NCBI RefSeq assembly: GCF_003858635.1
Contig: NZ_RQJO01000015.1
Location: 186,001-250,000, forward strand
DNA length: 64,000 bases
Direction of reading: 5' to 3'
Source: Larkinella rosea
GTDB lineage: Bacteria > Bacteroidota > Bacteroidia > Cytophagales > Spirosomataceae
Position 1 is the stretch's first letter, and every line of letters starts with the position of its first letter. Under the pieces are notes generated by a model, which was given only the letters and a program-made list of their open reading frames with translations, made no database searches and was not told the origin of the DNA. Below, in pieces: positions 1-64,000 of the stretch. A program made the position numbers and the translations under genes.

Positions 1-941
1 TTCAGCAGCGACTCCGCGCCAAAACCGATCTGGCCTTTGTCGGTAACCGCGGAGTTGAGCGTAATGAGCTGGGGACTGTTCGGGCGTTTTACCGTCATCG
101 TAATCGCTTTGTTGGCATTAGCCTTCACGATCTCCTGAAATTCGTGGTAGAACGGGGTCGGTTTTCCGTTGACGGCCGTAATAACGTCGCCTTTTTGTAA
201 TCCTGACTTTTCGGCCGGCATTCCCGGAACGATTTCGCCAACCCGAAATGGCTGAATGGCTTCCACAAACATCCCGGCATTTTTCTTGTCGGATAATTTA
301 TCGATAAAGTCGTTGGGGATATCAATGGTAATTTCTTCCACTTTTCCGTCGGCACCTTTCCGTTCCACGGTATAATAGCTATCGGAGCCCAGAAAAACCT
401 CGGAGCTGCGGATGTCGCTGAAATCCTCGAATTCCTTCCCGTTGATTTTAACAATCTTATCGCCGGTTTTCAGGCCGATTCCTTTGGCCAGATCGTAAGC
501 CACAATCCCGTATTTCGCGTCGCGGGCCGAGGTGTAGGTTTCGCCGTTCTGGTAGGTCAGCGCCACAAAAATGACAATACCGGTAATGACGTTGATGATG
601 ATACCACCCAACATGACGATTAACCGCTGCCAGGCCGGTTTTGAGCGGAATTCCCAGGGTTGCGGTTCGTGTTGCATCGACTTTGTATCAAGCGACTCAT
701 CGATCATTCCGGAGATCTTGACAAAACCGCCCAGCGGAATCGCACCCAGACCGTATTCGGTTCCGCCCCGTTTGATACTCCAGACTTTCGGTGGAAAACC
801 GATAAAATATTGCTCCACCCGCATGCCAAAGGCTTTTGCGGCTAATAAGTGTCCCAACTCATGCAACCCCACCAAAATAGACAGACCCAAAATGAGCTGT
901 CCGGCCATGATTGCTATTTCCGCTACTCTTGCTAGTTCCAT
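1..941 (-). CDS. rseP: RseP-family site-2 zinc metalloprotease (partial, C-terminus off the left edge)
   Basis: Inner-membrane M50 protease that cuts transmembrane segments of regulatory proteins, classically anti-sigma factors. My minus-strand translation from the ATG at 941 gives about 313 residues before the window ends. The zinc motif HELGH lies at residues 27-31 inside the first membrane segment, followed by the family block GAIPLGGFVKISGM near residue 70 and a second membrane segment near residues 105-125. Two PDZ-like regions follow, the second with PGMPAEKSGLQKGD near residue 235. The C-terminal zinc ligand lies outside the window. A second ATG at 908 would remove 11 residues and still keep HELGH. 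It follows dxr on the same strand after 219 bp, the usual dxr-rseP order. Confidence 0.93.
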   Translation of the reverse strand, partial: MELARVAEIAIMAGQLILGLSILVGLHELGHLLAAKAFGMRVEQYFIGFPPKVWSIKRGGTEYGLGAIPLGGFVKISGMIDESLDTKSMQHEPQPWEFRSKPAWQRLIVMLGGIIINVITGIVIFVALTYQNGETYTSARDAKYGIVAYDLAKGIGLKTGDKIVKINGKEFEDFSDIRSSEVFLGSDSYYTVERKGADGKVEEITIDIPNDFIDKLSDKKNAGMFVEAIQPFRVGEIVPGMPAEKSGLQKGDVITAVNGKPTPFYHEFQEIVKANANKAITMTVKRPNSPQLITLNSAVTDKGQIGFGAESLL

Positions 942-1160
942 TCGTTTAAACTGATTGCGCCGGCGACCCGGCGACTTATTTAATTGATTATGATTTGTTG
1001 CGTTGCTGTTTCATGAATTTATACACGTACTACAGACCGAAAACCGCCCACAAAGCCTGATTAAACAAAAGCATTTTAACGGCGGATTTTACTTTTAACG
1101 AACAGCGATTGAAAACCGTCCACTACTCCCCGAATTTTATTGTGGTTTATCGGGAAACAA

Positions 1161-2330
1161 TTAAACGAAACTTTTAATTCGGGCGGTGGCAATGCGCCGG
1201 GTTTCTTCGTCGGTTCGGACGTAATCGTCGTAGGTTGGCTGGGCGACGTAGGCCACTTTCTGCATACCTTCTTCGATGATATCCGAAATTTCCAGGAAGC
1301 CGATTTCGTCGTGCAAAAAAGCCGCTACCGCCACTTCATTGGCCGCATTGACGATGCAGGGAACGTTGCCGCCCCGGCCGAGCGCATCGAACGCGAGTTG
1401 CAAGTTACGAAATGTTTCAAGATCAGCCTGTTCGAATGTGAGCGACGGGTATTTTGCGAAGTCGAAGCGCGGAAAATCGGAGGGCAGACGGTGGGGATAG
1501 GCCAGCGCACACTGAATCGGCAGGCGCATGTCGGGCAAACCCATCTGCGCCTTGATGCTGCCATCCTGAAACTGCACCATCGAATGAATGATGCTCTGCG
1601 GATGCACCACCACCTCGATCTGCGACGGTTCCAGCCCGAACAACCACTTGGCTTCGATCACTTCCAGCCCTTTGTTCATCAACGTAGCCGAGTCGATCGT
1701 AATTTTGGCACCCATCGTCCAGTTCGGGTGTTTCAGAGCCTGGGCTTTGGTGACGGTTTTCAGAAAATCCCGCGATTTGCCGAGAAACGGCCCACCCGAT
1801 GCCGTCAGGATAATCTTTTCAATCGGATTATGAAATTCGCCCGCCAGACACTGAAAAATCGCCGAATGCTCCGAATCGACCGGCAGAATATTCACACCTT
1901 TTTCCTGCGCGAGTTTGGTAATCAGTTCACCCGCCACCACCAGCGTTTCTTTATTGGCCAGGGCGATGTGTTTTCCGGCTTCGATGGCTTTGATGGTCGG
2001 CAGCAAACCGGCGTAACCGACCATTGCGGTCAGCACCATGTCGATGCTTTCCATTTGCACCACCGACGACACGGCTTTGGCTCCGGCATACACTTTGATG
2101 CCCAGCGGATCGAGGGCTGAAAAAACCGCATCATACCGGTCTTCGTTGCAGATCACTACTACATTGGGCCGCACCAGCGCGGCCTGTTCGATCAGCAGTT
2201 CGGCATTGGAATTTGCCACGAGCACCTCAACTTCGAATGCCTCCGGATGCGCCCGAATCACGTCGATGGCCTGCGTGCCGATGGAGCCGGTCGAGCCGAG
2301 AATGGCGATACGGCGTTTGGGGTTAGTCAT
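1161..2330 (-). CDS. dxr: 1-deoxy-D-xylulose 5-phosphate reductoisomerase
   Basis: Converts 1-deoxy-D-xylulose 5-phosphate to 2-C-methyl-D-erythritol 4-phosphate with NADPH, the committed step of the non-mevalonate isoprenoid pathway in the cytoplasm. The 389-residue length is normal. The NADPH-binding start ILGSTGSIGTQAIDVI is at residues 10-25, then ALANKETLVVAGELI, the metal/substrate segment PVDSEHSAIFQCL, SATLMNKGLEVIEAKWLF and HPQSIIHSMVQF. The first 8 bases overlap the end of the HEPN gene upstream, so translation is probably coupled to that gene, and expression of this probably essential enzyme may depend on the run starting at the GH3-like gene. I saw no convincing separate promoter at its 5' end. 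Confidence 0.97.
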   Translation of the reverse strand: MTNPKRRIAILGSTGSIGTQAIDVIRAHPEAFEVEVLVANSNAELLIEQAALVRPNVVVICNEDRYDAVFSALDPLGIKVYAGAKAVSSVVQMESIDMVLTAMVGYAGLLPTIKAIEAGKHIALANKETLVVAGELITKLAQEKGVNILPVDSEHSAIFQCLAGEFHNPIEKIILTASGGPFLGKSRDFLKTVTKAQALKHPNWTMGAKITIDSATLMNKGLEVIEAKWLFGLEPSQIEVVVHPQSIIHSMVQFQDGSIKAQMGLPDMRLPIQCALAYPHRLPSDFPRFDFAKYPSLTFEQADLETFRNLQLAFDALGRGGNVPCIVNAANEVAVAAFLHDEIGFLEISDIIEEGMQKVAYVAQPTYDDYVRTDEETRRIATARIKSFV

Positions 2331-2718
2331 CTAATAAATCTTGTGAACGTAGATACTCTTTAATTTTGTCAACAAAAAAAGTTGCGTTCTGTAAGCCTAT
2401 AGCGGCTTCTTCATGCGTTATTGCATCGTCAAAATCATAATCGGCCTCTATTCGCAGATCCTCAGTGGCAGTCAATAAAGTCGCCATCTCTTTTGGAAAT
2501 ATATTCGACTGGATATAAAGTTCTCCAAACTTCACATGCATTCCTTTGTGCGTTTTTACGTGGAAACCGTTAATGAGAAGCAGCGCTTGCGTTGCACAAA
2601 ACATCGCATAATAGGCCCGATTAACAGCGACGCCGAAAAATTCGTCTTCCAAATTTGATTTTGTTGCCGCAAGATTTTCTTCAGCTTTCTTTATTCGTAA
2701 TCGGATGGCATCTTTCAT
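2323..2718 (-). CDS. HEPN domain protein, partner of the MNT nucleotidyltransferase
   Basis: A 131-residue, mostly helical protein of the COG1895-type HEPN family, with the conserved helix AVNRAYYAMFCATQALLL at residues 31-48 and the later KTHKGMHVKFGE block. It pairs with the nucleotidyltransferase encoded just upstream; the two overlap by 4 bp. HEPN toxins of the HepT type carry an R-x4-6-H RNase motif. Here Arg34 has no histidine at the expected distance, so RNase activity is doubtful, and the protein may instead be a helper or substrate-binding partner. Its stop lies inside the start of dxr. The sequence is visibly more AT-rich than its neighbours, which suggests acquisition. The family call is firm; the function is not. 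Confidence 0.85.
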   Translation of the reverse strand: MKDAIRLRIKKAEENLAATKSNLEDEFFGVAVNRAYYAMFCATQALLLINGFHVKTHKGMHVKFGELYIQSNIFPKEMATLLTATEDLRIEADYDFDDAITHEEAAIGLQNATFFVDKIKEYLRSQDLLDD

Positions 2719-3077
2719 AAAACAATGCCTTCGCGTTTAATAAAATAATAGATCGCGTTCGTCTTGTTTACATAATCACTCTCTGTAATTGCCTTAATTG
2801 ATAACAGGATGTTGTTGGCGATCATCAAGTCATATTTTAAGGACACGAGAGCATTGATCTCTTTCAATTTGGCTATTTTTCTGTCCTTCAGGATGATGAG
2901 AAGATCGATATCTGAATCTTCATGGTAATCACCACGGGCATAGGAACCGTATAAAATAATTCGGTCAAGCCGGTTTTCATACCAGGATTCCAATCTTGCT
3001 TTTAACGTACCCAGTAAAGACTGAATATGATCAGGAATATGCCCTAAACGGTCAGCAGTAATAGGATACGTTTCCAT
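2715..3077 (-). CDS. MNT-type minimal nucleotidyltransferase (MntA-like)
   Basis: A 120-residue DNA polymerase beta-like nucleotidyltransferase. It carries the family signature YGSYARGDYHEDSDIDLLI at residues 43-61: Gly44-Ser45, then the metal-binding aspartates Asp56 and Asp58. In MNT/HEPN modules the MNT protein acts as antitoxin, sometimes by adding AMP to a tyrosine of the HEPN partner; whether that holds here is inference. It starts 3 bp downstream of the stop of the GH3-like gene and overlaps the HEPN gene by 4 bp, so all three are probably co-transcribed. It is AT-rich relative to the flanking genes. Confidence 0.87.
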   Translation of the reverse strand: METYPITADRLGHIPDHIQSLLGTLKARLESWYENRLDRIILYGSYARGDYHEDSDIDLLIILKDRKIAKLKEINALVSLKYDLMIANNILLSIKAITESDYVNKTNAIYYFIKREGIVL

Positions 3078-3080
3078 GAT

Positions 3081-4583
3081 CTAAACCGTTTGCACAATCT
3101 CTAACAACCCTTCCCCAATCACCCGATCATTCGATAAGCGCGGCACTTTGTTCTGCCCGCCGAGTTTGCCCTGCGCTTTCATGTAATTGCGGAACGTGTC
3201 GCGAGGCAAAACCGTCAGCTTCAGGGGGCGCAGGATGCTGCCCGAAATCAGGTCTTTGTAATACACATTCAGTTCGGTCAATCGGCGGTCAAGGTCGCGG
3301 ACGAAGGCATCCGGGTCGTTCGGGGGCGTCGCAAATTCAACAAACCACTCGTGATACGGCAATCCTTCAACGGGCGAAACCATCGGCGCAACGGTAAACT
3401 CGACGACTTCCGTTTCCGGATGTTGTTCCATGGCGTATTGCAACGCTTTTTCCACTTCCTCGCCAATGACGTGTTCGCCGAAGGCCGAGATAAAATGCTT
3501 GATGCGACCGGTGACCAACAGCCGATACGGATCATTCGAGACGAATTTGACGGTGTCGCCCAGCGAATAGCCCCACAAACCGGCGTTGTTATGAATCACC
3601 ACCGCGTAGTTTTTATTCAACTCAACCTGCTCGATGGTCAGCCGACGCGGGTTTTTGGAAAAATAATCTTCTGCCGGAATGAACTCGAAGAAAATACCGC
3701 TGTTGAGCATCATCAGCAAACCTTCTTCCGTCTGCGTATCCTGATAGGCAATAAAGCCCTCCGAAGCCGGATAGGTTTCGATGCTGTCGACTTTCTTGCC
3801 AATGGATTCGTACAATTTCGCCCGGTAGGGTTCAAAATTGACACCGCCGTAGACGAACAGCGAAAAGTCGGGGAATACATCTTTGATTTTCTTCCCCGTC
3901 CGCGCCTGAATCCGGTCGAAATACATTTGCACCCAGGGCGGAATGCCCGAAATCAGCGACATGGGCTGCGTCAGCGTTTCGTCGATGATCTTTTCCAGTT
4001 TGGTTTCCCAATCTTCGATGGTATTGGTTTCATACGACGGCAACTGGTTGGTGCGCAGATAGGCCGGAACGTGGTGATTCGAAATGCCCGAAAGCCGCCC
4101 GATGTTGATGCCGTTTTTGACGACCAGTTCCGGGCTGCCCGACAGAAAAATCAGCTTCTTATCCAGAAAATCCGCCTTGCCGGTTTCGTGAATGTAGTTC
4201 AGCAGGGCATCGCGGGCCGAGTTGATGTGGTTGGGGATCGACTCTTTCGTGATCGGAATGTATTTCGTGCCGGACGTGGTGCCGGAGGTTTTGGCAAAAT
4301 AAACCGGTTTTCCCTTCCACAACACATCCGACTCCCCAGCCAGAATCCGCTCGATATACGGTTTGAGGTCTTCGTAATCGCGGATGGGTACGGCCTGCCG
4401 AAATTCGGGGTATGAGTTGATATCTTTGAACCGGTGATCGCGGCCAAAGGCGGTATTTTTTGCACCATCGAGGAGGTTCCGGAACCACCGTTGCTGCGTT
4501 TCGCCCGGCCGGTGCATCCACTCCTGCTGCCGCTGTACGACAAATTTCGCCAGTGGCTTGCTCAAAACTGATCGGATTCCCAT
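3081..4583 (-). CDS. GH3 auxin-responsive-promoter family protein (acyl-adenylate-forming enzyme)
   Basis: A 500-residue member of the GH3 family of ANL-type adenylating enzymes. Plant members join amino acids to hormone carboxylates; bacterial substrates are mostly unknown. Visible motifs are the ATP loop AKTSGTTSGTKYIPIT, YGGVNFEPY, YPASEGFIAYQ, the hinge-region YSLGDTVKF and VTGRIKHFISAFGEHV, in the order expected for the family. The open frame extends 11 codons further upstream, but the family begins at MGIRSVLSKPLAKFV, and a TAnnTTTG box lies only 6 bases before that ATG. It heads the minus-strand run GH3, MNT, HEPN, dxr, rseP, with gaps or overlaps of a few bases down to dxr. Confidence 0.85.
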   Translation of the reverse strand: MGIRSVLSKPLAKFVVQRQQEWMHRPGETQQRWFRNLLDGAKNTAFGRDHRFKDINSYPEFRQAVPIRDYEDLKPYIERILAGESDVLWKGKPVYFAKTSGTTSGTKYIPITKESIPNHINSARDALLNYIHETGKADFLDKKLIFLSGSPELVVKNGINIGRLSGISNHHVPAYLRTNQLPSYETNTIEDWETKLEKIIDETLTQPMSLISGIPPWVQMYFDRIQARTGKKIKDVFPDFSLFVYGGVNFEPYRAKLYESIGKKVDSIETYPASEGFIAYQDTQTEEGLLMMLNSGIFFEFIPAEDYFSKNPRRLTIEQVELNKNYAVVIHNNAGLWGYSLGDTVKFVSNDPYRLLVTGRIKHFISAFGEHVIGEEVEKALQYAMEQHPETEVVEFTVAPMVSPVEGLPYHEWFVEFATPPNDPDAFVRDLDRRLTELNVYYKDLISGSILRPLKLTVLPRDTFRNYMKAQGKLGGQNKVPRLSNDRVIGEGLLEIVQTV

Positions 4584-4589
4584 ACAGTG

Positions 4590-4597
4590 CAAAGGTA
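4590..4597 (-). promoter_or_regulatory. Bacteroidota -7 box before the GH3-like gene
   Basis: On the minus strand this reads TACCTTTG, matching TAnnTTTG. Only six bases separate it from the ATG at 4583, so transcription would start at or next to the start codon, implying a leaderless or almost leaderless mRNA. No TTTG -33 box is visible at normal spacing. Confidence 0.5.
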
Positions 4598-4744
4598 ACA
4601 GTTTTACGTGAATCAATCCCGGTGGATTAAGATTCCGGCCTGTTCCATTGGAGATCGGCCTTTTTGACGTTTTATTAATGAACCATCAGGTATAAAAAAT
4701 AATAAAAATGCAATTATGTAGCGATAGTTCTCTCGAATTATCTA

Positions 4745-4752
4745 TATTTTTG
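4745..4752 (+). promoter_or_regulatory. -7 box upstream of mreB
   Basis: TATTTTTG matches TAnnTTTG, 46 bases before the mreB ATG. No clear -33 TTTG is seen. The 4617-4798 gap is AT-rich and divergent between the GH3-like run and mreBCD, so it should hold both promoters. Confidence 0.5.
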
Positions 4753-4798
4753 CACCTCCAAAAACAGGGGCTACACCGTGCTTGCACGAAAATAACGA

Positions 4799-5824
4799 AT
4801 GGCACTATTTAACTTTCTCTCCAGCGATATTGCGATTGACCTCGGTACCGCCAATACGCTGATTATTCACAAAGACCGGATTGTGGTGGACGAGCCTTCG
4901 ATCATCGCGATGGACAAAATCAATGGAAAAGTCCTGGCGATTGGTCACAAGGCGATGCAAATGCATGAAAAAACGAACGAAAATATCAAGACAATCCGCC
5001 CGCTGAAAGACGGTGTGATCGCCGATTTTACGGCCGCCGAACTGATGATTCGCGGGTTGATTAAGATGATCGATACGGGCAACCGGCTGTTTTCCCCTTC
5101 GCACCGCATGGTGATCTGCATTCCGTCGGGGATTACGGAAGTGGAAAAGCGGGCCGTTAAGGACTCCGCCGAACACGCCGGGGCCAAAGAAGTCTACATG
5201 GTTCACGAACCGATTGCGGCCGCCATTGGAATCGGGATCGATATTACCCAGCCAAATGGCACGATGATTGTCGATATCGGTGGCGGAACGACGGAAATTG
5301 CGGTTATTGCCCTTTCCGGTATTGTCTGCGAGCAGTCGATCCGGATTGCCGGTGACGTCTTCACGCGCGACATCGTCGATTACATGCGCCGGGAACACAA
5401 CCTGCTGATCGGTGAACGCTCGGCGGAGCAGATTAAAATGGAAGTGGGGTCGGCCCTGCCCGAACTCGACAGCCCGCCCGCCGATTACGAAATTCGGGGA
5501 CGGGATTTGATGACCGGTATTCCGAAAGAAATTAAGGTAACGTATAGCGAGATTGCTTACGCGCTCGATAAGTCCATTTCGAAGATTGAAGAAGCCGTGA
5601 TGAAGGCGCTGGAAATTTCGCCCCCGGAACTTTCGGCCGATATTTACACGAACGGGATTCACCTGACGGGTGGGGGGGCATTGCTGCACGGTCTTGACAA
5701 ACGGATTGGTGCCAAAACCAAGCTGCCGATCCACGTCGCCGACGATCCGCTGAAAGCCGTCGTGAAGGGCACCGGCGAGGTGATCAAAAACCTCGATATG
5801 TATAAATCCGTCCTAATCAGTTAA
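4799..5824 (+). CDS. mreB: rod shape-determining protein MreB
   Basis: Bacterial actin homologue that polymerises under the membrane and guides the elongation machinery for side-wall peptidoglycan. The 341-residue protein has the actin-fold nucleotide sites: DLGTANTLIIHKD near residue 14 (phosphate 1), DIGGGTTEIAVIALSG near residue 158 (phosphate 2) and LTGGGALLHGLDKRI near residue 295 (adenosine). It begins the mreB-mreC-mreD run. The mreB-mreC gap of 64 bp holds an inverted repeat that could lower or process the downstream mRNA. The start is the first ATG, and the N-terminus aligns with the family (MALFNFLSSDIAIDLGTAN). Confidence 0.98.
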   Translation: MALFNFLSSDIAIDLGTANTLIIHKDRIVVDEPSIIAMDKINGKVLAIGHKAMQMHEKTNENIKTIRPLKDGVIADFTAAELMIRGLIKMIDTGNRLFSPSHRMVICIPSGITEVEKRAVKDSAEHAGAKEVYMVHEPIAAAIGIGIDITQPNGTMIVDIGGGTTEIAVIALSGIVCEQSIRIAGDVFTRDIVDYMRREHNLLIGERSAEQIKMEVGSALPELDSPPADYEIRGRDLMTGIPKEIKVTYSEIAYALDKSISKIEEAVMKALEISPPELSADIYTNGIHLTGGGALLHGLDKRIGAKTKLPIHVADDPLKAVVKGTGEVIKNLDMYKSVLIS

Positions 5825-5826
5825 AA

Positions 5827-5881
5827 ATTAAGAGTTAAGAGTTGCCTGACGGACTTTTAACTCTTAACTCTTAACTTTTAA
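5827..5881. repeat. Intergenic palindrome E1 (mreB-mreC)
   Basis: The left arm 5828-5843 (tandem AGAGTTA words) pairs with the right arm 5859-5874 (AACTCTTAACTCTTAA), perfect over 16 bases, around a 15-base loop; a further diverged word follows on the right. It fills almost all of the gap between mreB and mreC. There is no pure T run, so it is not a classic terminator. Confidence 0.85.
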
Positions 5882-5888
5882 CTCCCGT

Positions 5889-6728
5889 ATGTTCGAGTTA
5901 TTCCAGTTCATCGTCCGCAGCCGGAACTTCATCTTGTTTGTTCTGCTCGAGGTGTTGAGCTTTTATTTCATTATAAATAGCAATAATTACTGGAGCATTC
6001 GGTTCTTTAATACCTCGAATTATTACGCGGCCAAAATTATGGCCTGGTCGAATAAAGCGCAGGAATACGCCCGGCTGCGGCAGGTCAACACCGATCTGGC
6101 CGAAGAAAACCGGCGACTCAATGCGCTGGTCACGCAATTGCAGCAGTTTAAACCGCAGGCACCGACCAACTATAAAACCGACTCCATCTTTGCCACCCGG
6201 TTCCGGTTTACGGTCGCCCGCGTGATCAATAACACGACGCAACACCCCAATAATTACATTACGCTCGACAAAGGTACCGCCGATGGGATTCAACCGGGTA
6301 TGGGCGTGATTTCGCCAACCGGGGTCGTGGGCAAAGTCAAGATTTGTTCCGAACACATTTCGATTGTTACCTCCATTCTGCATTCGGATTACATGATTTC
6401 GTCGAAACTGGTCAAATCGGGCGTGATCGGTACGGCGAAATGGGACGGTGTTGACCCGACCCGCATGAAAATGCTGGATATTTCGCGCAATACGAAAATG
6501 TACCGGGGCGATTCGGTGGTGACGTCGGAATACAATTCGATCTTTCCGTCTGGCATTCTGGTGGGGCGCGTCATTCGCGTCGGCGAAATGCCCAACCAGA
6601 CGTTTCATGATGTGACGCTGTCCGTCGGAACCGATTTCAACAACCTGTCTTTCGTTTACGTGGTTGAGAATAAATTGCAGGGCGAGCAGGAAAAACTGGA
6701 AAAAACCACCGAACCGGAACGAAAATAA
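5889..6728 (+). CDS. mreC: rod shape-determining protein MreC
   Basis: Bitopic membrane protein linking the cytoplasmic MreB filament to the periplasmic elongasome (PBP2-RodA). The 279-residue sequence has one N-terminal membrane segment at about residues 13-32, a predicted coiled coil at about 50-80 (repeated RxxNxxLAEENRRLNALVTQ pattern) and the MreC beta-rich domain with ITLDKGTADGIQPGMGVISP and VVGKVKICSEHISIV. The charged C-terminal tail is short. It follows mreB after a palindromic gap and precedes mreD by 15 bp. Confidence 0.96.
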   Translation: MFELFQFIVRSRNFILFVLLEVLSFYFIINSNNYWSIRFFNTSNYYAAKIMAWSNKAQEYARLRQVNTDLAEENRRLNALVTQLQQFKPQAPTNYKTDSIFATRFRFTVARVINNTTQHPNNYITLDKGTADGIQPGMGVISPTGVVGKVKICSEHISIVTSILHSDYMISSKLVKSGVIGTAKWDGVDPTRMKMLDISRNTKMYRGDSVVTSEYNSIFPSGILVGRVIRVGEMPNQTFHDVTLSVGTDFNNLSFVYVVENKLQGEQEKLEKTTEPERK

Positions 6729-6743
6729 AGCCGATACTCGCCC

Positions 6744-7250
6744 ATGACGTTACGCGAAATCCTGAACATCATTTTCCTGTTTGTGCTGTATCTGTCCTTA
6801 CAGATCCTGATTGTACGGAATCTGGTGCTGTTCGACGTCGCGTTTTGTTTTATGTACGTGGCCTGTATTCTGTTGCTGCCCGCCGAAATGAGCCTGTCGG
6901 CTACATTGTTGGTCGCTTTTGTGGTCGGAATCATTGTCGATACGTTTTACAACACACTTGGCATGCACGCGGCCGCTACGGTTTTGATGGCGTATGTAAG
7001 GCCAATGGTGGTGCGGTTTCAGGCCGCCCGGGGCGGTTTTGACGGACGGATTGTCTTTTCAATTCACGAAATGGGATCGCTCAATTTCTTCTATTACGTC
7101 GTGATCCTGACGTTTATTCACCACTTCACGCTCTTCCTGATCGAAGCCAATAATATTCTTCTTTTTCTCCCGGCTTTGATCAAAATTGTCGCCAGTACGC
7201 TCTTCACCTCCGTCACGATCATGCTGGTCCAGTATTTTTCGCGGAATTGA
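6744..7250 (+). CDS. mreD: rod shape-determining protein MreD
   Basis: A 168-residue multi-spanning inner-membrane protein with about five hydrophobic segments. It is short and poorly conserved, as MreD proteins usually are, and is identified mainly by position directly after mreC and by the membrane profile (including VVGIIVDTFYNTLGMHAAATV, split by a helix break). It is expected to sit in the elongation complex with MreC and RodA. It ends the operon; 96 bp of AT-rich sequence separate it from the unrelated DUF433 gene. Confidence 0.9.
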   Translation: MTLREILNIIFLFVLYLSLQILIVRNLVLFDVAFCFMYVACILLLPAEMSLSATLLVAFVVGIIVDTFYNTLGMHAAATVLMAYVRPMVVRFQAARGGFDGRIVFSIHEMGSLNFFYYVVILTFIHHFTLFLIEANNILLFLPALIKIVASTLFTSVTIMLVQYFSRN

Positions 7251-7281
7251 TCAGAACTGATTTTAGCTCCTATCTTTTTGT

Positions 7282-7289
7282 TATTTTTG
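7282..7289 (+). promoter_or_regulatory. -7 box before the DUF433/DUF5615 pair
   Basis: TATTTTTG matches TAnnTTTG, 57 bases before the DUF433 ATG. No clean -33 box is seen. The pair therefore probably has its own promoter and does not depend on mreBCD. Confidence 0.45.
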
Positions 7290-7346
7290 AAAATGCCAGA
7301 ATTACAAGCATATTTATTTTGGTAATTCTAACATGATAAAGATCAC

Positions 7347-7580
7347 ATGAATTATCGCGAAAGAATAGTAGCTGATCATCAGATTATGCTGGGAAAACCG
7401 GTAATCAAGGGAACGCGCATTACCGTGGAAATCATCTTGCGGAAAATGTCAGAGGGGGCAATCATTTCTGATTTGGTCAGAATGTACCCTCATTTGCAGG
7501 AAGCCGATGTATTAGCCGCATTAATGTATGCCTCTGATTTAATGGCAAATGAAGAAATGATTGATTTGTCGGCTGCATGA
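7347..7580 (+). CDS. DUF433 family antitoxin-like protein
   Basis: A 77-residue protein with the DUF433 core GKPVIKGTRITVEIILRKMSEG followed by a helix-turn-helix-like stretch (DLVRMYPHLQEADVLAALMYA). Proteins of this family are usually encoded with a DUF5615 PIN-like partner and are regarded as antitoxin and DNA-binding autoregulator. The stop overlaps the next start by 4 bp. The pair sits alone between mreD and glpK and is AT-rich, both typical of a small mobile toxin-antitoxin cassette. Confidence 0.9.
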   Translation: MNYRERIVADHQIMLGKPVIKGTRITVEIILRKMSEGAIISDLVRMYPHLQEADVLAALMYASDLMANEEMIDLSAA

Positions 7581-7927
7581 TTATCGCCGATGAAAATATC
7601 GACCATTCTATTATTGCGTCCTTGCGTTCAGCAGGAATTGAAATTTATTCCATTTATGAATCCAATCGTGGCATTCGGGACGAAGCCGTGATCGAATCAT
7701 CCCGCAATCCGCCCCGAATTATTTTAACGGAAGACAAAGATTTTGGCGAGTGGGTATTTTCTCACCAGGTAAACGATATAAGCGTCATTTTTTTGCGTTA
7801 TCATTTTAAAGATACACAGGAGATAACCGCTACTTTGGTAAAGCTATTGGTTGAGCGGTTCAACGAATTTGTTGGTTGCTTTACTACAATTACTACCCAC
7901 AAGATCCGAATAAGAAAATTGAAATAA
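7577..7927 (+). CDS. DUF5615 family PIN-like putative toxin
   Basis: A 116-residue protein of the DUF5615 PIN-like group. It starts with the acidic motif IIADENIDHSI and has a second acidic site ILTEDKDFGEWVF near residue 52, consistent with a metal-dependent nuclease fold. It is translationally coupled to the DUF433 gene (ATGATTAT overlaps its stop). The likely role is RNase toxin of a VapBC-like type II system; the target RNA cannot be read from sequence. The C-terminal lysine-rich end (RIRKLK) is unremarkable. About 160 bp with no recognisable feature follow before glpK. Confidence 0.85.
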   Translation: MIIADENIDHSIIASLRSAGIEIYSIYESNRGIRDEAVIESSRNPPRIILTEDKDFGEWVFSHQVNDISVIFLRYHFKDTQEITATLVKLLVERFNEFVGCFTTITTHKIRIRKLK

Positions 7928-8087
7928 CTACTCTTCTGGTCGCGTCCACTTTACGTTTGGAATTATAAACCGCTTTGGCTCCTTTGCCATGTCGAATTTA
8001 TCCAAGTCCTATTCAATAGCGATAAATTCATATATTACGGCCTTTTTAGAAGATACTCCATAAAAATCAGCCGAATCCGAACCCTTT

Positions 8088-9587
8088 ATGCCCACCTACA
8101 TAGCCGCCATCGACCAGGGCACCACCAGCACGCGTTGCATTGTTTTTGATCGTCAGGGAACGATTGTTTCCATCGGACAAAAAGAACATTCGCAGATTTA
8201 TCCCCAGCCCGGCTGGGTTGAACACGATCCCGAAGAAATCTGGCGCAATACGCAGGAAGTCATCGCGCGGGCGCGGATCAATGCCCAGCTTCAGGCCGGC
8301 GACATTGCCGCCGTTGGCATCACCAACCAGCGCGAAACGACCGTGGTCTGGAACCGGAAAACCGGAAAACCGTATTACAACGCCCTCGTCTGGCAGGACA
8401 CCCGCACCGGCGGCCTTGTCGCGCAATTTGCCGAAGAAGGCGGTCAGGATCGTTTCCGGGCCACCACCGGACTGCCCCTGGCGACTTATTTTAGCGGTTT
8501 GAAAATCAAATGGATACTGGACAATGTGCCGGGCGTTCGCGAAGATGCCGAACGCGGTCTGGCGTTATTCGGCAATATGGATACCTTCCTAATCTGGAAC
8601 CTGACGGGTGGAACCTACAACGGTCTGCACATCACCGACGTCACCAACGCCAGCCGGACCCAGTTGATGAACCTGGAAACGCTGGAGTGGGACGATGCAC
8701 TGCTGGAAGCCTTCGCTATTCCGCGGGCGATGTTGCCGCAAATCCGCTCCAGCAGTGAGGTGTATGGAACCGTCACCTCGGAGGTGTTGCCGGGTGTTCC
8801 CATTGCCGGTATTCTGGGCGACCAGCAGGCAGCTTTGGTCGGGCAAACGTGTTTTGAACCGGGTCAGGCGAAAAATACCTACGGAACCGGTTGTTTTCTC
8901 CTCATGAATACCGGAACCGAACTGCGGCATTCGACCTACGGGTTATTGACAACGGTGGCCTACCGGTTTGGCGATCAGCCCGTTCATTATGCGCTGGAAG
9001 GCAGCGTGGCCATTGCTGGTGCGCTGGTGCAGTGGTTGCGGGATAACCTCGGCCTGATTTCGACTAGTGCCGAAGTCGATACGCTGGCCCGAACCGTGGC
9101 CGACAACGGCGGGGCGTATTTTGTGCCGGCGTTTTCCGGTTTATACGCGCCGTATTGGAAAGCCGACGCGCGGGGTGTTATCGCCGGGTTGACGCGGTTT
9201 GTGACTAAAGGCCATTTGGCAAGGGCGGTTTTGGAAGCCACGGCCTACCAGACGCTGGATGTCGTTCAGGCGATGGAAAAAGATGCCGATATCGAACTGA
9301 GTTCGTTACGCGTCGATGGCGGGATGACCATCAACGAGTTGTTGATGCAGTTTCAGTCCGATATGCTGGGTGTGCCGGTTATTCGTCCGAAAATGACCGA
9401 AACCACGGCGCTGGGCGCGGCTTATGCCGCCGGTTTGGCGGTAGGCTACTGGAGCGGTTTTGATGATTTGCGGCAGAACTGGGGAGTCGACCGGACGTTT
9501 GAACCTGACATGTCCGAAGATGATCGGCAACGGCTTTATCGCGGCTGGCAAAAAGCGGTTGAACGCTCGTTTGGCTGGGAAAATTAG
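8088..9587 (+). CDS. glpK: glycerol kinase
   Basis: Phosphorylates glycerol with ATP to sn-glycerol 3-phosphate in the cytoplasm. The 499-residue length is standard. The FGGY-type ATP site [13 protein letters not shown] begins at residue 9, followed by [12 protein letters not shown], the glycerol-contact [10 protein letters not shown] and the second FGGY signature [17 protein letters not shown] near residue 407. No glpF, glpD or regulator is adjacent; a glycerol-type channel gene lies about 49 kb away. A near-perfect 36-bp palindrome follows the stop codon. Confidence 0.97.
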
Positions 9588-9594
9588 AACGGCT

Positions 9595-9630
9595 TCCTGT
9601 GGTCACTGAATTAATTCGGTGACCACAGGA
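9595..9630. terminator. 36-bp near-perfect palindrome after glpK
   Basis: Arms TCCTGTGGTCAC (9595-9606) and GTGACCACAGGA (9619-9630) are perfect, and the centre TGAATTAATTCG continues the symmetry with one mismatch, giving 18-bp arms. No U tract follows, so simple Rho-independent termination is unlikely. It may be a stem protecting the mRNA end or a protein-binding site. It ends 22 bases before the -7 box of the exonuclease gene. Confidence 0.6.
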
Positions 9631-9652
9631 GGGCGGAGACCATACTCCTGCG

Positions 9653-9660
9653 TATTTTTG
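9653..9660 (+). promoter_or_regulatory. -7 box before the DnaQ-like exonuclease gene
   Basis: TATTTTTG matches TAnnTTTG, 27 bases before the ATG at 9688. Confidence 0.5.
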
Positions 9661-9687
9661 TAGCCGTACACACGTACGTACCCGGCT

Positions 9688-10497
9688 ATGACGCATACGC
9701 TTATTCTTAAAAAACCACTGGCTTTCTTCGATCTGGAAACAACGGGCGTTGAACCGATGAAGGACCGAATCGTTGAAATCAGTATTGCCAAGGCACTTCC
9801 CAACGGTGAAGTGGTGGTTAAAACCCAGCGCATTAACCCTACCATTCCAATTCCGATTGAAACCAGTCTGATTCACGGCATTTACGATGAGGACGTAAAA
9901 GATGAACCTACGTTTAAGGCAGTTGCCCGAACAATGGCTCAGTTTCTGGACGGCTGCGATTTGTCGGGATATAACTGCAACCGCTTCGATATTCCCCTTC
10001 TGGTGGAAGAATTTTTGCGGGCCAATGTCGATTTTGACCTCAAAAACCGCCGACTCATCGACGTGCAACGGATTTTTCACCTGATGGAACCGCGCACGCT
10101 CAAAGCCGCCTATAAGTTTTATTGTGGCAAAGACCTGATCAATGCCCACAGCGCCGAAGCCGATACCCTGGCGACTTTTGAAGTCCTGGAATCGATGCTT
10201 GTGCGCTACGACGGTGCGGTTACCAACGATGACAAAGGGAACGAAATCATCATTGGCAACGACGTGGATATTCTCAACAAGCTGATGATGAACAACAACG
10301 TCGACTTGCGGGGCCACATGGTGTATAATAAAGACGGAAAAGAAGTCGTGAATTTTGGCAAGCACAAGGGCACACTGGTGGTCGATGTGCTCCAGAAAGA
10401 GCCGTCGTTTTATGACTGGATTCTGAAAAGCGAATTTCCGCTCGATACCAAACGGAAACTGACGGAGATCAAACTGCGGATGTTCAACAAACGGTAA
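9688..10497 (+). CDS. DnaQ/epsilon-like 3'-5' exonuclease
   Basis: A 269-residue DEDD-family exonuclease. Motif I is FFDLETTGVE with Asp15 and Glu17; motif II is in the GYNCNRFDIPLL block near residue 95; motif III is HSAEADTLATFEVLESM with the catalytic His and Asp. The N-terminal 180 residues are the nuclease domain. The C-terminal 70 residues (NFGKHKGTLVVDVLQKEPSFYDWIL) form an extra domain often seen in Bacteroidota exonucleases of this type. It could proofread for replication or act in RNA/DNA repair. It has its own promoter and is followed by the nuoK promoter, so the link with nuo is positional only. Confidence 0.88.
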   Translation: MTHTLILKKPLAFFDLETTGVEPMKDRIVEISIAKALPNGEVVVKTQRINPTIPIPIETSLIHGIYDEDVKDEPTFKAVARTMAQFLDGCDLSGYNCNRFDIPLLVEEFLRANVDFDLKNRRLIDVQRIFHLMEPRTLKAAYKFYCGKDLINAHSAEADTLATFEVLESMLVRYDGAVTNDDKGNEIIIGNDVDILNKLMMNNNVDLRGHMVYNKDGKEVVNFGKHKGTLVVDVLQKEPSFYDWILKSEFPLDTKRKLTEIKLRMFNKR

Positions 10498-10549
10498 GAC
10501 CGCAAAAAAACCGCCCGGTTGCCTGTACTGATTCCAAATTCCCAAACCG

Positions 10550-10580
10550 TTTGAGTAAGCGGGAATATTACTTAACTTTG
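10550..10580 (+). promoter_or_regulatory. Full Bacteroidota promoter of nuoK-nuoN
   Basis: The -33 box TTTG is at 10550-10553 and the -7 box TAACTTTG at 10573-10580, with a 19-base spacer, which is the consensus arrangement. Transcription would start near 10587, leaving a leader of about 65 bases before nuoK. Confidence 0.75.
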
Positions 10581-10652
10581 CGGGGTCTTTTCCGGTGTTC
10601 CGAAAATTGCCGAACAAGAACTTAACCACCAGTATATAGACCTCAGCGCCGT

Positions 10653-11000
10653 ATGCAGCCAAGCCAAGTGCCGATTCAAGTTCCCGAAGTCATCCAACTG
10701 ATCGACTTGAAATATTACCTCATCATCAGCACGGCGCTGTTTGTCATCGGAATCATCGGCGTACTCACTCGCCGGAACGCCATCATCATTTTCATGTCGA
10801 TTGAGTTGATGCTCAATTCCGTCAATCTGATGTTGATTGCTTTCTCATCGTACCGCGCCGACCCTACCGGCCAGGTTTTTGTCTTTTTCATCATGGCCGT
10901 TGCCGCAGCCGAAGTAGCCGTCGGGCTGGCCATCATTGTGATGATTTACCGAAACACCCGTTCCATTGACGTCGGGTTGCTCAATAAACTCAAGTGGTAA
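10653..11000 (+). CDS. nuoK: NADH-quinone oxidoreductase subunit K
   Basis: Small membrane subunit of respiratory complex I (MrpC-like), part of the proton-translocating arm. The 115-residue protein has three membrane helices with the conserved FMSIELMLNSVNL (key glutamate) and AVAAAEVAVGLAIIVMIYR (second glutamate). The N-terminal 17 residues before the first helix are longer than in E. coli. It heads nuoKLMN and lies directly behind a consensus promoter, with no nuoJ upstream, so the operon is only the K-N part. An AT-rich palindrome separates it from nuoL. Confidence 0.96.
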   Translation: MQPSQVPIQVPEVIQLIDLKYYLIISTALFVIGIIGVLTRRNAIIIFMSIELMLNSVNLMLIAFSSYRADPTGQVFVFFIMAVAAAEVAVGLAIIVMIYRNTRSIDVGLLNKLKW

Positions 11001-11005
11001 GTTCC

Positions 11006-11084
11006 ATTAATTAATAATGAACAATTAAAAATGAATGAGTTAACACAAACATTATTCATTATTAATTATTCATTGTTCATTTTT
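11006..11084. repeat. Intergenic palindrome E2 (nuoK-nuoL)
   Basis: Left arm 11006-11038 and right arm 11051-11084 are imperfect reverse complements built from words such as AATGAACAATTAA and TTATTCATTGTTCAT. It shares these words with the palindrome at 28451-28580. The right arm ends in a T run, so it could also stop or pause transcription inside the nuo operon. Confidence 0.8.
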
Positions 11085-11107
11085 TTTACAACGCTATAGC
11101 TCTAAAA

Positions 11108-13045
11108 ATGCAGACGGATTTACTGATACTTTTGATTCCGCTGTTGCCTTTAATCGGATTCATTATTAATGGAATTGGTTTCCGGAAAGTACCCACCGGA
11201 CTGGTCGGAATCATTGCAGCCGCCGGGCCACTGGCCGCGTTTGCGTGTGTCTTGCTTGTATTCGACGGTTTTACGACCATTTCGGAACTTGGAAAAACCG
11301 CTCCCGTCCGAACGGTTTTGTTCGACTGGATCACGGTCGGCCACTTCAACATCCCTTTTTCGTTCCAGATCGACCAGCTTTCGCTGATCATGCTGCTGAT
11401 TGTGACCGGCGTTGGATCGCTGATTCACATCTATTCGATCGGCTACATGAAGCACGACGACGGCTACGGCAAGTTCATGGCGTTCCTGAACCTGTTTCTG
11501 TTCTTCATGCTCCTGCTGGTCATGGGCTCGAACTACGTCGTCATGTTCATCGGCTGGGAAGGCGTCGGACTTTGTTCGTACCTGTTGATCGGTTTCTGGA
11601 ATAAAAACACGAGTTACAACAACGCAGCCCGGAAAGCCTTTGTCATGAACCGCATCGGTGACCTCGGTTTTCTGCTCGGTATTTTCATGATCATGGGCGC
11701 GTTCGGCTCTGTCGAATACGTCGACGTGTTCGAACAGGCCGCCGGTTTTCCGATTGGCGACCCAACGGTTGTCGCTATTACGATGCTGCTCTTCGTCGGA
11801 GCGATGGGGAAATCCGCGCAGATTCCACTGTACACCTGGCTGCCCGACGCGATGGCCGGCCCGACCCCGGTTTCGGCCCTGATCCACGCGGCAACGATGG
11901 TAACGGCGGGTATTTACATGGTCGTTCGCTCGAATGTCCTCTATACGTTATCCCCCATTACGCTCGAAATCATGGGCGGTATTGCCATCGCCACGGCTTT
12001 GCTGGCTGCTTCGATTGGTCTGGTTCAAAACGACATCAAGAAAGTACTGGCCTATTCGACGGTCAGCCAGCTCGGTTACATGTTCCTGGGATTGAGCGTA
12101 ATGGGCTACACCTCCGGCATGTTCCACGTCATGACCCACGCGTTTTTTAAAGCGTTGTTGTTCCTCGGCGCCGGTAGCGTCATCCACGCGATGGCCGATG
12201 AGCAGGACATCCGGAAAATGGGCGGTTTGCGCAAATACCTGCCCATTACCTACTGGACCTTCCTGATTGCCACCATTGCCATTTCCGGGATTCCGCCCTT
12301 TGCCGGTTTTTTCTCGAAAGACGAAATCCTGATGCACGTCTACGAGCACAACAAACTGCTCTGGGTACTGGGTGTGATTGGCTCGGCCATGACCTCCTTC
12401 TACATGTTCCGTCTGCTATTCCTGACCTTCTTCGGCCGTTTTCGCGGAACGGAGCACACGCGTGAACACCTGCACGAATCACCGGCCAGCATGACCATTC
12501 CGTTGCTGGTGCTGGCGGTTTTGTCGGTCATTGGCGGTTTTTTCAATGTGCCGGAAGCCCTGGGCGGCAGCGCGAGCCTGGCCGAATTCCTGGACCCCAT
12601 TTTTGAGCTTTCCCGGAAAGTAAGCCCACATTCGTTTGACGAAACCCTGCTGACACACAGCGAAGAATTCATGCTGATGGGCATTTCGTCGGGCGTCGCC
12701 ATTCTGGCGCTGGTGGTTGCTTACGTGATGTATATTCAGCGCGTTAACTTGCCGGAAGCAGACACAGTGGAACGGCCGGTGGTGGAAAAAGTGCTGTACA
12801 ACAAATATTATATCGACGAGCTGTACGAAAACATCATTGTCAAACCGACTCGTGGCTTGTCCGATGCGTTCTACAGTTTCGGCGAATTCATCATCGATGG
12901 CGTCGTGAACGGAACGGGCTGGGCGGTCAAACAAACGTCGGGGCAGTTGCGCAGACTGCAAACCGGCTCGATCGGCTTTTACGTTTTCGCGATGGTCGCC
13001 AGCATTGCCGTCATCCTGTGGTTGCGGTTTTTTATCAAGCTTTAG
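11108..13045 (+). CDS. nuoL: NADH-quinone oxidoreductase subunit L
   Basis: Largest antiporter-like (Mrp-related) proton-pumping subunit of complex I, at the far end of the membrane arm. The 645 residues match the family. Motifs include FIGWEGVGLCSYLLIGFW near residue 138 (pump glutamate), MGKSAQIPLYTWLPDAMAGP and TPVSALIHAATMVTAGIY near residue 255 (key lysine and histidine) and the lateral-helix region near the C-terminus. About 15 hydrophobic segments are visible. nuoM follows after 44 bp. Confidence 0.97.
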   Translation: MQTDLLILLIPLLPLIGFIINGIGFRKVPTGLVGIIAAAGPLAAFACVLLVFDGFTTISELGKTAPVRTVLFDWITVGHFNIPFSFQIDQLSLIMLLIVTGVGSLIHIYSIGYMKHDDGYGKFMAFLNLFLFFMLLLVMGSNYVVMFIGWEGVGLCSYLLIGFWNKNTSYNNAARKAFVMNRIGDLGFLLGIFMIMGAFGSVEYVDVFEQAAGFPIGDPTVVAITMLLFVGAMGKSAQIPLYTWLPDAMAGPTPVSALIHAATMVTAGIYMVVRSNVLYTLSPITLEIMGGIAIATALLAASIGLVQNDIKKVLAYSTVSQLGYMFLGLSVMGYTSGMFHVMTHAFFKALLFLGAGSVIHAMADEQDIRKMGGLRKYLPITYWTFLIATIAISGIPPFAGFFSKDEILMHVYEHNKLLWVLGVIGSAMTSFYMFRLLFLTFFGRFRGTEHTREHLHESPASMTIPLLVLAVLSVIGGFFNVPEALGGSASLAEFLDPIFELSRKVSPHSFDETLLTHSEEFMLMGISSGVAILALVVAYVMYIQRVNLPEADTVERPVVEKVLYNKYYIDELYENIIVKPTRGLSDAFYSFGEFIIDGVVNGTGWAVKQTSGQLRRLQTGSIGFYVFAMVASIAVILWLRFFIKL

Positions 13046-13089
13046 AAATGGGCGGATTGGTTAACAGTCACTTATCATACAACTAGTAG

Positions 13090-14544
13090 ATGCTTACACT
13101 TTCTATTCTGCTCTTTCCGATTCTGGCCGCGCTGCTGGTGCTGGCTGTTGGGGGGAAACAGGCCAAACAAATCGCTTTCGCTGGCGCGCTGGTCGAGCTG
13201 GCTTTATCGGGCTATGCTTTTCTGAACTTCGTTCCCGACGCAACTTCCCAATTCAGCTTCGATTATCCGTGGATTTTCGCGGGCAGCATCCGCTTTAGTG
13301 CCGGTATCGACGGCGTCAGTCTGCTGCTGGTTGTCCTGACGGGCCTGTTGACTCCGCTCATTATTCTCTCGGCATTCCGCCATACGTACGAACGTCCGGC
13401 GGTTTTTTATTCGCTGATTCTGTTCATGCAAGCCGCCCTGATGGGCGTTTTCACGGCGCGGGACGCCTTTCTGTTCTACCTGTATTTCGAAGCCGCGCTG
13501 ATTCCGATCTATTTTCTGGCCGCTTCCTGGGGTGGCGAAAACCGCATTGCCGTTACCTTCAAGTTCTTCGTTTACACCATTTTCGGGAGTTTGTTCATGC
13601 TGGTGGCGCTCGTTTATCTTTACTTCCAGACGTCGCCCGCAACCGGTATTCATTCGTCGGCCATCACCGATCTATATAACCTGAAACTCAGCGCCACGGA
13701 ACAAACCTGGATTTTCTGGGCCTTCTTCATTGCCTTTGCCATCAAAATGCCGGTTTTCCCGTTCCATACCTGGCAACCGGATACCTACGTGGAATCGCCG
13801 ACACCAGCCACCATGCTGCTGGCCGGAATTATGCTGAAAATGGGGGTTTACGGCGTCATTCGTCTGTTGCTGCCCATCGTTCCCGAAGGCGTCGATAGGT
13901 GGGGCACAACGGCCATTGTGCTTTCGGTCATCGGAATTGTCTACGGAGCGCTCATCGCCATTCGCCAGCGCGACATCAAGCGACTGATTGCGTATTCGTC
14001 ATTTTCGCACGTTGGCCTGATGGCCGCCGGAGTTTTCTCGCAAACGTCGTACGGAATTCAGGGCGCCCTGGTGCAGATGCTGGCGCACGGCATCAACGTC
14101 GTCGGAATGTTTTTCGTGGCCGACATCATTGCGTCGCGCACCAACACCCGGCTGCTCGACCAGATGGGCGGTATCACCCGCTACACGCCGAAGCTGACGG
14201 TATTCTTCATGATTCTGCTGCTCGGCAGTGTCGCGCTGCCGCTGACCAACGGTTTTGTCGGCGAGTTTTTATTGCTGGCGGGCGTGTTCGAACACAATAA
14301 TATACTGGGCGGTGTGGCCGGTCTGACGATTATTTTCGGAGCCGTTTACATGCTGCGGTTATTTCAGAAAGCCATGTTTGGTAAAACCACCGATTTGACG
14401 ACCGGTTTCAACGACGTTTCCGGGAGCGAAAGCTGGGTGTTTATCCCGCTTTGTTTTATGGTTTTCTGGATTGGACTTGTACCGAACTCATTTTTGAAAC
14501 TGACCGAACCGGCAGTTACGAACCTATTACAGTTTATAAAATAG
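13090..14544 (+). CDS. nuoM: NADH-quinone oxidoreductase subunit M
   Basis: Second antiporter-like proton-pumping subunit of complex I. The 484-residue protein has the family marks FYLYFEAALIPIYFLAASWGG near residue 135 (pump glutamate; hydrophobic helix), AFAIKMPVFPFHTWQPD near residue 217 (pump lysine) and RDIKRLIAYSSFSHVGLM. About 14 membrane helices are expected. The gap to nuoN holds a decayed palindrome beginning at this gene's stop codon. Confidence 0.97.
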   Translation: MLTLSILLFPILAALLVLAVGGKQAKQIAFAGALVELALSGYAFLNFVPDATSQFSFDYPWIFAGSIRFSAGIDGVSLLLVVLTGLLTPLIILSAFRHTYERPAVFYSLILFMQAALMGVFTARDAFLFYLYFEAALIPIYFLAASWGGENRIAVTFKFFVYTIFGSLFMLVALVYLYFQTSPATGIHSSAITDLYNLKLSATEQTWIFWAFFIAFAIKMPVFPFHTWQPDTYVESPTPATMLLAGIMLKMGVYGVIRLLLPIVPEGVDRWGTTAIVLSVIGIVYGALIAIRQRDIKRLIAYSSFSHVGLMAAGVFSQTSYGIQGALVQMLAHGINVVGMFFVADIIASRTNTRLLDQMGGITRYTPKLTVFFMILLLGSVALPLTNGFVGEFLLLAGVFEHNNILGGVAGLTIIFGAVYMLRLFQKAMFGKTTDLTTGFNDVSGSESWVFIPLCFMVFWIGLVPNSFLKLTEPAVTNLLQFIK

Positions 14545-14616
14545 TTTGAAGTTTAGGGTTTAACGTTTACCAATTCCATCCAGTAGACGTCAGGCCTTAA
14601 ATCGGATACCTCAAAC
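14544..14616. repeat. Decayed intergenic palindrome E3 (nuoM-nuoN)
   Basis: The left half GTTTGAAGTTTAGGG (14544-14558) and right half ending CCTCAAAC (14609-14616) are weak reverse complements with several mismatches and a length difference. Position and word style match the other intergenic palindromes, and I read it as an eroded copy. Confidence 0.45.
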
Positions 14617-14626
14617 GATACAAAAT

Positions 14627-16018
14627 ATGCTTTCGATTGTACTCCTGTCTGTCTTTGGAATCGTGCTCCTGTATTTGGGCTTTCTGAAGTCCCGGGCGGT
14701 TCTGTTACCGGCTACTCTATTATTCATCCTGCTTGCGCTGGGAGCCGGTTTTCTGGAGTGGAATAAATCATATCTCTATTTCGGCGACATGCTGCTGATC
14801 AGCAACGTCGCCATTTTATTCACGAGCATCGTACTGGTTTCGGCCTTTATGGTGGTGTCACTTTCCGGTGATTTTTTGACTGACGAATCCGCCCAACCGG
14901 CTGAATATTACGCTATTCTGTTGTTTTCGATCGTGGGAGCCATCATGATGATTTCCTACGAAAACCTGATTATGCTTTTCGTCGGCGTCGAAATTCTGTC
15001 GGTTTCCATGTACATTCTGACGGGCAGCGACAAGCGGAATCTACGTTCCAACGAAGCGGCTCTGAAATACTTTCTGATGGGTGCTTTTGCGACGGGCATC
15101 ATGCTGTTTGGCATGGCGTTGCTATATGGCGCGGCTGGTTCGTTCACATTGACGGATATTAAAGGCTACATTGCCCTGTCGCACGGTCGTCCGTCGCTGT
15201 TGCTTTACCTGGGAGTTTTGATGGTGTTGATCGGGATGCTGTTCAAAGTGTCGGCGGCTCCGTTCCATTTCTGGACGCCCGACGTGTACGAAGGAGCGCC
15301 AACCTTATTTACCGCATTCATGTCGACGGTGGTCAAAACCGCCGGTTTTGCGGCCCTGCTGCAATTGTTATCCGTTGCGTTTAGTGCGATATACGGTTTC
15401 TGGTGGATCACGCTGGCAGTCATTACCGGGCTGACGTTGCTGGTCGGAAACCTGACGGCAGCCTACCAGGAAAGCTTTAAACGAATGATGGCCTATTCCA
15501 GCATTTCTCACGCCGGTTATCTGCTGATCGGCCTGGCGGCTTTAGGTCAGCAATCCAAACAGGCACTGGTTTTTTACTCCCTGGCTTACTCCGTTGCCAC
15601 CATCGCTGCGTTCGGAATTCTGCTGGTGGTTTCCAAACAACGAATCGCCAACGGTCAGCCCGGCGATACCTACACGGCTTTCAATGGTTTGTCGCGCCAA
15701 AATCCGCTGCTGGCGTTTATTCTGGCGGTTTCCATGTTGTCACTGGCCGGTATTCCGTTGACGGCCGGGTTTTGGGGTAAATTCATGATCTTTTCGGCGG
15801 CTGTCGACAAAGGCATGGTCTGGATTCTGGTGCTGGCGGTTTTGATGTCGGCTGTCGGTATTTACTATTACTTCCGGGTGGTCATTGCCATGTATTTCCG
15901 GGAAGGTTCATCGACTCAAATTCAGGTGGCTCCATTCTATCGGTTTGTGTTGATTGCCGCCACCGTACTTACTATCGTTTTAGGACTTATTCCGGGATTA
16001 TTTCAGAATTTGATTTAG
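14627..16018 (+). CDS. nuoN: NADH-quinone oxidoreductase subunit N
   Basis: Third antiporter-like subunit of complex I. The 463 residues carry MLFVGVEILSVSMYILTG near residue 118 (pump glutamate), LFKVSAAPFHFWTPDVYEGAP near residue 205 (pump lysine, split by a proline) and FKRMMAYSSISHAGYLLIGL. About 14 helices are visible. It ends the K-L-M-N run; no nuoA-J gene follows, so the peripheral arm must be encoded elsewhere. Confidence 0.97.
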   Translation: MLSIVLLSVFGIVLLYLGFLKSRAVLLPATLLFILLALGAGFLEWNKSYLYFGDMLLISNVAILFTSIVLVSAFMVVSLSGDFLTDESAQPAEYYAILLFSIVGAIMMISYENLIMLFVGVEILSVSMYILTGSDKRNLRSNEAALKYFLMGAFATGIMLFGMALLYGAAGSFTLTDIKGYIALSHGRPSLLLYLGVLMVLIGMLFKVSAAPFHFWTPDVYEGAPTLFTAFMSTVVKTAGFAALLQLLSVAFSAIYGFWWITLAVITGLTLLVGNLTAAYQESFKRMMAYSSISHAGYLLIGLAALGQQSKQALVFYSLAYSVATIAAFGILLVVSKQRIANGQPGDTYTAFNGLSRQNPLLAFILAVSMLSLAGIPLTAGFWGKFMIFSAAVDKGMVWILVLAVLMSAVGIYYYFRVVIAMYFREGSSTQIQVAPFYRFVLIAATVLTIVLGLIPGLFQNLI

Positions 16019-16080
16019 TGGTTGGAGAGCCATTGGCTCATAAACATCTCACGAATAAGGGTGTAACAGGCACAGTTCTT

Positions 16081-16088
16081 TACCTTTG
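16081..16088 (+). promoter_or_regulatory. -7 box before the GtrA-like gene
   Basis: TACCTTTG matches TAnnTTTG, 33 bases before the GTG start at 16121. It separates this gene from the nuo operon transcriptionally. Confidence 0.5.
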
Positions 16089-16120
16089 AGTTCTCAGATA
16101 ATCAAAATTCATGCACCAAG

Positions 16121-16612
16121 GTGATCAGTGTGAATAGCAGCGAACCTAAAACTATAGAAGTAAAGAAGAAAAGTTTCTTTACTTTCTTTCTAACTGCGCT
16201 TCTAGGAGCTACGGTCAACTTCGTTTCCCAGATTTTCTACCGGAAATTCTTCAATTTTGATACCAGCGTATTGCTGGGTTACCTGACTGCAACGGTTGTC
16301 AGCTTTATTCCCACCAAAAACTACGCGTTTTCGGCCAAAGAAACCGGTAATACCGGGCGGGAAGCGGTTAAATTCCTGGCCATTGCCCTCGTTGCTTGGG
16401 GGGTGCAGGTCGGAATGGCAGTCGCTACGCTGAAATGGGTGGCCAATCCCTACTTCCCGGCGTTTTCGCTGTTCTGGCGCGAAAAAGCGTCCCACGTCGT
16501 TGGTATGGGGTTCAGCTTTCTGGCCAATTATTTCGGTCATAAACTATTGACCTTTCGCAGCACCGGTATGTACGATAAATTCACGGGCCGTGCCGGGCGC
16601 GGTAGTGAATAA
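16121..16612 (+). CDS. GtrA-like family membrane protein
   Basis: A 163-residue protein with four hydrophobic helices. It fits the GtrA/DPMS family, whose members help move polyprenyl-linked sugars across the inner membrane. The family-like features are the helix-3 start AVKFLAIALVAWGVQVG and the last-helix pattern GMGFSFLANYFGHKLLTFRS, close to the usual NFxxxKxxTF ending; PTKNYAFSA between helices 2 and 3 also fits. The start is GTG, since the nearby ATG at 16111 is in a frame that closes after eight codons. No glycosyltransferase is adjacent here, so the substrate is unknown. Confidence 0.75.
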   Translation: MISVNSSEPKTIEVKKKSFFTFFLTALLGATVNFVSQIFYRKFFNFDTSVLLGYLTATVVSFIPTKNYAFSAKETGNTGREAVKFLAIALVAWGVQVGMAVATLKWVANPYFPAFSLFWREKASHVVGMGFSFLANYFGHKLLTFRSTGMYDKFTGRAGRGSE

Positions 16613-16738
16613 ATACCATAAGCAATGTGATATTTAAAAGCCTCTAGTATAATTTATCGGTTGAAAGGCAGGATGTTATTGTATTTTTTGATTTTATGTT
16701 AAATTTACGGCTCAAACCTTAAACGCCCCGAGACGAAA

Positions 16739-16930
16739 ATGAAAAAAGTATTAGCACTTCTGTTCGTAGGAAGCATGTTGACTTTCGCTGCCTGCCAAAG
16801 CAAACCTAAAACAGAAGAAACGACTTCAACAGACAGCACCGCTACGATGTCATCTGACAGCAGCATGATGTCGACCGACAGCGCAACCGCTGCTCCGGCT
16901 GATAGCGCAGCTGCCGACACGACGAAGTAA
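16739..16930 (+). CDS. Small Ser/Thr/Ala-rich lipoprotein
   Basis: A 63-residue predicted lipoprotein. The signal peptide ends in a lipobox with Cys19 (MLTFAACQSK). The mature part is low complexity, with repeats of the type TDSTATMSSDSSMMSTDSA, and has no fold I can recognise. It is probably exported and anchored by its lipid, acting as a surface or periplasmic filler, adhesive or stress-related protein, but nothing in the sequence fixes a role. It is a single-gene unit ending in a Rho-independent terminator. Confidence 0.8.
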   Translation: MKKVLALLFVGSMLTFAACQSKPKTEETTSTDSTATMSSDSSMMSTDSATAAPADSAAADTTK

Positions 16931-16956
16931 TCAGATCATCGGAATCGAACTGACGG

Positions 16957-16988
16957 AAAAAGCCTTATCTTTATGATAGGGCTTTTTT
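16957..16988 (+). terminator. Rho-independent terminator after the small lipoprotein gene
   Basis: The stem AAAAAGCCTTATC (16957-16969) pairs with GATAGGGCTTTTTT (16975-16988) with one G-T wobble, a 5-base loop and a T run. The SprT-like gene begins 19 bases later. Confidence 0.85.
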
Positions 16989-17006
16989 GTTGGTTGCCAG
17001 TTGAGA

Positions 17007-17609
17007 ATGGAAGTACTGCGTATTTTGGAAAGACACCTGCCGGGCCACGCCGTTTCGTATTGTTACGATTTGTGGAAAAACCATCCGTTTGCGTTTATCG
17101 CGTCCAGTCCCCGGCGGACGAAGCTGGGCGATTTTCGGGTCGAACGGGGCACCGAGTTTACGATTACCGTTAATAATGACCTTAATCCGTACGCTTTCCT
17201 GATTACGTATCTGCACGAAGTGGCGCATTTGCTGGTCTATCAGCGATACCGTCGGCTCGGGCGGCCACACGGCCCGGCCTGGAAAAAGATGTTTCGGGAA
17301 GTCATGCAGCCCGTATTGCACGAAGCGGTTTTTCCGGTTACGGTTTTAACTCCTCTGAAGAGCTACCTCAGCAATCCCGCGGCTTCGACCGGAGCGCACC
17401 CGACGCTCACCCGTGCCTTGCGGCAACTGGACGTAAAACCAGACGGACAGCAACTGCTGGTTGAAATGCCGGAAGGCGAAACCTTTCGTTTTTTGCAGAA
17501 AGAATACATCCGGGGCATGAAACGGCGCACCCGCGTCGTTTGTACGGAGAAGACTACAGGTTTGAAAGTGTCGATTTGGGCGCATGTTTGGGTGGAAAAA
17601 ACGGAATAA
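17007..17609 (+). CDS. SprT-like zinc metalloprotease-domain protein
   Basis: A 200-residue protein with the SprT zinc site HEVAHLLVYQRYRRLGRPHG near residue 70: His-Glu-x-x-His, then a third ligand histidine in RPHGPAW. SprT-like domains are related to Spartan/Wss1 proteases. The C-terminal part lacks an obvious CxxC zinc ribbon. A TTG two codons earlier is possible, but the ATG at 17007 is preferred. The end overlaps the start of porU by 26 bp, so the two are translated from one mRNA. Whether it has any role in secretion is unknown; the link is positional. Confidence 0.82.
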   Translation: MEVLRILERHLPGHAVSYCYDLWKNHPFAFIASSPRRTKLGDFRVERGTEFTITVNNDLNPYAFLITYLHEVAHLLVYQRYRRLGRPHGPAWKKMFREVMQPVLHEAVFPVTVLTPLKSYLSNPAASTGAHPTLTRALRQLDVKPDGQQLLVEMPEGETFRFLQKEYIRGMKRRTRVVCTEKTTGLKVSIWAHVWVEKTE

Positions 17610-20600
17610 ATGCGGGCTTGCCATTGGGCTGATCCTCATCGGATTAGGCCTGAGCGCGCGGGCGCAACCGTTGCCATCGGTTTTGGCCGACGGCCCGTGG
17701 CTGAAAATCGGAATCACCAAAACCGGTGTCTGCAAACTCGATGCGGCTTTTCTGACGAAGGCTGGCGTTAGCGTTTCCGCCCTCGATCCGCGCACCATCC
17801 GGCTTTTTGGCAACGGCGGAGCTGCACTGCCACAAGCTAACGCAAAATTCCGCGCCCGCGATCTGACCGAAAATGCCATCTGGGTAAACGGCGAAACCGA
17901 CGGACGTTTCGACGCCAGCGATGCCGTGTATTTTTTCGCCGAAAGCCCGCACCCGGTTTTCTACGACTCAACTGCCCGGCGGTTTTCGCACCAGATCAAT
18001 CCCTACTCCGACACGACGTACTATTTTCTGACCTACGGACAGAAAACCGGGAAACGAATGGCGACCCAGCCGACGATGCCGCAGTCGGGTACAGTAATCA
18101 CCGAATTTGACGATTACGCGTTTTACAAACCGGCGGGTGAACTAACCAATCTGGTTCGCTCGGGCCGGGAGTGGCTGGAGTATCTCGGCATTGGAACGGA
18201 TAAAACCGTTTCGTTCAATTTATCGGGTTTGGTGCCTAATTCGACCGCGCTGGTTACGTCGGACGTCGTGGGCCGGGCGCTGGTCAATACGCAATTTCAG
18301 GTAAAATGGGGAACGCAGGCGGTTGGAACACAGGCTATTGAAAGTGTGACGGATTATACGTATGACCGGAAAGGGCGCCAAAACCGCCAGACATTTACCG
18401 TCACGCCCGCTTCACTGGAAAACCCCGTTCGATTGACGTTGTCGTATGACAAAACCGGGCAAGGTTATTTGCAATCGCTGGCCATTCAGACCCGGCGAAC
18501 GCTGCGCCGTTACGACGAATCGTTTCTGTTCCGATCGCTGGAATCGGTTCGGTCGGCGACAGTTCGTTACGTCATTCAACAAGCTACTGCTACCATGCAG
18601 GTATGGGACGTTACCAACCGGCAAACACCGGTTTTGCTGCCCGTTACGATCAATGATAAGCAGGAAGGAAGCCTGACAGCCGCCGGAAACCGCCTGCGCG
18701 AATACCTGGTTTTTTCGCCGGATCAAGCATTTACGCCCGAAACAGTTGCTGTTGTTAACAATCAGAGTTTGCAAAACCGGCCGACGCCCGACCTGCTCGT
18801 GGTTACATCGGCCAGTTGGCGGGCACAGGCGGAGCGGCTGGCGGATTTTCGTCGGAAGAACGATAGACTGGATGTGCTGGTGGTAAGTTCGCAGGAGGTT
18901 TACAATGAATTTTCGTCCGGCCAGCCTGACCCAACTGCCATCCGGGATTTGGCCCGATCGTTGAATAATCAGACGCCCGGCAAGTTGAAATACCTCCTGC
19001 TTTTCGGCGATGCCACGTACGATTACAAGAATTATACGAAGCTGATGACTCCGGCTCAGTTGGCGGCAACCCTGCCAACCTACGAAAGCCGGGAGTCGCT
19101 GCACCCGGTTTTGAGTTACAGTTCCGACGATTATTTCGGATTTCTGGAAACCGCCGAAGGCGAGTGGACGGAAGATTTTTCGGGCGACCATACGCTGGAT
19201 ATTGGCGTGGGACGCTTGCCTGTCAAGTCGACTGAAGAAGCCCGGGCGGTGGTCGATAAATTGATCCGGTACGCGGCTACGTCCAACTTACCGGGCGACT
19301 GGCAAACGAAAATTGCCTTCGTCGCCGACGACGGCGATCTGGATTTTCCGAATATTCACCAGACCGACGCCGATCGGCTGGCTCAGAAAATTGCAGCCGC
19401 ACGACCGCCGTTTCGGATTGAAAAATTGTATCTGGATAGTTTCGCGCAGGAATCGAGCCCCGGCGGGCAAAAAGCTCCGGCCATGAATCAGGCTATAACA
19501 AAAGCACTGAACGACGGTCGGTTGATCGTCAACTATACCGGACACGGTGGCGAGTCGGGATGGGCGGAGGAGCAGGTCGTGACGTTGCAGGATATTCTGG
19601 GCTGGACCAACCAGCGGCTACCGATCTTTGTGACGGCTACCTGCCAGTTTGGGCGCTACGACGATCCGGCGCAGACCTCCGGCGCTGAACTGGCCTTGCT
19701 GAATCCACAGGGCGGCAGTATTGCGTTGCTAACCACAGCCCGACCGGTTTATGCCAGCACGAATTACCTGTTGAATAACGCGTTTTACGAAGCGCTGGCC
19801 CAACATACCGCCGAAAGCGCTCCCCGGCTGGGCGAGTTAATCCGGCTCACCAAAAATGGCAGTCTAAGCGGTAGCCTGAACCGTAATTTTACGTTGCTGG
19901 GCGATCCTTCGATGCAATTAGCTTATCCAACGGCCAAAGCCGTACTGACCCGCATCAACGGAAAAACCACGGGAACAAAGGCCGATACCCTCCGCGCGCT
20001 GGAAACCGTTCGGCTGGAAGGTGAAATCCGGCAGGGCGAAAGCTTATTAAGTCAATTTAACGGTTCCGTAAAAGTGACGCTGTTTGACAAAGCCGATACG
20101 CTGGTGACCAACGGAACGGAATACAGCCCGCCGATGCGCTACGCCGAATACCGCAGTCCGTTGTATACCGGTCAGGTTCGGGTGCAGAACGGTAAGTTCG
20201 TTGGCCAGTTTGTCATGCCGAAAGATCTGGACTATCGGATTGGGCCGGGAAAACTATTTCTGTATGCCGTTCAGGCGGATAGTCTGGGGGAAGCTGCCGG
20301 AAGTCACGATAATTTATTAATCGGTAACAGCGTCCCGAATCCGGTCGCCGATACAAAACCGCCCACGATGCGTCTATTTATCAACGACCCGAGTTTTTTG
20401 GATGGCGGAACCGTATTGGGACCGATTACTACACTGATTGCCAAATTAAATGACGAAAATGGCATCAATATTGCCCGTAGTGGTATTGGGCACGAAATAA
20501 TGATCCGGTTGAACAACGATTCGCCGATTGTTGCAAATGACTATTTTGTTGCCGACCTTGACGATTACCGAAGCGGGACCGTGCAATATGCCTGGCAAAA

Positions 20601-21012
20601 CTTGCCGCCGGGTACGTATACAGTTCAGGTAAAAGTGTGGGATGTTTACAATAATCCAGCGGAAACAACGTTGAAATTTGTAGTTTCCGAACAACCGGCG
20701 TTGATCATTCAGTCGGTCGACGTAGCACCCAACCCATTTCAGGAACAGGCAAACTTCGAAATACGGCACAACCGCCCCGGTGATGAATTGGAAGCAACGC
20801 TCCAAATCGCCGATCTGAGCGGCCGAACCGTAAACGAACGAGTCTATCAATGTTCTAACTGCAACGCGTCCATCACCGGGTTAAACTGGGGTGGAACCCT
20901 ATCGAGCGGAGCAACGGTATTACGCGGTTTGTACGTCTACCGACTACTATTGCGTTCAAAGTCTGATGGCTCGTCTGCAACGCATTCGGGCAAGTTGCTC
21001 TATAGTAGGTAG
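17584..21012 (+). CDS. porU: Type IX secretion system sortase PorU (C25 gingipain-like peptidase)
   Basis: Outer-membrane-associated cysteine protease that removes the C-terminal sorting domain of type IX cargo and joins the protein to its surface anchor. The protein has 1142 residues and a signal peptide over about residues 1-28 ending ARAQ. The N-terminal region (30-400) is beta-rich; the C25 peptidase core follows, with His654 in YTGHGGESGW and Cys687 in TATCQFGRYDDP as the visible catalytic pair. The last about 90 residues (VAPNPFQEQANFEI to the C-terminus) form a sorting-type Ig-like domain. It overlaps the SprT-like gene upstream and precedes porV by 116 bp. Confidence 0.95.
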   Translation: MFGWKKRNKCGLAIGLILIGLGLSARAQPLPSVLADGPWLKIGITKTGVCKLDAAFLTKAGVSVSALDPRTIRLFGNGGAALPQANAKFRARDLTENAIWVNGETDGRFDASDAVYFFAESPHPVFYDSTARRFSHQINPYSDTTYYFLTYGQKTGKRMATQPTMPQSGTVITEFDDYAFYKPAGELTNLVRSGREWLEYLGIGTDKTVSFNLSGLVPNSTALVTSDVVGRALVNTQFQVKWGTQAVGTQAIESVTDYTYDRKGRQNRQTFTVTPASLENPVRLTLSYDKTGQGYLQSLAIQTRRTLRRYDESFLFRSLESVRSATVRYVIQQATATMQVWDVTNRQTPVLLPVTINDKQEGSLTAAGNRLREYLVFSPDQAFTPETVAVVNNQSLQNRPTPDLLVVTSASWRAQAERLADFRRKNDRLDVLVVSSQEVYNEFSSGQPDPTAIRDLARSLNNQTPGKLKYLLLFGDATYDYKNYTKLMTPAQLAATLPTYESRESLHPVLSYSSDDYFGFLETAEGEWTEDFSGDHTLDIGVGRLPVKSTEEARAVVDKLIRYAATSNLPGDWQTKIAFVADDGDLDFPNIHQTDADRLAQKIAAARPPFRIEKLYLDSFAQESSPGGQKAPAMNQAITKALNDGRLIVNYTGHGGESGWAEEQVVTLQDILGWTNQRLPIFVTATCQFGRYDDPAQTSGAELALLNPQGGSIALLTTARPVYASTNYLLNNAFYEALAQHTAESAPRLGELIRLTKNGSLSGSLNRNFTLLGDPSMQLAYPTAKAVLTRINGKTTGTKADTLRALETVRLEGEIRQGESLLSQFNGSVKVTLFDKADTLVTNGTEYSPPMRYAEYRSPLYTGQVRVQNGKFVGQFVMPKDLDYRIGPGKLFLYAVQADSLGEAAGSHDNLLIGNSVPNPVADTKPPTMRLFINDPSFLDGGTVLGPITTLIAKLNDENGINIARSGIGHEIMIRLNNDSPIVANDYFVADLDDYRSGTVQYAWQNLPPGTYTVQVKVWDVYNNPAETTLKFVVSEQPALIIQSVDVAPNPFQEQANFEIRHNRPGDELEATLQIADLSGRTVNERVYQCSNCNASITGLNWGGTLSSGATVLRGLYVYRLLLRSKSDGSSATHSGKLLYSR

Positions 21013-21061
21013 TTATAAAAATATATTCCATACTAACTATTATATTCAATTTTAATCATCG

Positions 21062-21069
21062 TAAATTTG
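21062..21069 (+). promoter_or_regulatory. -7 box upstream of porV
   Basis: TAAATTTG matches TAnnTTTG, 59 bases before the porV ATG; no -33 TTTG is visible. PorV may thus be made at a different level from PorU. Confidence 0.45.
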
Positions 21070-21128
21070 GCGTTCTTACAATGGTGACCCAACGAACGCG
21101 CTAATTCGGGAGTTAATTAACCTCTTCT

Positions 21129-22382
21129 ATGACACGTACCTTATCGTCAATTTGTTTACTTGGTTGCCTGACACTTCCTTTATTTTCAAACGCCCAGATT
21201 AGTGGGGGTTTATTGGGGCAGGACACGGTTGCGTACCGGATTCCCCAAATGGCGCTGCCGTTCCTGAACTTTACTCCTGACGCCCGGAGTGCCGGGTTGG
21301 GTGATGCAGGTGCTGCGCTGAGTGCTGACGCCAATGCGGTTTTCTGGAATCCGGCGAAGCTGGTTTTTGCCCAGAAAGACCAGGGACTTGCGTTGTCCTA
21401 TACGCCCTGGCTGCGAAGTATTGGCGTAGACGATATGTATTTTACCTATTTATCGGGCTACAAAAAAGTGAGCCGGAACGACGTGATCGGTCTTTCGCTG
21501 ATGTACTTTGATATGGGAACGATTGATTTTACGACCATTCTGGGCCAGCCAGCCGGTTCGTTCAACTCCAAGGAATACGCCGTGACGGCTTCGTATTCGC
21601 GCCGGTTGTTTCAGAACTTCTCGATGGGGGTGAACCTGCGGTACATCAATTCGAACCTTTCCGGTAACTATTCCGTCAATGGCGTATCGTTGAAACCGGC
21701 GTCCACGGCGGCTTTCGACATCAGCGCTTTCTACCAGAACGAAGTGCGCGACGATATTACCGGCAAAGGCTTCAAATGGTCGTTTGGCGGGATTATCTCC
21801 AACATTGGCGGTAAAGTAACCTACGGAACTACGTCGCCCGCGCCGATTCCAACTAATCTGAAATTAGGAACGGCCCTGACGCTTTACACCGATAAATTCA
21901 ACAAATTCAACTTCGTTCTTGATCTGAACAAGTTGATGGTGCCAACGCCACCGGTTTACAAAACCGTCAATGGGGTCGTTCAGTATCAAAACGGTGCTCC
22001 GGTTATTTCGCAGGGAAAAGACCCCAATCGTCCCACGCTGAGTTCCATTTTTGGTTCGTTCTCGGATGCGCCCGGCGGATTCTCGGAAGAAGTGAAAGAG
22101 ATCAACATTGCCACGGGGATCGAGTATTGGTATAACGAGCAGTTTGCGGCTCGGGTAGGGTATTACCACGAACCCCGTGTGAAAGGCGGACGGCAATATT
22201 TTACGACCGGTTTAGGCATTCGGCTCCAACAGAAATACGGGATCGACTTTGCCTACCTGATTCCGGTTGCGCAGGGAAGCCCGCTGGCGCAGACCTTCCG
22301 GATTTCGTTGATTATCGACATCGATAAAAAAGCCAAGTCGGCCGAATCGGATGACACCGACGACCGGGGTAATCTGGAATAA
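21129..22382 (+). CDS. porV: Type IX secretion outer-membrane protein PorV (LptO)
   Basis: Outer-membrane beta-barrel of the FadL-like family that shuttles type IX substrates from the translocon to the PorU attachment complex. The 417-residue protein starts with a signal peptide ending near residue 23 (FSNAQ). Family hallmarks are FLNFTPDARSAGLGDAGAAL and ANAVFWNPAKLVF near residues 45-80, then alternating amphipathic strands. It lies directly after porU and ends at a strong terminator. The gap before it holds a -7 box. Confidence 0.95.
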   Translation: MTRTLSSICLLGCLTLPLFSNAQISGGLLGQDTVAYRIPQMALPFLNFTPDARSAGLGDAGAALSADANAVFWNPAKLVFAQKDQGLALSYTPWLRSIGVDDMYFTYLSGYKKVSRNDVIGLSLMYFDMGTIDFTTILGQPAGSFNSKEYAVTASYSRRLFQNFSMGVNLRYINSNLSGNYSVNGVSLKPASTAAFDISAFYQNEVRDDITGKGFKWSFGGIISNIGGKVTYGTTSPAPIPTNLKLGTALTLYTDKFNKFNFVLDLNKLMVPTPPVYKTVNGVVQYQNGAPVISQGKDPNRPTLSSIFGSFSDAPGGFSEEVKEINIATGIEYWYNEQFAARVGYYHEPRVKGGRQYFTTGLGIRLQQKYGIDFAYLIPVAQGSPLAQTFRISLIIDIDKKAKSAESDDTDDRGNLE

Positions 22383-22405
22383 ACAGACATTGATTTTAGA
22401 GTGAC

Positions 22406-22438
22406 AATGGCACCCTTCGGGCGTGCCATTATTTTTTT
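22406..22438 (+). terminator. Rho-independent terminator after porV
   Basis: AATGGCAC (22406-22413) and GTGCCATT (22423-22430) form a perfect 8-bp stem around a CCTTCGGGC loop, followed by ATTTTTTT. It closes the porU-porV unit and shows that the GTG at 22423 is not the start of the next gene. Confidence 0.92.
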
Positions 22439-22458
22439 ATCGCTTGAGTATTGGCACA

Positions 22459-23742
22459 ATGGAAGTCGTAAATCGAACGGAGGCACCCGAATATAAACGA
22501 ATTGAAGAAGTCAACATTCCGGCCATAGCGACGCAGACGCTGGACAACGGACAGCCGGTTTACTGGATCAACGCCGGGCAACAGCCCGTTAGTCGTCTGG
22601 AAATTGTCTTTGAAGCCGGTGCCTGGTATGAACCGCTGCCGGGATTGTCGTCGCTGGCGATGAAAATGCTGACGGAAGGAACCCGCTCGCACACATCGGC
22701 CCAAATCAGCGAATATTTTGACCGTTTTGGGGCTTATCTGGAACAGCAGAGCGGCACCAACCGCGCCAGCCTGACGGTTTACAGCTTAACCAAGCACCTG
22801 CCTTCCATTTTGCCGATGGTTCAGGAAATGCTGCTGGAGTCGGTTATTCCGGAAAAAGAACTCAACCACCAGAAGAATATCAGCCTGCAAACGCTGCGGG
22901 TCAATCTGGAAAAAAATAACTTCGTGGCCACCCGATTGATTCGGGAAAAAGTGTTCGGCAAAAGCCATCCGTACGGTCATAGCCAGAATCCGGAAACGCT
23001 GGAAGCGATTGGGCGTGAACAGGTGGAAACCTATTATCAGCAACGGATTCGGCAAAAACCGTTCCGGGTGGTGGTTTCCGGACAACTAACGGAAACGGAA
23101 ATTGCGCTGATCAATCAATACCTGGGCTGTCAAACCATCGAAGCACCGCTGGCGGTAAACGAAGCGAATAAAACCGTACTCAGTGATCCGCGACCGGTTT
23201 TGGTCGACAAAGAAGACAGCCTGCAATCGTCGATTCGGCTGGGACGTTTGCTGTTCACCCGCAGCCATCCGGATTATTTCCCCGCGCTGGTCCTGAACGA
23301 AGTACTGGGCGGTTATTTCGGCTCCCGGCTCATGAAAAATATTCGGGAAGAGAAAGGATTTACATACGGAATCTGGTCGAATATCGCCATGCACCCCAAC
23401 GAAGGATCGTTTTTGATCGGAACCGACGTAAAACGGGAAAATACGCAGGAAACGCTCGATGAAATCTGGAAGGAAATCCGTCGGCTGCGCGACGAACCGG
23501 TACCGGAGACGGAACTGGAAACCGTCCGAAACTACATGGCCGGTTCGTACGTGGGAAATCTGAATACGCCGTTCGAAATTGCTGACCGCTATAAGACGGT
23601 TTTGTTCGAAGGGTTGCCCGCCGACTACATCAGCACCTACATCCCGCGGATTCGGGCGGTAACGGCCGCACAGGTGCAGGAAATGGCCAACCGCTATTTG
23701 CCGGATGGTTCGTTGATCGAGGTGGTTGTCGGGGGCAAATAA
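22459..23742 (+). CDS. M16 (insulinase) family protein lacking the zinc motif
   Basis: A 427-residue M16-fold protein without a signal peptide. Active M16 peptidases carry HxxEH near the N-terminus; at the matching site this protein reads PGLSSLAMKMLTEGTRSH, with no His or Glu pair, so it should be inactive alone. The C-terminal half keeps the partner-subunit features NIREEKGFTYGIWSNIAM (Arg and Tyr of the R-Y pair). In bacterial heterodimers one subunit supplies zinc and the other the R-Y pair; this looks like the second kind. No zinc-bearing partner is adjacent. The start at 22459 is chosen because the earlier GTG lies in the porV terminator stem. Confidence 0.85.
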   Translation: MEVVNRTEAPEYKRIEEVNIPAIATQTLDNGQPVYWINAGQQPVSRLEIVFEAGAWYEPLPGLSSLAMKMLTEGTRSHTSAQISEYFDRFGAYLEQQSGTNRASLTVYSLTKHLPSILPMVQEMLLESVIPEKELNHQKNISLQTLRVNLEKNNFVATRLIREKVFGKSHPYGHSQNPETLEAIGREQVETYYQQRIRQKPFRVVVSGQLTETEIALINQYLGCQTIEAPLAVNEANKTVLSDPRPVLVDKEDSLQSSIRLGRLLFTRSHPDYFPALVLNEVLGGYFGSRLMKNIREEKGFTYGIWSNIAMHPNEGSFLIGTDVKRENTQETLDEIWKEIRRLRDEPVPETELETVRNYMAGSYVGNLNTPFEIADRYKTVLFEGLPADYISTYIPRIRAVTAAQVQEMANRYLPDGSLIEVVVGGK

Positions 23743-23753
23743 GGGCCGGGAGT

Positions 23754-24665
23754 TTACTTACCTGCGTCCTTTTTTAAAATCCGGTTCGTTTCGGCGGCAT
23801 AGCCGTTGATTTTTACGTAGTCGGGATAGATTTCCACAATGGCAAAACCGTTGTCTTCCTGTTCGACCATACCCCGGAATGTGACGTAGTGAATGCCCTT
23901 GTGGGTGAGATGGCTGCTGACGTGGACATGCCCGTTCAGGTAAGCCAGCACGTTCGGATAATTTTCCAGCAGGGTCCGAATTTCCTGATCATTCCACAAC
24001 GTATGCTGATCTTTTTCCGGTACCAGCGGGAAGTGACACAGAATCAGTACTTTTTCGTTCCGTTTAGCGGCCAGATCCAGTTCTTTTTTCAACCAGCGGG
24101 TTTGTTTTTCGCCCAAACCACCGTTCCAGACCTGGGCATTCGGCGCGTTCCGGGCCTTCAGATCGACCAGTTTTTGGGTTGCCGCCTGATGGCTTTTACT
24201 GTTGTTGACCTGCCCATACACGCTGAGGTCGTTGCCATCCAGCACAATGAACCGCCATTGTTTTCTCGCGAACGTGTAATACCGGTTTTTGAGCCGCAGA
24301 ATGTCCGGTACTTTTTTAATTTCTTCCTGCTTCACGGAAAAGTCGTGGTTGCCCAAGACCTGATAAAGCGGGCTTTTCAACGGTTTGATGAGCGCATTCA
24401 ACGTGTCAAAACTCGATACGTCATGATCAATAAAATCGCCGAGGTGCACCACAAAATCCACGTTCTGCTGATTGAACGTCTGCACCGCTTCGGTCAGCTT
24501 CCGAAGCGACGAACGATAGTGGCGGGTCCCGGCATTTTCACAGTCGCAATACTGCACGTCGGTCATCAGCCCGAAAGTAAACAGCGGGCTAGTGGTTTGG
24601 GAAAACGCCCGGTTTGCGGTGAGCGATAAACCAAACAGGAGCAACCACAGGAATGGCTTCGGCAT
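23754..24665 (-). CDS. Calcineurin-like metallophosphoesterase, ADPRM type
   Basis: Secreted two-metal phosphoesterase resembling manganese-dependent ADP-ribose/CDP-alcohol diphosphatase. It has 303 residues, with a signal peptide ending near residue 22 (RAFSQ). The five metallophosphoesterase motifs are visible: GLMTDVQYCD (D-x-Q variant typical of ADPRM), VVHLGDFIDH, QVLGNHDFSV, LCHFPLVP and YLNGHVHVSS. The TDVQYCD and RHYRSSLRKLTEAVQ pattern favours ADPRM over generic phosphatases. It is convergent with the M16 gene (11-bp gap) and downstream of a PfkB kinase across a long palindrome. Confidence 0.85.
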   Translation of the reverse strand: MPKPFLWLLLFGLSLTANRAFSQTTSPLFTFGLMTDVQYCDCENAGTRHYRSSLRKLTEAVQTFNQQNVDFVVHLGDFIDHDVSSFDTLNALIKPLKSPLYQVLGNHDFSVKQEEIKKVPDILRLKNRYYTFARKQWRFIVLDGNDLSVYGQVNNSKSHQAATQKLVDLKARNAPNAQVWNGGLGEKQTRWLKKELDLAAKRNEKVLILCHFPLVPEKDQHTLWNDQEIRTLLENYPNVLAYLNGHVHVSSHLTHKGIHYVTFRGMVEQEDNGFAIVEIYPDYVKINGYAAETNRILKKDAGK

Positions 24666-24699
24666 AGGTTGGGGAGGTTTATGAACCGGAATTGACCGT

Positions 24700-24810
24700 C
24701 TTGAACTGGGATTACGCCGATTAAGGGATTAAGAGGAATTATCCTTTGGATTAAAATAACAGCGGAAGCAATCCTAGTTAATCCTTTAATCGGCGTAATC
24801 CGAGTTCAAG
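24700..24810. repeat. Intergenic palindrome E4 (33-bp arms)
   Basis: Left arm 24700-24732 and right arm 24778-24810 are reverse complements with two mismatches over 33 bases, built around GGATTAA and ATTACGCCGATTAA words. The 45-base middle is AT-rich. The element fills most of the 150-bp gap between the PfkB-family gene and the phosphoesterase, both minus strand, and ends 5 bases from the kinase stop codon. Confidence 0.9.
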
Positions 24811-24815
24811 ATGTT

Positions 24816-25733
24816 TTAGACGATTTCAAACGCCGACAGCTGCACGAATTTCGCGACGCGCTCGTTGATTTCGTCGGTCGACAGATTGAAGAGCCGTTCG
24901 GCACCGAATTTCTCGACGCAGAACGATGCCATTGCCGAACCGTAAATAATGCCGCGCTTCATGTTGTTGAACGACACATCGTTGGTGCTGGCCAGATAGC
25001 CGATAAAACCGCCCGCAAACGTGTCGCCCGCGCCGGTGGGGTCAAACACTTCTTCCAGCGGCAATGCCGGGGCAAAAAAGATGCTGTCGCCGTGGAAAAG
25101 CAACGCGCCGTGTTCCCCTTTCTTGATGATGACGGTTTGGGGGCCCATCGCCTGAATGGCGGCTGCGGCTTTCACCAGCGAATACTGTTTGGATAACTGA
25201 CGTGCTTCTTCATCGTTGACTGTCAGGACGTCTACCAGTTTAATCACTTCCATCAGGTCGTCCCAGGCGATGTCCATCCAGAAGTTCATGGTGTCGAGCA
25301 TGATCAGTTTCGGGCGGTTGGGCAGCCGTTCGATCACCATTTTCTGGATCGCCGGAGCGGTATTGCCCAACATCAGAAACTCACAGTTTTTATATTGTTC
25401 AGGGATAATCGGGTTGAAATTCTCCATGACATTCAACTGAACATCCACCGTGTCCCGCGAATTCATGTCATTGTGGTATTTTCCCGACCAGAAAAACGTT
25501 TTCTCGCCTTTCCGGATTTCCAATCCCGCCGTATCGACGCCGTGATCCTTGAGAATGTCGATCATTTCCTGCGGGAAATCGTCGCCGACGACGGCTACCA
25601 GATTATTTTGATTCGTAAAATACGAGGCAGAGAGCGTAATGTACGTGGCGGCTCCGCCAATGATTTTATCGGTTTTACCAAAAGGCGTTTCCAGCGCGTC
25701 GAAAGCCACTGAACCAACTGTTAACAAACTCAT
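24816..25733 (-). CDS. PfkB-family carbohydrate/nucleoside kinase
   Basis: A 305-residue ribokinase-fold kinase. The N-terminus MSLLTVGSVAFDALETPFG, the GGAATYITLSASYF block near residue 28 and the anion-hole motif VFDPTGAGDTFAGGFIGYL near residue 235 (catalytic Asp) are clear. The substrate cannot be assigned; adenosine-like or sugar kinase roles are both possible. An open frame extends 43 codons further upstream, but that part is low-information and the family begins at MSLLTVG, so the start at 25733 is preferred. The gene is divergent from cysS, sharing the 25734-25948 promoter region. Confidence 0.88.
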   Translation of the reverse strand: MSLLTVGSVAFDALETPFGKTDKIIGGAATYITLSASYFTNQNNLVAVVGDDFPQEMIDILKDHGVDTAGLEIRKGEKTFFWSGKYHNDMNSRDTVDVQLNVMENFNPIIPEQYKNCEFLMLGNTAPAIQKMVIERLPNRPKLIMLDTMNFWMDIAWDDLMEVIKLVDVLTVNDEEARQLSKQYSLVKAAAAIQAMGPQTVIIKKGEHGALLFHGDSIFFAPALPLEEVFDPTGAGDTFAGGFIGYLASTNDVSFNNMKRGIIYGSAMASFCVEKFGAERLFNLSTDEINERVAKFVQLSAFEIV

Positions 25734-25898
25734 GCTGACGGGATAAAGACAGTGTAAATTGAAAGAGTAAACTAAAGGAAAATGAACCATTTTACCAACC
25801 TGGCGGGTTGGTACACTATTGGCATCAAGTTGCGAAGATAGGAAAAGTACCGCATTTGCCACTCGTCAACAATGCGCTGACTTCCGACGAACATTGTG

Positions 25899-25906
25899 TA
25901 GATTTG
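25899..25906 (+). promoter_or_regulatory. -7 box upstream of cysS
   Basis: TAGATTTG matches TAnnTTTG, 42 bases before the cysS ATG, in the divergent region shared with the PfkB gene. Confidence 0.45.
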
Positions 25907-25948
25907 TGGCTCGAAAATGACCGCACGGGCGGATCGCCTGCTTGAAGG

Positions 25949-27448
25949 ATGACAACACCGACACAACCGCTGAAATTATACAATACGCTTACCCGCCGGA
26001 AAGAATTGTTTGTGCCCCTCATTTCGCCTTATGTAGGCTTATATGTTTGTGGGCCAACGGTTTATAATTATGTGCATTTAGGGAATGTCCGTACTTTCCT
26101 GACCTTCGACACCCTGTTCCGGTATTTAACGCACATCGGCTATAAAGTTCGGTACGTTCGCAATATCACAGATGTGGGCCACCTCGTGGGCGACGGCGAC
26201 GACGGCGAGGACAAAATCGGGCGGATGGCGAAGCTGGAAAAAATCGAACCGATGGAAATTGTTCAGCGGTATACGAACGATTTTCACTCCGTCACCGAGC
26301 TATTCAACCTGCTGTCGCCCAGCATCGAGCCAACCGCGACCGGCCACATGGTGGAGCAGATTGAGGCAGTCGGGACGCTGATCGACAAGGGGTTGGCGTA
26401 TGAATCCAATGGATCGGTTTATTTCGATATTATGCAGTATAACCGGGAAGGCGGCCAGTACGGAAAATTGTCCGGTCGTATTCTGGACGATTTACTGAAC
26501 GAAACCCGCGATCTGGATGGTCAGTCTGAAAAGCGAAATCCGCTGGATTTTGCCCTTTGGAAAAAAGCAGCTCCCGATCACCTCATGCGGTGGCCGTCGC
26601 CCTGGAGCAACGGTTTTCCGGGCTGGCATCTGGAGTGTACCTGTATGAGTACCAAGTATTTGGGAAAACAATTCGATATTCACGGGGGCGGAATGGATTT
26701 GAAATTTCCCCACCACGAATGCGAAGTGGCGCAGGGGCAGAGCATGTACGGCAAAGAACCGGCCCGCTACTGGATGCATTCCAATATGCTGACAGTGAAC
26801 GGCCAGAAAATGTCGAAATCGCTGGGAAATTCCTTCCTGCCTTCGGAGCTGGTTGCGGGCACCCACCATCTGCTCGAACAGCCGTACAGCCCGATGACGG
26901 TGCGGTTTTTTATGCTGCAATCGCATTACCGGAGCACGCTCGATTTTTCGAACGAAGCACTGAAAGCGGCCCACAAAGGGTACAAACGGTTGGCGAACGG
27001 GTTGCGGATTGCCAAAATGCTAACCTACACAGCCGCGGACGACGTTGCTGTCGATGAAAAAAAGCAGCAGGAAATTCAGAAAGCCATCGACGATTTCTAC
27101 AGCGCCCTGAATGACGATTTGAACACGGCCGTTGGAATTGCCCAGTTATTTGCGTTACTGAAATACGTCAATATGCTGTATCTGAACCAGCTTCAGCCGG
27201 CCGCGCTGGGCGAGGAAGTTTTTACTCAGTTAAAAGACTCGTTCATCCAGTTTATGGAAAGCGTTCTGGGGTTGATCGAAGAAAAAACGGAGAGCAATGC
27301 GGTTTTAGAAGGGATGCTGACGTTGTATCGGGAGTATAAAGAGCAAAAACAGTACAATAAGGTCGATCAGGTTCGTTCCTATTTCAAGGCGCAGGGGCTG
27401 GCGATCAAAGATATGAAGCACCGGATCGACTGGGCTTACGAAGAATAG
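25949..27448 (+). CDS. cysS: cysteinyl-tRNA synthetase
   Basis: Class I aminoacyl-tRNA synthetase that charges tRNA-Cys. The 499-residue length is normal. The HIGH-type motif is CGPTVYNYVHLGN at about residues 34-46 with zinc-site Cys34; GWHLECTCMS (about 229-238) and the histidines of HGGGMDLKFPHHE hold the rest of the zinc site; KMSKSLGNS begins near residue 287. The C-terminal anticodon-binding helices are present. The next gene starts 18 bp downstream on the same strand. Confidence 0.98.
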   Translation: MTTPTQPLKLYNTLTRRKELFVPLISPYVGLYVCGPTVYNYVHLGNVRTFLTFDTLFRYLTHIGYKVRYVRNITDVGHLVGDGDDGEDKIGRMAKLEKIEPMEIVQRYTNDFHSVTELFNLLSPSIEPTATGHMVEQIEAVGTLIDKGLAYESNGSVYFDIMQYNREGGQYGKLSGRILDDLLNETRDLDGQSEKRNPLDFALWKKAAPDHLMRWPSPWSNGFPGWHLECTCMSTKYLGKQFDIHGGGMDLKFPHHECEVAQGQSMYGKEPARYWMHSNMLTVNGQKMSKSLGNSFLPSELVAGTHHLLEQPYSPMTVRFFMLQSHYRSTLDFSNEALKAAHKGYKRLANGLRIAKMLTYTAADDVAVDEKKQQEIQKAIDDFYSALNDDLNTAVGIAQLFALLKYVNMLYLNQLQPAALGEEVFTQLKDSFIQFMESVLGLIEEKTESNAVLEGMLTLYREYKEQKQYNKVDQVRSYFKAQGLAIKDMKHRIDWAYEE

Positions 27449-27466
27449 TCAAATTATCGGTAGAAT

Positions 27467-28465
27467 ATGCGCCTAAACAGGACCATCATTCTCTTTTGGC
27501 TGGCTGCGGTGATCACCGTCAGTGCCTGTAAGAGCAAAAAAAAGGATCAGCAGGAAAGTCAGGCCACCGAAGTTAAAACGGTTACGGCCCCGGCTTTTAA
27601 CGCCGATTCGGCTTATTCGTACGTTGAAAAACAAGTCGCATTTGGCCCGCGCGTACCCAATACCGACGCGCACCGCCGTTGTGGCGACTACCTGATCGCG
27701 TCGCTGAAGGCATTCGGTTGCGAAGTGACCGTGCAAAACTTCACGGCGACCACCTACGATAACCTGAAACTGAACGCCCGAAACATTATCGGCAGCATCA
27801 ATCCGCAGGCCGCCAAGCGCATCGTGCTGGCTTCGCACTGGGATTCGCGCCCGTTTTCCGATCAGGATAGTGTGACGAAAACCAAACCGGTTTTGGGAGC
27901 CAACGATGGTGCCAGCGGGGTTGGCATTTTGCTCGAAATGGCCCGCACGATCCAGAAATCCGGGGTTAAGCCCGAAGTTGGTATCGATCTGATTTTCTTC
28001 GATGCCGAAGATTGGGGGAATTCCGAACTGGCCAAAGACGAATACGGCGGTTTTTGCCTGGGGTCGCAATACTGGGCGGCTAACAAACACAAACCGGGTT
28101 ATGCGGCTTATTACGGTATTTTGCTGGACATGGTCGGTGCCAAAGGAGCGACATTTCTGAAAGAAGGCAATTCGATGCAATACGCCCCAACCGTCACCAA
28201 TCGTGTCTGGGAAACCGCCAGCAGCATGGGCTATAATCAGTATTTTGTCGATACGGGGCAATCGGGTCCGGCCATCACCGACGACCATTTGCCGGTCAAT
28301 AAAGTCGCTAAAATTCCGATGATCGACATTATTCACCTGAAAGTCGAATCCGGCAGCTTCTTCAAAGACTGGCATACGGCCCACGACGACATGGACAACA
28401 TCGACCGCAGCACACTCAAAGCTGTCGGGCAGGTGTTGCTGCAAACTTTGTATAATGAACAATGA
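27467..28465 (+). CDS. M28-family glutaminyl-peptide cyclotransferase-like lipoprotein
   Basis: Predicted lipoprotein (lipobox VSAC, Cys21) with the M28/glutaminyl cyclase fold, 332 residues. Glutaminyl cyclases turn N-terminal glutamine into pyroglutamate, which in many Bacteroidota caps exported proteins after signal cleavage. Zinc-site segments are ASHWDSRPF, LGANDGASGVGILLEM, IFFDAEDWGN and WHTAHDDMDNIDR; IPMIDIIHLK also fits. An aminopeptidase role is the alternative. The last codons and stop lie in the left end of palindrome E5, so the C-terminus LYNEQ comes from repeat sequence. Confidence 0.9.
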   Translation: MRLNRTIILFWLAAVITVSACKSKKKDQQESQATEVKTVTAPAFNADSAYSYVEKQVAFGPRVPNTDAHRRCGDYLIASLKAFGCEVTVQNFTATTYDNLKLNARNIIGSINPQAAKRIVLASHWDSRPFSDQDSVTKTKPVLGANDGASGVGILLEMARTIQKSGVKPEVGIDLIFFDAEDWGNSELAKDEYGGFCLGSQYWAANKHKPGYAAYYGILLDMVGAKGATFLKEGNSMQYAPTVTNRVWETASSMGYNQYFVDTGQSGPAITDDHLPVNKVAKIPMIDIIHLKVESGSFFKDWHTAHDDMDNIDRSTLKAVGQVLLQTLYNEQ

Positions 28466-28580
28466 ACCGCCGGGCGGCCCCGAATTAATAATGCACATTG
28501 AACAGGTCGTAGCACGTGCGTTAGGATGGAGCCGCCGGTTTTTCCTTTCATTATTCATTGTTCATTATTCATTGTTCATT
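28451..28580. repeat. Intergenic palindrome E5 that also carries coding sequence
   Basis: The left part has AATGAACAATGAAC (28454-28467) and a diverged copy at 28483-28503. The right part 28550-28580 is a tandem run of TTATTCATTGTTCA words, reverse complement of the left. It shares words with E2. The left end supplies the stop codon of the cyclotransferase gene, and the right arm is read as the signal-peptide core of the next protein. Confidence 0.85.
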
Positions 28581-28925
28581 GCCTCAAGCTGCTCCCCTCC
28601 GCCGGATCGGATTGGAAAGCTGGATCTGGTCAAATGGCGGGGCGACCGGGGTGGTTGTCAGGGCATCAGAACGGCGCAGATCGATGATTTCAAGTCGGTT
28701 CGGCAGGAGTTAAAGGGTCAATCGGCGAATGAGGTCGCCAAAATACTCGGTCGTCCGGACAGCGAACAACTGGACGACCGCAATCAGAAATTCTACATTT
28801 ATTTCCTCGAACCCGGCGCTCATTGCCAGGACCCCAAAGTAAAAACCGAAAGCCGCTCGGTAGCGTTGCGAATCAGCGCGATTGGTTTGGTGACGGAAAT
28901 TACGTTTCAGCGCGGGCGACCTTAA
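28455..28925 (+). CDS. Small predicted lipoprotein with repeat-derived signal peptide
   Basis: A 156-residue frame (or 144 residues from the ATG at 28491, MHIEQVVARALG). A hydrophobic segment SLFIVHYSLFIASSC near residues 32-46 ends in a lipobox-like cysteine, encoded at 28590-28592. The mature part, about 110 residues, has QELKGQSANEVAKILGRPD and FYIYFLEPGAHCQ, reminiscent of the SmpA/BLIP-like fold of outer-membrane assembly lipoproteins, but I do not claim homology. The signal-peptide core is encoded by the right arm of palindrome E5. The gene overlaps the cyclotransferase gene by 11 bp if the first ATG is used. Confidence 0.65.
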   Translation: MNNEPPGGPELIMHIEQVVARALGWSRRFFLSLFIVHYSLFIASSCSPPPDRIGKLDLVKWRGDRGGCQGIRTAQIDDFKSVRQELKGQSANEVAKILGRPDSEQLDDRNQKFYIYFLEPGAHCQDPKVKTESRSVALRISAIGLVTEITFQRGRP

Positions 28926-28962
28926 TCATTTTTTCCGCCTTCAACGGAAGAATTAAAAATGC

Positions 28963-29280
28963 TCATTTCATTTTCTTAAATAAATCCGACATCGTTTCGG
29001 GGTCCAGGCTCGCCATTTCAACCAGCTTTAATGACTTGACCATTTTCAGAGTTGCCGTTTTGTAATGCTGAAAATGCGGTGATTTCAAATGCGACTGATA
29101 AGCCGCCTGGCTGGCGTAAATTTCGACCAGCCTGATTTGGGTTGGGTTTTCTTTTTGATACATCGGAAAAATGGCGATGACCCCGGGCTCCAGTGTTACC
29201 GACGCAGCCGCTTCTTCTTTCAGGATCGCCTTGTAATTGTCCAGATAGTCGGCTGCGATTTCAATTTTGGCAATGCGCAC
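28963..29280 (-). CDS. ABM-domain (YgiN-like) monooxygenase family protein
   Basis: A 105-residue protein of the antibiotic-biosynthesis-monooxygenase fold, a dimeric ferredoxin-like alpha-beta barrel. Typical features are RIAKIEIAADYLDNYKAIL at the start, VTLEPGVIAIFPMYQKEN in the middle and LVEIYASQAAYQSHLKSPHF towards the end. Members oxidise quinols or act as cofactor-free oxygenases; the substrate here is unknown. It is a single-gene unit, convergent with the lipoprotein gene (37-bp gap), and a perfect inverted repeat abuts its start codon. Confidence 0.85.
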   Translation of the reverse strand: MRIAKIEIAADYLDNYKAILKEEAAASVTLEPGVIAIFPMYQKENPTQIRLVEIYASQAAYQSHLKSPHFQHYKTATLKMVKSLKLVEMASLDPETMSDLFKKMK

Positions 29281-29317
29281 TTAGGTACGTAATCTCCTGC
29301 ACCTGTTACGTACCTAA
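29281..29317. promoter_or_regulatory. Perfect 12-bp inverted repeat at the start of the ABM gene
   Basis: TTAGGTACGTAA (29281-29292) and TTACGTACCTAA (29306-29317) are perfect reverse complements, 13 bases apart. The element touches the ABM gene's start codon, where a repressor would block transcription or initiation. No T run favours termination. It is a candidate operator for an unknown, perhaps redox- or quinone-sensing, regulator. Confidence 0.6.
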
Positions 29318-29468
29318 AGGCACGCGGAAGGAATCGGGTCGCCTTTTGGCTACAAACATGTTGTGCCGCTGGCACTTCATTAGCTGATAATCAATCGAAA
29401 GAATTCATAGTTCGCGTTATCTTTCGTATTGAAACCGTATTGAAACCGTTTTGGACCATAGGCTGATT

Positions 29469-30377
29469 TCACCTCCGATGCCATAAACCGCTTAACGCCT
29501 GAACCAGCGGTTTAGCGTGTTCTGCTTTATGGATGAGGACGTGCTGAATGACGACCTGTTTAAACGCACTGCCATCGGCATTGATGAGGGGCATCGCCAG
29601 CAAATCAGACTCCTGGCGCAAATCCAGCGAGGCTGGAATAAAGGCAATTCCTTTCCCCAGGCGGACCATACTTTTCAGGAGATCGAACGAAGGGACATAA
29701 TGCACAATGTTGTTCTGGCGATTAAAGCCCGCTTGCCGACAGGCTTCCTCCAACTGCCCAAAATAAAGCCCCGCGTCCGGTCCGTGGTCGATCCACCGCT
29801 CGGTTTGCAACTGCGAAAGCCGGACGGCTGGTTGGTTCGCCAGCGAATGTTTTTTATCCAGCAGAATGGCGTAATCCGCTTCGGCATAGGGCGTGGCAAT
29901 CAAGCCTTTCCGCTCCAGCGGAAGCACCGTCATGCCCAGATCAACCTGATCGTTTGCCACGGAATCCTGCACGAAAACCGGGTTGGGTAGCTCCACCAAT
30001 CGGATATCGATGCTGGGAAAATGGGCTGTAAAAAGCTCAAACATCCCCATGATCCGTTCCGGAAGAATCAATTTGAACACACCCAGAGTAACGGTCAGTT
30101 GGTTCGCTCCGGCTTGCCGCACGTTTCGGACGGCATTTTCGCTGAGCTGCAAAATTCGTTTGGCTTCGGCCAGAAAGAAATTCCCGGCTTCGGTTAGCGC
30201 CACTTTGTGGTGGCGGTTTCGCTGGCCGGTTTCAAACAGCTCGACGCCCAATTCGCCTTCTAATAACTTAATCTGTTGGCTAAGAGCTGGTTGAGATACA
30301 AAAAGGGTTTTGGCGGCTCTACCAAAATGCAGGGCTTCTGCCACGCCCACAAAATATTTTAACTGGCGTAATTCCAT
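29469..30377 (-). CDS. LysR-family transcriptional regulator
   Basis: A 302-residue LysR protein. The N-terminal winged helix-turn-helix covers residues 1-60 (ELRQLKYFVGVAEALHFG, then LFVSQPALSQQIKLLE); the effector-binding domain follows (TVTLGVFKLILPERIM, then periplasmic-binding-protein-like lobes). ATG at 30377 is preferred to a TTG two codons earlier. It is divergent from a secreted carboxylesterase, and LysR proteins commonly control the divergent neighbour; a candidate binding dyad lies in the shared 152-bp region. Confidence 0.93.
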   Translation of the reverse strand: MELRQLKYFVGVAEALHFGRAAKTLFVSQPALSQQIKLLEGELGVELFETGQRNRHHKVALTEAGNFFLAEAKRILQLSENAVRNVRQAGANQLTVTLGVFKLILPERIMGMFELFTAHFPSIDIRLVELPNPVFVQDSVANDQVDLGMTVLPLERKGLIATPYAEADYAILLDKKHSLANQPAVRLSQLQTERWIDHGPDAGLYFGQLEEACRQAGFNRQNNIVHYVPSFDLLKSMVRLGKGIAFIPASLDLRQESDLLAMPLINADGSAFKQVVIQHVLIHKAEHAKPLVQALSGLWHRR

Positions 30378-30412
30378 ATGCAATATGAACCGGCCCTGAA
30401 TTAATTACCAGG

Positions 30413-30437
30413 CTTGATAAGGAAAACTTATTACAAG
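30413..30437. promoter_or_regulatory. Candidate LysR binding dyad
   Basis: ATAAG (30417-30421) and CTTAT (30427-30431) form a dyad, matching the T-N11-A pattern from 30418 to 30430, with outer CTTG and CAAG extending it. It lies 36 bases upstream of the lysR start and 93 bases before the esterase ATG, between the two divergent genes. Confidence 0.5.
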
Positions 30438-30529
30438 GTAAGAAAGTATGATTAGACAATTCAGCTATTTTTCTGTCTTTTTGTGTGAGATTTTAACGCA
30501 GGGCTTTAAAACCGGTAGTCCATAGCAAG

Positions 30530-32188
30530 ATGACCCCAATCGGGAGACGAGAATTTCTAGCCCAATTATCGCTGGCCACCGCAGCCATTTCTGTTTCTCA
30601 CGCTGCTTATTCAGCAAGTCGATCGGATGAATTCATTGAGACGGAAACCGCCTATGGCCGTATTCGGGGAGTTCGGAAAGACGGCGTCAACCTGTTCAAA
30701 GGAATTCCGTACGCCGGACGGACTTCCGGTGATCGGCGGTTTCGCCGGCCCGCCCCGCTCGATCCCTGGACGGGTGTCCGGGATGCCTTGCAGGTGGGTC
30801 CGCCCGCGATTCAGCCACCCCGTCGGAATGAACCCGCTCCCTCGGAAGATTGTCTCTTTCTGAACGTCTGGACCCCGGCCAATGACAATCGCAAACGTCC
30901 GGTTATGTTCTACAGCCACGGGGGCGGTTTTGTGATCGGCTCGGGCGCGTCGGCCAGTCAGGATGGCTCCAATCTGGCCCGTAACTTCGATGTTGTCGTC
31001 GTTGAAACCAACCACCGGCTGGGGTTGCTCGGCTTTCTGTATCTGGATGAGCTCGCTGGACCTGACTACGCCGGGTCGGGCAATATGGGAATGCTCGACA
31101 TCACGGCGGGCCTGAAATGGGTGCATGACAACATTGCCCGGTTCGGGGGTGATCCCACCAATGTGATGATCTGGGGAGAATCGGGCGGGGGAGCCAAAAC
31201 ATCCTGCCTGTATGCCATGCCGGAAGCGGCACCGTATTTCAATAAAGCCTCCATCGAAAGTGGTCCGGGGGTGCGGATGACGCCTAAAGACGTCGCGGCC
31301 GAAACGACCGCTATGCTGCTGAAAGAGCTCAATATTGCGCCCAAAGACTGGCGGAAACTCCTGGACGTGCCAGCGGCTGATTTACTCGCCATGCAGGGCA
31401 AGCTGCCCTTTGTTCCACCTTTCCAGGAGAAAAACCGCAACCAGGGTATGATGCGTCGAAATTATGGCGGTTTTGGCCCCGTGGTCGATGGAGTGGTGTT
31501 ACCGCATCATCCCTTTGATCCAACCGCCCCGGCAATTTCCCGCAACAAACCGCTGTTGGTGGGCTGGAACGAGGATGAATATACCTTCTTTGCCTGGGAG
31601 CGCAAAGACACCGAATTTGCCAAACTGGATTTCGAGAGCCTGCCCAAAAAGCTGGAACCGCAGTACGGGGCCGATGCCACGAAAATCGTGGATACGTACC
31701 GAAAGGCCAACCCCAATGCCACGGCGCCGGCTATTTACGTAGCGGTTTCGTCCATTACCCTAATGGGCCTGGGGTCGGTCGATATTGCTGAGAAAAAAGT
31801 GAAACAGGGCGGGGCACCGGTCTATCTCTATAACTTTGGCTATAAGTCCGAGAAGAAAATTCCCGGCACGGACTATGCAATGGGAACGCCCCACGCGATG
31901 GATATTTCGTTTAAATTCAACAATGAAATTCCGCCCCGCGACGGTTCTGAACCCAGGGAAAGTTTCTTCGGCGGCAACCGACCCGAACGGTTTACGGCGT
32001 CCCGGCACTTTGCCGAATTGTGGACGACCTTCGCCCGAACCGGCAAACCGGCGGCAAAAGACGTTCCGAAGTGGCCCGCCTATACCCTGAAAGAGCGCCC
32101 AACGATGCGAATCGATGCGCACTGTGAGGTCATCAACAACCGATTCGGTGAGGAACTGGCCCTCTGGCGATCTGTCGGGAAATTGTAA
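30530..32188 (+). CDS. Tat-exported type B carboxylesterase
   Basis: Alpha/beta-hydrolase of the cholinesterase/carboxylesterase family, 552 residues. The N-terminus has a twin-arginine signal (GRREFLAQLSLATAA). The family block SEDCLFLNVWTPA near residue 105 and the oxyanion-hole region YSHGGGFVIGS lead to the nucleophile motif WGESGGGAKTS (Ser near residue 222; most relatives have GESAGG). Glu in WNEDEYTFF and His in GTPHAMDISF complete the likely triad. Substrate unknown. Probably controlled by the divergent LysR regulator. Confidence 0.9.
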   Translation: MTPIGRREFLAQLSLATAAISVSHAAYSASRSDEFIETETAYGRIRGVRKDGVNLFKGIPYAGRTSGDRRFRRPAPLDPWTGVRDALQVGPPAIQPPRRNEPAPSEDCLFLNVWTPANDNRKRPVMFYSHGGGFVIGSGASASQDGSNLARNFDVVVVETNHRLGLLGFLYLDELAGPDYAGSGNMGMLDITAGLKWVHDNIARFGGDPTNVMIWGESGGGAKTSCLYAMPEAAPYFNKASIESGPGVRMTPKDVAAETTAMLLKELNIAPKDWRKLLDVPAADLLAMQGKLPFVPPFQEKNRNQGMMRRNYGGFGPVVDGVVLPHHPFDPTAPAISRNKPLLVGWNEDEYTFFAWERKDTEFAKLDFESLPKKLEPQYGADATKIVDTYRKANPNATAPAIYVAVSSITLMGLGSVDIAEKKVKQGGAPVYLYNFGYKSEKKIPGTDYAMGTPHAMDISFKFNNEIPPRDGSEPRESFFGGNRPERFTASRHFAELWTTFARTGKPAAKDVPKWPAYTLKERPTMRIDAHCEVINNRFGEELALWRSVGKL

Positions 32189-32315
32189 AAAGTGCACAAC
32201 CAGCCTGTCATTACCATCTCTATTACTACCCACTTCGTTTTACTACCATCTCTATTTTTGAATGTTCAAAACCGGGTCGTTTGGAAGCGATCCGGCCCTT
32301 CCTGATTGTCCTTAA

Positions 32316-32528
32316 ATACTAATCAACCGGCCCTGCGTTGCTGATCACGGTTTTATTCCGGGGGCCCGGCTGCTGGTGGCCCAGCAAATTCGCCCGGATC
32401 TGTTGCAGAATCCCCGAAAAGCGCGGTGGATTACCGGCCCCGTTCTGGCGACGGGTTTCCTGGCCTTTGGGTTGCTGCCAAAAGCAAAAGACAACGGGTA
32501 TCGATTTTTATCTGCTGTAATCAGGTAA
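32316..32528 (+). pseudogene. Possible fragment of a lost gene
   Basis: An open stretch of about 70 codons without a start codon, ending at TAA 32526-32528. The translation (GARLLVAQQIRPDLLQNP, then WITGPVLATGFLAFGLLP) reads like a protein C-terminus, and no complete gene fits here. The source family is not recognised. The rest of the 32189-32618 gap shows nothing else. Confidence 0.3.
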
Positions 32529-32618
32529 AAACCGGTACTACATTCAGGCTTTTCAAGTAAGTTTATGCACTTGCTTTGGCTATTGTTTTATCGACGGTTT
32601 TACGACGTTATTCCAATT

Positions 32619-33017
32619 ATGGCCTACAATGAAAAGTTAGCAAACCGGATTCGGGAGCGGTTTGCGGAGTTGCCGAATGTGGAAGAAAAAGAAATGATGG
32701 GCGGTTTGGTCATCATGTATAACGACAAGATGTGCGTCGGAATCATCAAGGACGAACTCATGTGTCGGATCGATCCCGCTCTGCACGAAACGCTGGTTGA
32801 AAAAACCGGTGCCCGAACGATGGATTTTACGAATCGGCCCATGATTGGCTACGTTTTGGTGGATGATACGGGTTTGAAAAACCAGGCGGATTTTGACTAT
32901 TGGATTAATCTGTCACTGGATTTTAATAAACACGCTAAAGCGTCTAAAAAGAAAAATAACCGGTATACGCCAGGCGATTTAACCGGTCAGACAAAACCGC
33001 CTAAGCGCAGGAAATAG
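32619..33017 (+). CDS. TfoX N-terminal-domain family protein
   Basis: A 132-residue protein whose first about 95 residues fit the TfoX N-terminal domain: MAYNEKLANRIRERFAEL, then VEEKEMMGGLVIMYNDKMCVG, the cysteine-containing ELMCRIDPALHETLV and RPMIGYVLVDD. The tail is lysine-rich (KASKKKNN). It lacks the C-terminal TfoX domain, so it is a small standalone member and not a natural-competence regulator by proof. The start at 32619 is chosen by homology over an upstream ATG 18 codons earlier. A Crp-like gene follows after 11 bp, suggesting one transcript. Confidence 0.85.
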   Translation: MAYNEKLANRIRERFAELPNVEEKEMMGGLVIMYNDKMCVGIIKDELMCRIDPALHETLVEKTGARTMDFTNRPMIGYVLVDDTGLKNQADFDYWINLSLDFNKHAKASKKKNNRYTPGDLTGQTKPPKRRK

Positions 33018-33028
33018 AAAACCGTTTC

Positions 33029-33592
33029 ATGGAAAAGCTGAAAAAGAACTTTGAAAGAATGGGTTTTTCGGGAGACGATTTAGTAACTATTCTGGGTGCT
33101 TTTAAACTTCATGTATTCAAAAAAAACGATCTTGTTGTTGAAGAAGGCAAAACGAGCCGGCACATCGGGTTTGTTGAAAGTGGTATGTTTCAGTATTATG
33201 TACTGAAAGATGGCGAAGAAATAACGACTTATATTTCCATCGAAAATACGTTTTTTGCGTCGGTATTAAGTTTTGTCAGTGAATCCCCGGCGCTCGAAAA
33301 TGTCCGGGCGTTAACGGACGGAAGCATGAGCATGATCAGCAAAACCAATCTGAAAAGGCTGGTCAACGAAATGCCGAAATTCAAGGATTTCTACATCCAT
33401 TTATTAGAGCATTCGATTTGCGGCATTGATGCCAGCCGCCACGATCTGATTGCCCTGACTGCCGAGCAACGTTACGAGAAAATGCTCAAAAAAGAGCCCC
33501 ATCTTTTACAACAGATTCCGCTGCAATACCTGGCCTCTATTCTGGGGGTTACGCCCCGTCACCTCAGCCGCATCCGCAGCACCATTCGCTGA
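33029..33592 (+). CDS. Crp/Fnr-family cyclic-nucleotide-binding regulator
   Basis: A 187-residue regulator with a cNMP-type beta-barrel over about residues 20-115 (VFKKNDLVVEEGKTSRHIGF, then FVESGMFQYYVLKDGEEITT), a dimer helix and a short C-terminal helix-turn-helix (QIPLQYLASILGVTPRHLSR). Bacteroidota carry many such small Crp-like proteins, which often do not bind cAMP. Target genes are unknown; the TfoX-like gene 11 bp upstream is probably co-transcribed, and the pair lies between two gene remnants. Confidence 0.88.
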   Translation: MEKLKKNFERMGFSGDDLVTILGAFKLHVFKKNDLVVEEGKTSRHIGFVESGMFQYYVLKDGEEITTYISIENTFFASVLSFVSESPALENVRALTDGSMSMISKTNLKRLVNEMPKFKDFYIHLLEHSICGIDASRHDLIALTAEQRYEKMLKKEPHLLQQIPLQYLASILGVTPRHLSRIRSTIR

Positions 33593-33665
33593 TTTTTAGC
33601 CATTTGTCCAGTAAAAACCGTACTGGGTCCGAGATCTTTGCATCGTCTACTAAACAAAAGACGCT

Positions 33666-33866
33666 ATGCAACTCTTCCGAAAACCACTTTAGCTGTTCTG
33701 GCAGCCTTCCTTAGTCTTCCGCTCGTCATTACTTCCTGCAGTATTCATTCGGATTAATTATGGGATTTCGCCGGACTCCATCAAGACGGTTATTATTTCA
33801 CACCTGCACGAAGATCATACCGGCGGTTTGTCTTCGTTCCGGAAAGCGAGGGTGATCGTTCATTAA
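33666..33866 (+). pseudogene. Decayed metallo-beta-lactamase-fold lipoprotein gene
   Basis: The ATG at 33666 opens a frame that closes after eight codons. One base out of frame, a good lipoprotein signal peptide appears (TTLAVLAAFLSLPLVITSC), as if one A were lost from the run near 33680. Further on, in the ATG frame, SIKTVIISHLHEDHTGG keeps the HxHxDH zinc motif and ends at TAA 33864. The middle is deleted. Read together, it was an exported metallo-beta-lactamase-fold hydrolase, now dead. It occupies most of the 33593-33912 gap. Confidence 0.75.
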
Positions 33867-33912
33867 TTCTGAAAACCTCGGAGCGATAACGCCCGCAAAA
33901 CCGCTCATTCGG

Positions 33913-34905
33913 CTAAGATTGCCGCATCCGGTTTTCGGCCAGAATAAACGGCACGATTAAAAAACTCAGGCTGCTCAGAATTAAGTTAATTCCGAACCCA
34001 ACGGCATGCAGAAAGGTCGCAACGGCGGCTCCTTCGGTGGGCGAAAAGCCATACAGCACCAGCACCCGACTCACCAAAAAATGGTACGTACCGATGCCGC
34101 CCTGCGTCGGAACGGCCAGCCCACCGAGGGAACTGGCGGCCAGAATGGTCAGGGCGGCCGTGGGGGGCAGCGCACGTGTACTGTCCAGCGCCATCAGCAA
34201 CCAGTAGGTACTTAGCCACGCGAAAAACTGGTTTAACACTGTTAGAAGTACAAACAACAATGGATTGGGTAGCTGGCTAATGGCACTGAAACCCTTCCAG
34301 AGCCCCTTAACACTGTTAGCAATTTTTTGTGCAAATGCATGTTCCCGAACGGTCGATTTTCGTAACAAATGCAAAACCGCCCATCCCAACAGGACTAAAA
34401 TGACCAGGCCGCCGAGGAGAACCGCCCATCCGGTTTGGTCGGGAATTCGGAACGACAAACCGGATACATACGATTGCATCCGGCTTAATTCAAGCAAAAA
34501 AGTGAACAGCAGAACAGCGCCCAGCATGAACAGATCGATGATCCGCTCGGCTACCACCGAACCCACACCCTGCGCGAACGGAACCCGATCGGTGCGCTGT
34601 AAGGTTGCGCAACGGGTCAATTCGCCCGAACCTGGTACGATCAGGCTGGCAATCACGCCCGCGAGGGTGGCAACCGTCGCCCGAAAAGCCGTTGGAAAAT
34701 ACCCGAGTGCGAGCAGAGGCTGTTGCCAGCGTTTTCCGCGCACCAGATAATACAGAACCGTTACGAAACCCACCAGCATGATCCAGCCGTAGCGCGCCTG
34801 CCGGAATTGCCGCCCGATATCGACGAACGAAATATCCTTCAGAGCATACGTTAACAGGGCCAGCGCCAATCCAAGCGGAAGGAGATTTCGGAGTTGTTTC
34901 TTCAT
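33913..34905 (-). CDS. LPG synthase-like transmembrane protein (UPF0104/flippase-like)
   Basis: A 330-residue protein with about eight membrane helices, of the lysylphosphatidylglycerol synthase transmembrane (AglD-like) family. Typical pieces are VLYYLVRGKRWQQPL, LVVPGSGELTR-like SLIVPGSGELTRCATL, VAERIIDLFMLG and GGLAVPTQGGIGTYHFLV. The soluble aminoacyl-transfer domain is absent, so it is probably a lipid or lipid-linked-sugar transporter/flippase-like protein. The longer frame from 35016 adds 37 atypical residues. It is divergent from the glycan-assembly genes starting at 35054, which supports a cell-surface role. Confidence 0.85.
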   Translation of the reverse strand: MKKQLRNLLPLGLALALLTYALKDISFVDIGRQFRQARYGWIMLVGFVTVLYYLVRGKRWQQPLLALGYFPTAFRATVATLAGVIASLIVPGSGELTRCATLQRTDRVPFAQGVGSVVAERIIDLFMLGAVLLFTFLLELSRMQSYVSGLSFRIPDQTGWAVLLGGLVILVLLGWAVLHLLRKSTVREHAFAQKIANSVKGLWKGFSAISQLPNPLLFVLLTVLNQFFAWLSTYWLLMALDSTRALPPTAALTILAASSLGGLAVPTQGGIGTYHFLVSRVLVLYGFSPTEGAAVATFLHAVGFGINLILSSLSFLIVPFILAENRMRQS

Positions 34906-34962
34906 TCGGTTTTTTCGAATCGGCTGTAAGTTAGGCAAACATCGATAATTTATGGCACATAA

Positions 34963-34994
34963 TTTGACCCGAATCCTGCGTCCTGCTACCTTTG
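34963..34994 (+). promoter_or_regulatory. Full promoter of the 35-39 kb glycan-assembly operon
   Basis: The -33 box TTTG is at 34963-34966 and the -7 box TACCTTTG at 34987-34994, spaced by 20 bases. Transcription would begin about 55 bases before the ATG at 35054. It lies opposite the start of the flippase-like gene. Confidence 0.75.
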
Positions 34995-35053
34995 AAAAGT
35001 ACCTTGCCGGATACATTCCTGACTCTGCCCAAAGCCAACTTGGTTAACCAAAC

Positions 35054-37141
35054 ATGTCAAAGTCGAATAAAAAAAAGCCTACACCCATTTCCTTAAAGCC
35101 CAAAACGGGCGATGTTCCAGTTAGTGAAACCAGCAGGCCGGTTCAGTTGGCCGGAAAAAAACCGGATGCGCCGGTGGCAGACATCAAACCGGCGGTCGGC
35201 GGCTTCGAATTGATTCGGGTTGATTCCCGTCTGAAATGGTTTCTGGGCGTTTGCATTGGCTTGTTTGTGCTGTTTACCCTCGCCAAAATTCACCCGATTT
35301 CCCTTTCGGTCTGGAACCAGCTTTTGCCCGATGGCAGCGATGCCAAACGCGGCCTCATTTCCGGAACGCCCCGAACCATCCGCATGGACGATTACGCCGT
35401 CGGAACACCCTGGATCTTATCCCAGGTGAACCGGGATTTTCCGGTTGAAAACGAGACGATTGGGGGCGAAAAGGCCCCGATTTTAACCGTTCCTACCCGC
35501 CATTTCAGCGCCCTGTTCCGCCCGGAACTCTGGGGGTTCTTTCTGGTCAATACCGAATCAGCTTATGCCTGGGTCTGGAATATTCGGATCTGTCTGGCGG
35601 TTATTGGCGTTACGCTCATGTTACTGCTACTGACCCGCAATAATTTCTGGTTATCCGTTTTCGGTAGTTTCTGGCTACTGCTTTCGTCCGGTACGCAATC
35701 CTGGACGTATATACCTGCCAGTATGATTGCCGGTGCCAGCCTGATTTTTGTGGCAGCGGTTTACCTGTTGTTCAGCCAAAACCGCCTGAGAATTATCGTA
35801 GCCGCCATCGCTCTGGCGTGGTTGCTGATGTATTACGCGCTGATTTTGTATCCGCCCTACGAGGTTCCGATGGGCTACGTGCTGGTGGCTTTGCTTTTGG
35901 GGTATATCATCAATCAATATGACCCGAAACGGTTACTGAACCAATGGCCCGTTAAGCTGGTTGGTGGCGTATTGGCCCTGGCGGTTTTGGGAAGTTCGTT
36001 TTACCTCTATTACCAGGATGTAAAGCCGACGCTCGACGCCATTATGAATACCGTTTATCCGGGGAGACGGAGTGAACTGGGCGGAACCGGTTTTATCGCC
36101 AACTGGTTTTCGGAGTATTTTTCCTGGGCGGTTCAGGATACCAAATTTCCGAAAAACTGGCTCAATCACTGCGAATTGTCGCATTACATTACCTTCGCTC
36201 CGATTATCATTCCCGGTATGATCGCAGCTTTTGTCATTACCCGAAAAATCGACTGGGCGTTGTTGCTCTTGGGCTTGTTCGTGATCGTCGGCTATTTGTG
36301 GATCGAAGTTGGTTTTCCGGAATGGCTGGCCAAAGCCACGTTATTCAGCATGAGTCCCACCCGGCGCACCCAGATTCCGTTCGGTATTGCCAACGTTTTG
36401 CTGACCGTCCTTTACCTTCACTACCTGGGAACGCACACGGTTCGAACGCGCTCGTTGTATACGGCCCTGAGCATTGCTGGTGTGCTGGCTTTCATGATTT
36501 TTGCCGCCCAATTGAACATCAACGATTCGGACGGTTTTTTCAAGTGGCATCAGCTCTTTCTGCCGGTATTGTTCTTTACCGGGCTGGGAACGTTGCTGCT
36601 CGTAACCTGGCAACCACCGTATCGCAATCTGATTTTCTGCGGAGCGATGGTGGTTTTTCTACTGCCGAATTTCAAGCTGAATCCGGTATCGAAAGGGCTG
36701 GCACCCATTACGCAACACGCGCTGTACCGCGCCGTGCAGGATATTCACCAGCGCGAGCCGCAGGCGAAATGGGTGGTTTACGGCAGTCAGTACGTATCGT
36801 ATCTGGTGACGGCCACTGGCGTCGATCTGTTAAGTGGCGTCAAATACATTCCACCCCGGAAGATTCTGAAAGTGCTCGATCCGCAGATGAAACGGGATTC
36901 GGCTTATAACCGATATGCCCATACCGTATACAATAGCTACATCGACGGCCGGGACACCGTCATCATCCAGAATACGTTCGAGGACGGTTATCAGGTTTTG
37001 ATGGACCCCTGTTCTCCTAAATTTAAACAGCTCAACGTCAAGTACATCGTTTTCGACCGGCAGCCACAGGCCGCCGAAATCCGGTGTATGAAGCCCGTAA
37101 CGACCCTAGGTTCCCTACAGATTTACCGAATCAACGATTGA
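35054..37141 (+). CDS. Large polytopic membrane protein, GT-C glycosyltransferase-like
   Basis: A 695-residue protein with a Lys/Pro-rich cytoplasmic N-terminus (about 60 residues), about 12 membrane helices and a soluble C-terminal domain of about 150 residues. After the first helix a loop contains TIRMDDYAVGTPWIL; an acidic pair in this first outer loop is the hallmark of GT-C enzymes, which use polyprenyl-phosphate sugars. No domain name is assigned with confidence. It is followed after 3 bp by a GT2 gene of the dolichol-phosphate-mannose-synthase type, which would supply such a donor, so a joint role in surface glycan decoration is likely. Confidence 0.7.
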   Translation: MSKSNKKKPTPISLKPKTGDVPVSETSRPVQLAGKKPDAPVADIKPAVGGFELIRVDSRLKWFLGVCIGLFVLFTLAKIHPISLSVWNQLLPDGSDAKRGLISGTPRTIRMDDYAVGTPWILSQVNRDFPVENETIGGEKAPILTVPTRHFSALFRPELWGFFLVNTESAYAWVWNIRICLAVIGVTLMLLLLTRNNFWLSVFGSFWLLLSSGTQSWTYIPASMIAGASLIFVAAVYLLFSQNRLRIIVAAIALAWLLMYYALILYPPYEVPMGYVLVALLLGYIINQYDPKRLLNQWPVKLVGGVLALAVLGSSFYLYYQDVKPTLDAIMNTVYPGRRSELGGTGFIANWFSEYFSWAVQDTKFPKNWLNHCELSHYITFAPIIIPGMIAAFVITRKIDWALLLLGLFVIVGYLWIEVGFPEWLAKATLFSMSPTRRTQIPFGIANVLLTVLYLHYLGTHTVRTRSLYTALSIAGVLAFMIFAAQLNINDSDGFFKWHQLFLPVLFFTGLGTLLLVTWQPPYRNLIFCGAMVVFLLPNFKLNPVSKGLAPITQHALYRAVQDIHQREPQAKWVVYGSQYVSYLVTATGVDLLSGVKYIPPRKILKVLDPQMKRDSAYNRYAHTVYNSYIDGRDTVIIQNTFEDGYQVLMDPCSPKFKQLNVKYIVFDRQPQAAEIRCMKPVTTLGSLQIYRIND

Positions 37142-37144
37142 GCC

Positions 37145-37891
37145 ATGCCGACTGAACGAATTCTGGTCATCGTACCGTGTTACAATGAACAATCGGCCAT
37201 TGCGTCGGTCGTCAATGAAATCAATCAGATCAGACAATTAGTTGATTTAGAACTCGATGTGCTGGTCGTCAATGACTGTTCGACGGATAATTCGCTGCAG
37301 GTCATCCGGGAACTGGCGTGTATCCACCTGAATTTGCCGGTCAATCTCGGAATTGGCGGGGCCATGCACGCCGGGTATAAATATGCGTTCCGCCATCAGT
37401 ACGACATTGCCGTTCAGATCGACGGCGACGGCCAGCACCCGGCCGACGAACTGGTGAAAATTCTGGAACCCATTCGGGCGGGCCGGGCCGACGTCGTGAT
37501 CGGATCCCGGTTTCTGGACAATACCGGTTTTCAGTCGACCGCCTTGCGACGAATGGGCATCAATTACTTTCGTTGGCTGAATCGGTTATTGGTCGGACAA
37601 ACAATTTTTGATAGTACATCGGGTTTTCGGGCATTCAACCGGCAAACCATCGGGATTGTCAACGATTATTATCCCGACGAATACCCTGAGCCAGAGTCGA
37701 TTGTGCAATTTGGCCTGCATAAACTCCGGATTCAGGAAGTTCCCGTTACCATGCGTGACCGGCAGGGGGGCGTGTCGTCCATTACCTTTACCAAATCCAT
37801 CTATTACATGTGGAAAGTGACACTCAGTACGCTTTTTGCTTATATTCGTTTGCGCAATAATCCGTACCGACATGGAAACCCTGCCTATTAG
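37145..37891 (+). CDS. GT2 glycosyltransferase, polyprenyl-phosphate-sugar synthase type
   Basis: A 248-residue GT-A-fold enzyme resembling dolichyl-phosphate mannose synthase. It has IVPCYNEQSAIASVV at residues 8-22, VVNDCSTDNS, LGIGGAMHAGYKYA and the metal-binding VQIDGDGQHPADE (DxD-type) near residue 95. There are no C-terminal membrane helices, so it is probably peripheral. It likely transfers a sugar from a nucleotide donor to polyprenyl phosphate for the membrane GT-C-like protein upstream. The 3' end overlaps the DUF2304 gene by 20 bp. Confidence 0.9.
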   Translation: MPTERILVIVPCYNEQSAIASVVNEINQIRQLVDLELDVLVVNDCSTDNSLQVIRELACIHLNLPVNLGIGGAMHAGYKYAFRHQYDIAVQIDGDGQHPADELVKILEPIRAGRADVVIGSRFLDNTGFQSTALRRMGINYFRWLNRLLVGQTIFDSTSGFRAFNRQTIGIVNDYYPDEYPEPESIVQFGLHKLRIQEVPVTMRDRQGGVSSITFTKSIYYMWKVTLSTLFAYIRLRNNPYRHGNPAY

Positions 37892-38276
37892 GATTCAGAT
37901 ACTGAGCATCGCCGGTGCGCTGGTATTCATGTTTGTGATCGCCCGGCTGATTATCAAAGGCCGGTTGCGCGAAGAATATGCCATCCTCTGGATTATCTGT
38001 ACCATCATCCTGATTGTGTTTTCGATCTGGCGCCGGGGATTGGAACAGATTGCGCTGCTGCTGGGCGTCTATTACCCGCCTTCGCTGATTTTTTTGGCGG
38101 CTATTTTTGCCATTACGCTGTTTCTCGTCCACCTTTCCATCGTCAATTCCCGGATGCAGGAGTCCATCAAGGATTTAACGCACGAACTGGCGTTTCTTCG
38201 GAAAGAAGTGGAAAAACTCCGGCAGCATGAAACCGTATCGGCCGCCGAAATGGAAACGCCGGCCGCCGAAAAATGA
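37872..38276 (+). CDS. DUF2304 membrane protein
   Basis: A 134-residue protein with three N-terminal membrane helices (QILSIAGALVFMFVIARLII, then EEYAILWIICTIILIVFSIW, then a third) and a C-terminal coiled coil (about residues 95-125). This is the DUF2304 arrangement, a family regularly found beside GT2 genes, probably as a membrane anchor or partner. The ATG at 37872 overlaps the preceding GT2 gene and its end overlaps the next GT2 gene by 4 bp, so all are co-translated. Confidence 0.88.
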   Translation: METLPIRIQILSIAGALVFMFVIARLIIKGRLREEYAILWIICTIILIVFSIWRRGLEQIALLLGVYYPPSLIFLAAIFAITLFLVHLSIVNSRMQESIKDLTHELAFLRKEVEKLRQHETVSAAEMETPAAEK

Positions 38277-39382
38277 CGGTTTCTGCCCCTTCCAATGCCC
38301 AGCCTGCTTTGGTGCCGGAACTCAGTATTATTCTTGTTTCGTACAACAGCCTGTCCGATCTCCAGCGGTGCCTGCCCACGTTACTCGCCCAGAAAACCGG
38401 TTTTTCGTACGAAATTATTGTGGTCGATAACCACGGCAATGATGGCGTTCGGGACTGGATCAAAACCGCAGAGCCAGCGGTTATTTACTACCAGAATACA
38501 ACGAATTCCGGGTATGCCGGGGGAAATAATCTCGGTTTGAAACACGCATCCGGGCGTTGGACGCTCTTTCTGAACCCGGATACGGAATTGCTGCCCGATT
38601 GCCTGGAGCGCTTGCGAAAAACCGCCTATGACTTTCCAGACGCGTTCATTACCCCGAAACTGCTCCATTCGGATGGTACGGTCAATGCCTGTGGCAACGT
38701 CATGCATTACACCGGCATCACGACCTGCCGTGGGCTCAATGAACCGTCGGATGTCTACACGAATCTCGAAACCGTTCCGCTGCTTTCGGGGGCGGCTTTT
38801 CTGGCACCCACGCTGGCGCTCAAACGATTAGGCGGATTTGACGAAACATATTTCATGTATTTTGAAGATACGGACCTGTCGCTCCGGGCCCGGCTGGCGG
38901 GTTATTCGCTGCTGTGCGACGCCCGCGCCTGTATCGTCCATCATTACAAACTGGGCATGAATCCGCTCAAGTTTTACCATCTGGAACGAAACCGCTTGCT
39001 GACGTTTCTCAAAATCTTTTCCCGAAAAACACTGCTCCAGCTTCTTCCGGCCCTGCTGATAACCGAAGCAATGACCTGGGCTTATTCACTGCGGGGCTGG
39101 TCCTATTTTCGGGCGCGTTTCCAGGGCTATTTCTGGCTTTGGAAAAACCGCTCCTCCTGGCTTAAAAACCGCCGGACTATTCAGCAGAACCGGCAGCTTC
39201 CGGACCAAACGATCCTGAACGATTCGCTGCTCTCGCTGCCGTTCGAGCAGTTGGCGGGGCCTTCGTTAGGGCGTTTTTTAAATGTGCTTACCCAACCACT
39301 CTTCCGGCTGCTCCGACCGTCATTTAACCCGCAGCAGGGAACCGGGCCAAAAACGCCTTTACACGTCGAAGGTGAGATTTAG
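38273..39382 (+). CDS. GT2 family glycosyltransferase (rhamnosyltransferase-like)
   Basis: A 369-residue enzyme with a GT-A domain over residues 15-240: LSIILVSYNSLSDLQRCL, EIIVVDNHGNDG, NSGYAGGNNLGLKHASG, LFLNPDTELL (DxD-type metal site) and GGFDETYFMYFEDTDLSLRA (acceptor/base region). The arrangement is common in O-antigen and exopolysaccharide rhamnosyltransferases. A C-terminal amphipathic stretch may attach it to the membrane. It ends the operon that starts at 35054 and overlaps tail-to-tail by 24 bp with the membrane protein gene on the other strand. Confidence 0.9.
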   Translation: MTVSAPSNAQPALVPELSIILVSYNSLSDLQRCLPTLLAQKTGFSYEIIVVDNHGNDGVRDWIKTAEPAVIYYQNTTNSGYAGGNNLGLKHASGRWTLFLNPDTELLPDCLERLRKTAYDFPDAFITPKLLHSDGTVNACGNVMHYTGITTCRGLNEPSDVYTNLETVPLLSGAAFLAPTLALKRLGGFDETYFMYFEDTDLSLRARLAGYSLLCDARACIVHHYKLGMNPLKFYHLERNRLLTFLKIFSRKTLLQLLPALLITEAMTWAYSLRGWSYFRARFQGYFWLWKNRSSWLKNRRTIQQNRQLPDQTILNDSLLSLPFEQLAGPSLGRFLNVLTQPLFRLLRPSFNPQQGTGPKTPLHVEGEI

Positions 39383-41164
39383 CGGTTGATAGCTTTGCGT
39401 CCGGCCGTTGGTCAGGTGCAGCCACAACGTGTAATGCCCCGGTTTGAGATCCGTTTTTTTGATGACGCAGGAAAAACCGGCTCCCAGAAATTGCAGCGAC
39501 TGGAGCTGATTGACCACATCGTACCGCACGTGTTTAGCGGTTTCAAACGCATAACTTTGCGCACCAGATTGTGCAATGACCTGCGTCGTTACCCTTTCGG
39601 ATGGCGTACCGTTCAAAACCGCCCACGACTGGAAGAATACGAGGTAATCGTGCGTTGCGTAGGGCTTGGCCTCGCTCACGATATCATTCGTGGCCGCCAG
39701 ATTTTGGGCATCGGTGGTTTGGGGCAGGCTTCGGATCTGGTCGAACGTGATGGGTGGAAGCTGATATATTTTTTTCTTCAGCGCATCTTCAAAAATGACC
39801 TTTGCCTGTTTGGCATCGGACCAGTAGAGAATCAGGTTGTCTTTATTATCATTGTAAAAAGCACTGGTCAATTGCAGAAGCCGGGTGCGGTCTTCCACCT
39901 TTAAAAGACCCTGTTGCTGCGAATTTCGGAACAGATACACGGAAAGGAACAGAAAAACCGCTCCCACAAGGGGCCGGATGTACCGCTGCGTCACCGCTTC
40001 CAGACTCATCACGTACAGACCGATAAAGAGCACGACCGACAAAATGCCGTAACGGGGACTAAACGCCTGCACGACCCCAAAGCCCGAGCGCGTTGCCATC
40101 AGCGACAGACAGGTAACGTACGTAAATAACAACAGAGCCGGAATGGTAGGGTTGCGGGTTGCGGTTTTCCGGAAAAACTGCCAGCCGAATAAGCCCAGAA
40201 ACAAAACCAGGAAGAATTTTCCGGCGCGGGCCGGATGTTCAGGCCTGGCCGAAAAGACGGAGCCGCTGAGCGTAAAAAAGTAGTCGAAAGCGCGTGACGT
40301 ATTGTTCACCAGCGAATCGTAAATGTCGGGATGGTGGCCGGGTTTGGCGTAACCCCAGAAGTAAAGGGCAAAGGTTACAACGGTCAGGCTTGTCCAGATG
40401 GCGAGCTTTTTGTACTGCTTCAGGACTAACAAAACCGGAATACCGACCAGGAATGTGAACATGCCGTTGCCACTCGTGAAAGCGGCTGCCACGCCCGCCA
40501 CGCAGGCCACGACAAACCAGTTTGCTTTTTTGGGCGTCTGACTCAGGGCGTAAAAACCAAGCAGTGCAAAGACGACGACGTATAAATTCTGCAGCGAAGC
40601 CATGCCCCAGACGGTCAGCTCCCAGAAATGGAGCTGAAAAAGCCCGAAAGCCACCGGTACGAAATACAACAGTTTATCAGCGAGCCGCATCCCGGGAAAG
40701 GACGAACGGAATAGCAGATACGCCAGAAAAACCAGCGACAGATTGCCGACCAGAATCAGATGCCGGAAGTTCAGGAAACCGGTCAGGTAATAATCCAGCA
40801 GGAAAACCAGCCGGTCAAAAACGATCCGGTGTTCGTTGTGCTGCGAGAAAATGAGCTTTACCCGGTCGACCAATGAATTCGTCTTGAATAAATAGGAAGA
40901 CAGAAATTTAAGTGCACTATCGAAATCGTCCTCAAAAGGAACATTGACGGCGTTGTTGTAGACGGTTCGGTAATAAATAAAAACCGGTATCAGAAGCAGA
41001 CCCGCACCTAAAGCCGCCTTCCCGATCGTAATAGCCTTATTTTCGGGTTCGGGAGCCGCTGGAGCAGGAGCCGCTTTTTCAACTTTCTGGAGAACCGTTG
41101 GGGTGGGGAGAACAGGCCGGTGTTTGGCCGTATCGGCCCGCAGTTTGGGTTTTTGTTTCGCCAT
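39359..41164 (-). CDS. Polytopic membrane protein, GT-C-like
   Basis: A 601-residue protein: about 40 residues rich in Ala/Pro/Lys, then about 11 membrane helices, then a soluble C-terminal domain of about 170 residues. The first outer loop has NVPFEDDFDSALKFL; an acidic pair at this place is typical of GT-C glycosyltransferases. It shares overall layout with the 695-residue protein upstream in the region, but I cannot claim sequence homology by eye. It is convergent with the GT2 gene (24-bp overlap) and divergent from the GT9 gene. Confidence 0.65.
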   Translation of the reverse strand: MAKQKPKLRADTAKHRPVLPTPTVLQKVEKAAPAPAAPEPENKAITIGKAALGAGLLLIPVFIYYRTVYNNAVNVPFEDDFDSALKFLSSYLFKTNSLVDRVKLIFSQHNEHRIVFDRLVFLLDYYLTGFLNFRHLILVGNLSLVFLAYLLFRSSFPGMRLADKLLYFVPVAFGLFQLHFWELTVWGMASLQNLYVVVFALLGFYALSQTPKKANWFVVACVAGVAAAFTSGNGMFTFLVGIPVLLVLKQYKKLAIWTSLTVVTFALYFWGYAKPGHHPDIYDSLVNNTSRAFDYFFTLSGSVFSARPEHPARAGKFFLVLFLGLFGWQFFRKTATRNPTIPALLLFTYVTCLSLMATRSGFGVVQAFSPRYGILSVVLFIGLYVMSLEAVTQRYIRPLVGAVFLFLSVYLFRNSQQQGLLKVEDRTRLLQLTSAFYNDNKDNLILYWSDAKQAKVIFEDALKKKIYQLPPITFDQIRSLPQTTDAQNLAATNDIVSEAKPYATHDYLVFFQSWAVLNGTPSERVTTQVIAQSGAQSYAFETAKHVRYDVVNQLQSLQFLGAGFSCVIKKTDLKPGHYTLWLHLTNGRTQSYQPLNLTFDV

Positions 41165-41279
41165 ACAGAAAAAGCGGTAAAGATTTTGTGATCGAATCCG
41201 GTATGCTGTCTAATGAGCAATAATAATGCGAATTTTGCTGGCCATCAACGAGAAAAGGGAGTGCCGTATAAATAATGAA

Positions 41280-42494
41280 ATGAATTTAAAAACTATTATT
41301 CGATTATTGAAAACATCGCCCTGGCTAGCGCCCCTGCTGGCCGGGATCAACCTGTTTTTGTGGGCCGTTGACCGGCTGGCCGTCTGGACCAGTGGCCGAC
41401 CCGCAAACCTCCCCAACCGGTTGCTCATCATTCGGGTCGATGTGCTGGGCGATTACCTGTTATTTCGCAACTACCTCCGGTTGGTGCGATCCTCCGCTCG
41501 GTATCGAAATGACCATATTACGCTTTGCGCCAGCACCGCCATCCAACCCATTGCCGAAGTGTTCGACCACGATGTCGTCGATGAATTCATCTGGGTGGAT
41601 ATTTACAAACTCTCAACCCAGCCGGTTTATCGTTTCCGGTTTGTGCAGGACCTGCGACGACGGCGTTTCTCGACGGCGTTTTGCCCGACCTACAGCCGTG
41701 TTCTGGTGTTGGACGATTTCCTCGTCCGGGCAACCGGCGCGGCCACCCGAATTGGTTGCGCAACCGATTACGTTAACCTGAAGCGCTGGGAAAGCTGGCT
41801 GGGCGACCGGTTATATACCCGATTAATTGATTCAGGTTCGGGCATCGTATTCGAAATGGAACGGAACCGGCGCATCATGGAAGGCTTCCTGGGCGAACCG
41901 GTTCCGGCGCTTCCGCCAACACTGGATAGCAAGCGGATTTCTCCCGTCAGCGTTCCGGATCAGTACATCATTCTGTCGTTAGGTGCCGGACAGGACTTTC
42001 GAATCTGGCCAACGGCACAATTTGCTCAGACAGCGCGCCATCTCCTGCAGCAATATCCCGATCATATCCTGGTACTGACCGGGGCTCCGAACGAAAAACC
42101 GTATGCTGAGGCATTGCGGGCTGTTTTAGCAAACCCGCCCCACTTGCTGGATCTGACGGGGAAGCTCTCGCTGGCCGAACTGATTTATGTGGTAAGGCAG
42201 GCGTCTTTGCTGATTGCAAACGAAACCGGCATAGTCCACATTGCCGCTTCGACGGGTACCCCGACACTGGTCATTTCACAGGGAAAAACTCTGGTGCGCT
42301 GGCACCCGTATGCCCCTGAACTGGCCGCTCACATCCGGCACGTTTATCCTGAGTACCTCGAACAACGCCGGGGTCAGTTTGCCGACATTGCTCCGGATTT
42401 CAATCCTGAATCTCCGCTTTCCATCACAGATGTGTCGGCAGAACGGGTGATTGCGTTGATCGACAGTTACATCCGAAAACCGAACCGGTCCTGA
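41280..42494 (+). CDS. GT9 family glycosyltransferase (heptosyltransferase-like)
   Basis: A 404-residue GT-B enzyme of the ADP-heptose:LPS heptosyltransferase family. The N-terminal domain begins near RLLIIRVDVLGDYLL; the C-terminal domain has IILSLGAGQDFRIWP, ILVLTGAPNEKPY, LLDLTGKLSLAELI and LIANETGIVHIAASTGTPTL, the latter two diagnostic. It likely adds a sugar to LPS core or a similar glycolipid. The start at 41280 (MNLKTIIRLLK) is preferred; an ATG at 41226 adds 18 atypical residues. Confidence 0.9.
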   Translation: MNLKTIIRLLKTSPWLAPLLAGINLFLWAVDRLAVWTSGRPANLPNRLLIIRVDVLGDYLLFRNYLRLVRSSARYRNDHITLCASTAIQPIAEVFDHDVVDEFIWVDIYKLSTQPVYRFRFVQDLRRRRFSTAFCPTYSRVLVLDDFLVRATGAATRIGCATDYVNLKRWESWLGDRLYTRLIDSGSGIVFEMERNRRIMEGFLGEPVPALPPTLDSKRISPVSVPDQYIILSLGAGQDFRIWPTAQFAQTARHLLQQYPDHILVLTGAPNEKPYAEALRAVLANPPHLLDLTGKLSLAELIYVVRQASLLIANETGIVHIAASTGTPTLVISQGKTLVRWHPYAPELAAHIRHVYPEYLEQRRGQFADIAPDFNPESPLSITDVSAERVIALIDSYIRKPNRS

Positions 42495-42496
42495 AT

Positions 42497-43234
42497 TCAG
42501 GCGAGGTGTTCAGCCACAAGCCAGCCGTGTTGCAGGCTGGAGTCGATGATCCGGAAATCGGCGCGGGTTTTAACATCTTCGAACGAACGGAAGTGCTTGA
42601 GGTGATGAATATCGTCCAGAATAAGCCAGTACGGTTTTCCCCGCAAGGTGTCGCGCACGGTTTGGTATTCGAGCCAGCCCATTCCGCCCGCCGAATCCAG
42701 GATCACAAGCGGTTTTTCGTGACCGTATTGCTGCAACAGTTCTTTCAACAGATTTTCACGGCGGGTCAGAAACGTATTGCCGAACCAGGCTACCAGGTTT
42801 ATAATCAAATTGTTGCCCAAACGACCTTCTACTTCATCGGTATAAAACTGCACGGGATTGTCGGTTGTATCGATATACACATCAGGGTACCGTTCGTGGT
42901 GGTGCAGGGCTTCATCCTGTTGAATAAACCGGACGGCATCCTGCCGGGCGATGGTATTGCCCCAGAGCGGTTTGATGAAATTCCACCGCATCAGGTTGAA
43001 GCGGGAGAGCGTATGAAAAGCCAGATTCGCTTCTACTGTGAAGTATGATTCGGGCGGGCGGTTTTTCGGAATGGCCTGGGCAATGGTCCGGGTTGAACCG
43101 GTGCCGATAAACGTACCACTTTCAATAATATACGAAATACGGTGCTGCCGGAATAAATTTCTCAGGGTCTGTTTGAACCGTTCATCCGTTGACATTGAAA
43201 TCGAAAAGTGCGTGTGTTCGGTATACCTTTTCAT
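42497..43234 (-). CDS. Methyltransferase-like protein of the glycan region
   Basis: A 245-residue protein, convergent with the GT9 gene (2-bp gap). The segment YIIESGTFIGTGSTRTIAQ near residue 35 and PLVILDSAGGMGWLEYQTV later suggest a Rossmann-like, SAM-methyltransferase-type fold, as seen for small-molecule or sugar methyltransferases near glycan genes, but classic motif I (E/DxGxGxG) is not perfect. A second ATG at 43195 is possible. The true substrate is unknown. Confidence 0.55.
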   Translation of the reverse strand: MKRYTEHTHFSISMSTDERFKQTLRNLFRQHRISYIIESGTFIGTGSTRTIAQAIPKNRPPESYFTVEANLAFHTLSRFNLMRWNFIKPLWGNTIARQDAVRFIQQDEALHHHERYPDVYIDTTDNPVQFYTDEVEGRLGNNLIINLVAWFGNTFLTRRENLLKELLQQYGHEKPLVILDSAGGMGWLEYQTVRDTLRGKPYWLILDDIHHLKHFRSFEDVKTRADFRIIDSSLQHGWLVAEHLA

Positions 43235-43430
43235 ACGGTACGATAGGGAAGAATTTTGTCAGCGGATTCGATCAATGATATGTGCTGGTACAAGCATAGT
43301 GCAATTGGCGTGCCCAAAATGGCTGGTCGTTTACTTTATTCGGTACATCAGGAATTGTCAATTAATTCTGAATGAATGAAGTTGAGAAAAGTCATTCCGG
43401 CAAGAGAATATAATTCCCCGTCGAATTGTG

Positions 43431-43438
43431 TAAATTTG
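43431..43438 (+). promoter_or_regulatory. -7 box of gcvP
   Basis: TAAATTTG matches TAnnTTTG, 36 bases before the chosen ATG at 43475. It lies inside the longer open frame from 43376, so that upstream start would be outside the transcript. This supports the shorter protein. Confidence 0.55.
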
Positions 43439-43474
43439 TATTTACTTCTGCCCATATTGCACCGACTTTCATCA

Positions 43475-46363
43475 ATGAAGCTCAATCTCAGCTATCAGGA
43501 ACGTTTCGAAGACCGTCACAACGGTGCCGACGTTTCCCAAACGAATGCCATTCTGAAAACCATCGGCGTTGCGTCGTTGGATGAACTCATCAACCAAACG
43601 GTTCCGGAACTTATCCGGCTTGAAAAACCGCTCGATCTGCCAGTTGCCAAATCGGAACACCAGTTTCTGGCCGATTTCAAAAAACTCGCTCAGCTCAATA
43701 AAATCAATAAATCCTACATCGGCACGGGTTATTACGACACCATCACGCCGAACGTCATTTTGCGCAATATACTGGAAAATCCGGCCTGGTATACTGCCTA
43801 TACGCCTTATCAGGCAGAAATCGCGCAGGGCCGTCTGGAAGCCCTGCTGAATTTTCAGACGGTAGTGATCGACCTCACCGGTATGGAAATTGCCAATGCA
43901 TCGCTGCTCGACGAAGCCACGGCTGCGGCCGAAGCCATGCACGTGCTGTTTGCCCAGCGTCCGGCGGCCAGGAAAAACGCCATGACTTTTTTCGTGTCGG
44001 AACGATGCCATCCGCAGACAATTGATGTGATCAAAACCCGTGCTACGCCCCTGGGAATCCAGGTTCGGGTAGGCGATCACCAGCAGGTAACTATCACCGG
44101 CGACGATTTATTCGGGATGCTGGTGCAGTATCCGGCTTCCGATGGCGAGGTGTTCGACTACACCGATCTGATTGCGGCCGCTCACGAACAGAACATTTTT
44201 GTAGCGGTGGCCGCCGATTTGCTGAGCCTGACGCTACTGACTTCGCCCGGCGAAATGGGAGCGGATGTGGTCGTTGGTTCTTCCCAGCGATTTGGTGTTC
44301 CGATGGGCTACGGTGGTCCGCACGCGGCTTTTTTCGCGACCAAAGAAGCCTTCAAACGGCAGATTCCGGGCCGGATCATCGGCGTTTCGGTGGACGCGCA
44401 GGGAAATCCGGCCTTGCGGATGGCCCTGCAAACCCGCGAGCAACACATTCGCCGGGAAAAAGCGACTTCCAATATTTGCACGGCGCAGGTGCTGTTGGCC
44501 GTTATGGCGGGCAGTTATGCGGTTTATCACGGTCCGCAACGGTTGCGGTCGATTGCTGAGCGAGTGCATGGCCTGACCAAATTATTTGCCACTTTGTTAC
44601 GCTGGAATGGCTATAAAATCCAGACGCACAACTATTTCGACACGGTTACGATTGAAGCCGATGACGTGGAATCGCTGCGGAAATCGGCGCGGACGGCGGG
44701 TGTCAACCTGCGGTATCTGGACGATGAGCGGGTGAGCGTTTCCTTCGATGAAGCCAAAACGATCGATGATGTAAGGCAGCTATTAGATGTTTTCGGGGTT
44801 TCCGGCGATCTGGATGCGGCTGCCGAAACACTGTCTATTACCTGGCCGGAACGACTAATCCGTCAATCGGCGTATTTAACCCACCCGGTTTTCAATACGC
44901 ACCACACCGAGCACCAAATGCTGCGGTATTTGAAGTCGCTGGAGGAAAAAGACCTCTCGCTGGTCCATTCGATGATTTCGCTCGGTAGTTGCACGATGAA
45001 ACTAAATGCAACCGCCGAAATGATTCCGGTAACCTGGCCGGAATTTGGCAATTTGCACCCGTTTGCGCCGAAAGATCAGGTGCAGGGGTATCATAAACTG
45101 GTCGAAGACCTGAGCAAGTGGCTGGGTGAAATCACCGGTTTTGCGGGCATTTCGCTGCAACCGAACTCCGGCGCGCAGGGCGAATACGCCGGTTTAATGG
45201 TGATCCGGGCGTATCACGAAAGCCGCAACGACGGCCACCGGAATGTGTCGCTGATTCCGTCGTCGGCCCACGGCACCAATCCGGCCAGCGCCGTCATGGC
45301 CGGAATGAAAGTCGTGATCGTGAAATGCGACGAACGCGGCAACATTGACGTCGCCGATCTGCGGGCGAAAGCCGAGCAATACAGCAACGACCTCTCGTGT
45401 CTGATGGTGACGTATCCATCGACGCACGGCGTTTTTGAGGAAACCATCAAGGAGATTTGCGAGATCATTCACGAACACGGTGGACAGGTGTACATGGACG
45501 GTGCCAACATGAACGCGCAGGTCGGTCTGACCAGCCCGGCGACCATCGGAGCCGACGTTTGTCACCTGAACCTGCACAAAACGTTCTGTATTCCGCACGG
45601 CGGTGGTGGGCCGGGCATGGGGCCGATTGGTGTCGTTGAACACCTGATTCCGTTTTTGCCGGGTCATGCGGTGGTCGAAACCGGTGGCAAACAGGCAATT
45701 CACGCGGTTTCGGCGGCTCCCTACGGATCGGCGAGCATCCTGACCATTTCGTATGCGTACATTGCCATGATGGGGGGGGACGGTTTAACCAATGCAACCA
45801 AAACCGCTATTCTGAACGCCAATTACCTGAAAGCGAAGCTGGAAGAACATTATCCGATTTTATACACCGGAAAAAATGGCCGTTGCGCCCACGAAATGAT
45901 CGTTGATTGCCGACCGTTCAAAGCCGCTGGCGTGGAAGTGGAAGACATTGCCAAGCGGTTGATGGACTACGGTTTTCACGCCCCGACGGTTTCGTTTCCG
46001 GTGCCGGGAACGATGATGATCGAGCCGACGGAATCGGAATCGAAAGACGAACTCGACCGGTTTTGCGACGCCCTGATCAGCATCCGGGCCGAAATTCGGG
46101 AAGTAGAAGAAGGCCAGGCCGATAAAGCCAACAATGTTCTGAAAAATGCGCCACACACCGTTAGTGTGTTCATCGCCGACCAGTGGGATCGCCCCTACAG
46201 CCGCGAAAAAGCCGCTTTTCCGCTGCCGTATGTGAAAGCCCGTAAATTCTGGCCGAGCGTCAGCCGGATTGATAACGCCTACGGTGACCGGAATCTGGTC
46301 TGTGCGTGTTTGCCGGTGGAAGAATATGCCACGGAAGCGGTGGAGACAGAAACTGCTTCGTAG
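43475..46363 (+). CDS. gcvP: Glycine decarboxylase (glycine cleavage system P protein)
   Basis: PLP enzyme that decarboxylates glycine and passes the aminomethyl group to the lipoyl H protein. The 962-residue single-chain form has both halves of the P protein. Visible are [20 protein letters not shown] near residue 87, the [20 protein letters not shown] block, the [14 protein letters not shown] block and the PLP lysine in [20 protein letters not shown] near residue 702. The H and T protein genes are not in the window. An open frame 33 codons longer was set aside because the promoter lies inside it. A terminator follows. Confidence 0.97.
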
Positions 46364-46380
46364 TTTTAAAATAAGTCAAC

Positions 46381-46417
46381 AAAAAAACCGTGCCTGTGGA
46401 AATGGGCGCGGTTTTTT
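46381..46417 (+). terminator. Rho-independent terminator after gcvP
   Basis: AAAAAACCGTGCC pairs with GGGCGCGGTTTTTT (one mismatch) around a short loop, ending in six T. It also has A-rich symmetry and may work for the convergent TonB receptor gene. Confidence 0.85.
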
Positions 46418-46448
46418 GTTCTCCTGAAATCAGCCTTTCATTTACGCC

Positions 46449-48791
46449 CTAAAATTTCCATTTCAGCCGCACCGAAACGTTCCGGCCCGGATCATCGGCG
46501 TAATACCGGAAACGGTTCAGGTAGTCGCGGTAAACCGTATTGAACAGGTTATTGACGGTAAGCCCGACGTCGATCTGGTGGTTTTTGGCAACCGGCACTG
46601 CAAAACCGGCGGTCAGGTTCCAGAGTGAATAGGCGGGCGGAGGGGGCAGAAAATCGCTGTTGGCCGAACGCGGCCCGGCCGGCACCCGGTTTTGCCGCGC
46701 GACCCACAGATTGCCAACGCCCGCGTAAGCGTCCCGCCATTTGCCCACCTTGCCGAAATCATACCGCAACCCGTTTTCCCAACGGTTGGGGGGCGTCATC
46801 ACGATGGGCTGATTGAGCCGCGTATCCTGAACATACAGCAGCGACAGCTTGGACGTTCCGCTCAGTTTCGGGAACAATTCCGCCTGAATGCCCGCATCCA
46901 TACCCGCATACAGCGCGTCGGTTTGGGTGTATTTAAACGACGGAAAAGCGCCCCGGATGGTCAGGATCGGTTCGGCCTGCGGTTTCAGATAAATGTAATT
47001 CTGAATTGTATTGTAGAAAAAACCGACTTCGGTCTGGACGCGCTTGCCGGAATAATTCGTGCTAAGATTCAGGTTATAAGCCACTTCGGGCCGAAGATTT
47101 GAGTCACCAAGCTCGTAAGCCGCCGCGCCGTGGTGAACACCGTCGCTGAACAATTCACTCACGTTGGGCGCCCGCCAGGACGTTCCGGCATTGAAACGCA
47201 TCGACCACTGATCGGACACGGAAAACGTCGCTCCCAGGGTTCCCGAAAAATTCTGAAAGACGTAAAGCGGTTTTTGCAGCACTTTGTTTTCGTACCGGAA
47301 CACCTGCATGTGGCGGTAATCGTAGCGCAACCCGGCTTCATATTCCCAGCGGTTTTGCTTCAGTTTTTCAATCCAGAAAATACCGGCGTTGTAGGTCCGG
47401 AAATTCGGAATCAATGGGCGGCCATTCATAATATTGTATTGGTAAAAACCGCTGATGCCCAGGCTTCCGGTCAGTTTATCGGCAATGGGTTTGTGTTCAA
47501 AAACGAGATCGCCGGTATACGTCGTCAGCCGAAACCGGAGTTCGGGACGGTTCAGAGCCGCCAGCGAATCATTTTTGGGTCGGTGCAGGTCATATTCCAT
47601 CCGGTCGTCGAACTGCCGGGCCAGCGTCAGGCTCAGGTCACCGCCAGCAACCGGTTTCCAGTCGGTTTTCCACTTCAATAAATCGTGCGAGATTTGCTGA
47701 TAGGGCCGTCCGATGGTATACGAAAAACCGGATTTGACAAAGGGCTCGCCGTTTTCCAAAACCGCCTGCAAGTCCGTTAAACTCCCGATGTGCGAGCCGG
47801 AAAAGATGCCGATCTGGCTGTTAAAACGGCTGTAATAGATTTCGGACCGAAACCGCGCGGCCCGGTAGCCCATTGCCGCCGAGAAATTCTGTTCGGAAAT
47901 ACCGGTATTGTCGAGGTAATAATTCGGCGTGCGCACATTTCCGCCCCGCTTGATCGTTCCCTGCACCCGCCAGCCGAAGCCTTTGCCAAAACCGCCTTCG
48001 GTTTGCAGCGAAGCCACGCCCTGACGACCATTGGTAAACCCGACCAGATTCAGTTCGCCATGTACGGTTTTGGTGGTGGGTAGGGGAGCAGGTTCCACCA
48101 GAATCACCCCGCCGATGGCATCCGAGCCAAAGCGAACGCCCGCAGCGCCTTTGATGACGGTCATTCGGTTTGCCACAAACGGATCGATTTCCGGCGCGTG
48201 TTCCGAGCCCCACTGCTGGCCTTCCTGCCGGATGCCGTTGTTCAGAATCAGGACGCGGTTGCTGTGCATGCCGTGGATCACCGGTTTGGCAATCGATGAG
48301 CCGGTTTGTAGCGTGGTGACGCCCGTGATGGTCCGCAGGGCGTCGCCGAGCGATTGGCCGCGGGTTTGATCGAGGGTTTTTCCTTCCAGTTGTGAAACCG
48401 TCTGGCTGCTCAGGGCTTGCGCTCGTTGCGCCGTTACGTTCACATCTTTCAGGTGAATATCGTCTTCGGTTAGCAGCACGTTTTGTTCCGAAGTGTGTAC
48501 CAGCGTCACCGACTGGGAAATTTCGCGATACCCCAGTATCCGACTAATCAGCGTATATTGTCCCTGACACAACTGATCGATTCGGTAATGGCCGTCGACG
48601 TCCGTAACGGCTCCTTTCTGCAATTCTTTTATAATAACAGCCGCGCCGGGAATTGGCTGACGACTCTCTTTGTCTAACACAACGCCTTTAATAAAACAGT
48701 CACACGACTCCTGCGCGAAAGTGGGGCATAAAATGCACACCAGCAGTAAGGTATGTAAATAAACAAAACGGATATGGTTATTCGTATTCAC
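46449..48791 (-). CDS. TonB-dependent outer-membrane receptor (metal-type)
   Basis: Outer-membrane active transporter of about 780 residues. From the GTG at 48791 it has a signal peptide ending near PTFAQ, a carboxypeptidase-like domain (ESCDCFIKGVVLDKESRQP, then GYREISQSVTL), the plug with GQSLGDALRTITGVTTLQTG and GVRFGSDAIGGVILVEP, and a beta-barrel ending in aromatic VRLKWKF. The plug resembles ZnuD-like zinc receptors; that is inference. No SusD partner follows. The longer frame to 48854 is excluded because the promoter sits in it; the 48823-48855 site gives the basis. Confidence 0.9.
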   Translation of the reverse strand: MNTNNHIRFVYLHTLLLVCILCPTFAQESCDCFIKGVVLDKESRQPIPGAAVIIKELQKGAVTDVDGHYRIDQLCQGQYTLISRILGYREISQSVTLVHTSEQNVLLTEDDIHLKDVNVTAQRAQALSSQTVSQLEGKTLDQTRGQSLGDALRTITGVTTLQTGSSIAKPVIHGMHSNRVLILNNGIRQEGQQWGSEHAPEIDPFVANRMTVIKGAAGVRFGSDAIGGVILVEPAPLPTTKTVHGELNLVGFTNGRQGVASLQTEGGFGKGFGWRVQGTIKRGGNVRTPNYYLDNTGISEQNFSAAMGYRAARFRSEIYYSRFNSQIGIFSGSHIGSLTDLQAVLENGEPFVKSGFSYTIGRPYQQISHDLLKWKTDWKPVAGGDLSLTLARQFDDRMEYDLHRPKNDSLAALNRPELRFRLTTYTGDLVFEHKPIADKLTGSLGISGFYQYNIMNGRPLIPNFRTYNAGIFWIEKLKQNRWEYEAGLRYDYRHMQVFRYENKVLQKPLYVFQNFSGTLGATFSVSDQWSMRFNAGTSWRAPNVSELFSDGVHHGAAAYELGDSNLRPEVAYNLNLSTNYSGKRVQTEVGFFYNTIQNYIYLKPQAEPILTIRGAFPSFKYTQTDALYAGMDAGIQAELFPKLSGTSKLSLLYVQDTRLNQPIVMTPPNRWENGLRYDFGKVGKWRDAYAGVGNLWVARQNRVPAGPRSANSDFLPPPPAYSLWNLTAGFAVPVAKNHQIDVGLTVNNLFNTVYRDYLNRFRYYADDPGRNVSVRLKWKF

Positions 48792-48822
48792 TTTCAGGTA
48801 ATTACCAAAATATAATCGATTG

Positions 48823-48855
48823 CAAAAATAAAATTTTTTGCAACGTAGTTGCAAA
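48823..48855 (-). promoter_or_regulatory. Promoter and palindromic operator of the TonB receptor gene
   Basis: Read on the minus strand, TTTG (48852-48855) and TATTTTTG (48823-48830) are separated by 21 bases, a consensus Bacteroidota promoter. A perfect dyad with arms TTTTGCAAC and GTTGCAAAA, 3 bases apart, covers the -33 box and part of the spacer (48836-48856). A repressor bound there would block polymerase; a metal-sensing regulator of the Fur/Zur kind is an attractive guess. Confidence 0.65.
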
Positions 48856-48856
48856 A

Positions 48857-49193
48857 TCTGTCCATTTAATTGTGTGATCGGTCAGTAATTTCGCTTCATA
48901 GAAAGTGCGTGAAAAGCTTGTTTGTGTATTTTGTTTAACTAAATTTGGAAAAGATTAAACAAAGTGTGGTGCACGATTCCACACCCTGTGGTATTTTTTC
49001 CACAACTTGTTCTTTGACACCGTTTGGCACACTTGTCCCGCTCGCTCGGTTGAATATTTATAAGTTATTGAATTTCAGTTAGATAAATCTTGATTTTGCC
49101 GGTTTGTAAAATTGATTTGCGGGTTTGGTTACATTGTTGACTATCTGTTAGGCAGACAAGGTTCAACAAAAACGACTTAACGACTTATAGATC
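48857..49193 (+). other. AT-rich leader/promoter region of the ECF sigma factor
   Basis: No gene is seen. A small hairpin CCACA (48979-48983)/TGTGG (48987-48991) followed by TATTTTTT could attenuate transcription. No exact TAnnTTTG box was found, but TTGATTTG occurs near 49113 with one mismatch. The gap is long for this genome and probably regulates the sigma factor gene. Confidence 0.5.
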
Positions 49194-49706
49194 ATGACAG
49201 CACTTGAATTTACCTACAACATCGGCAAAGTTTCAAAGTCGCTGAAGCCATTTGCTCTCCGTTTGACGAAAGATGTTGAAGATGCAAATGACTTATTGCA
49301 GGACACTTTATTGAAAGCGTTTACAAACCGCGATAAATATACCGATGGTACCAACCTGAAAGCCTGGTTGTATACCATCATGAAAAATACGTTCATTACC
49401 AATTACCAACGGATGGTGCGCAAAAACACGTTCATCGATACGACGGACAATTTGCACTACATCAATTCAATGGACAGCAGCACTGACAATACCGCTTATT
49501 CGTCGTTCGCACAAGACGATATCAATCGGGCCGTCAATGCACTGGAAGACACCTACCGGACGCCGTTCATGATGCACTTCCGGGGTTTCAAATACCACGA
49601 AATTGCTGCCCGGCTGGACATTCCCATTGGAACCGTTAAAAACCGCATCCACATTGCTCGCAAAGAGCTGAAAGATAAATTGAAAGTGTATGCCTATCAG
49701 GCATAA
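49194..49706 (+). CDS. ECF-type sigma-70 factor
   Basis: A 170-residue extracytoplasmic-function sigma factor with domain 2 over residues 15-75 (FALRLTKDVEDANDLLQDTL, the region 2.2-2.4 part with YTIMKNTFITNYQR) and domain 4 over 110-165 (FRGFKYHEIAARLDIPIGTV, then KNRIHIARKELK). There is no anti-sigma gene next to it. The next genes are crtI and crtB; in many Bacteroidota a sigma factor of this kind precedes the carotenoid genes, so control of pigment or light/oxidative response is likely, though two terminators separate them. Confidence 0.93.
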   Translation: MTALEFTYNIGKVSKSLKPFALRLTKDVEDANDLLQDTLLKAFTNRDKYTDGTNLKAWLYTIMKNTFITNYQRMVRKNTFIDTTDNLHYINSMDSSTDNTAYSSFAQDDINRAVNALEDTYRTPFMMHFRGFKYHEIAARLDIPIGTVKNRIHIARKELKDKLKVYAYQA

Positions 49707-49710
49707 CCAA

Positions 49711-49791
49711 GAGAAAAGAGGATAGACAAGAGAATAAAGACTACTTCATTTTGTACTTGTCTTTACTCTCTTGTCTAACTTCTAACCTCTC
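49711..49791. repeat. Intergenic palindrome E6 (after the sigma factor gene)
   Basis: Left arm 49711-49741 and right arm 49759-49791 are imperfect reverse complements (core GACAAGAGAATAAAGAC with GTCTTTACTCTCTTGTC). The arms are made of AAGAGA-type words, as in the other intergenic palindromes. Two classic terminators follow it. Confidence 0.85.
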
Positions 49792-49840
49792 AAAAAGACA
49801 TTGATTGAGTAGTTTTTGGTTAAAAAAGAGGAAGGTTCCG

Positions 49841-49871
49841 AAAAGTTAGATGGTTTCCGTCTAACTTTTTT
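49841..49871 (+). terminator. First of two tandem terminators before crtI
   Basis: AAAAGTTAGA (49841-49850) pairs with TCTAACTTTTTT (49860-49871); stem 10 bp with a 9-base loop and a T run. Confidence 0.88.
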
Positions 49872-49881
49872 GGTTAGCGAG

Positions 49882-49909
49882 AAGACGGATTTTTCAATCC
49901 GTCTTTTTT
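49882..49909 (+). terminator. Second tandem terminator before crtI
   Basis: AAGACGGATT (49882-49891) and AATCCGTCTT (49896-49905) form a perfect 10-bp stem with a 4-base loop and T run. With the first terminator it should insulate crtI from the sigma gene. Confidence 0.9.
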
Positions 49910-49960
49910 GCGTTTATTACCCGGCAATTAGGAGTTTGGTTGGGGACAAAAATGTTCTAT

Positions 49961-51433
49961 ATGTCTAAAAAAGCAATTGTTATTGGGGCTGGGTTTGCCG
50001 GTTTATCGGCGGCTACCAGCCTGGCCGACAAAGGATTCGAAGTAACGGTTCTGGAAAAAAACACGCAGGCGGGCGGGCGCGCCCGGGTGTTTGAGCAGAA
50101 CGGTTTTACGTTCGACATGGGCCCCAGCTGGTATTGGATGCCTGATGTCTTTGAAACGTATTTTGGCCGGTTTGGCAAAAAACCGGCGGATTATTACAAC
50201 CTGGTTCGGCTCGACCCGTCGTATGCGGTCATTTTTGGCCCCGACGATGCCGTGAGTCTGCCCGCCGGAATTGAAAAGTTGCAGGCGGTTTTTGACGAAA
50301 TGGAGCCGGGCGCCGGTCGTCGGTTGCTCGATTTTCTGAAACAGGCGGCTTATAAATACGATGTCGGGATCAATCAGTTTGTCTGGAAACCGAGTCGGCG
50401 GGTTTCGGAATTTATGAGCCTGCAACTACTCAGCGACGTACTGCGGCTGGATGTGTTCCAATCGTTTGCGAGCCACGTTCGTAAATACTTTAGCAACGAA
50501 CGGTTGTTGCAGTTGATGGAATTTCCGATTTTGTTTCTCGGAGCCACACCTGCCAACACACCGGCGATGTATAGTCTGATGAACTATGCTGAAATTTCGA
50601 TGGGCACCTGGTATCCGATGGGCGGCATGCACGAGATTGTGAAAGCAATGGTGAAACTGGCCGAGGAGAAAGGCGTGACGGTTTTATTGAACCATCCGGT
50701 CAAACAAATTAGTGTAACAAATGGTATTGCCAACAAAGTCGAAACCTATCAGGGAACGTTCGAGGCCGATGTGGTGGTGGCCGGAGCCGATTACCAGCAC
50801 GTCGATAGCCAGTTGCTGACGCCGGAATACCGGAATTACGACGATCGGTACTGGAACAGCCGGGTGCTGGCGCCATCGTCGTTGCTGTTTTACCTGGGAA
50901 TCGACAAACGGGTGCCGCGTTTGCAGCATCACAATCTGTTTTTCGACGAAGATTTCGGGCTTCATGCGCTCGAAATTTACGAAAAACCGCAATGGCCGAC
51001 CAAACCGCTGTTTTACGTTTCGGCACCCTCGAAAACTGATCCGGGCGTGGCTCCGGCGGGAATGGAGAATTTATTTATCCTGATTCCGGTGGCTCCGGAT
51101 CTGAACGACCCGGACGAAACGCGCGAACGGTATTACAACATTGTGATGGAGCGGCTGGAAGCGTATGTGGGCGAAAGCATTCGCGATCACGTGATTTTTA
51201 AACGAAGTTACGCCCATAGCAATTTCATGGCGGATTACCACGCCTTTCGGGGCAATGCCTACGGGCTCGCGAATACGTTGCGCCAGACGGCGATTTTAAA
51301 ACCGGGCCTGAAAAACCGGAAGGTCAACAACCTGTTTTACACCGGTCAGCTTACGGTTCCGGGGCCGGGCGTACCGCCGTCGTTAATTTCCGGGCTGGTG
51401 GTGGCCGACGAGGTGGCGAAGGAATTTGGGTGA
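49961..51433 (+). CDS. crtI: Phytoene desaturase
   Basis: FAD enzyme that desaturates phytoene stepwise towards lycopene. The 490-residue protein starts with the dinucleotide fold IVIGAGFAGLSAATSLADKG at residues 6-25 and EVTVLEKNTQAGGRA; the CrtI signature region near the C-terminus has NLFYTGQLTVPGPGVPPSLI. The ATG at 49961 (MSKKAIVIGAG) is preferred to earlier TTG/ATG codons. crtB follows after 78 bp. No -7 box is evident in the short space after the two terminators, so its promoter is not identified. Confidence 0.95.
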   Translation: MSKKAIVIGAGFAGLSAATSLADKGFEVTVLEKNTQAGGRARVFEQNGFTFDMGPSWYWMPDVFETYFGRFGKKPADYYNLVRLDPSYAVIFGPDDAVSLPAGIEKLQAVFDEMEPGAGRRLLDFLKQAAYKYDVGINQFVWKPSRRVSEFMSLQLLSDVLRLDVFQSFASHVRKYFSNERLLQLMEFPILFLGATPANTPAMYSLMNYAEISMGTWYPMGGMHEIVKAMVKLAEEKGVTVLLNHPVKQISVTNGIANKVETYQGTFEADVVVAGADYQHVDSQLLTPEYRNYDDRYWNSRVLAPSSLLFYLGIDKRVPRLQHHNLFFDEDFGLHALEIYEKPQWPTKPLFYVSAPSKTDPGVAPAGMENLFILIPVAPDLNDPDETRERYYNIVMERLEAYVGESIRDHVIFKRSYAHSNFMADYHAFRGNAYGLANTLRQTAILKPGLKNRKVNNLFYTGQLTVPGPGVPPSLISGLVVADEVAKEFG

Positions 51434-51511
51434 TTGATTTTAGACAAACAAGACTACTAATAGCTGATCCGGCGATGAATGCGCGATGGTTCAGCCCAGC
51501 AAAAAACGTTT

Positions 51512-52348
51512 ATGATCGAGTTATTTAATCGAAGTGCGTTAGAATGTAGCAAGCTGATTACGGAACGGTACAGTACTTCATTTACGCTGGGGATCAAGAC
51601 CTTGAATCGGAAATTTCATTTTCCGATTTATGCCGTTTACGGTTTCGTGCGGTATGCTGACGAGATTGTGGACACGTTTTACGACCACGATCAGAAGTAC
51701 CTGCTGGACAAATTTAAAAAAGATACCTACGAAGCCATTGAAACCGGAATCAGTCTGAACCCGATTCTGCATTCGTTTCAGAGCGTTGTCAGAACCTACA
51801 GCATTGATCGGAAATTGATCGATGCGTTCCTGAAAAGCATGGAAATGGATCTGTATTGTAACGAATACACGGACAACAGTTACCAGGAATACATTTACGG
51901 TTCGGCGGAAGTAGTGGGGCTGATGTGTCTGCGGGTGTTTTGCGAGGGCAATTTGGCGATGTTTGACCGGCTGAAAGAACCCGCGCGCAAGTTGGGAGCG
52001 GCTTTTCAGAAAGTAAATTTTTTGCGCGACCTCAAGAGCGATTATGTCGATCGGGGCCGGATTTATTTCCCCGGTGTCGATTTTAACGATTTTACCAAAG
52101 ACACCAAGCAACTCATTGAAGAAGATATTCAGCGGGATTTTGATGAAGCCTATATCGGTATTCTGAATCTTCCGCGTGGGGCCCGAATGGGCGTTTATCT
52201 GGCGTATACATATTACCAGACGCTTTTCAACAAAATCAAACAGGTTCCGGCATCGCGGATTCAGGAGGAACGGGTGCGGGTACCGGACCTGAAAAAGATC
52301 GCGTTGCTGGCGCAGACCTACATGCGGTTTCGCTGGAGCGGGATGTAA
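51512..52348 (+). CDS. crtB: Phytoene synthase
   Basis: Joins two geranylgeranyl diphosphates to 15-cis-phytoene. The 278-residue protein has the two aspartate-rich substrate motifs RYADEIVDTFYD near residue 45 and VNFLRDLKSDYVDRGRIYFP near residue 170, plus the SKLITERYSTSFTLGIK N-terminal block. The start at 51512 (MIELFNRSALECSK) matches the family; the open frame reaches back a further 11 codons. It pairs with crtI. No crtY or crtZ is in the window. A hairpin terminator follows. Confidence 0.95.
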   Translation: MIELFNRSALECSKLITERYSTSFTLGIKTLNRKFHFPIYAVYGFVRYADEIVDTFYDHDQKYLLDKFKKDTYEAIETGISLNPILHSFQSVVRTYSIDRKLIDAFLKSMEMDLYCNEYTDNSYQEYIYGSAEVVGLMCLRVFCEGNLAMFDRLKEPARKLGAAFQKVNFLRDLKSDYVDRGRIYFPGVDFNDFTKDTKQLIEEDIQRDFDEAYIGILNLPRGARMGVYLAYTYYQTLFNKIKQVPASRIQEERVRVPDLKKIALLAQTYMRFRWSGM

Positions 52349-52352
52349 AAAC

Positions 52353-52383
52353 AACGGCCGGACTCTTTCGCATCCGGCCGTTT
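52353..52383. terminator. Bidirectional terminator between crtB and the convergent gene
   Basis: AACGGCCGGA (52353-52362) pairs with TCCGGCCGTTT (52373-52383) over ten bases; A-rich on one side and T-rich on the other. Confidence 0.8.
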
Positions 52384-52400
52384 CGCTGGAATACCGGTTT

Positions 52401-52823
52401 TTAATTCCGGGCAAGAATGACTCGGTTGGACTTGGTCTTGATATCAAACTTCTGCGCGATCCGGGTTGCTCCCGAGCGGATTTCAAAACCGTAGGTTCCG
52501 TCCTGCAAAGTTGAAAGGTCGAATGTGGTGATGCGAAGTGCGTGGTGGGAATACGTATTCGCAAATAAAACCTGCCGATCGCTGCTGACAATAAACACAT
52601 CGACGACGTCGTGCAGGACCAGTAGCGGCTGCGTAACTTCGAGCCGGAATCGCAGGTTTCCCACTTCTTTAAAAGACAACTTCATCGCGGACTCCGTTTT
52701 CGCATTTTCGCTAATCGCTTCCGGGGTTTGAGCACGGGCAGAATTCAGTAGAAACAGACCCGTCAGCGCCAGTACCAACAGGGCCGGTTTCCGGTTTTTC
52801 AGAATGTAAATTTTCCTTTTCAT
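52401..52823 (-). CDS. Small secreted protein with a sorting-tail-like or DUF3244-like beta domain
   Basis: A 140-residue protein from the ATG at 52823, with a signal peptide ending near residue 32 (LLNSARAQ). The rest is one beta-rich unit; the end reads TTFDLSTLQDGTYGFEIRSG and ATRIAQKFDIK, like the last strands of type IX sorting domains or DUF3244. There is no other domain to be sorted. It might be a standalone beta-sandwich protein of the periplasm or surface. Function unknown. The ATG 12 codons upstream gives a less typical signal peptide. Confidence 0.6.
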   Translation of the reverse strand: MKRKIYILKNRKPALLVLALTGLFLLNSARAQTPEAISENAKTESAMKLSFKEVGNLRFRLEVTQPLLVLHDVVDVFIVSSDRQVLFANTYSHHALRITTFDLSTLQDGTYGFEIRSGATRIAQKFDIKTKSNRVILARN

Positions 52824-52859
52824 GGTTGTATTAAGTTTTGGTAAACGGACAAAGTACAA

Positions 52860-53057
52860 TTGGTTAATTTGGTAAATAGCTCAGAATACATATTTAAAAT
52901 ATTGAAAATAAATTTATAACTTATTTGAATACAATGTGTTGTCGAAAAATTCAGTTTGTAAAAGTTGTTTTTATAATCATCGTTTATATCGGAATTAGTC
53001 AATAAAAACCGGTTTTTTACAAGTACTCCTCTGAATAGTGAAATGAGATTTTAACCG
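52860..53057. other. AT-rich gene-free stretch before gatB
   Basis: About 200 bases, very AT-rich, with frequent stop codons in all frames. No gene, RNA signature or repeat is seen; it probably contains the promoter of the minus-strand gene at 52401-52823 and distal sequence for gatB. Confidence 0.5.
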
Positions 53058-53065
53058 TATCTTTG
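53058..53065 (+). promoter_or_regulatory. -7 box of gatB
   Basis: TATCTTTG matches TAnnTTTG. It lies 140 bases upstream of the gatB ATG, so palindrome E7 (53085-53180) would be inside the mRNA leader. Confidence 0.5.
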
Positions 53066-53084
53066 CGGATTAATTACCTTATAG

Positions 53085-53180
53085 GGTTTACGGTTTTCAG
53101 TATACGGTTTTCAGTGGCTAACGCATTCATAGATCAGCGTGTGCCAGCTATCGAAAACCGTATACTGAAAACCGTAAACC
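53085..53180. repeat. Palindrome E7 in the gatB leader
   Basis: Left arm 53085-53119 and right arm 53146-53180 are reverse complements with about four mismatches over 35 bases, with tandem TACGGTTTTCAG words. The inner stem TGGCTAACGC/GCGTGTGCCA extends it. It is the same family as E8, which lies 2.8 kb away. Confidence 0.9.
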
Positions 53181-53205
53181 AGGCTTTTACTTAAGATTTT
53201 GCTTC

Positions 53206-54705
53206 ATGGTTTCTGAAACGGCTGAAAAGGCGGTATCCGCAGCGGTACTGGCGAAATACGAACTGGTGATTGGTCTGGAAGTTCACTGTCAGCTCCTGAC
53301 GGCAACAAAAATCTTTGCCGCCGATTCCAACCAGTTCGGCAGCGATCCGAATACCAACATCAGCGTCATCACGCTGGGGCATCCGGGCACCTTGCCCAAA
53401 CTCAACCGCAGGGCCGTCGAACTGGCGGTTCGCATGGGAGTAGCCTGTCAATCAGCGATTACGCAATACAATGTCTTTGCCCGCAAAAACTATTTTTATC
53501 CCGATCTGCCGAAGGGCTACCAGTTGTCGCAGGATAAAACACCGGTTTGCGTCGGGGGCCGGGTGCCGGTGAAATTCAAGGACGCCAGCGGGCAGTTGGT
53601 CGAAAAAGCGGTTTTTCTGCACCACATTCACCTGGAAGAAGACGCCGGAAAATCGATTCACGACGGCGACTGGCATACGTCGCTGGACTACAACCGCGCC
53701 GGAACGCCCCTGATCGAGATGGTGACCGATCCGGTGATTCGCAGCGCCGAAGAAGCGGCTGCCTACCTGACCGAAGTCCGGCGGCTGGTTCGGTACCTGG
53801 ATATTTGCGATGGCAATATGGAAGAAGGCTCGCTGCGTTGCGACGTTAACATTTCGGTGCGCTTGTGGGGCGAAGAGGAGTTTGGAACGAAAGTCGAGAT
53901 CAAAAACATGAACTCCATCCGCAATGTGCAGCGGGCGATCGAAACCGAGTTACGGCGGCAGGTCGAAACAATTGAAAACGGCGGAACGATTGTGCAGGAA
54001 ACCCGCATGTTCGACGCCAATACCGGCCTGACGCACGGCATGCGGATGAAGGAAACCATGAACGACTACCGGTATTTTCCGGACCCGGATCTGAGCCCGG
54101 TTATTATTTCGGACGAGTGGCTGGCCGCCATTCGCGCTCAAATGCCCGCGTTGCCAAAAGAGCGGTTTGAAAAGCTGCTGAATCACTACGGTTTGCCGGA
54201 ATACGACGCGACTTTGATCGCCGATGTAAAAGAGCTGGCGGATTATTTTGAAGCGGTTTGTCAGCAAACGACGAATTACAAGGCAGTTTCCAACTGGATC
54301 ATGGGTCCGGTGAAAGCGCATTTGACCGAGAAAACGCTGCGCGATGGTCAGTTTTCGCTTTCGGCCGGAAAACTGTCGGAACTGATTAATTTAGTAGATT
54401 CGGGAAAAGTCAGTTTCTCGACGGCCAGCCAGCGGATTTTTCCGGTTTTGATCGAGCAGCCGGAAAAGTCGCCGGAACAGGTGGCGCAGGAACAGAATTT
54501 ACTCCAAAACAGCAATACCGATGCATTGCAAACGTTGGTAAATGAGGTGCTGGCGGCCTGGCCCGATAAAGTGAAAGAGTACAAAAAGGGTAAAAAAGGA
54601 CTGCTGGGCCTGTTTGTCGGCGAAGTAATGAAAAAATCGAAGGGCAGCGCCGACCCGAAATTGACCAATGAATTGCTCCAAAAAGCATTGTCGTCTCCGT
54701 TATAA
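53206..54705 (+). CDS. gatB: Aspartyl/glutamyl-tRNA amidotransferase subunit B
   Basis: B subunit of GatCAB, which amidates Glu-tRNA-Gln (and Asp-tRNA-Asn) to the correct amide form. The 499-residue length fits. Visible are LVIGLEVHCQLLTATKIF at residues 20-37, LPKLNRRAVELAVRMG, the FARKNYFYPDLPKGYQ block and DYNRAGTPLIEMVTDP; the YqeY-like C-terminal domain ends the protein. gatA and gatC are not adjacent. The mRNA leader appears to include palindrome E7. A redoxin gene follows after 12 bp. Confidence 0.97.
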   Translation: MVSETAEKAVSAAVLAKYELVIGLEVHCQLLTATKIFAADSNQFGSDPNTNISVITLGHPGTLPKLNRRAVELAVRMGVACQSAITQYNVFARKNYFYPDLPKGYQLSQDKTPVCVGGRVPVKFKDASGQLVEKAVFLHHIHLEEDAGKSIHDGDWHTSLDYNRAGTPLIEMVTDPVIRSAEEAAAYLTEVRRLVRYLDICDGNMEEGSLRCDVNISVRLWGEEEFGTKVEIKNMNSIRNVQRAIETELRRQVETIENGGTIVQETRMFDANTGLTHGMRMKETMNDYRYFPDPDLSPVIISDEWLAAIRAQMPALPKERFEKLLNHYGLPEYDATLIADVKELADYFEAVCQQTTNYKAVSNWIMGPVKAHLTEKTLRDGQFSLSAGKLSELINLVDSGKVSFSTASQRIFPVLIEQPEKSPEQVAQEQNLLQNSNTDALQTLVNEVLAAWPDKVKEYKKGKKGLLGLFVGEVMKKSKGSADPKLTNELLQKALSSPL

Positions 54706-54717
54706 CAGTCAGGGAAA

Positions 54718-55866
54718 ATGAAAACAAATCGGATTGGATTCGTCGTTTTAATGGGATTGGCCCTACCAGCAGCTGTTTTGGCCCAGACTGCCGGCAACGA
54801 ATTTACGGTAAGCGGTACGCTGCAAAATGCCAAACCGGGCAGTAAAGCGTATCTGGAAACCAACGAACAGATTTCAAGAAAGATCGACTCCGCCCAAATC
54901 GACGCTTCGGGAAAGTTCGCCCTGAAAGGCCGCGAAGTGAACGGCGGAAGTTTCTACAAACTGAATCTGGGCAACGGGCAGGTTTCGAGTCTGTTGGTGG
55001 AAGGTGGTGAAAATCTGACGGTTACGGCCGATGCCAACGACAAAAGCAAATGGCAGATAACGGGTTCTACCAATATGGAGTTCTACCCGAAAATTGTGGC
55101 CATCGACACCGAAATGCGGGAAAAACACAAGGCTTGGCAGAAACGGGCCGCGGCAGCTGCGCAGAAGGACGATTTCAAAGCCGGTCAGGCCATTGACCAG
55201 GAGGTCGTCACCGCAAATCAGAAAGTGATCGAAACCGTCAAGACGATGATTCCGCAGATGGGTACGGCGAGTGTGGCCATGATCGCCCTGAAATACCTGG
55301 ATCCGAAAGACCATTTTGCCCTGTATGAGTCGCTGGCGCAAAAGATGCAGGCAGCCAACAAAACCGGGAAGCAGGCTACGGCGTTTATCGAGTTTGTGAA
55401 ATCGATGAAGGCGGAGCAGAGCGCACAAGCCAATCAGGTTGCGGTGGTGGAAGGCGCAACGGCACCGGATGTTACGCTGGAAAACGCGGAGGGCAAGGCC
55501 ATTAGCCTGTCGTCGTTACGGGGTAAATACGTGCTGATCGATTTCTGGGCATCGTGGTGCGGGCCGTGTCGGCAGGAAAACCCGAATGTGGTCCGGATGT
55601 ATAACAAATACAAGGAAAAGGGATTTGAAGTATATAGCATCTCGCTCGACGACAGCCGGGACAAATGGCTGAAAGCCGTTCAGACCGACGGCATGATCTG
55701 GACCAACGTGCTGGGGAAAAAGAACGGAGCTTCGCCCGTAGCCATTCAGTACTCGATTCAAGTCATTCCGACTACTTTTTTGCTGGATAAAGAAGGCCGA
55801 ATCATCGCCAAAAATCTCCGTGGCCCGGCGCTGGAGCAAAAGCTTGGCGAAATCCTGGATAAATAA
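54718..55866 (+). CDS. TlpA-like thioredoxin-fold protein with an N-terminal DUF4369-like domain
   Basis: Secreted thiol-disulfide protein of 382 residues: signal peptide ending near residue 22 (AVLAQ), an N-terminal beta domain (FTVSGTLQNAKPGSKAYLE) of the DUF4369 type, a helical middle and a C-terminal redoxin domain with FWASWCGPCRQE (Cys281 and Cys284) and VIPTTFLLDKEG. It probably handles disulfides or reduced cysteines in the periplasm. It is 12 bp after gatB, likely one transcript, and is followed by palindrome E8. Confidence 0.93.
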   Translation: MKTNRIGFVVLMGLALPAAVLAQTAGNEFTVSGTLQNAKPGSKAYLETNEQISRKIDSAQIDASGKFALKGREVNGGSFYKLNLGNGQVSSLLVEGGENLTVTADANDKSKWQITGSTNMEFYPKIVAIDTEMREKHKAWQKRAAAAAQKDDFKAGQAIDQEVVTANQKVIETVKTMIPQMGTASVAMIALKYLDPKDHFALYESLAQKMQAANKTGKQATAFIEFVKSMKAEQSAQANQVAVVEGATAPDVTLENAEGKAISLSSLRGKYVLIDFWASWCGPCRQENPNVVRMYNKYKEKGFEVYSISLDDSRDKWLKAVQTDGMIWTNVLGKKNGASPVAIQYSIQVIPTTFLLDKEGRIIAKNLRGPALEQKLGEILDK

Positions 55867-55872
55867 GCAAAA

Positions 55873-55966
55873 GTTTACGGTTTTCAGTTTACGGTGGCTG
55901 GCGCACGCTTTTAGAATGCGTCAGCCTACCGAAAACCGTAAACTGAAAACCATAAACTGAAAACCC
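55873..55966. repeat. Intergenic palindrome E8 (redoxin-proC)
   Basis: Left arm 55873-55905 and right arm 55917-55966 contain the same words as E7 (TTTACGGTTTTCAG and CTGAAAACCGTAAAC), with an inner stem TGGCTGGCGCA/TGCGTCAGCCTA. The right arm has one additional word. It ends seven bases before the proC ATG. Confidence 0.9.
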
Positions 55967-55973
55967 ACTAAAA

Positions 55974-56777
55974 ATGAAAATTGCTATTGTCGGTTGCGGC
56001 AACATGGGCATGGCCTTTGCCAAGTCCTTTTTGCAGTATGATCTGGTAAAAAAAGACGACCTGCTATTAATTGAAAAAAGCGCTGACCGCTCCGAAGCGT
56101 TAAAAGCCGAAAAAACCGGGGTCGTGGTCGATACGATCAGTGCCCGCATTTCAGATTCGGATTTGATTATCCTATCCGTTAAGCCTCAGGATTTCAGTAG
56201 TTTACAGGAAGAATTACGAAAAGCAATCCAGCCGCAACAGGTCATTCTATCGATCATGGCCGGGATTCCGATTGCGGCCATTCAGGAGAAATTGAGCCAT
56301 CGGCTGGTGATCCGCGCGATGCCGAATACGCCCGCTATGCTGGGAATGGGCATTACCGGTTTTACGGCGGCAAAAGAAGTGGATTTGAACAATTTGCGGA
56401 AAGTCGAAAACCTGATCAACGCGACGGGCCGTTCGATTTTTCTGGAAGACGAAGCCCTGCTCGATGCCGTCACGGCGCTGAGCGGCAGCGGCCCGGCCTA
56501 CTTTTACTACCTCGTCAAAGGGATGGTCGAAGCCGGGAAGCAAATGGGCTTTGATGATTCGGTGGCTTCGCTGCTGGTGAAGCAAACGATGCTGGGCGCT
56601 TTCCACCTGATCAACAATGCCGACAAATCACTGGACGACCTGATCAAAGCCGTGGCTTCCAAAGGTGGAACGACCGAAGCTGCGCTGAAACGCTTTGAGG
56701 AAGGCGGTTTATCCGACACATTGATTGCGGGGATTAAAGCCGCCCAAACCCGGGCCACGGAACTGAGCAAATCGTAA
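55974..56777 (+). CDS. proC: Pyrroline-5-carboxylate reductase
   Basis: Last step of proline synthesis, reducing 1-pyrroline-5-carboxylate with NAD(P)H. The 267-residue protein has the Rossmann start IAIVGCGNMGMAFAKSF, MPNTPAMLGMGITGF near residue 118 and the C-terminal signature LSGSGPAYFYYLVKGMVEAG near residue 168. The ATG directly follows palindrome E8. It is convergent with purB, and another palindrome lies between them. Confidence 0.96.
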   Translation: MKIAIVGCGNMGMAFAKSFLQYDLVKKDDLLLIEKSADRSEALKAEKTGVVVDTISARISDSDLIILSVKPQDFSSLQEELRKAIQPQQVILSIMAGIPIAAIQEKLSHRLVIRAMPNTPAMLGMGITGFTAAKEVDLNNLRKVENLINATGRSIFLEDEALLDAVTALSGSGPAYFYYLVKGMVEAGKQMGFDDSVASLLVKQTMLGAFHLINNADKSLDDLIKAVASKGGTTEAALKRFEEGGLSDTLIAGIKAAQTRATELSKS

Positions 56778-56797
56778 AACCCTGTCAACGGTCGTAG

Positions 56798-56855
56798 ACC
56801 CTGACAGCGGTTTAGTAATTTATTTCAAACTCTAAATTCAGCCGCTGTCAGGGTT
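56798..56855. repeat. Intergenic palindrome E9 (proC-purB, convergent)
   Basis: Left arm 56798-56822 (ACCCTGACAGCGG...) and right arm 56833-56855 (...CCGCTGTCAGGGTT) pair, with a few mismatches. A further partial word lies at 56779-56790. The right arm covers the first bases of the purB stop codon (56854-56856). It can act as a two-way terminator. Confidence 0.85.
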
Positions 56856-58194
56856 AGATTCCGGTATAGCTATACGGTGTAATTGCCCGCAGTTCGGTTT
56901 TTACCGACTCTGAAACATTCAATCCATCGATAAACCGGGCAATCGTTTCGGCAGTGATTTTTTCGTTCGTGCGGGTCAAATCCTTTAGCGCTTCATACGG
57001 TTTAGGATACCCTTCGCGCCGGAGAATGGTCTGGATGCCTTCGGCGACCACGGCCCAATTATCCTCCAGATCGGCCTGAATTGCGGCTTCGTTCAATTGC
57101 AGTTTTCCCAAACCTTTTAAAAGCGATTTCAGCGCGATGACCGAATGCGCAAACGGAACGCCCAGATTCCGCAACACCGTGGAGTCGGTCAAGTCACGTT
57201 GCAGCCGCGAAATCGGCAATTTCGCTGAGAGGTGCTCAAACAGTGCATTGGCAATGCCCAGATTTCCTTCCGAATTTTCGAAATCGATCGGATTGACTTT
57301 GTGCGGCATGGCCGACGATCCGACTTCCCCGGCTTTAATCTGCTGCTTGAAGTAGTTCATCGAAATGTAGGCCCACATGTCACGATTCAGATCGATCAGG
57401 ATCGTATTCAGCCGCTTAAACGCGTCGAGCGTTGCCGCCAGCATGTCGTAATGCTCGATCTGGGTGGTGTTCTGGCTGCGCTCCAGACCCAGTTTTTCGA
57501 CAAAACCGTCGCCGAACGATTTCCAGTCAATGTCGGGATAGGCTACGTTATGGGCGTTAAAATTGCCGGTTGCACCCCCAAATTTAGCTGCGGCCGGAAT
57601 GTCGGTTAGCATAAAAAGCTGTTTTTCAATCCGTTCACAAAAAACCATGATTTCTTTCCCCAGCCGCGTGGGCGACGCCGGTTGGCCGTGGGTGCGGGCC
57701 AGCATCGGTACGGTTTTCCATTTTTCCGCCAGTTTCTGCAATTTCATGAAGACCTCCCGGTATTGGGGTTCAATCTCGGTTTCCAGCGCATCGCTCAGCA
57801 ACAGCGGAGTCGCGGTGTTGTTGATGTCCTGCGACGTCAGTCCGAAGTGAATGAATTCCAGGTGGTCGGCGATGTTGAGATCGGCCAGTTTCTCCTTGAT
57901 GAAGTATTCGACGGCTTTGACGTCATGATTGGTTTCGCGCTCAATCTCTTTCACCCGCAGCGCATCGGCTTCCGTAAAATTCTCATACAGCGCGCGTAAT
58001 TTCGGAAAAACCGCCGGGTCGATGTCTTTCAGTTGAGGAAGCGGCAGTTCGCAGAGTTCGATAAAATACTCGATTTCAACCCGAATGCGGTAACGAATAA
58101 GTCCCCATTCCGAAAAATATGGGGCCAAAGATTCAATCTGACGCCGGTAACGGCCATCGATGGGAGAAAGTGCGGAAAGCGCGGAAAGTTGCAT
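56854..58194 (-). CDS. purB: Adenylosuccinate lyase
   Basis: Purine-synthesis lyase that frees fumarate from adenylosuccinate and from SAICAR. The 446-residue protein begins MQLSALSALSPIDGRYRR and carries FIHFGLTSQDINNTATPLL, ARTHGQPASPT (catalytic His) and the signature SSAMPHKVNPIDFENSEG. A 12-codon longer frame is not supported by the family. A TAACTTTG box lies 19 bases before the ATG. The stop codon is inside palindrome E9. Confidence 0.97.
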   Translation of the reverse strand: MQLSALSALSPIDGRYRRQIESLAPYFSEWGLIRYRIRVEIEYFIELCELPLPQLKDIDPAVFPKLRALYENFTEADALRVKEIERETNHDVKAVEYFIKEKLADLNIADHLEFIHFGLTSQDINNTATPLLLSDALETEIEPQYREVFMKLQKLAEKWKTVPMLARTHGQPASPTRLGKEIMVFCERIEKQLFMLTDIPAAAKFGGATGNFNAHNVAYPDIDWKSFGDGFVEKLGLERSQNTTQIEHYDMLAATLDAFKRLNTILIDLNRDMWAYISMNYFKQQIKAGEVGSSAMPHKVNPIDFENSEGNLGIANALFEHLSAKLPISRLQRDLTDSTVLRNLGVPFAHSVIALKSLLKGLGKLQLNEAAIQADLEDNWAVVAEGIQTILRREGYPKPYEALKDLTRTNEKITAETIARFIDGLNVSESVKTELRAITPYSYTGI

Positions 58195-58212
58195 AGGCGA
58201 AAAAAGAAACCG

Positions 58213-58220
58213 CAAAGTTA
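58213..58220 (-). promoter_or_regulatory. -7 box of purB
   Basis: Minus-strand TAACTTTG matches TAnnTTTG, 18 bases upstream of the purB ATG. Confidence 0.5.
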
Positions 58221-58348
58221 ACGGAACCACTCGAAACCATTCTCCAGAATAATTAAAATTCCTGTATATTGGCGGCTTTATGACAGAACAAATATTTTAT
58301 TGACTTTATAAGGCTTTGTGCTTTTCCTAAACCCACTCATTTAGTTCT

Positions 58349-59074
58349 ATGCAACTTTCTCCCTTCCTCGGTGAACTGGTTGGCACCATGATATTGATTT
58401 TATTGGGCGATGGCGTTGTCGCAAACGTGGTATTGAAGAAAACCAAGGGAGAGTCGTCCGGCTGGATTGTCATTACCACCGGCTGGGCATTTGCCGTGAC
58501 GTTGGGCATATTCGTTGCCAAGGTGTTTGGAAGTATCGACGCCCACCTGAATCCGGCTGTCACGGTGGCTTTCGCCGTTGCCACCGGCGATTTCAGCAAA
58601 ATGGCCAGCTACATTCCCGCTCAACTCATCGGGGCATTTTTAGGGGCAGTCCTCGTATGGCTCCAGTATTTGCCGCATTGGGCCGCCACGCCCGATCCGG
58701 GGGCAAAACTGGCGGTTTTTTCCACCGACCCGGCTATCCGTCACCCAACGGGTAACCTGATCAGCGAAACCATCGGAACCATCGCGCTCATCATCGGCAT
58801 TGCCGGAATTTCGGCCAAAGCCCTCGGAACGATTGCGATTGGGCTGGGACCGTACCTGGTCGGGGTTCTGGTCTGGAGCATTGGCCTTTCATTGGGCGGA
58901 ACGACCGGTTACGCCATCAATCCCGCCCGCGACCTCGGTCCGCGCATTGCCCATGCGATTCTGCCGATTCCCGGGAAAGGTTCGTCGGACTGGGGTTACG
59001 CCTGGGTGCCCATCGTTGGCCCGATTATCGGTGCGGTTTTAGGCGGTTTGCTGATTCGCTGGTACGCCTTGTAA
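58349..59074 (+). CDS. glpF: MIP-family glycerol/water channel
   Basis: Six-helix inner-membrane channel of 241 residues. The two pore half-helices have AHLNPAVTVAFAVATGD and YAINPARDLGPRIAH; Asp after NPAR is the aquaglyceroporin mark, so glycerol is the likely solute. There is no glpK beside it; glpK is 49 kb away in this window. It ends 8 bp from the convergent bioA gene. Confidence 0.93.
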   Translation: MQLSPFLGELVGTMILILLGDGVVANVVLKKTKGESSGWIVITTGWAFAVTLGIFVAKVFGSIDAHLNPAVTVAFAVATGDFSKMASYIPAQLIGAFLGAVLVWLQYLPHWAATPDPGAKLAVFSTDPAIRHPTGNLISETIGTIALIIGIAGISAKALGTIAIGLGPYLVGVLVWSIGLSLGGTTGYAINPARDLGPRIAHAILPIPGKGSSDWGYAWVPIVGPIIGAVLGGLLIRWYAL

Positions 59075-59082
59075 AGGCGGTT

Positions 59083-60402
59083 TTACGATTGATTCAGATG
59101 CCTGAGCAATTTCTCGACGGCCGCATAAACCGTGTTCAGTTCCTCATCGGTGATGCAGTACGGCGGAAAAATATACAGGACATTCCCTAAAGGCCGCATC
59201 AAAACTCCCTCATTGAGCAGAAAGTTATAAGCTATATCCCGGATATTGCTGAAGTAAGCCCGGTTCGAGTCGTCTACATCCAGATCGAACGCCAGAATCG
59301 TGCCCTGCTGGCGAACGTTTTTCACACCCGGTTTTTGCTTCAATTGTCCCGCAAAAACCGCCTGCCGCCGGACGATGCGCTGAATAGCCGCCTGTGTTTC
59401 GTCGGAAAGCAACAGATCAAGACTGGCAAGGGCCGCCGTACAGGCCAGCGGATTGGCCGTGAAGGAGTGCCCGTGAAAAAGGGTTTTGTGCCTGTCGCCG
59501 GATAGAAATGCGTTGTAAATTTCGTTTGTACAGGTCGTGACGCCCAGCGCCATGGTTCCGCCGGTCAATCCTTTCGATAAACTCATCAAATCCGGTTGTT
59601 CGCTCAGGTAGTGCGACGCAAACAGTTTGCCGGTTCGGCCAAAACCGGTCATTACCTCGTCGGTAATGATCAGCGCACCGTGGCTCCGGGCCAAACTCAT
59701 GAGCTGATTCAGAATCTCCGGCGCATACATGACCATGCCGCCCGATCCCTGCACCAGCGGTTCTACGATAAAAGCCGCGACCTCGTCACTCAATAAGGCC
59801 TGTAACCGCTCCAGCGCCACCTGCTCCTGCCCCGGAACAGGCGCCGGAATGTATTCGACATCAAACAGAAAGGGCACAAACGGAGCCGTAAAGGCACTCC
59901 GTCCGCTGACCGCCATCGCCCCGAACGTATCGCCGTGGTAGGCATCGTCCAGCGCAATCACTTTCCGGCGTGGTTTTCCAAGGTTGTGCCAGTATTGAAA
60001 CGCCATTTTGAGCGCCACTTCCACCGCCGTCGAGCCGTTATCGGAATAGAAAACCCTGGCCTGATTTTTCGGTAAAATCGTGATTAACCGCTCGGCCAGT
60101 TCGATGGCAGGCTGGTGTGTAAAACCGGCAAAAATGACGTGTTCGAGCGTTTGAAGCTGTTCGGCCACTTTTTCGGCAATGTACGGATGGCTGTGGCCGT
60201 GAATAGTAACCCACCACGACGAAACCGCATCGATGTACGTTTTTCCGTCTTCGGCAACCAACAGCGTGCCTTCACCCCGAACAATCGGAATCGGCAGCGG
60301 AGCGGTTTGCATTTGCGTGAACGGATGCCAGATTACGGCCTTGTCGCGCTCGGCCCATTCCAGAGCCAGACCGGTCCGGTTTTCATTCGTATCAATTTCC
60401 AT
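59083..60402 (-). CDS. bioA: Adenosylmethionine-8-amino-7-oxononanoate transaminase
   Basis: PLP aminotransferase that converts 8-amino-7-oxononanoate (KAPA) to 7,8-diaminopelargonate, with S-adenosylmethionine as amino donor. The 439-residue protein has WHPFTQMQTAPLPIPIV, SSWWVTIHGHSHPYIAEKV, YSDNGSTAVEVALKMAFQYW and SLSKGLTGGTMALGV (PLP lysine). The start at 60402 (MEIDTNENRTG) overlaps bioD by 11 bp. A longer frame of 38 codons is atypical. It is third in the bioF-bioD-bioA run. Confidence 0.96.
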   Translation of the reverse strand: MEIDTNENRTGLALEWAERDKAVIWHPFTQMQTAPLPIPIVRGEGTLLVAEDGKTYIDAVSSWWVTIHGHSHPYIAEKVAEQLQTLEHVIFAGFTHQPAIELAERLITILPKNQARVFYSDNGSTAVEVALKMAFQYWHNLGKPRRKVIALDDAYHGDTFGAMAVSGRSAFTAPFVPFLFDVEYIPAPVPGQEQVALERLQALLSDEVAAFIVEPLVQGSGGMVMYAPEILNQLMSLARSHGALIITDEVMTGFGRTGKLFASHYLSEQPDLMSLSKGLTGGTMALGVTTCTNEIYNAFLSGDRHKTLFHGHSFTANPLACTAALASLDLLLSDETQAAIQRIVRRQAVFAGQLKQKPGVKNVRQQGTILAFDLDVDDSNRAYFSNIRDIAYNFLLNEGVLMRPLGNVLYIFPPYCITDEELNTVYAAVEKLLRHLNQS

Positions 60403-61024
60403 CGTGTTCTTCCAATAAAGCACGCATAACAGCGGCATAACGACTGACAAATTCTTTACTAATTCCGGTTTCCCAATCAATCCGCCCGAAACGACGTAAG
60501 CCGGTATAATTGACAATAAATTCTTCCGATGCCGGGGTCGACGGGCCGTTAAAAACCAATCCGAGAATCGGAATACCCCGGTTTTTCAACGCTTCGACCG
60601 ACAATAAGGTATGATTGATACTCCCCAGATAGTGTTTGGAAACCAGCAAAACCGGGAGATTCAGTTGCTGAACCAGATCAATCGTCAGGTCGTGGTCGTT
60701 TAGCGGAACCAGCAAACCGCCCGCCAGTTCGACGACCAGAGCGTTGGCGGTTTTGGGTAACTGGAACGCATTCAGCGAAATTTCAATGCCGTCGATGGCG
60801 GCTGCTGCGTGGGGAGACAATGGTTCGCGCAACCGGTACGTTTCCGGATGAAACCGGGTAACGGGATTGGAAATCAGCCGCCGGACGGTTTCGGTATCGC
60901 TATCTTCCAGCGCACCGGATTGCACCGGTTTCCAGTAATCGGCCTGAAGGGCTTCCACCACGATGGACGAAACGACGGTTTTACCGATTTCGGTCCCAAT
61001 TCCGGCAATGATTAATTTACGCAT
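60392..61024 (-). CDS. bioD: Dethiobiotin synthetase
   Basis: ATP-dependent carboxylation of diaminopelargonate to dethiobiotin. The 210-residue protein has the P-loop-like start IIAGIGTEIGKTVVSSIVVE at residues 4-23 (family normally GTDTGVGKT; here GIGTEIGKT), then YWKPVQSG and LVVELAGGLLVPL (usual VEGAGG replaced by VELAGG). The ATG at 61024 is used; five codons more are open. Overlaps bioA by 11 bp; palindrome E10 separates it from bioF. Confidence 0.95.
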   Translation of the reverse strand: MRKLIIAGIGTEIGKTVVSSIVVEALQADYWKPVQSGALEDSDTETVRRLISNPVTRFHPETYRLREPLSPHAAAAIDGIEISLNAFQLPKTANALVVELAGGLLVPLNDHDLTIDLVQQLNLPVLLVSKHYLGSINHTLLSVEALKNRGIPILGLVFNGPSTPASEEFIVNYTGLRRFGRIDWETGISKEFVSRYAAVMRALLEEHDGN

Positions 61025-61045
61025 GTATTTTATTGACAAGTTGGG

Positions 61046-61151
61046 GATAGGAACGCGGATTGAACGGATTAAACAGATTAAAACTGATTTTATCCGTTTT
61101 TAATCCGTTCAATCCGTCAAATCGCATCGGCGACCCGGCCGCGTTCCTATC
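61046..61151. repeat. Intergenic palindrome E10 (bioF-bioD)
   Basis: The outer arms GATAGGAACGCGG (61046-61058) and CCGCGTTCCTATC (61139-61151) pair perfectly, and inner arms ATTGAACGGATTAAA (61059-61073) and TTTTTAATCCGTTCAAT (61097-61113) pair with one slip. The inner region has tandem GGATTAA words. The bioF stop codon (61147-61149) lies in the right outer arm. Confidence 0.85.
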
Positions 61152-62280
61152 TTATTTTTTGTAATGCCCGCACCAATGTATCAATCTCGGTTTCGGAATT
61201 ATACGCGTGCAGACAAATCCTAAGTCGTTCGCGCCCCGCCGGAACTGTCGGACTGACAATGGGCCGGATGTCGAAACCGGCCTGCTGGAGATGCGTTGCC
61301 ACCGCCCGGCACGCATCATTTCCCGGAACGATCAAGCCCAGAATCGGACTTTCGGCCGAAGTCCACTCCGTTTCGGGCAACTGTTGCTCAATCTGCTGCT
61401 GGAAGTAGCTCCGTAAATTCTGCAACCGTTGAATCAACGCTTCGCATTCCGGCAAAAACCGGTAGACACTCTGAATGGCCAGCAAACTATGCGGAGGCAA
61501 GGCCGTTGAATACACGAACGGGCGCGCAAAATTAATCAGAAAATCGTGCAATGCCGCCGAACCCACCACGGCGGCCCCGTGAACGCCGAGTGCCTTTCCG
61601 AAGGTATGAACCCGCGCAAATACCCGGTTTTGCAGACCCAGCGCCTGTACTAATCCTCCCCCTTTTGGACCAAAAACGCCCGTTGCGTGGGCTTCGTCGA
61701 CAAGCAAAGCGGCTTCGTACCGCTCGCACAAGTCAACGATTTCGGGCAGCGGAGCCAGATCGCCGTCCATCGAATAAACCGATTCAATGGCGACGTAAAC
61801 CGTGCCGCTGGCGCGTTGTAAGCGGTTTTCCAGGTCAGCCAGGTCATTATGTTTAAACTTGAAGCGATTGGCAACGCTCAGCCGGGCGCCGTCGATCATG
61901 CTGGCGTGAATCAGTTCATCGGTCAACAACGTATCACCGCGTTGTGGCAAGCTCGCCAGCAAGCCCACGTTCGCGTCATAACCGGAATTGAAAATCAACG
62001 CAGCTTCGGTTTCGTGAAAATCGGCAATCTCGGTTTCGATTTCTTCCGCCAGCGCCGAATTTCCAGCCAGCAATCGCGAACCCGTCGAACCGTTCAGCAA
62101 ATTTGACCGGGTCAAAACGGCTTGTTCGATGGTATGCCGCAAAACCGCCGACCGCGCCAGACCCAGGTAATCGTTCGAACAGAAATCAATCAGCCCGGCC
62201 GGTTTTTTTAACGACCGCAACAAGCCCGCCGACCGGCGTTTTTCCAGCAAATCTTGTATGGTTTCCTTCGCTCTTATCAC
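61147..62280 (-). CDS. bioF: 8-Amino-7-oxononanoate synthase
   Basis: PLP enzyme that condenses pimeloyl-ACP (or CoA) with alanine to give KAPA. The 377-residue protein has FCSNDYLGLARS, GSTGSRLLAGNSALAEEIE, FNSGYDANVGLLASL and the PLP lysine in ARVHTFGKALGVHGAAVVG. It begins the biotin run after a -7 box at 62300-62307. bioB, and the bioC/H-type pimeloyl genes, are absent from this window. The stop codon lies inside palindrome E10. Confidence 0.95.
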   Translation of the reverse strand: MIRAKETIQDLLEKRRSAGLLRSLKKPAGLIDFCSNDYLGLARSAVLRHTIEQAVLTRSNLLNGSTGSRLLAGNSALAEEIETEIADFHETEAALIFNSGYDANVGLLASLPQRGDTLLTDELIHASMIDGARLSVANRFKFKHNDLADLENRLQRASGTVYVAIESVYSMDGDLAPLPEIVDLCERYEAALLVDEAHATGVFGPKGGGLVQALGLQNRVFARVHTFGKALGVHGAAVVGSAALHDFLINFARPFVYSTALPPHSLLAIQSVYRFLPECEALIQRLQNLRSYFQQQIEQQLPETEWTSAESPILGLIVPGNDACRAVATHLQQAGFDIRPIVSPTVPAGRERLRICLHAYNSETEIDTLVRALQKIR

Positions 62281-62292
62281 CTTATTCTCAGC

Positions 62293-62389
62293 TTATTCAC
62301 AAAGATAATTTGGTCATCTTTGCCGAAAAAAATGTGGACAAATGGGATAAAATAAGGACTTATCCACACAGGGATGTGGATAAGTCCTT
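62293..62389. other. Cluster of DnaA-box-like 9-mers with a perfect hairpin
   Basis: Four sites lie in about 90 bases: TTATTCACA (62293-62301, plus strand, fits TTATNCACA), TTGTCCACA (62333-62341, minus strand, one mismatch), TTATCCACA (62360-62368, plus, perfect) and TTATCCACA (62375-62383, minus, perfect). The last two form a hairpin with 15-bp perfect arms (62354-62368 and 62375-62389). AT-rich sequence lies on both sides. It could be a DnaA-binding locus, or simply a transcription hairpin. Confidence 0.6.
62300..62307 (-). promoter_or_regulatory. -7 box of the bioF operon
   Basis: Minus-strand TATCTTTG matches TAnnTTTG, 19 bases before the bioF ATG. It overlaps the first DnaA-box-like site by two bases. 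Confidence 0.5.
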
Positions 62390-62522
62390 TCCGGTTATCT
62401 TTTTCTCAGAAAAATGATCAATTACTGAAACATTATTGCCTGATAAACAGTTGCTTACAATTGAATGTACAACGTATCCGTTTTTCTGCTTTTGCTTCTT
62501 CCTAAACAACTCGCAGCGGCAG

Positions 62523-63278
62523 TTATTCGGCGGTTTGACGGATTTCAGTCGTGAGCAAACTGGCGGCAGCTTCGTCGAGATACAGCTGGCAATTCGGGTG
62601 CGATTGCAAAATACTGGCCGGAAAAAGATTGCTAATGGGTTGTTCCAGCGAGTCTTTAACGGCCTGCGCCTTCCGCTCATCCGGAACGGAACAGATGATG
62701 TGATGCGATTTCATGATCTGCCGCACCGACATACTGATGGCCTGCGTCGGAACGTCCGCCAGCGTCGGAAACCAGCCTTCACCAAACTGTTGTTTTCGAC
62801 AGGCCGTATCCAGCTCAACGATTATGTACGGTTTTTCGGTGTCGAAGTCGGCCGGCGGATCGTTGAACGCCAGATGACCGTTTTCGCCGATCCCAACCAG
62901 TGCCACGTCGATGGGATGCGCTTCAATAAGCGTCCCCAACCGCTCGATTTCTTCCTCAGCATTGCCTTCCCCGCTGATGAGGTAACTGGCTTTCAGCGCC
63001 GGAACCTGGTCCAGAAACCGCTCCTGCAAATACTTCCGGAAACTGGCCGGATGGGTAATCGGCAAACCGATGTATTCATCGAGGTGAAACATAACGACCC
63101 GGCTCCAGTCAATGTCTTCCCGAATCAATTGTTGCAGGGTGGCAAACTGGCTGGTGCCGGTCGCCAGAATGACGTTGGCCTGGCCCCGGTCGGCAATGGC
63201 TTGCCGGATGATGTCTGCGGCCGCTTTACCCGACACTTCGCCGAGTTGCTCACCGGTTTTTAAAATCTGAATAGTCAT
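62523..63278 (-). CDS. nagB: NagB-type amino-sugar phosphate deaminase/isomerase
   Basis: A 251-residue protein of the glucosamine-6-phosphate deaminase/6-phosphogluconolactonase family. The NagB marks VVMFHLDEYIGLP near residue 65 (catalytic Asp) and VALVGIGENGHLAFNDPPAD near residue 130 (catalytic His) are present. It turns glucosamine- or, in view of its neighbour, galactosamine-6-phosphate to a ketose phosphate plus ammonia. It starts 12 bp after the GH109 stop, so the two are co-transcribed. Confidence 0.93.
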   Translation of the reverse strand: MTIQILKTGEQLGEVSGKAAADIIRQAIADRGQANVILATGTSQFATLQQLIREDIDWSRVVMFHLDEYIGLPITHPASFRKYLQERFLDQVPALKASYLISGEGNAEEEIERLGTLIEAHPIDVALVGIGENGHLAFNDPPADFDTEKPYIIVELDTACRKQQFGEGWFPTLADVPTQAISMSVRQIMKSHHIICSVPDERKAQAVKDSLEQPISNLFPASILQSHPNCQLYLDEAAASLLTTEIRQTAE

Positions 63279-63290
63279 GTTTGAGGGTTC

Positions 63291-64000
63291 TTATAAATCT
63301 TTAATGCGCGTGGTTCCGCCGGAAGCCAGACTGATGTCGACCGGTTTATTGGTTTTCCAGGAACCGCCGGTAAAATCCGGCACGTCGATGGAGTTGGAGC
63401 GATGCGCTACCGACCATTCGCTGAGCGGGCCAATGCTGCTCCAGAGCGCGGCATCGTACACATCCTGATCAAGCGGCAACCCGTTGCGCAGGCAGTCGAT
63501 CAGTCGCCAGTCCATCAGAAAATCCATCCCGCCATGTCCGCCGACCTGTTTGGCCAGCTCACCCACGCGTTTGACAATTTCCGGTTGGTATTTTTTCTCC
63601 AGTTCCTGGTACTCCTGTTCCGACAGCCATTCGTGACCTGTCGAAATGCGACCTGGCAGCGGGTATTTCTGGGCGGATGCTTTGGTACCGCTGATGAGGT
63701 GAAGCCGGGAATACGGCCGTGGCGAACTGACGTCGTGCTGGAGCATGATCGTGCGGCCTTTTTTGGTGCGGATGGTGGTCGTATTCATGTTTCCCCGGAA
63801 CGATTTTCCTTTGTATTGTTTGAAATAATCGTCGGTTTTGGCCAGTTCATCCGCTTTTTTGGCCAGCATAAAATCATTGCTGGACATTGAAATCAGGTAA
63901 TCCATCTGATCTCCCCGGTTGATGTCGAGCACCTGGGCGATCGGCCCCAGACCGTGGGTTGGGTACAGATTCCCGTTGCGCTGGTTTTCCTTCAACCGCC
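63291..64000 (-). CDS. GH109-like Gfo/Idh/MocA-type glycosidase (partial, N-terminus off the right edge)
   Basis: The frame is open to the window end; only the last about 235 residues are present. RNGNLYPTHGLGPIAQVLDI is the strongly conserved segment of the GH109 family, alpha-N-acetylgalactosaminidases that use a tightly held NAD+. LASGGTTRIKDL closes the protein. The Rossmann domain and signal peptide, expected upstream, cannot be seen. Substrate could be GalNAc-containing glycans. Coupling with the NagB-type gene suggests release and breakdown of an amino sugar. Confidence 0.85.
   Translation of the reverse strand, partial: RLKENQRNGNLYPTHGLGPIAQVLDINRGDQMDYLISMSSNDFMLAKKADELAKTDDYFKQYKGKSFRGNMNTTTIRTKKGRTIMLQHDVSSPRPYSRLHLISGTKASAQKYPLPGRISTGHEWLSEQEYQELEKKYQPEIVKRVGELAKQVGGHGGMDFLMDWRLIDCLRNGLPLDQDVYDAALWSSIGPLSEWSVAHRSNSIDVPDFTGGSWKTNKPVDISLASGGTTRIKDL

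What the first reader, a model, noticed from the sequence alone, without database searches (positions are those of the whole stretch)
5827..61151. A dispersed set of about ten long word-repeat palindromes between genes
Elements at 5827-5881, 11006-11084, 14544-14616 (decayed), 24700-24810, 28451-28580, 49711-49791, 53085-53180, 55873-55966, 56798-56855 and 61046-61151 share one plan: 16-35 bp imperfect inverted arms, each arm built of tandem 6-15 nt words, placed exactly in a gene-gene gap. Each group uses its own word; E7/E8 share one and E2/E5 share another. All but one lie between co-directional genes or in a leader, so they are not simply convergent terminators. They may be processing stems, attenuators, or a non-autonomous mobile hairpin. 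None contains a gene.
Basis: partly seen in the sequence, partly recalled or inferred. Interest (0 to 1): 0.8.

Follow-up and report, generated by a model that had tools for sequence, protein, structure and literature searches.

The report
Shape-shifting hairpins behind bacterial stop codons
A bacterium of the genus Larkinella and several sister species carry many short DNA palindromes just behind gene ends, often built from repeated 7-letter words that differ between lineages while the two halves of a palindrome tend to change together.

Summary
The palindromes are real. The window is from a Larkinella-like genome (nearest named hit L. terrae). In 984 kb of it, 89 inverted repeats score 16 or more, against none in one shuffle; 76 lie between genes. 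Arms have a strong 7-nt period. They sit behind stop codons: 50 of 363 codirectional and 22 of 98 convergent gaps, but 2 of 123 divergent gaps. Only 3 of 49 have a T-tract. Two window gaps hold one in 8 of 9 Larkinella genomes, with clade-specific words: TTCATT in one clade, TTCATC in another. A genome about 95% identical to two sisters carries other content in three gaps, flanks little changed. Both arms change together (305 double changes, 106 expected), yet one-sided changes give G·T and A·C equally (233 vs 236), which fits coupling at the DNA level better than selection for an RNA stem. No heptamer-word hairpin was seen near 28 Y1-transposase loci. Best reading: REP/MITE-like dispersed palindromes rewritten at the DNA level; the mobilising enzyme is unknown. 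New variant of a known kind.

The parts
5819..5883 (.). E1, palindrome between mreB and mreC, word TTAACTC (family B), arms 25 nt, loop 15
   Evidence: mreB PF06723 and mreC PF04085; scored hairpin in 8 of 9 Larkinella genomes, class TTAACTC in 5 and TTCATC in 3
11009..11081 (.). E2, palindrome between nuoK and nuoL, word TTCATTA/G (family C)
   Evidence: score 11 or more in 8 of 9 genomes, class TTCATC in four relatives
14544..14616 (.). E3, decayed palindrome between nuoM and nuoN, word GTTTAAC/GTTTGAA (family M)
   Evidence: scores 13 in G002 and G003 only; gaps of 48, 47 and 28 nt without a scored hairpin in G006, G007, G008
24699..24811 (.). E4, palindrome, outer end GAACTGGGATTACGC (family F), arms 34 nt, loop 45
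   Evidence: similar ends at C11:189332 and C13:65585 of this genome; the orthologous gap was not matched in any of the 8 relatives
28451..28580 (.). E5, partly decayed TTCATTA/G palindrome (family C) at the end of the M28 peptidase gene; holds a GC-rich piece
   Evidence: the orthologous gap was not matched in relatives
49710..49790 (.). E6, palindrome behind an ECF-type sigma factor gene, words GACAAGAG/TTCTAAC (family K)
   Evidence: words visible in all 7 species read (by eye), score 11 or more in 6 of 7
53085..53180 (.). E7, palindrome in the gap upstream of gatB, words TTTACGG/TTTTCAG (family A)
   Evidence: scored in 5 of 7 species, not in L002 and L003
55872..55966 (.). E8, palindrome between a thioredoxin-like gene and proC, family A with core GGCTGGCGC...GCGTCAGCC
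   Evidence: scored in 5 of 7 species, not in L003 and L007; in L007 the gap is 35 nt with one arm left
56798..56855 (.). E9, palindrome between convergent proC and purB, word CCCTGACAGCGG (family H)
   Evidence: family H in 5 of 7 species, an unrelated repeat in L003, gap of 12 nt in L004
61046..61151 (.). E10, palindrome between an aminotransferase gene (bioF-like) and an AAA_26 gene (bioD-like), ends GATAGGAAC...GTTCCTATC, word GGATTGAAC (family G)
   Evidence: visible in 6 of 7 species (by eye), scored in 5 of 7; about 30 nt gap in L003

Best explanation
These are lineage-specific, non-coding dispersed palindromes (REP/MITE-like in habit) that sit directly behind stop codons. Shown: families of the same word recur at many unlinked gaps; at most compared loci the two arms change together; a gap can keep a palindrome while its word or whole family differs between close sisters, with the flanking genes little changed; one-sided changes show no RNA preference. 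Inferred: arms stay complementary because DNA synthesis copies one arm from the other when the hairpin forms in single-stranded DNA (quasipalindrome correction); 7-nt words multiply by slippage; and copies are spread or overwritten between loci by an unidentified trans-acting step, perhaps a transposase acting on single-stranded hairpins, for which an existing palindrome is a favoured landing place. The position behind stop codons then reflects where such DNA is tolerated. Any effect on the mRNA (for instance protection of 3' ends) would be incidental.
For: Density: 89 vs 0 in a shuffle, 76 intergenic. Words shared genome-wide and palindromic: 66 forward and 68 reverse matches of an A word in G000, near-balanced in the other word-rich genomes, 0 in reversed-pattern controls. 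Clade dialects, matches on both strands: TTCATT words G000 163, G004 321, the other seven 1-16; TTCATC words G003 102, G002 77, G006 74, G007 70, G004 30, G000 13, the other three 0-3; the tree joins G000 to G004. A strict TTCATT hairpin pattern: 43 matches (nested ones counted apart) in G000, none in 246 other genomes drawn from the phylum. Gap-limited replacement: in G007 three gaps carry other content than in G002/G003 while flanks stay 90.5-97.0% identical to one or both. Arm coupling: both sides changed 305 vs 106 expected, 229 still paired; arm complementarity within a species exceeds cross-species in 176 of 234 comparisons, 20 ties. No RNA signature. Period 7. Position. Core GGCTGACGC shared by word families A, B and Cc: CTGACGC in 16 of 212 hairpins vs 0.9 expected.
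Against: No insertion with target-site duplication was seen: flanks of 20 copies of five families show none by eye. No enzyme is tied to the word families. Occupancy is sticky: orthologous gaps share hairpins above chance in two comparisons (6/4/6/46, OR 11.5; 6/5/7/59, OR 10.1; both p 0.002) but not in a third (1/4/2/22, p 0.45), and in 3 of 8 small window comparisons; persistence could also mean selection for a stem. For E6 and E10 the within-species advantage is absent or slight (20.3 vs 19.5; 24.2 vs 24.7), for E7 small (28.4 vs 25.6). The G-U test lacks power: the terminator control gave 10 vs 3, not distinguishable from 35 vs 31 (p 0.14). One search counts ordered species pairs (241 of 426 possible ones passed its filters), so its cells are not independent. 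One family D copy (C11:313699) has the opposite polarity.
Confidence: 0.55

Rival explanations
1. RNA elements under selection: 3'-end stabilising stems, RNase III processing sites or attenuators inside operons. The stem is needed, its letters are not, hence co-variation and persistence at the same gaps.
For: Hairpins score in 8 of 9 genomes at mreBC and nuoKL and hug the stop codon: 35 of 50 start within 12 nt of it, against 16 of 50 ending within 12 nt of the next start. Double changes keep pairing in 229 of 305.
Against: G-T about equals A-C. For the same genes, sister species have gaps without a scored hairpin (E8 in L007, E9 in L004, nuoMN in G006-G008). G001, G005 and G008 have almost none of the three word types counted.
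Confidence: 0.2
2. Ordinary REP/BIME elements moved by REP-associated tyrosine transposases (RAYT).
For: One weak Y1_Tnp match at G000:C13:33813 is flanked by CCGGAGC palindromes, and several other Y1_Tnp genes of the genus lie near GTCGCTACGCGAC or CCCACGGTT palindromes, so REP-like systems live in these genomes. Y1_Tnp copy number and word counts rise together weakly (rho 0.62, p 0.07, confounded by clade).
Against: No heptamer-word hairpin was seen within about 600 nt of the 28 Y1_Tnp matches. Word-poor G008 has two uninterrupted copies. Whole palindromes are longer than the 20-40 bp of the REPs described in PMC3733652.
Confidence: 0.15
3. Intrinsic transcription terminators.
For: Behind stop codons and commonest in convergent gaps.
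Against: T-tract after 3 of 49 codirectional hairpins; several lie inside the mreBC and nuo gene runs.
Confidence: 0.05
4. Accident of AT-rich composition.
For: Several words are simple and AT-rich.
Against: 0 inverted repeats in dinucleotide shuffles vs 89; shared words with clade patterns.
Confidence: 0.01

Closest known systems
REP / BIME / REPIN elements with RAYT (Di Nocera 2013, PMC3733652: outline, abstract and passages seen; REPINs PMC3116915: search listing only)
   Same: Short extragenic palindromes, many copies, lineage-specific, between codirectional and convergent genes, several families in one genome.
   Different: Longer arms, often of tandem 7-nt words; family exchange at a fixed gap; no RAYT seen beside the word families. 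Loops of families A, B, Cc hold GCGTCAGCC, which contains CGTC, but not as a terminal unpaired tag.
Heptanucleotide direct repeats, e.g. TAACTGA in Beggiatoaceae, Cyanobacteria and five Bacteroidetes (PMC4679880: outline, abstract and passages seen); LSSR survey of Mrazek 2007 only as cited there
   Same: 7-nt unit, intergenic, patchy distribution, related words mixed in.
   Different: Those are direct repeats (one inverted case among 170 in that genome), mostly upstream of start codons; here two arms are inverted copies and lie behind stop codons.
STRR repeats of cyanobacteria (recalled; search listing only)
   Same: Heptamer tandem repeats (recalled).
   Different: Not palindromic, as far as I recall.
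MITEs (recalled definition)
   Same: Non-coding, inverted-repeat, dispersed.
   Different: No target-site duplication seen, no parent transposon found.

Membership tests
REP (GTAG/CGTC tagged) | Short palindromic repeats in high copy, extragenic, between codirectional and convergent genes | tested here: met
   72 of 461 codirectional plus convergent gaps vs 2 of 123 divergent
REP (GTAG/CGTC tagged) | Unpaired GTAG or CGTC tag at one end, stem 5-13 bp | tested here: inconclusive
   No tag scan was run; arms are 15-46 nt. CGTC occurs inside the core of families A, B, Cc, not at an end
REP moved by RAYT | RAYT gene flanked by the same repeat | tested here: not met
   No heptamer-word hairpin within about 600 nt of 28 Y1_Tnp matches; met by the separate CCGGAGC family
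MITE | Target-site duplication | tested here: not met
   20 copies of five families, none by eye; heptamer families A, B, C were not examined for this
MITE | Terminal inverted repeats with fixed polarity | tested here: met
   Fixed in 25 of 25 left-arm matches of four word classes; one family D copy is reversed. The outer ends of families D-G and I were used to find the copies, so their constancy is not independent
Heptamer tandem repeats (LSSR/STRR/TAACTGA) | 7-nt tandem unit | tested here: met
   Lag 7 z 9.4 over 75 arms, though only 14 of 75 arms are strongly 7-periodic one by one
Heptamer tandem repeats (LSSR/STRR/TAACTGA) | Direct arrays without inverted partner | tested here: not met
   Words come as inverted arms, counts near-balanced on both strands
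Intrinsic terminator | Stem followed by T-tract | tested here: not met
   3 of 49
Structured cis-acting RNA | Co-variation with G-U tolerance in the transcribed strand | tested here: inconclusive
   Co-variation met; no significant G-U excess, but the control shows limited power
Structured cis-acting RNA | Known Rfam family | tested here: not met
   No match at gathering threshold in the window
Retroelement product | Reverse transcriptase in the genomes that carry it | tested here: not met
   RVT_1 in 3 of 9 genomes, none in word-rich G002, G003, G004, G006

The most novel reading that the evidence does not exclude
An unrecognised activity keeps rewriting resident palindromes genome-wide in the current 7-letter dialect of a lineage: the gap and a conserved core (GGCTGACGC) stay, the arms are replaced in trans, so that one element type appears under several word families. 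Palindromes would then be addresses, not passengers.
Probability: 0.2. Interest if true: 0.8.

Novelty: new variant of a known kind. Interest (0 to 1): 0.56.

Why it matters
Co-varying arms are usually taken as proof of a selected RNA. Here strong co-variation comes without a visible G-U signature, which makes this genus a natural test of DNA-level hairpin-templated mutation and a warning for RNA discovery by co-variation. The 7-nt step and the lineage dialects give a handle on why heptamers are common among bacterial tandem repeats, for which the passage I saw in PMC4679880 cites a polymerase-slippage proposal.

Tried and rejected
Rejected: Rfam family; reverse transcriptase as source; RAYT as direct partner; loss of the palindrome nuclease SbcCD as the cause, since SbcD is over its cut-off in 9 of 9 genomes (SbcC not searched); exchange of long alleles between species as the cause of family switching at mreBC and nuoMN in G007, since 400-nt flanks stay closest to G002/G003 (93.0-97.0% and 92.5-96.0%). 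At the third gap the right 200 nt are 90.5% to G003 by an ungapped count, so exchange there is less firmly excluded. A GC-rich REP-like piece seen inside some hairpins is not clearly enriched there (3 of 212 vs 1.2 expected). E4 and E5 could not be compared. Literature: five searches showed in their listings no description of heptamer-word palindromes in Larkinella or Bacteroidetes; one search listed 10 of 23,623 papers, none with Larkinella, and the library holds open-licence papers only, so absence from print is not shown. Gene calls in scripts are a greedy longest-ORF method, so gap counts and orientations are approximate (in one search the mreBC gap is labelled convergent by mistake). Family labels come from hand-written word patterns; 92 of 212 hairpins fit none. 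Dropped before counts: gaps over 400 nt or unmatched, arms under 18 nt, species pairs under 65% identity, under 40 aligned letters or without a hairpin; one search used 5 of 8 G genomes and 3 of 6 named records against the window.
Full report
What it is. The window is G000:C13:186001-250000 of an 8.17-Mb genome. A protein from it (window 54718-55866) has its nearest named relatives in six Larkinella records, 75-96% identical. The ten elements exist. Over 984 kb of this genome (window, C10:1-420000, C11:1-420000, C13:1-80000) an ungapped finder reports 89 inverted repeats at score 16 or more and 0 in one dinucleotide-preserving shuffle of each piece; 76 of the 89 are intergenic by a rough gene caller. 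The listing at score 15 gives 90 intergenic ones, including a few terminator-like short-loop ones.

Anatomy. Arms are 15-46 nt. Self-match of 75 arms peaks at lag 7 (0.409 vs 0.292 shuffled, z 9.4) and lag 14 (z 7.4); 15 of 75 arms have a lag at 70% or more, 14 of them lag 7. Word families recur: TTTACGG/TTTTCAG, TTAACTC, TTCATTA/G, and others such as CGGAGTTAAG, GGATTGAAC, CCCTGACAGCGG, ATGATTACGGTGA. Heptamer words keep one polarity in 25 of 25 scored left arms; one family D copy, C11:313699, is reversed. The core motif CTGACGC / GCGTCAG is in 16 of 212 hairpins (0.9 expected from other intergenic DNA): 10 of 20 of family A, 2 of 12 of B, 2 of 13 of Cc, 2 of 92 unclassified, 0 in 15 of C and in the other families, so three word families share a core.

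Position. In gaps of 30-600 nt, hairpins occupy 50 of 363 codirectional, 22 of 98 convergent and 2 of 123 divergent gaps (p 2.7e-6 for divergent against the rest). In codirectional gaps 35 of 50 start within 12 nt of the stop codon or overlap it, and 16 of 50 end within 12 nt of the next start. Codirectional gaps with a hairpin have median 134 nt, hairpin 84, remainder 39; those without, 61.

Comparison of gaps. Six Larkinella records and eight genomes G001-G008 were compared with the window. mreB-mreC and nuoK-nuoL hold a scored hairpin in 8 of 9 genomes, but the word is TTAACTC or TTCATT in some and TTCATC in others. E7 is not scored in L002 and L003; E8 in L007 is cut down to one arm; E9's gap is 12 nt in L004; E10 is absent in L003. 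Along C10, 64 gaps could be matched in G004 and 84 in G006. Of those under 400 nt, occupancy (both / own only / other only / neither) was 6/4/6/46 and 6/5/7/59, both p 0.002; G004 against G006 gave 1/4/2/22, p 0.45. Of eight comparisons with the window, W-G006, W-G003 and W-G001 fell below 0.05 and five did not.

Replacement. Among G002, G003 and G007 (94.7-95.3% identical over four genes), 23 gaps could be compared in all three. Flanks of the first two are 92.5-97.0% identical to G002/G003 and less to the other genomes; for the third, 97.0% left and 90.5% right to G003 by an ungapped count.

Dialects. Both-strand matches of 20-mers with one mismatch allowed, overlapping ones counted apart: TTCATT words G000 163, G004 321, G002 16, G007 9, G003 8, G006 7, G005 5, G001 4, G008 1. 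TTCATC words G003 102, G002 77, G006 74, G007 70, G004 30, G000 13, G001 3, G005 2, G008 0. Family A words (two mismatches allowed): G003 209, G000 134, G006 120, G002 113, G004 92, G007 77, G005 8, G001 2, G008 0, and some in three further genera of the 39-genome search. A strict TTCATT hairpin pattern matched only G000 among 247 genomes drawn from the phylum, a draw that held no other genome of its genus. The tree joins G000 with G004, and G008 with G001 and G005, the three word-poor genomes.

DNA or RNA. Local-alignment complementarity of the two arms is higher within a species than across species in 176 of 234 ordered comparisons, with 20 ties (means 23.2 and 17.7), driven by mreBC, nuoKL, proC-purB and thio-proC; E6 and E10 show little or no difference. 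On 241 ordered species pairs that passed the filters (of 426 possible), 5116 paired columns gave 305 changes on both sides against 106 expected if independent, 229 still paired. Single-sided changes: 233 G-T, 236 A-C, 395 other. Leaving out the two loci not read on the transcribed plus strand (60516, 56777), G-T 187 and A-C 190. Mismatches within arms: 35 vs 31 in 57 own codirectional hairpins, 44 vs 33 in 55 from relatives, orthologues among them, together p 0.24. Terminator-like stems as a control gave 10 vs 3 in 35 stems, not significantly different from 35 vs 31 (p 0.14). So the absence of a G-U excess is consistent with the DNA reading but not overwhelming; that a structured RNA would favour G-U is established knowledge.

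Mobility. Y1_Tnp matches occur in all nine genomes, 28 places. Near many of them lie other palindromes (GTCGCTACGCGAC, CCCACGGTT, CCGGAGC and others) and near none a heptamer-word hairpin, looking about 600 nt to each side; one label A in L167 is a false match to AAACCGTTGAAACGGTTT. In G001 the single copy has an in-frame stop and in G005 it is partial, but word-poor G008 has two uninterrupted ones. Reverse transcriptase: 3 of 9. SbcD: 9 of 9. No target duplications seen in 20 copies.

Reading. Dispersal and lineage-wide word change are shown; arm coupling is shown; DNA-level coupling is supported; the enzyme and the copying step are inferred. The nearest described things are REP-type palindromes (PMC3733652) and heptamer direct repeats (PMC4679880); neither has word-built inverted arms or family exchange at a fixed gap in the passages I saw.

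Noticed in passing
window, about 49791-49925: A non-coding block right behind E6 with two T-tailed hairpins (AAAAGTTAGATGGTTTCCGTCTAACTTTTTTGG and AAGACGGATTTTTCAATCCGTCTTTTTTG) is nearly unchanged by eye in the 7 Larkinella species read, unlike E6 beside it; no Rfam match. Possible small RNA or terminators.
   Followed up: no
window 9590-9635: A 23-nt-arm palindrome in the gap at 9587-9687 is scored in 7 of 9 genomes; its stem differs by a paired change between the window and G003/G007. Possible operator or RNA element.
   Followed up: no
L104 1125-1893 (G000:C13, about 33437-34205): An ORF of about 190 aa with a weak Y1_Tnp match (21.9 bits, below cut-off) is closely flanked on both sides by CCGGAGCGSTGCTCCGG palindromes: a likely REP/RAYT unit.
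   Followed up: partly
window 28467-28482; mreBC of G005 and G007; nuoKL of G004; nuoMN of G006 and G007: A short GC-rich REP-like piece (like GGGGCCGCCCGGCGG) sits inside or in place of word hairpins; counted over all hairpins it is not clearly enriched (3 of 212 vs 1.2 expected).
   Followed up: partly
nuoM-nuoN gap of G006 and G007: G006 and G007 share one short allele while G002 and G003, closer to G007, share another: discordant with the species tree.
   Followed up: partly
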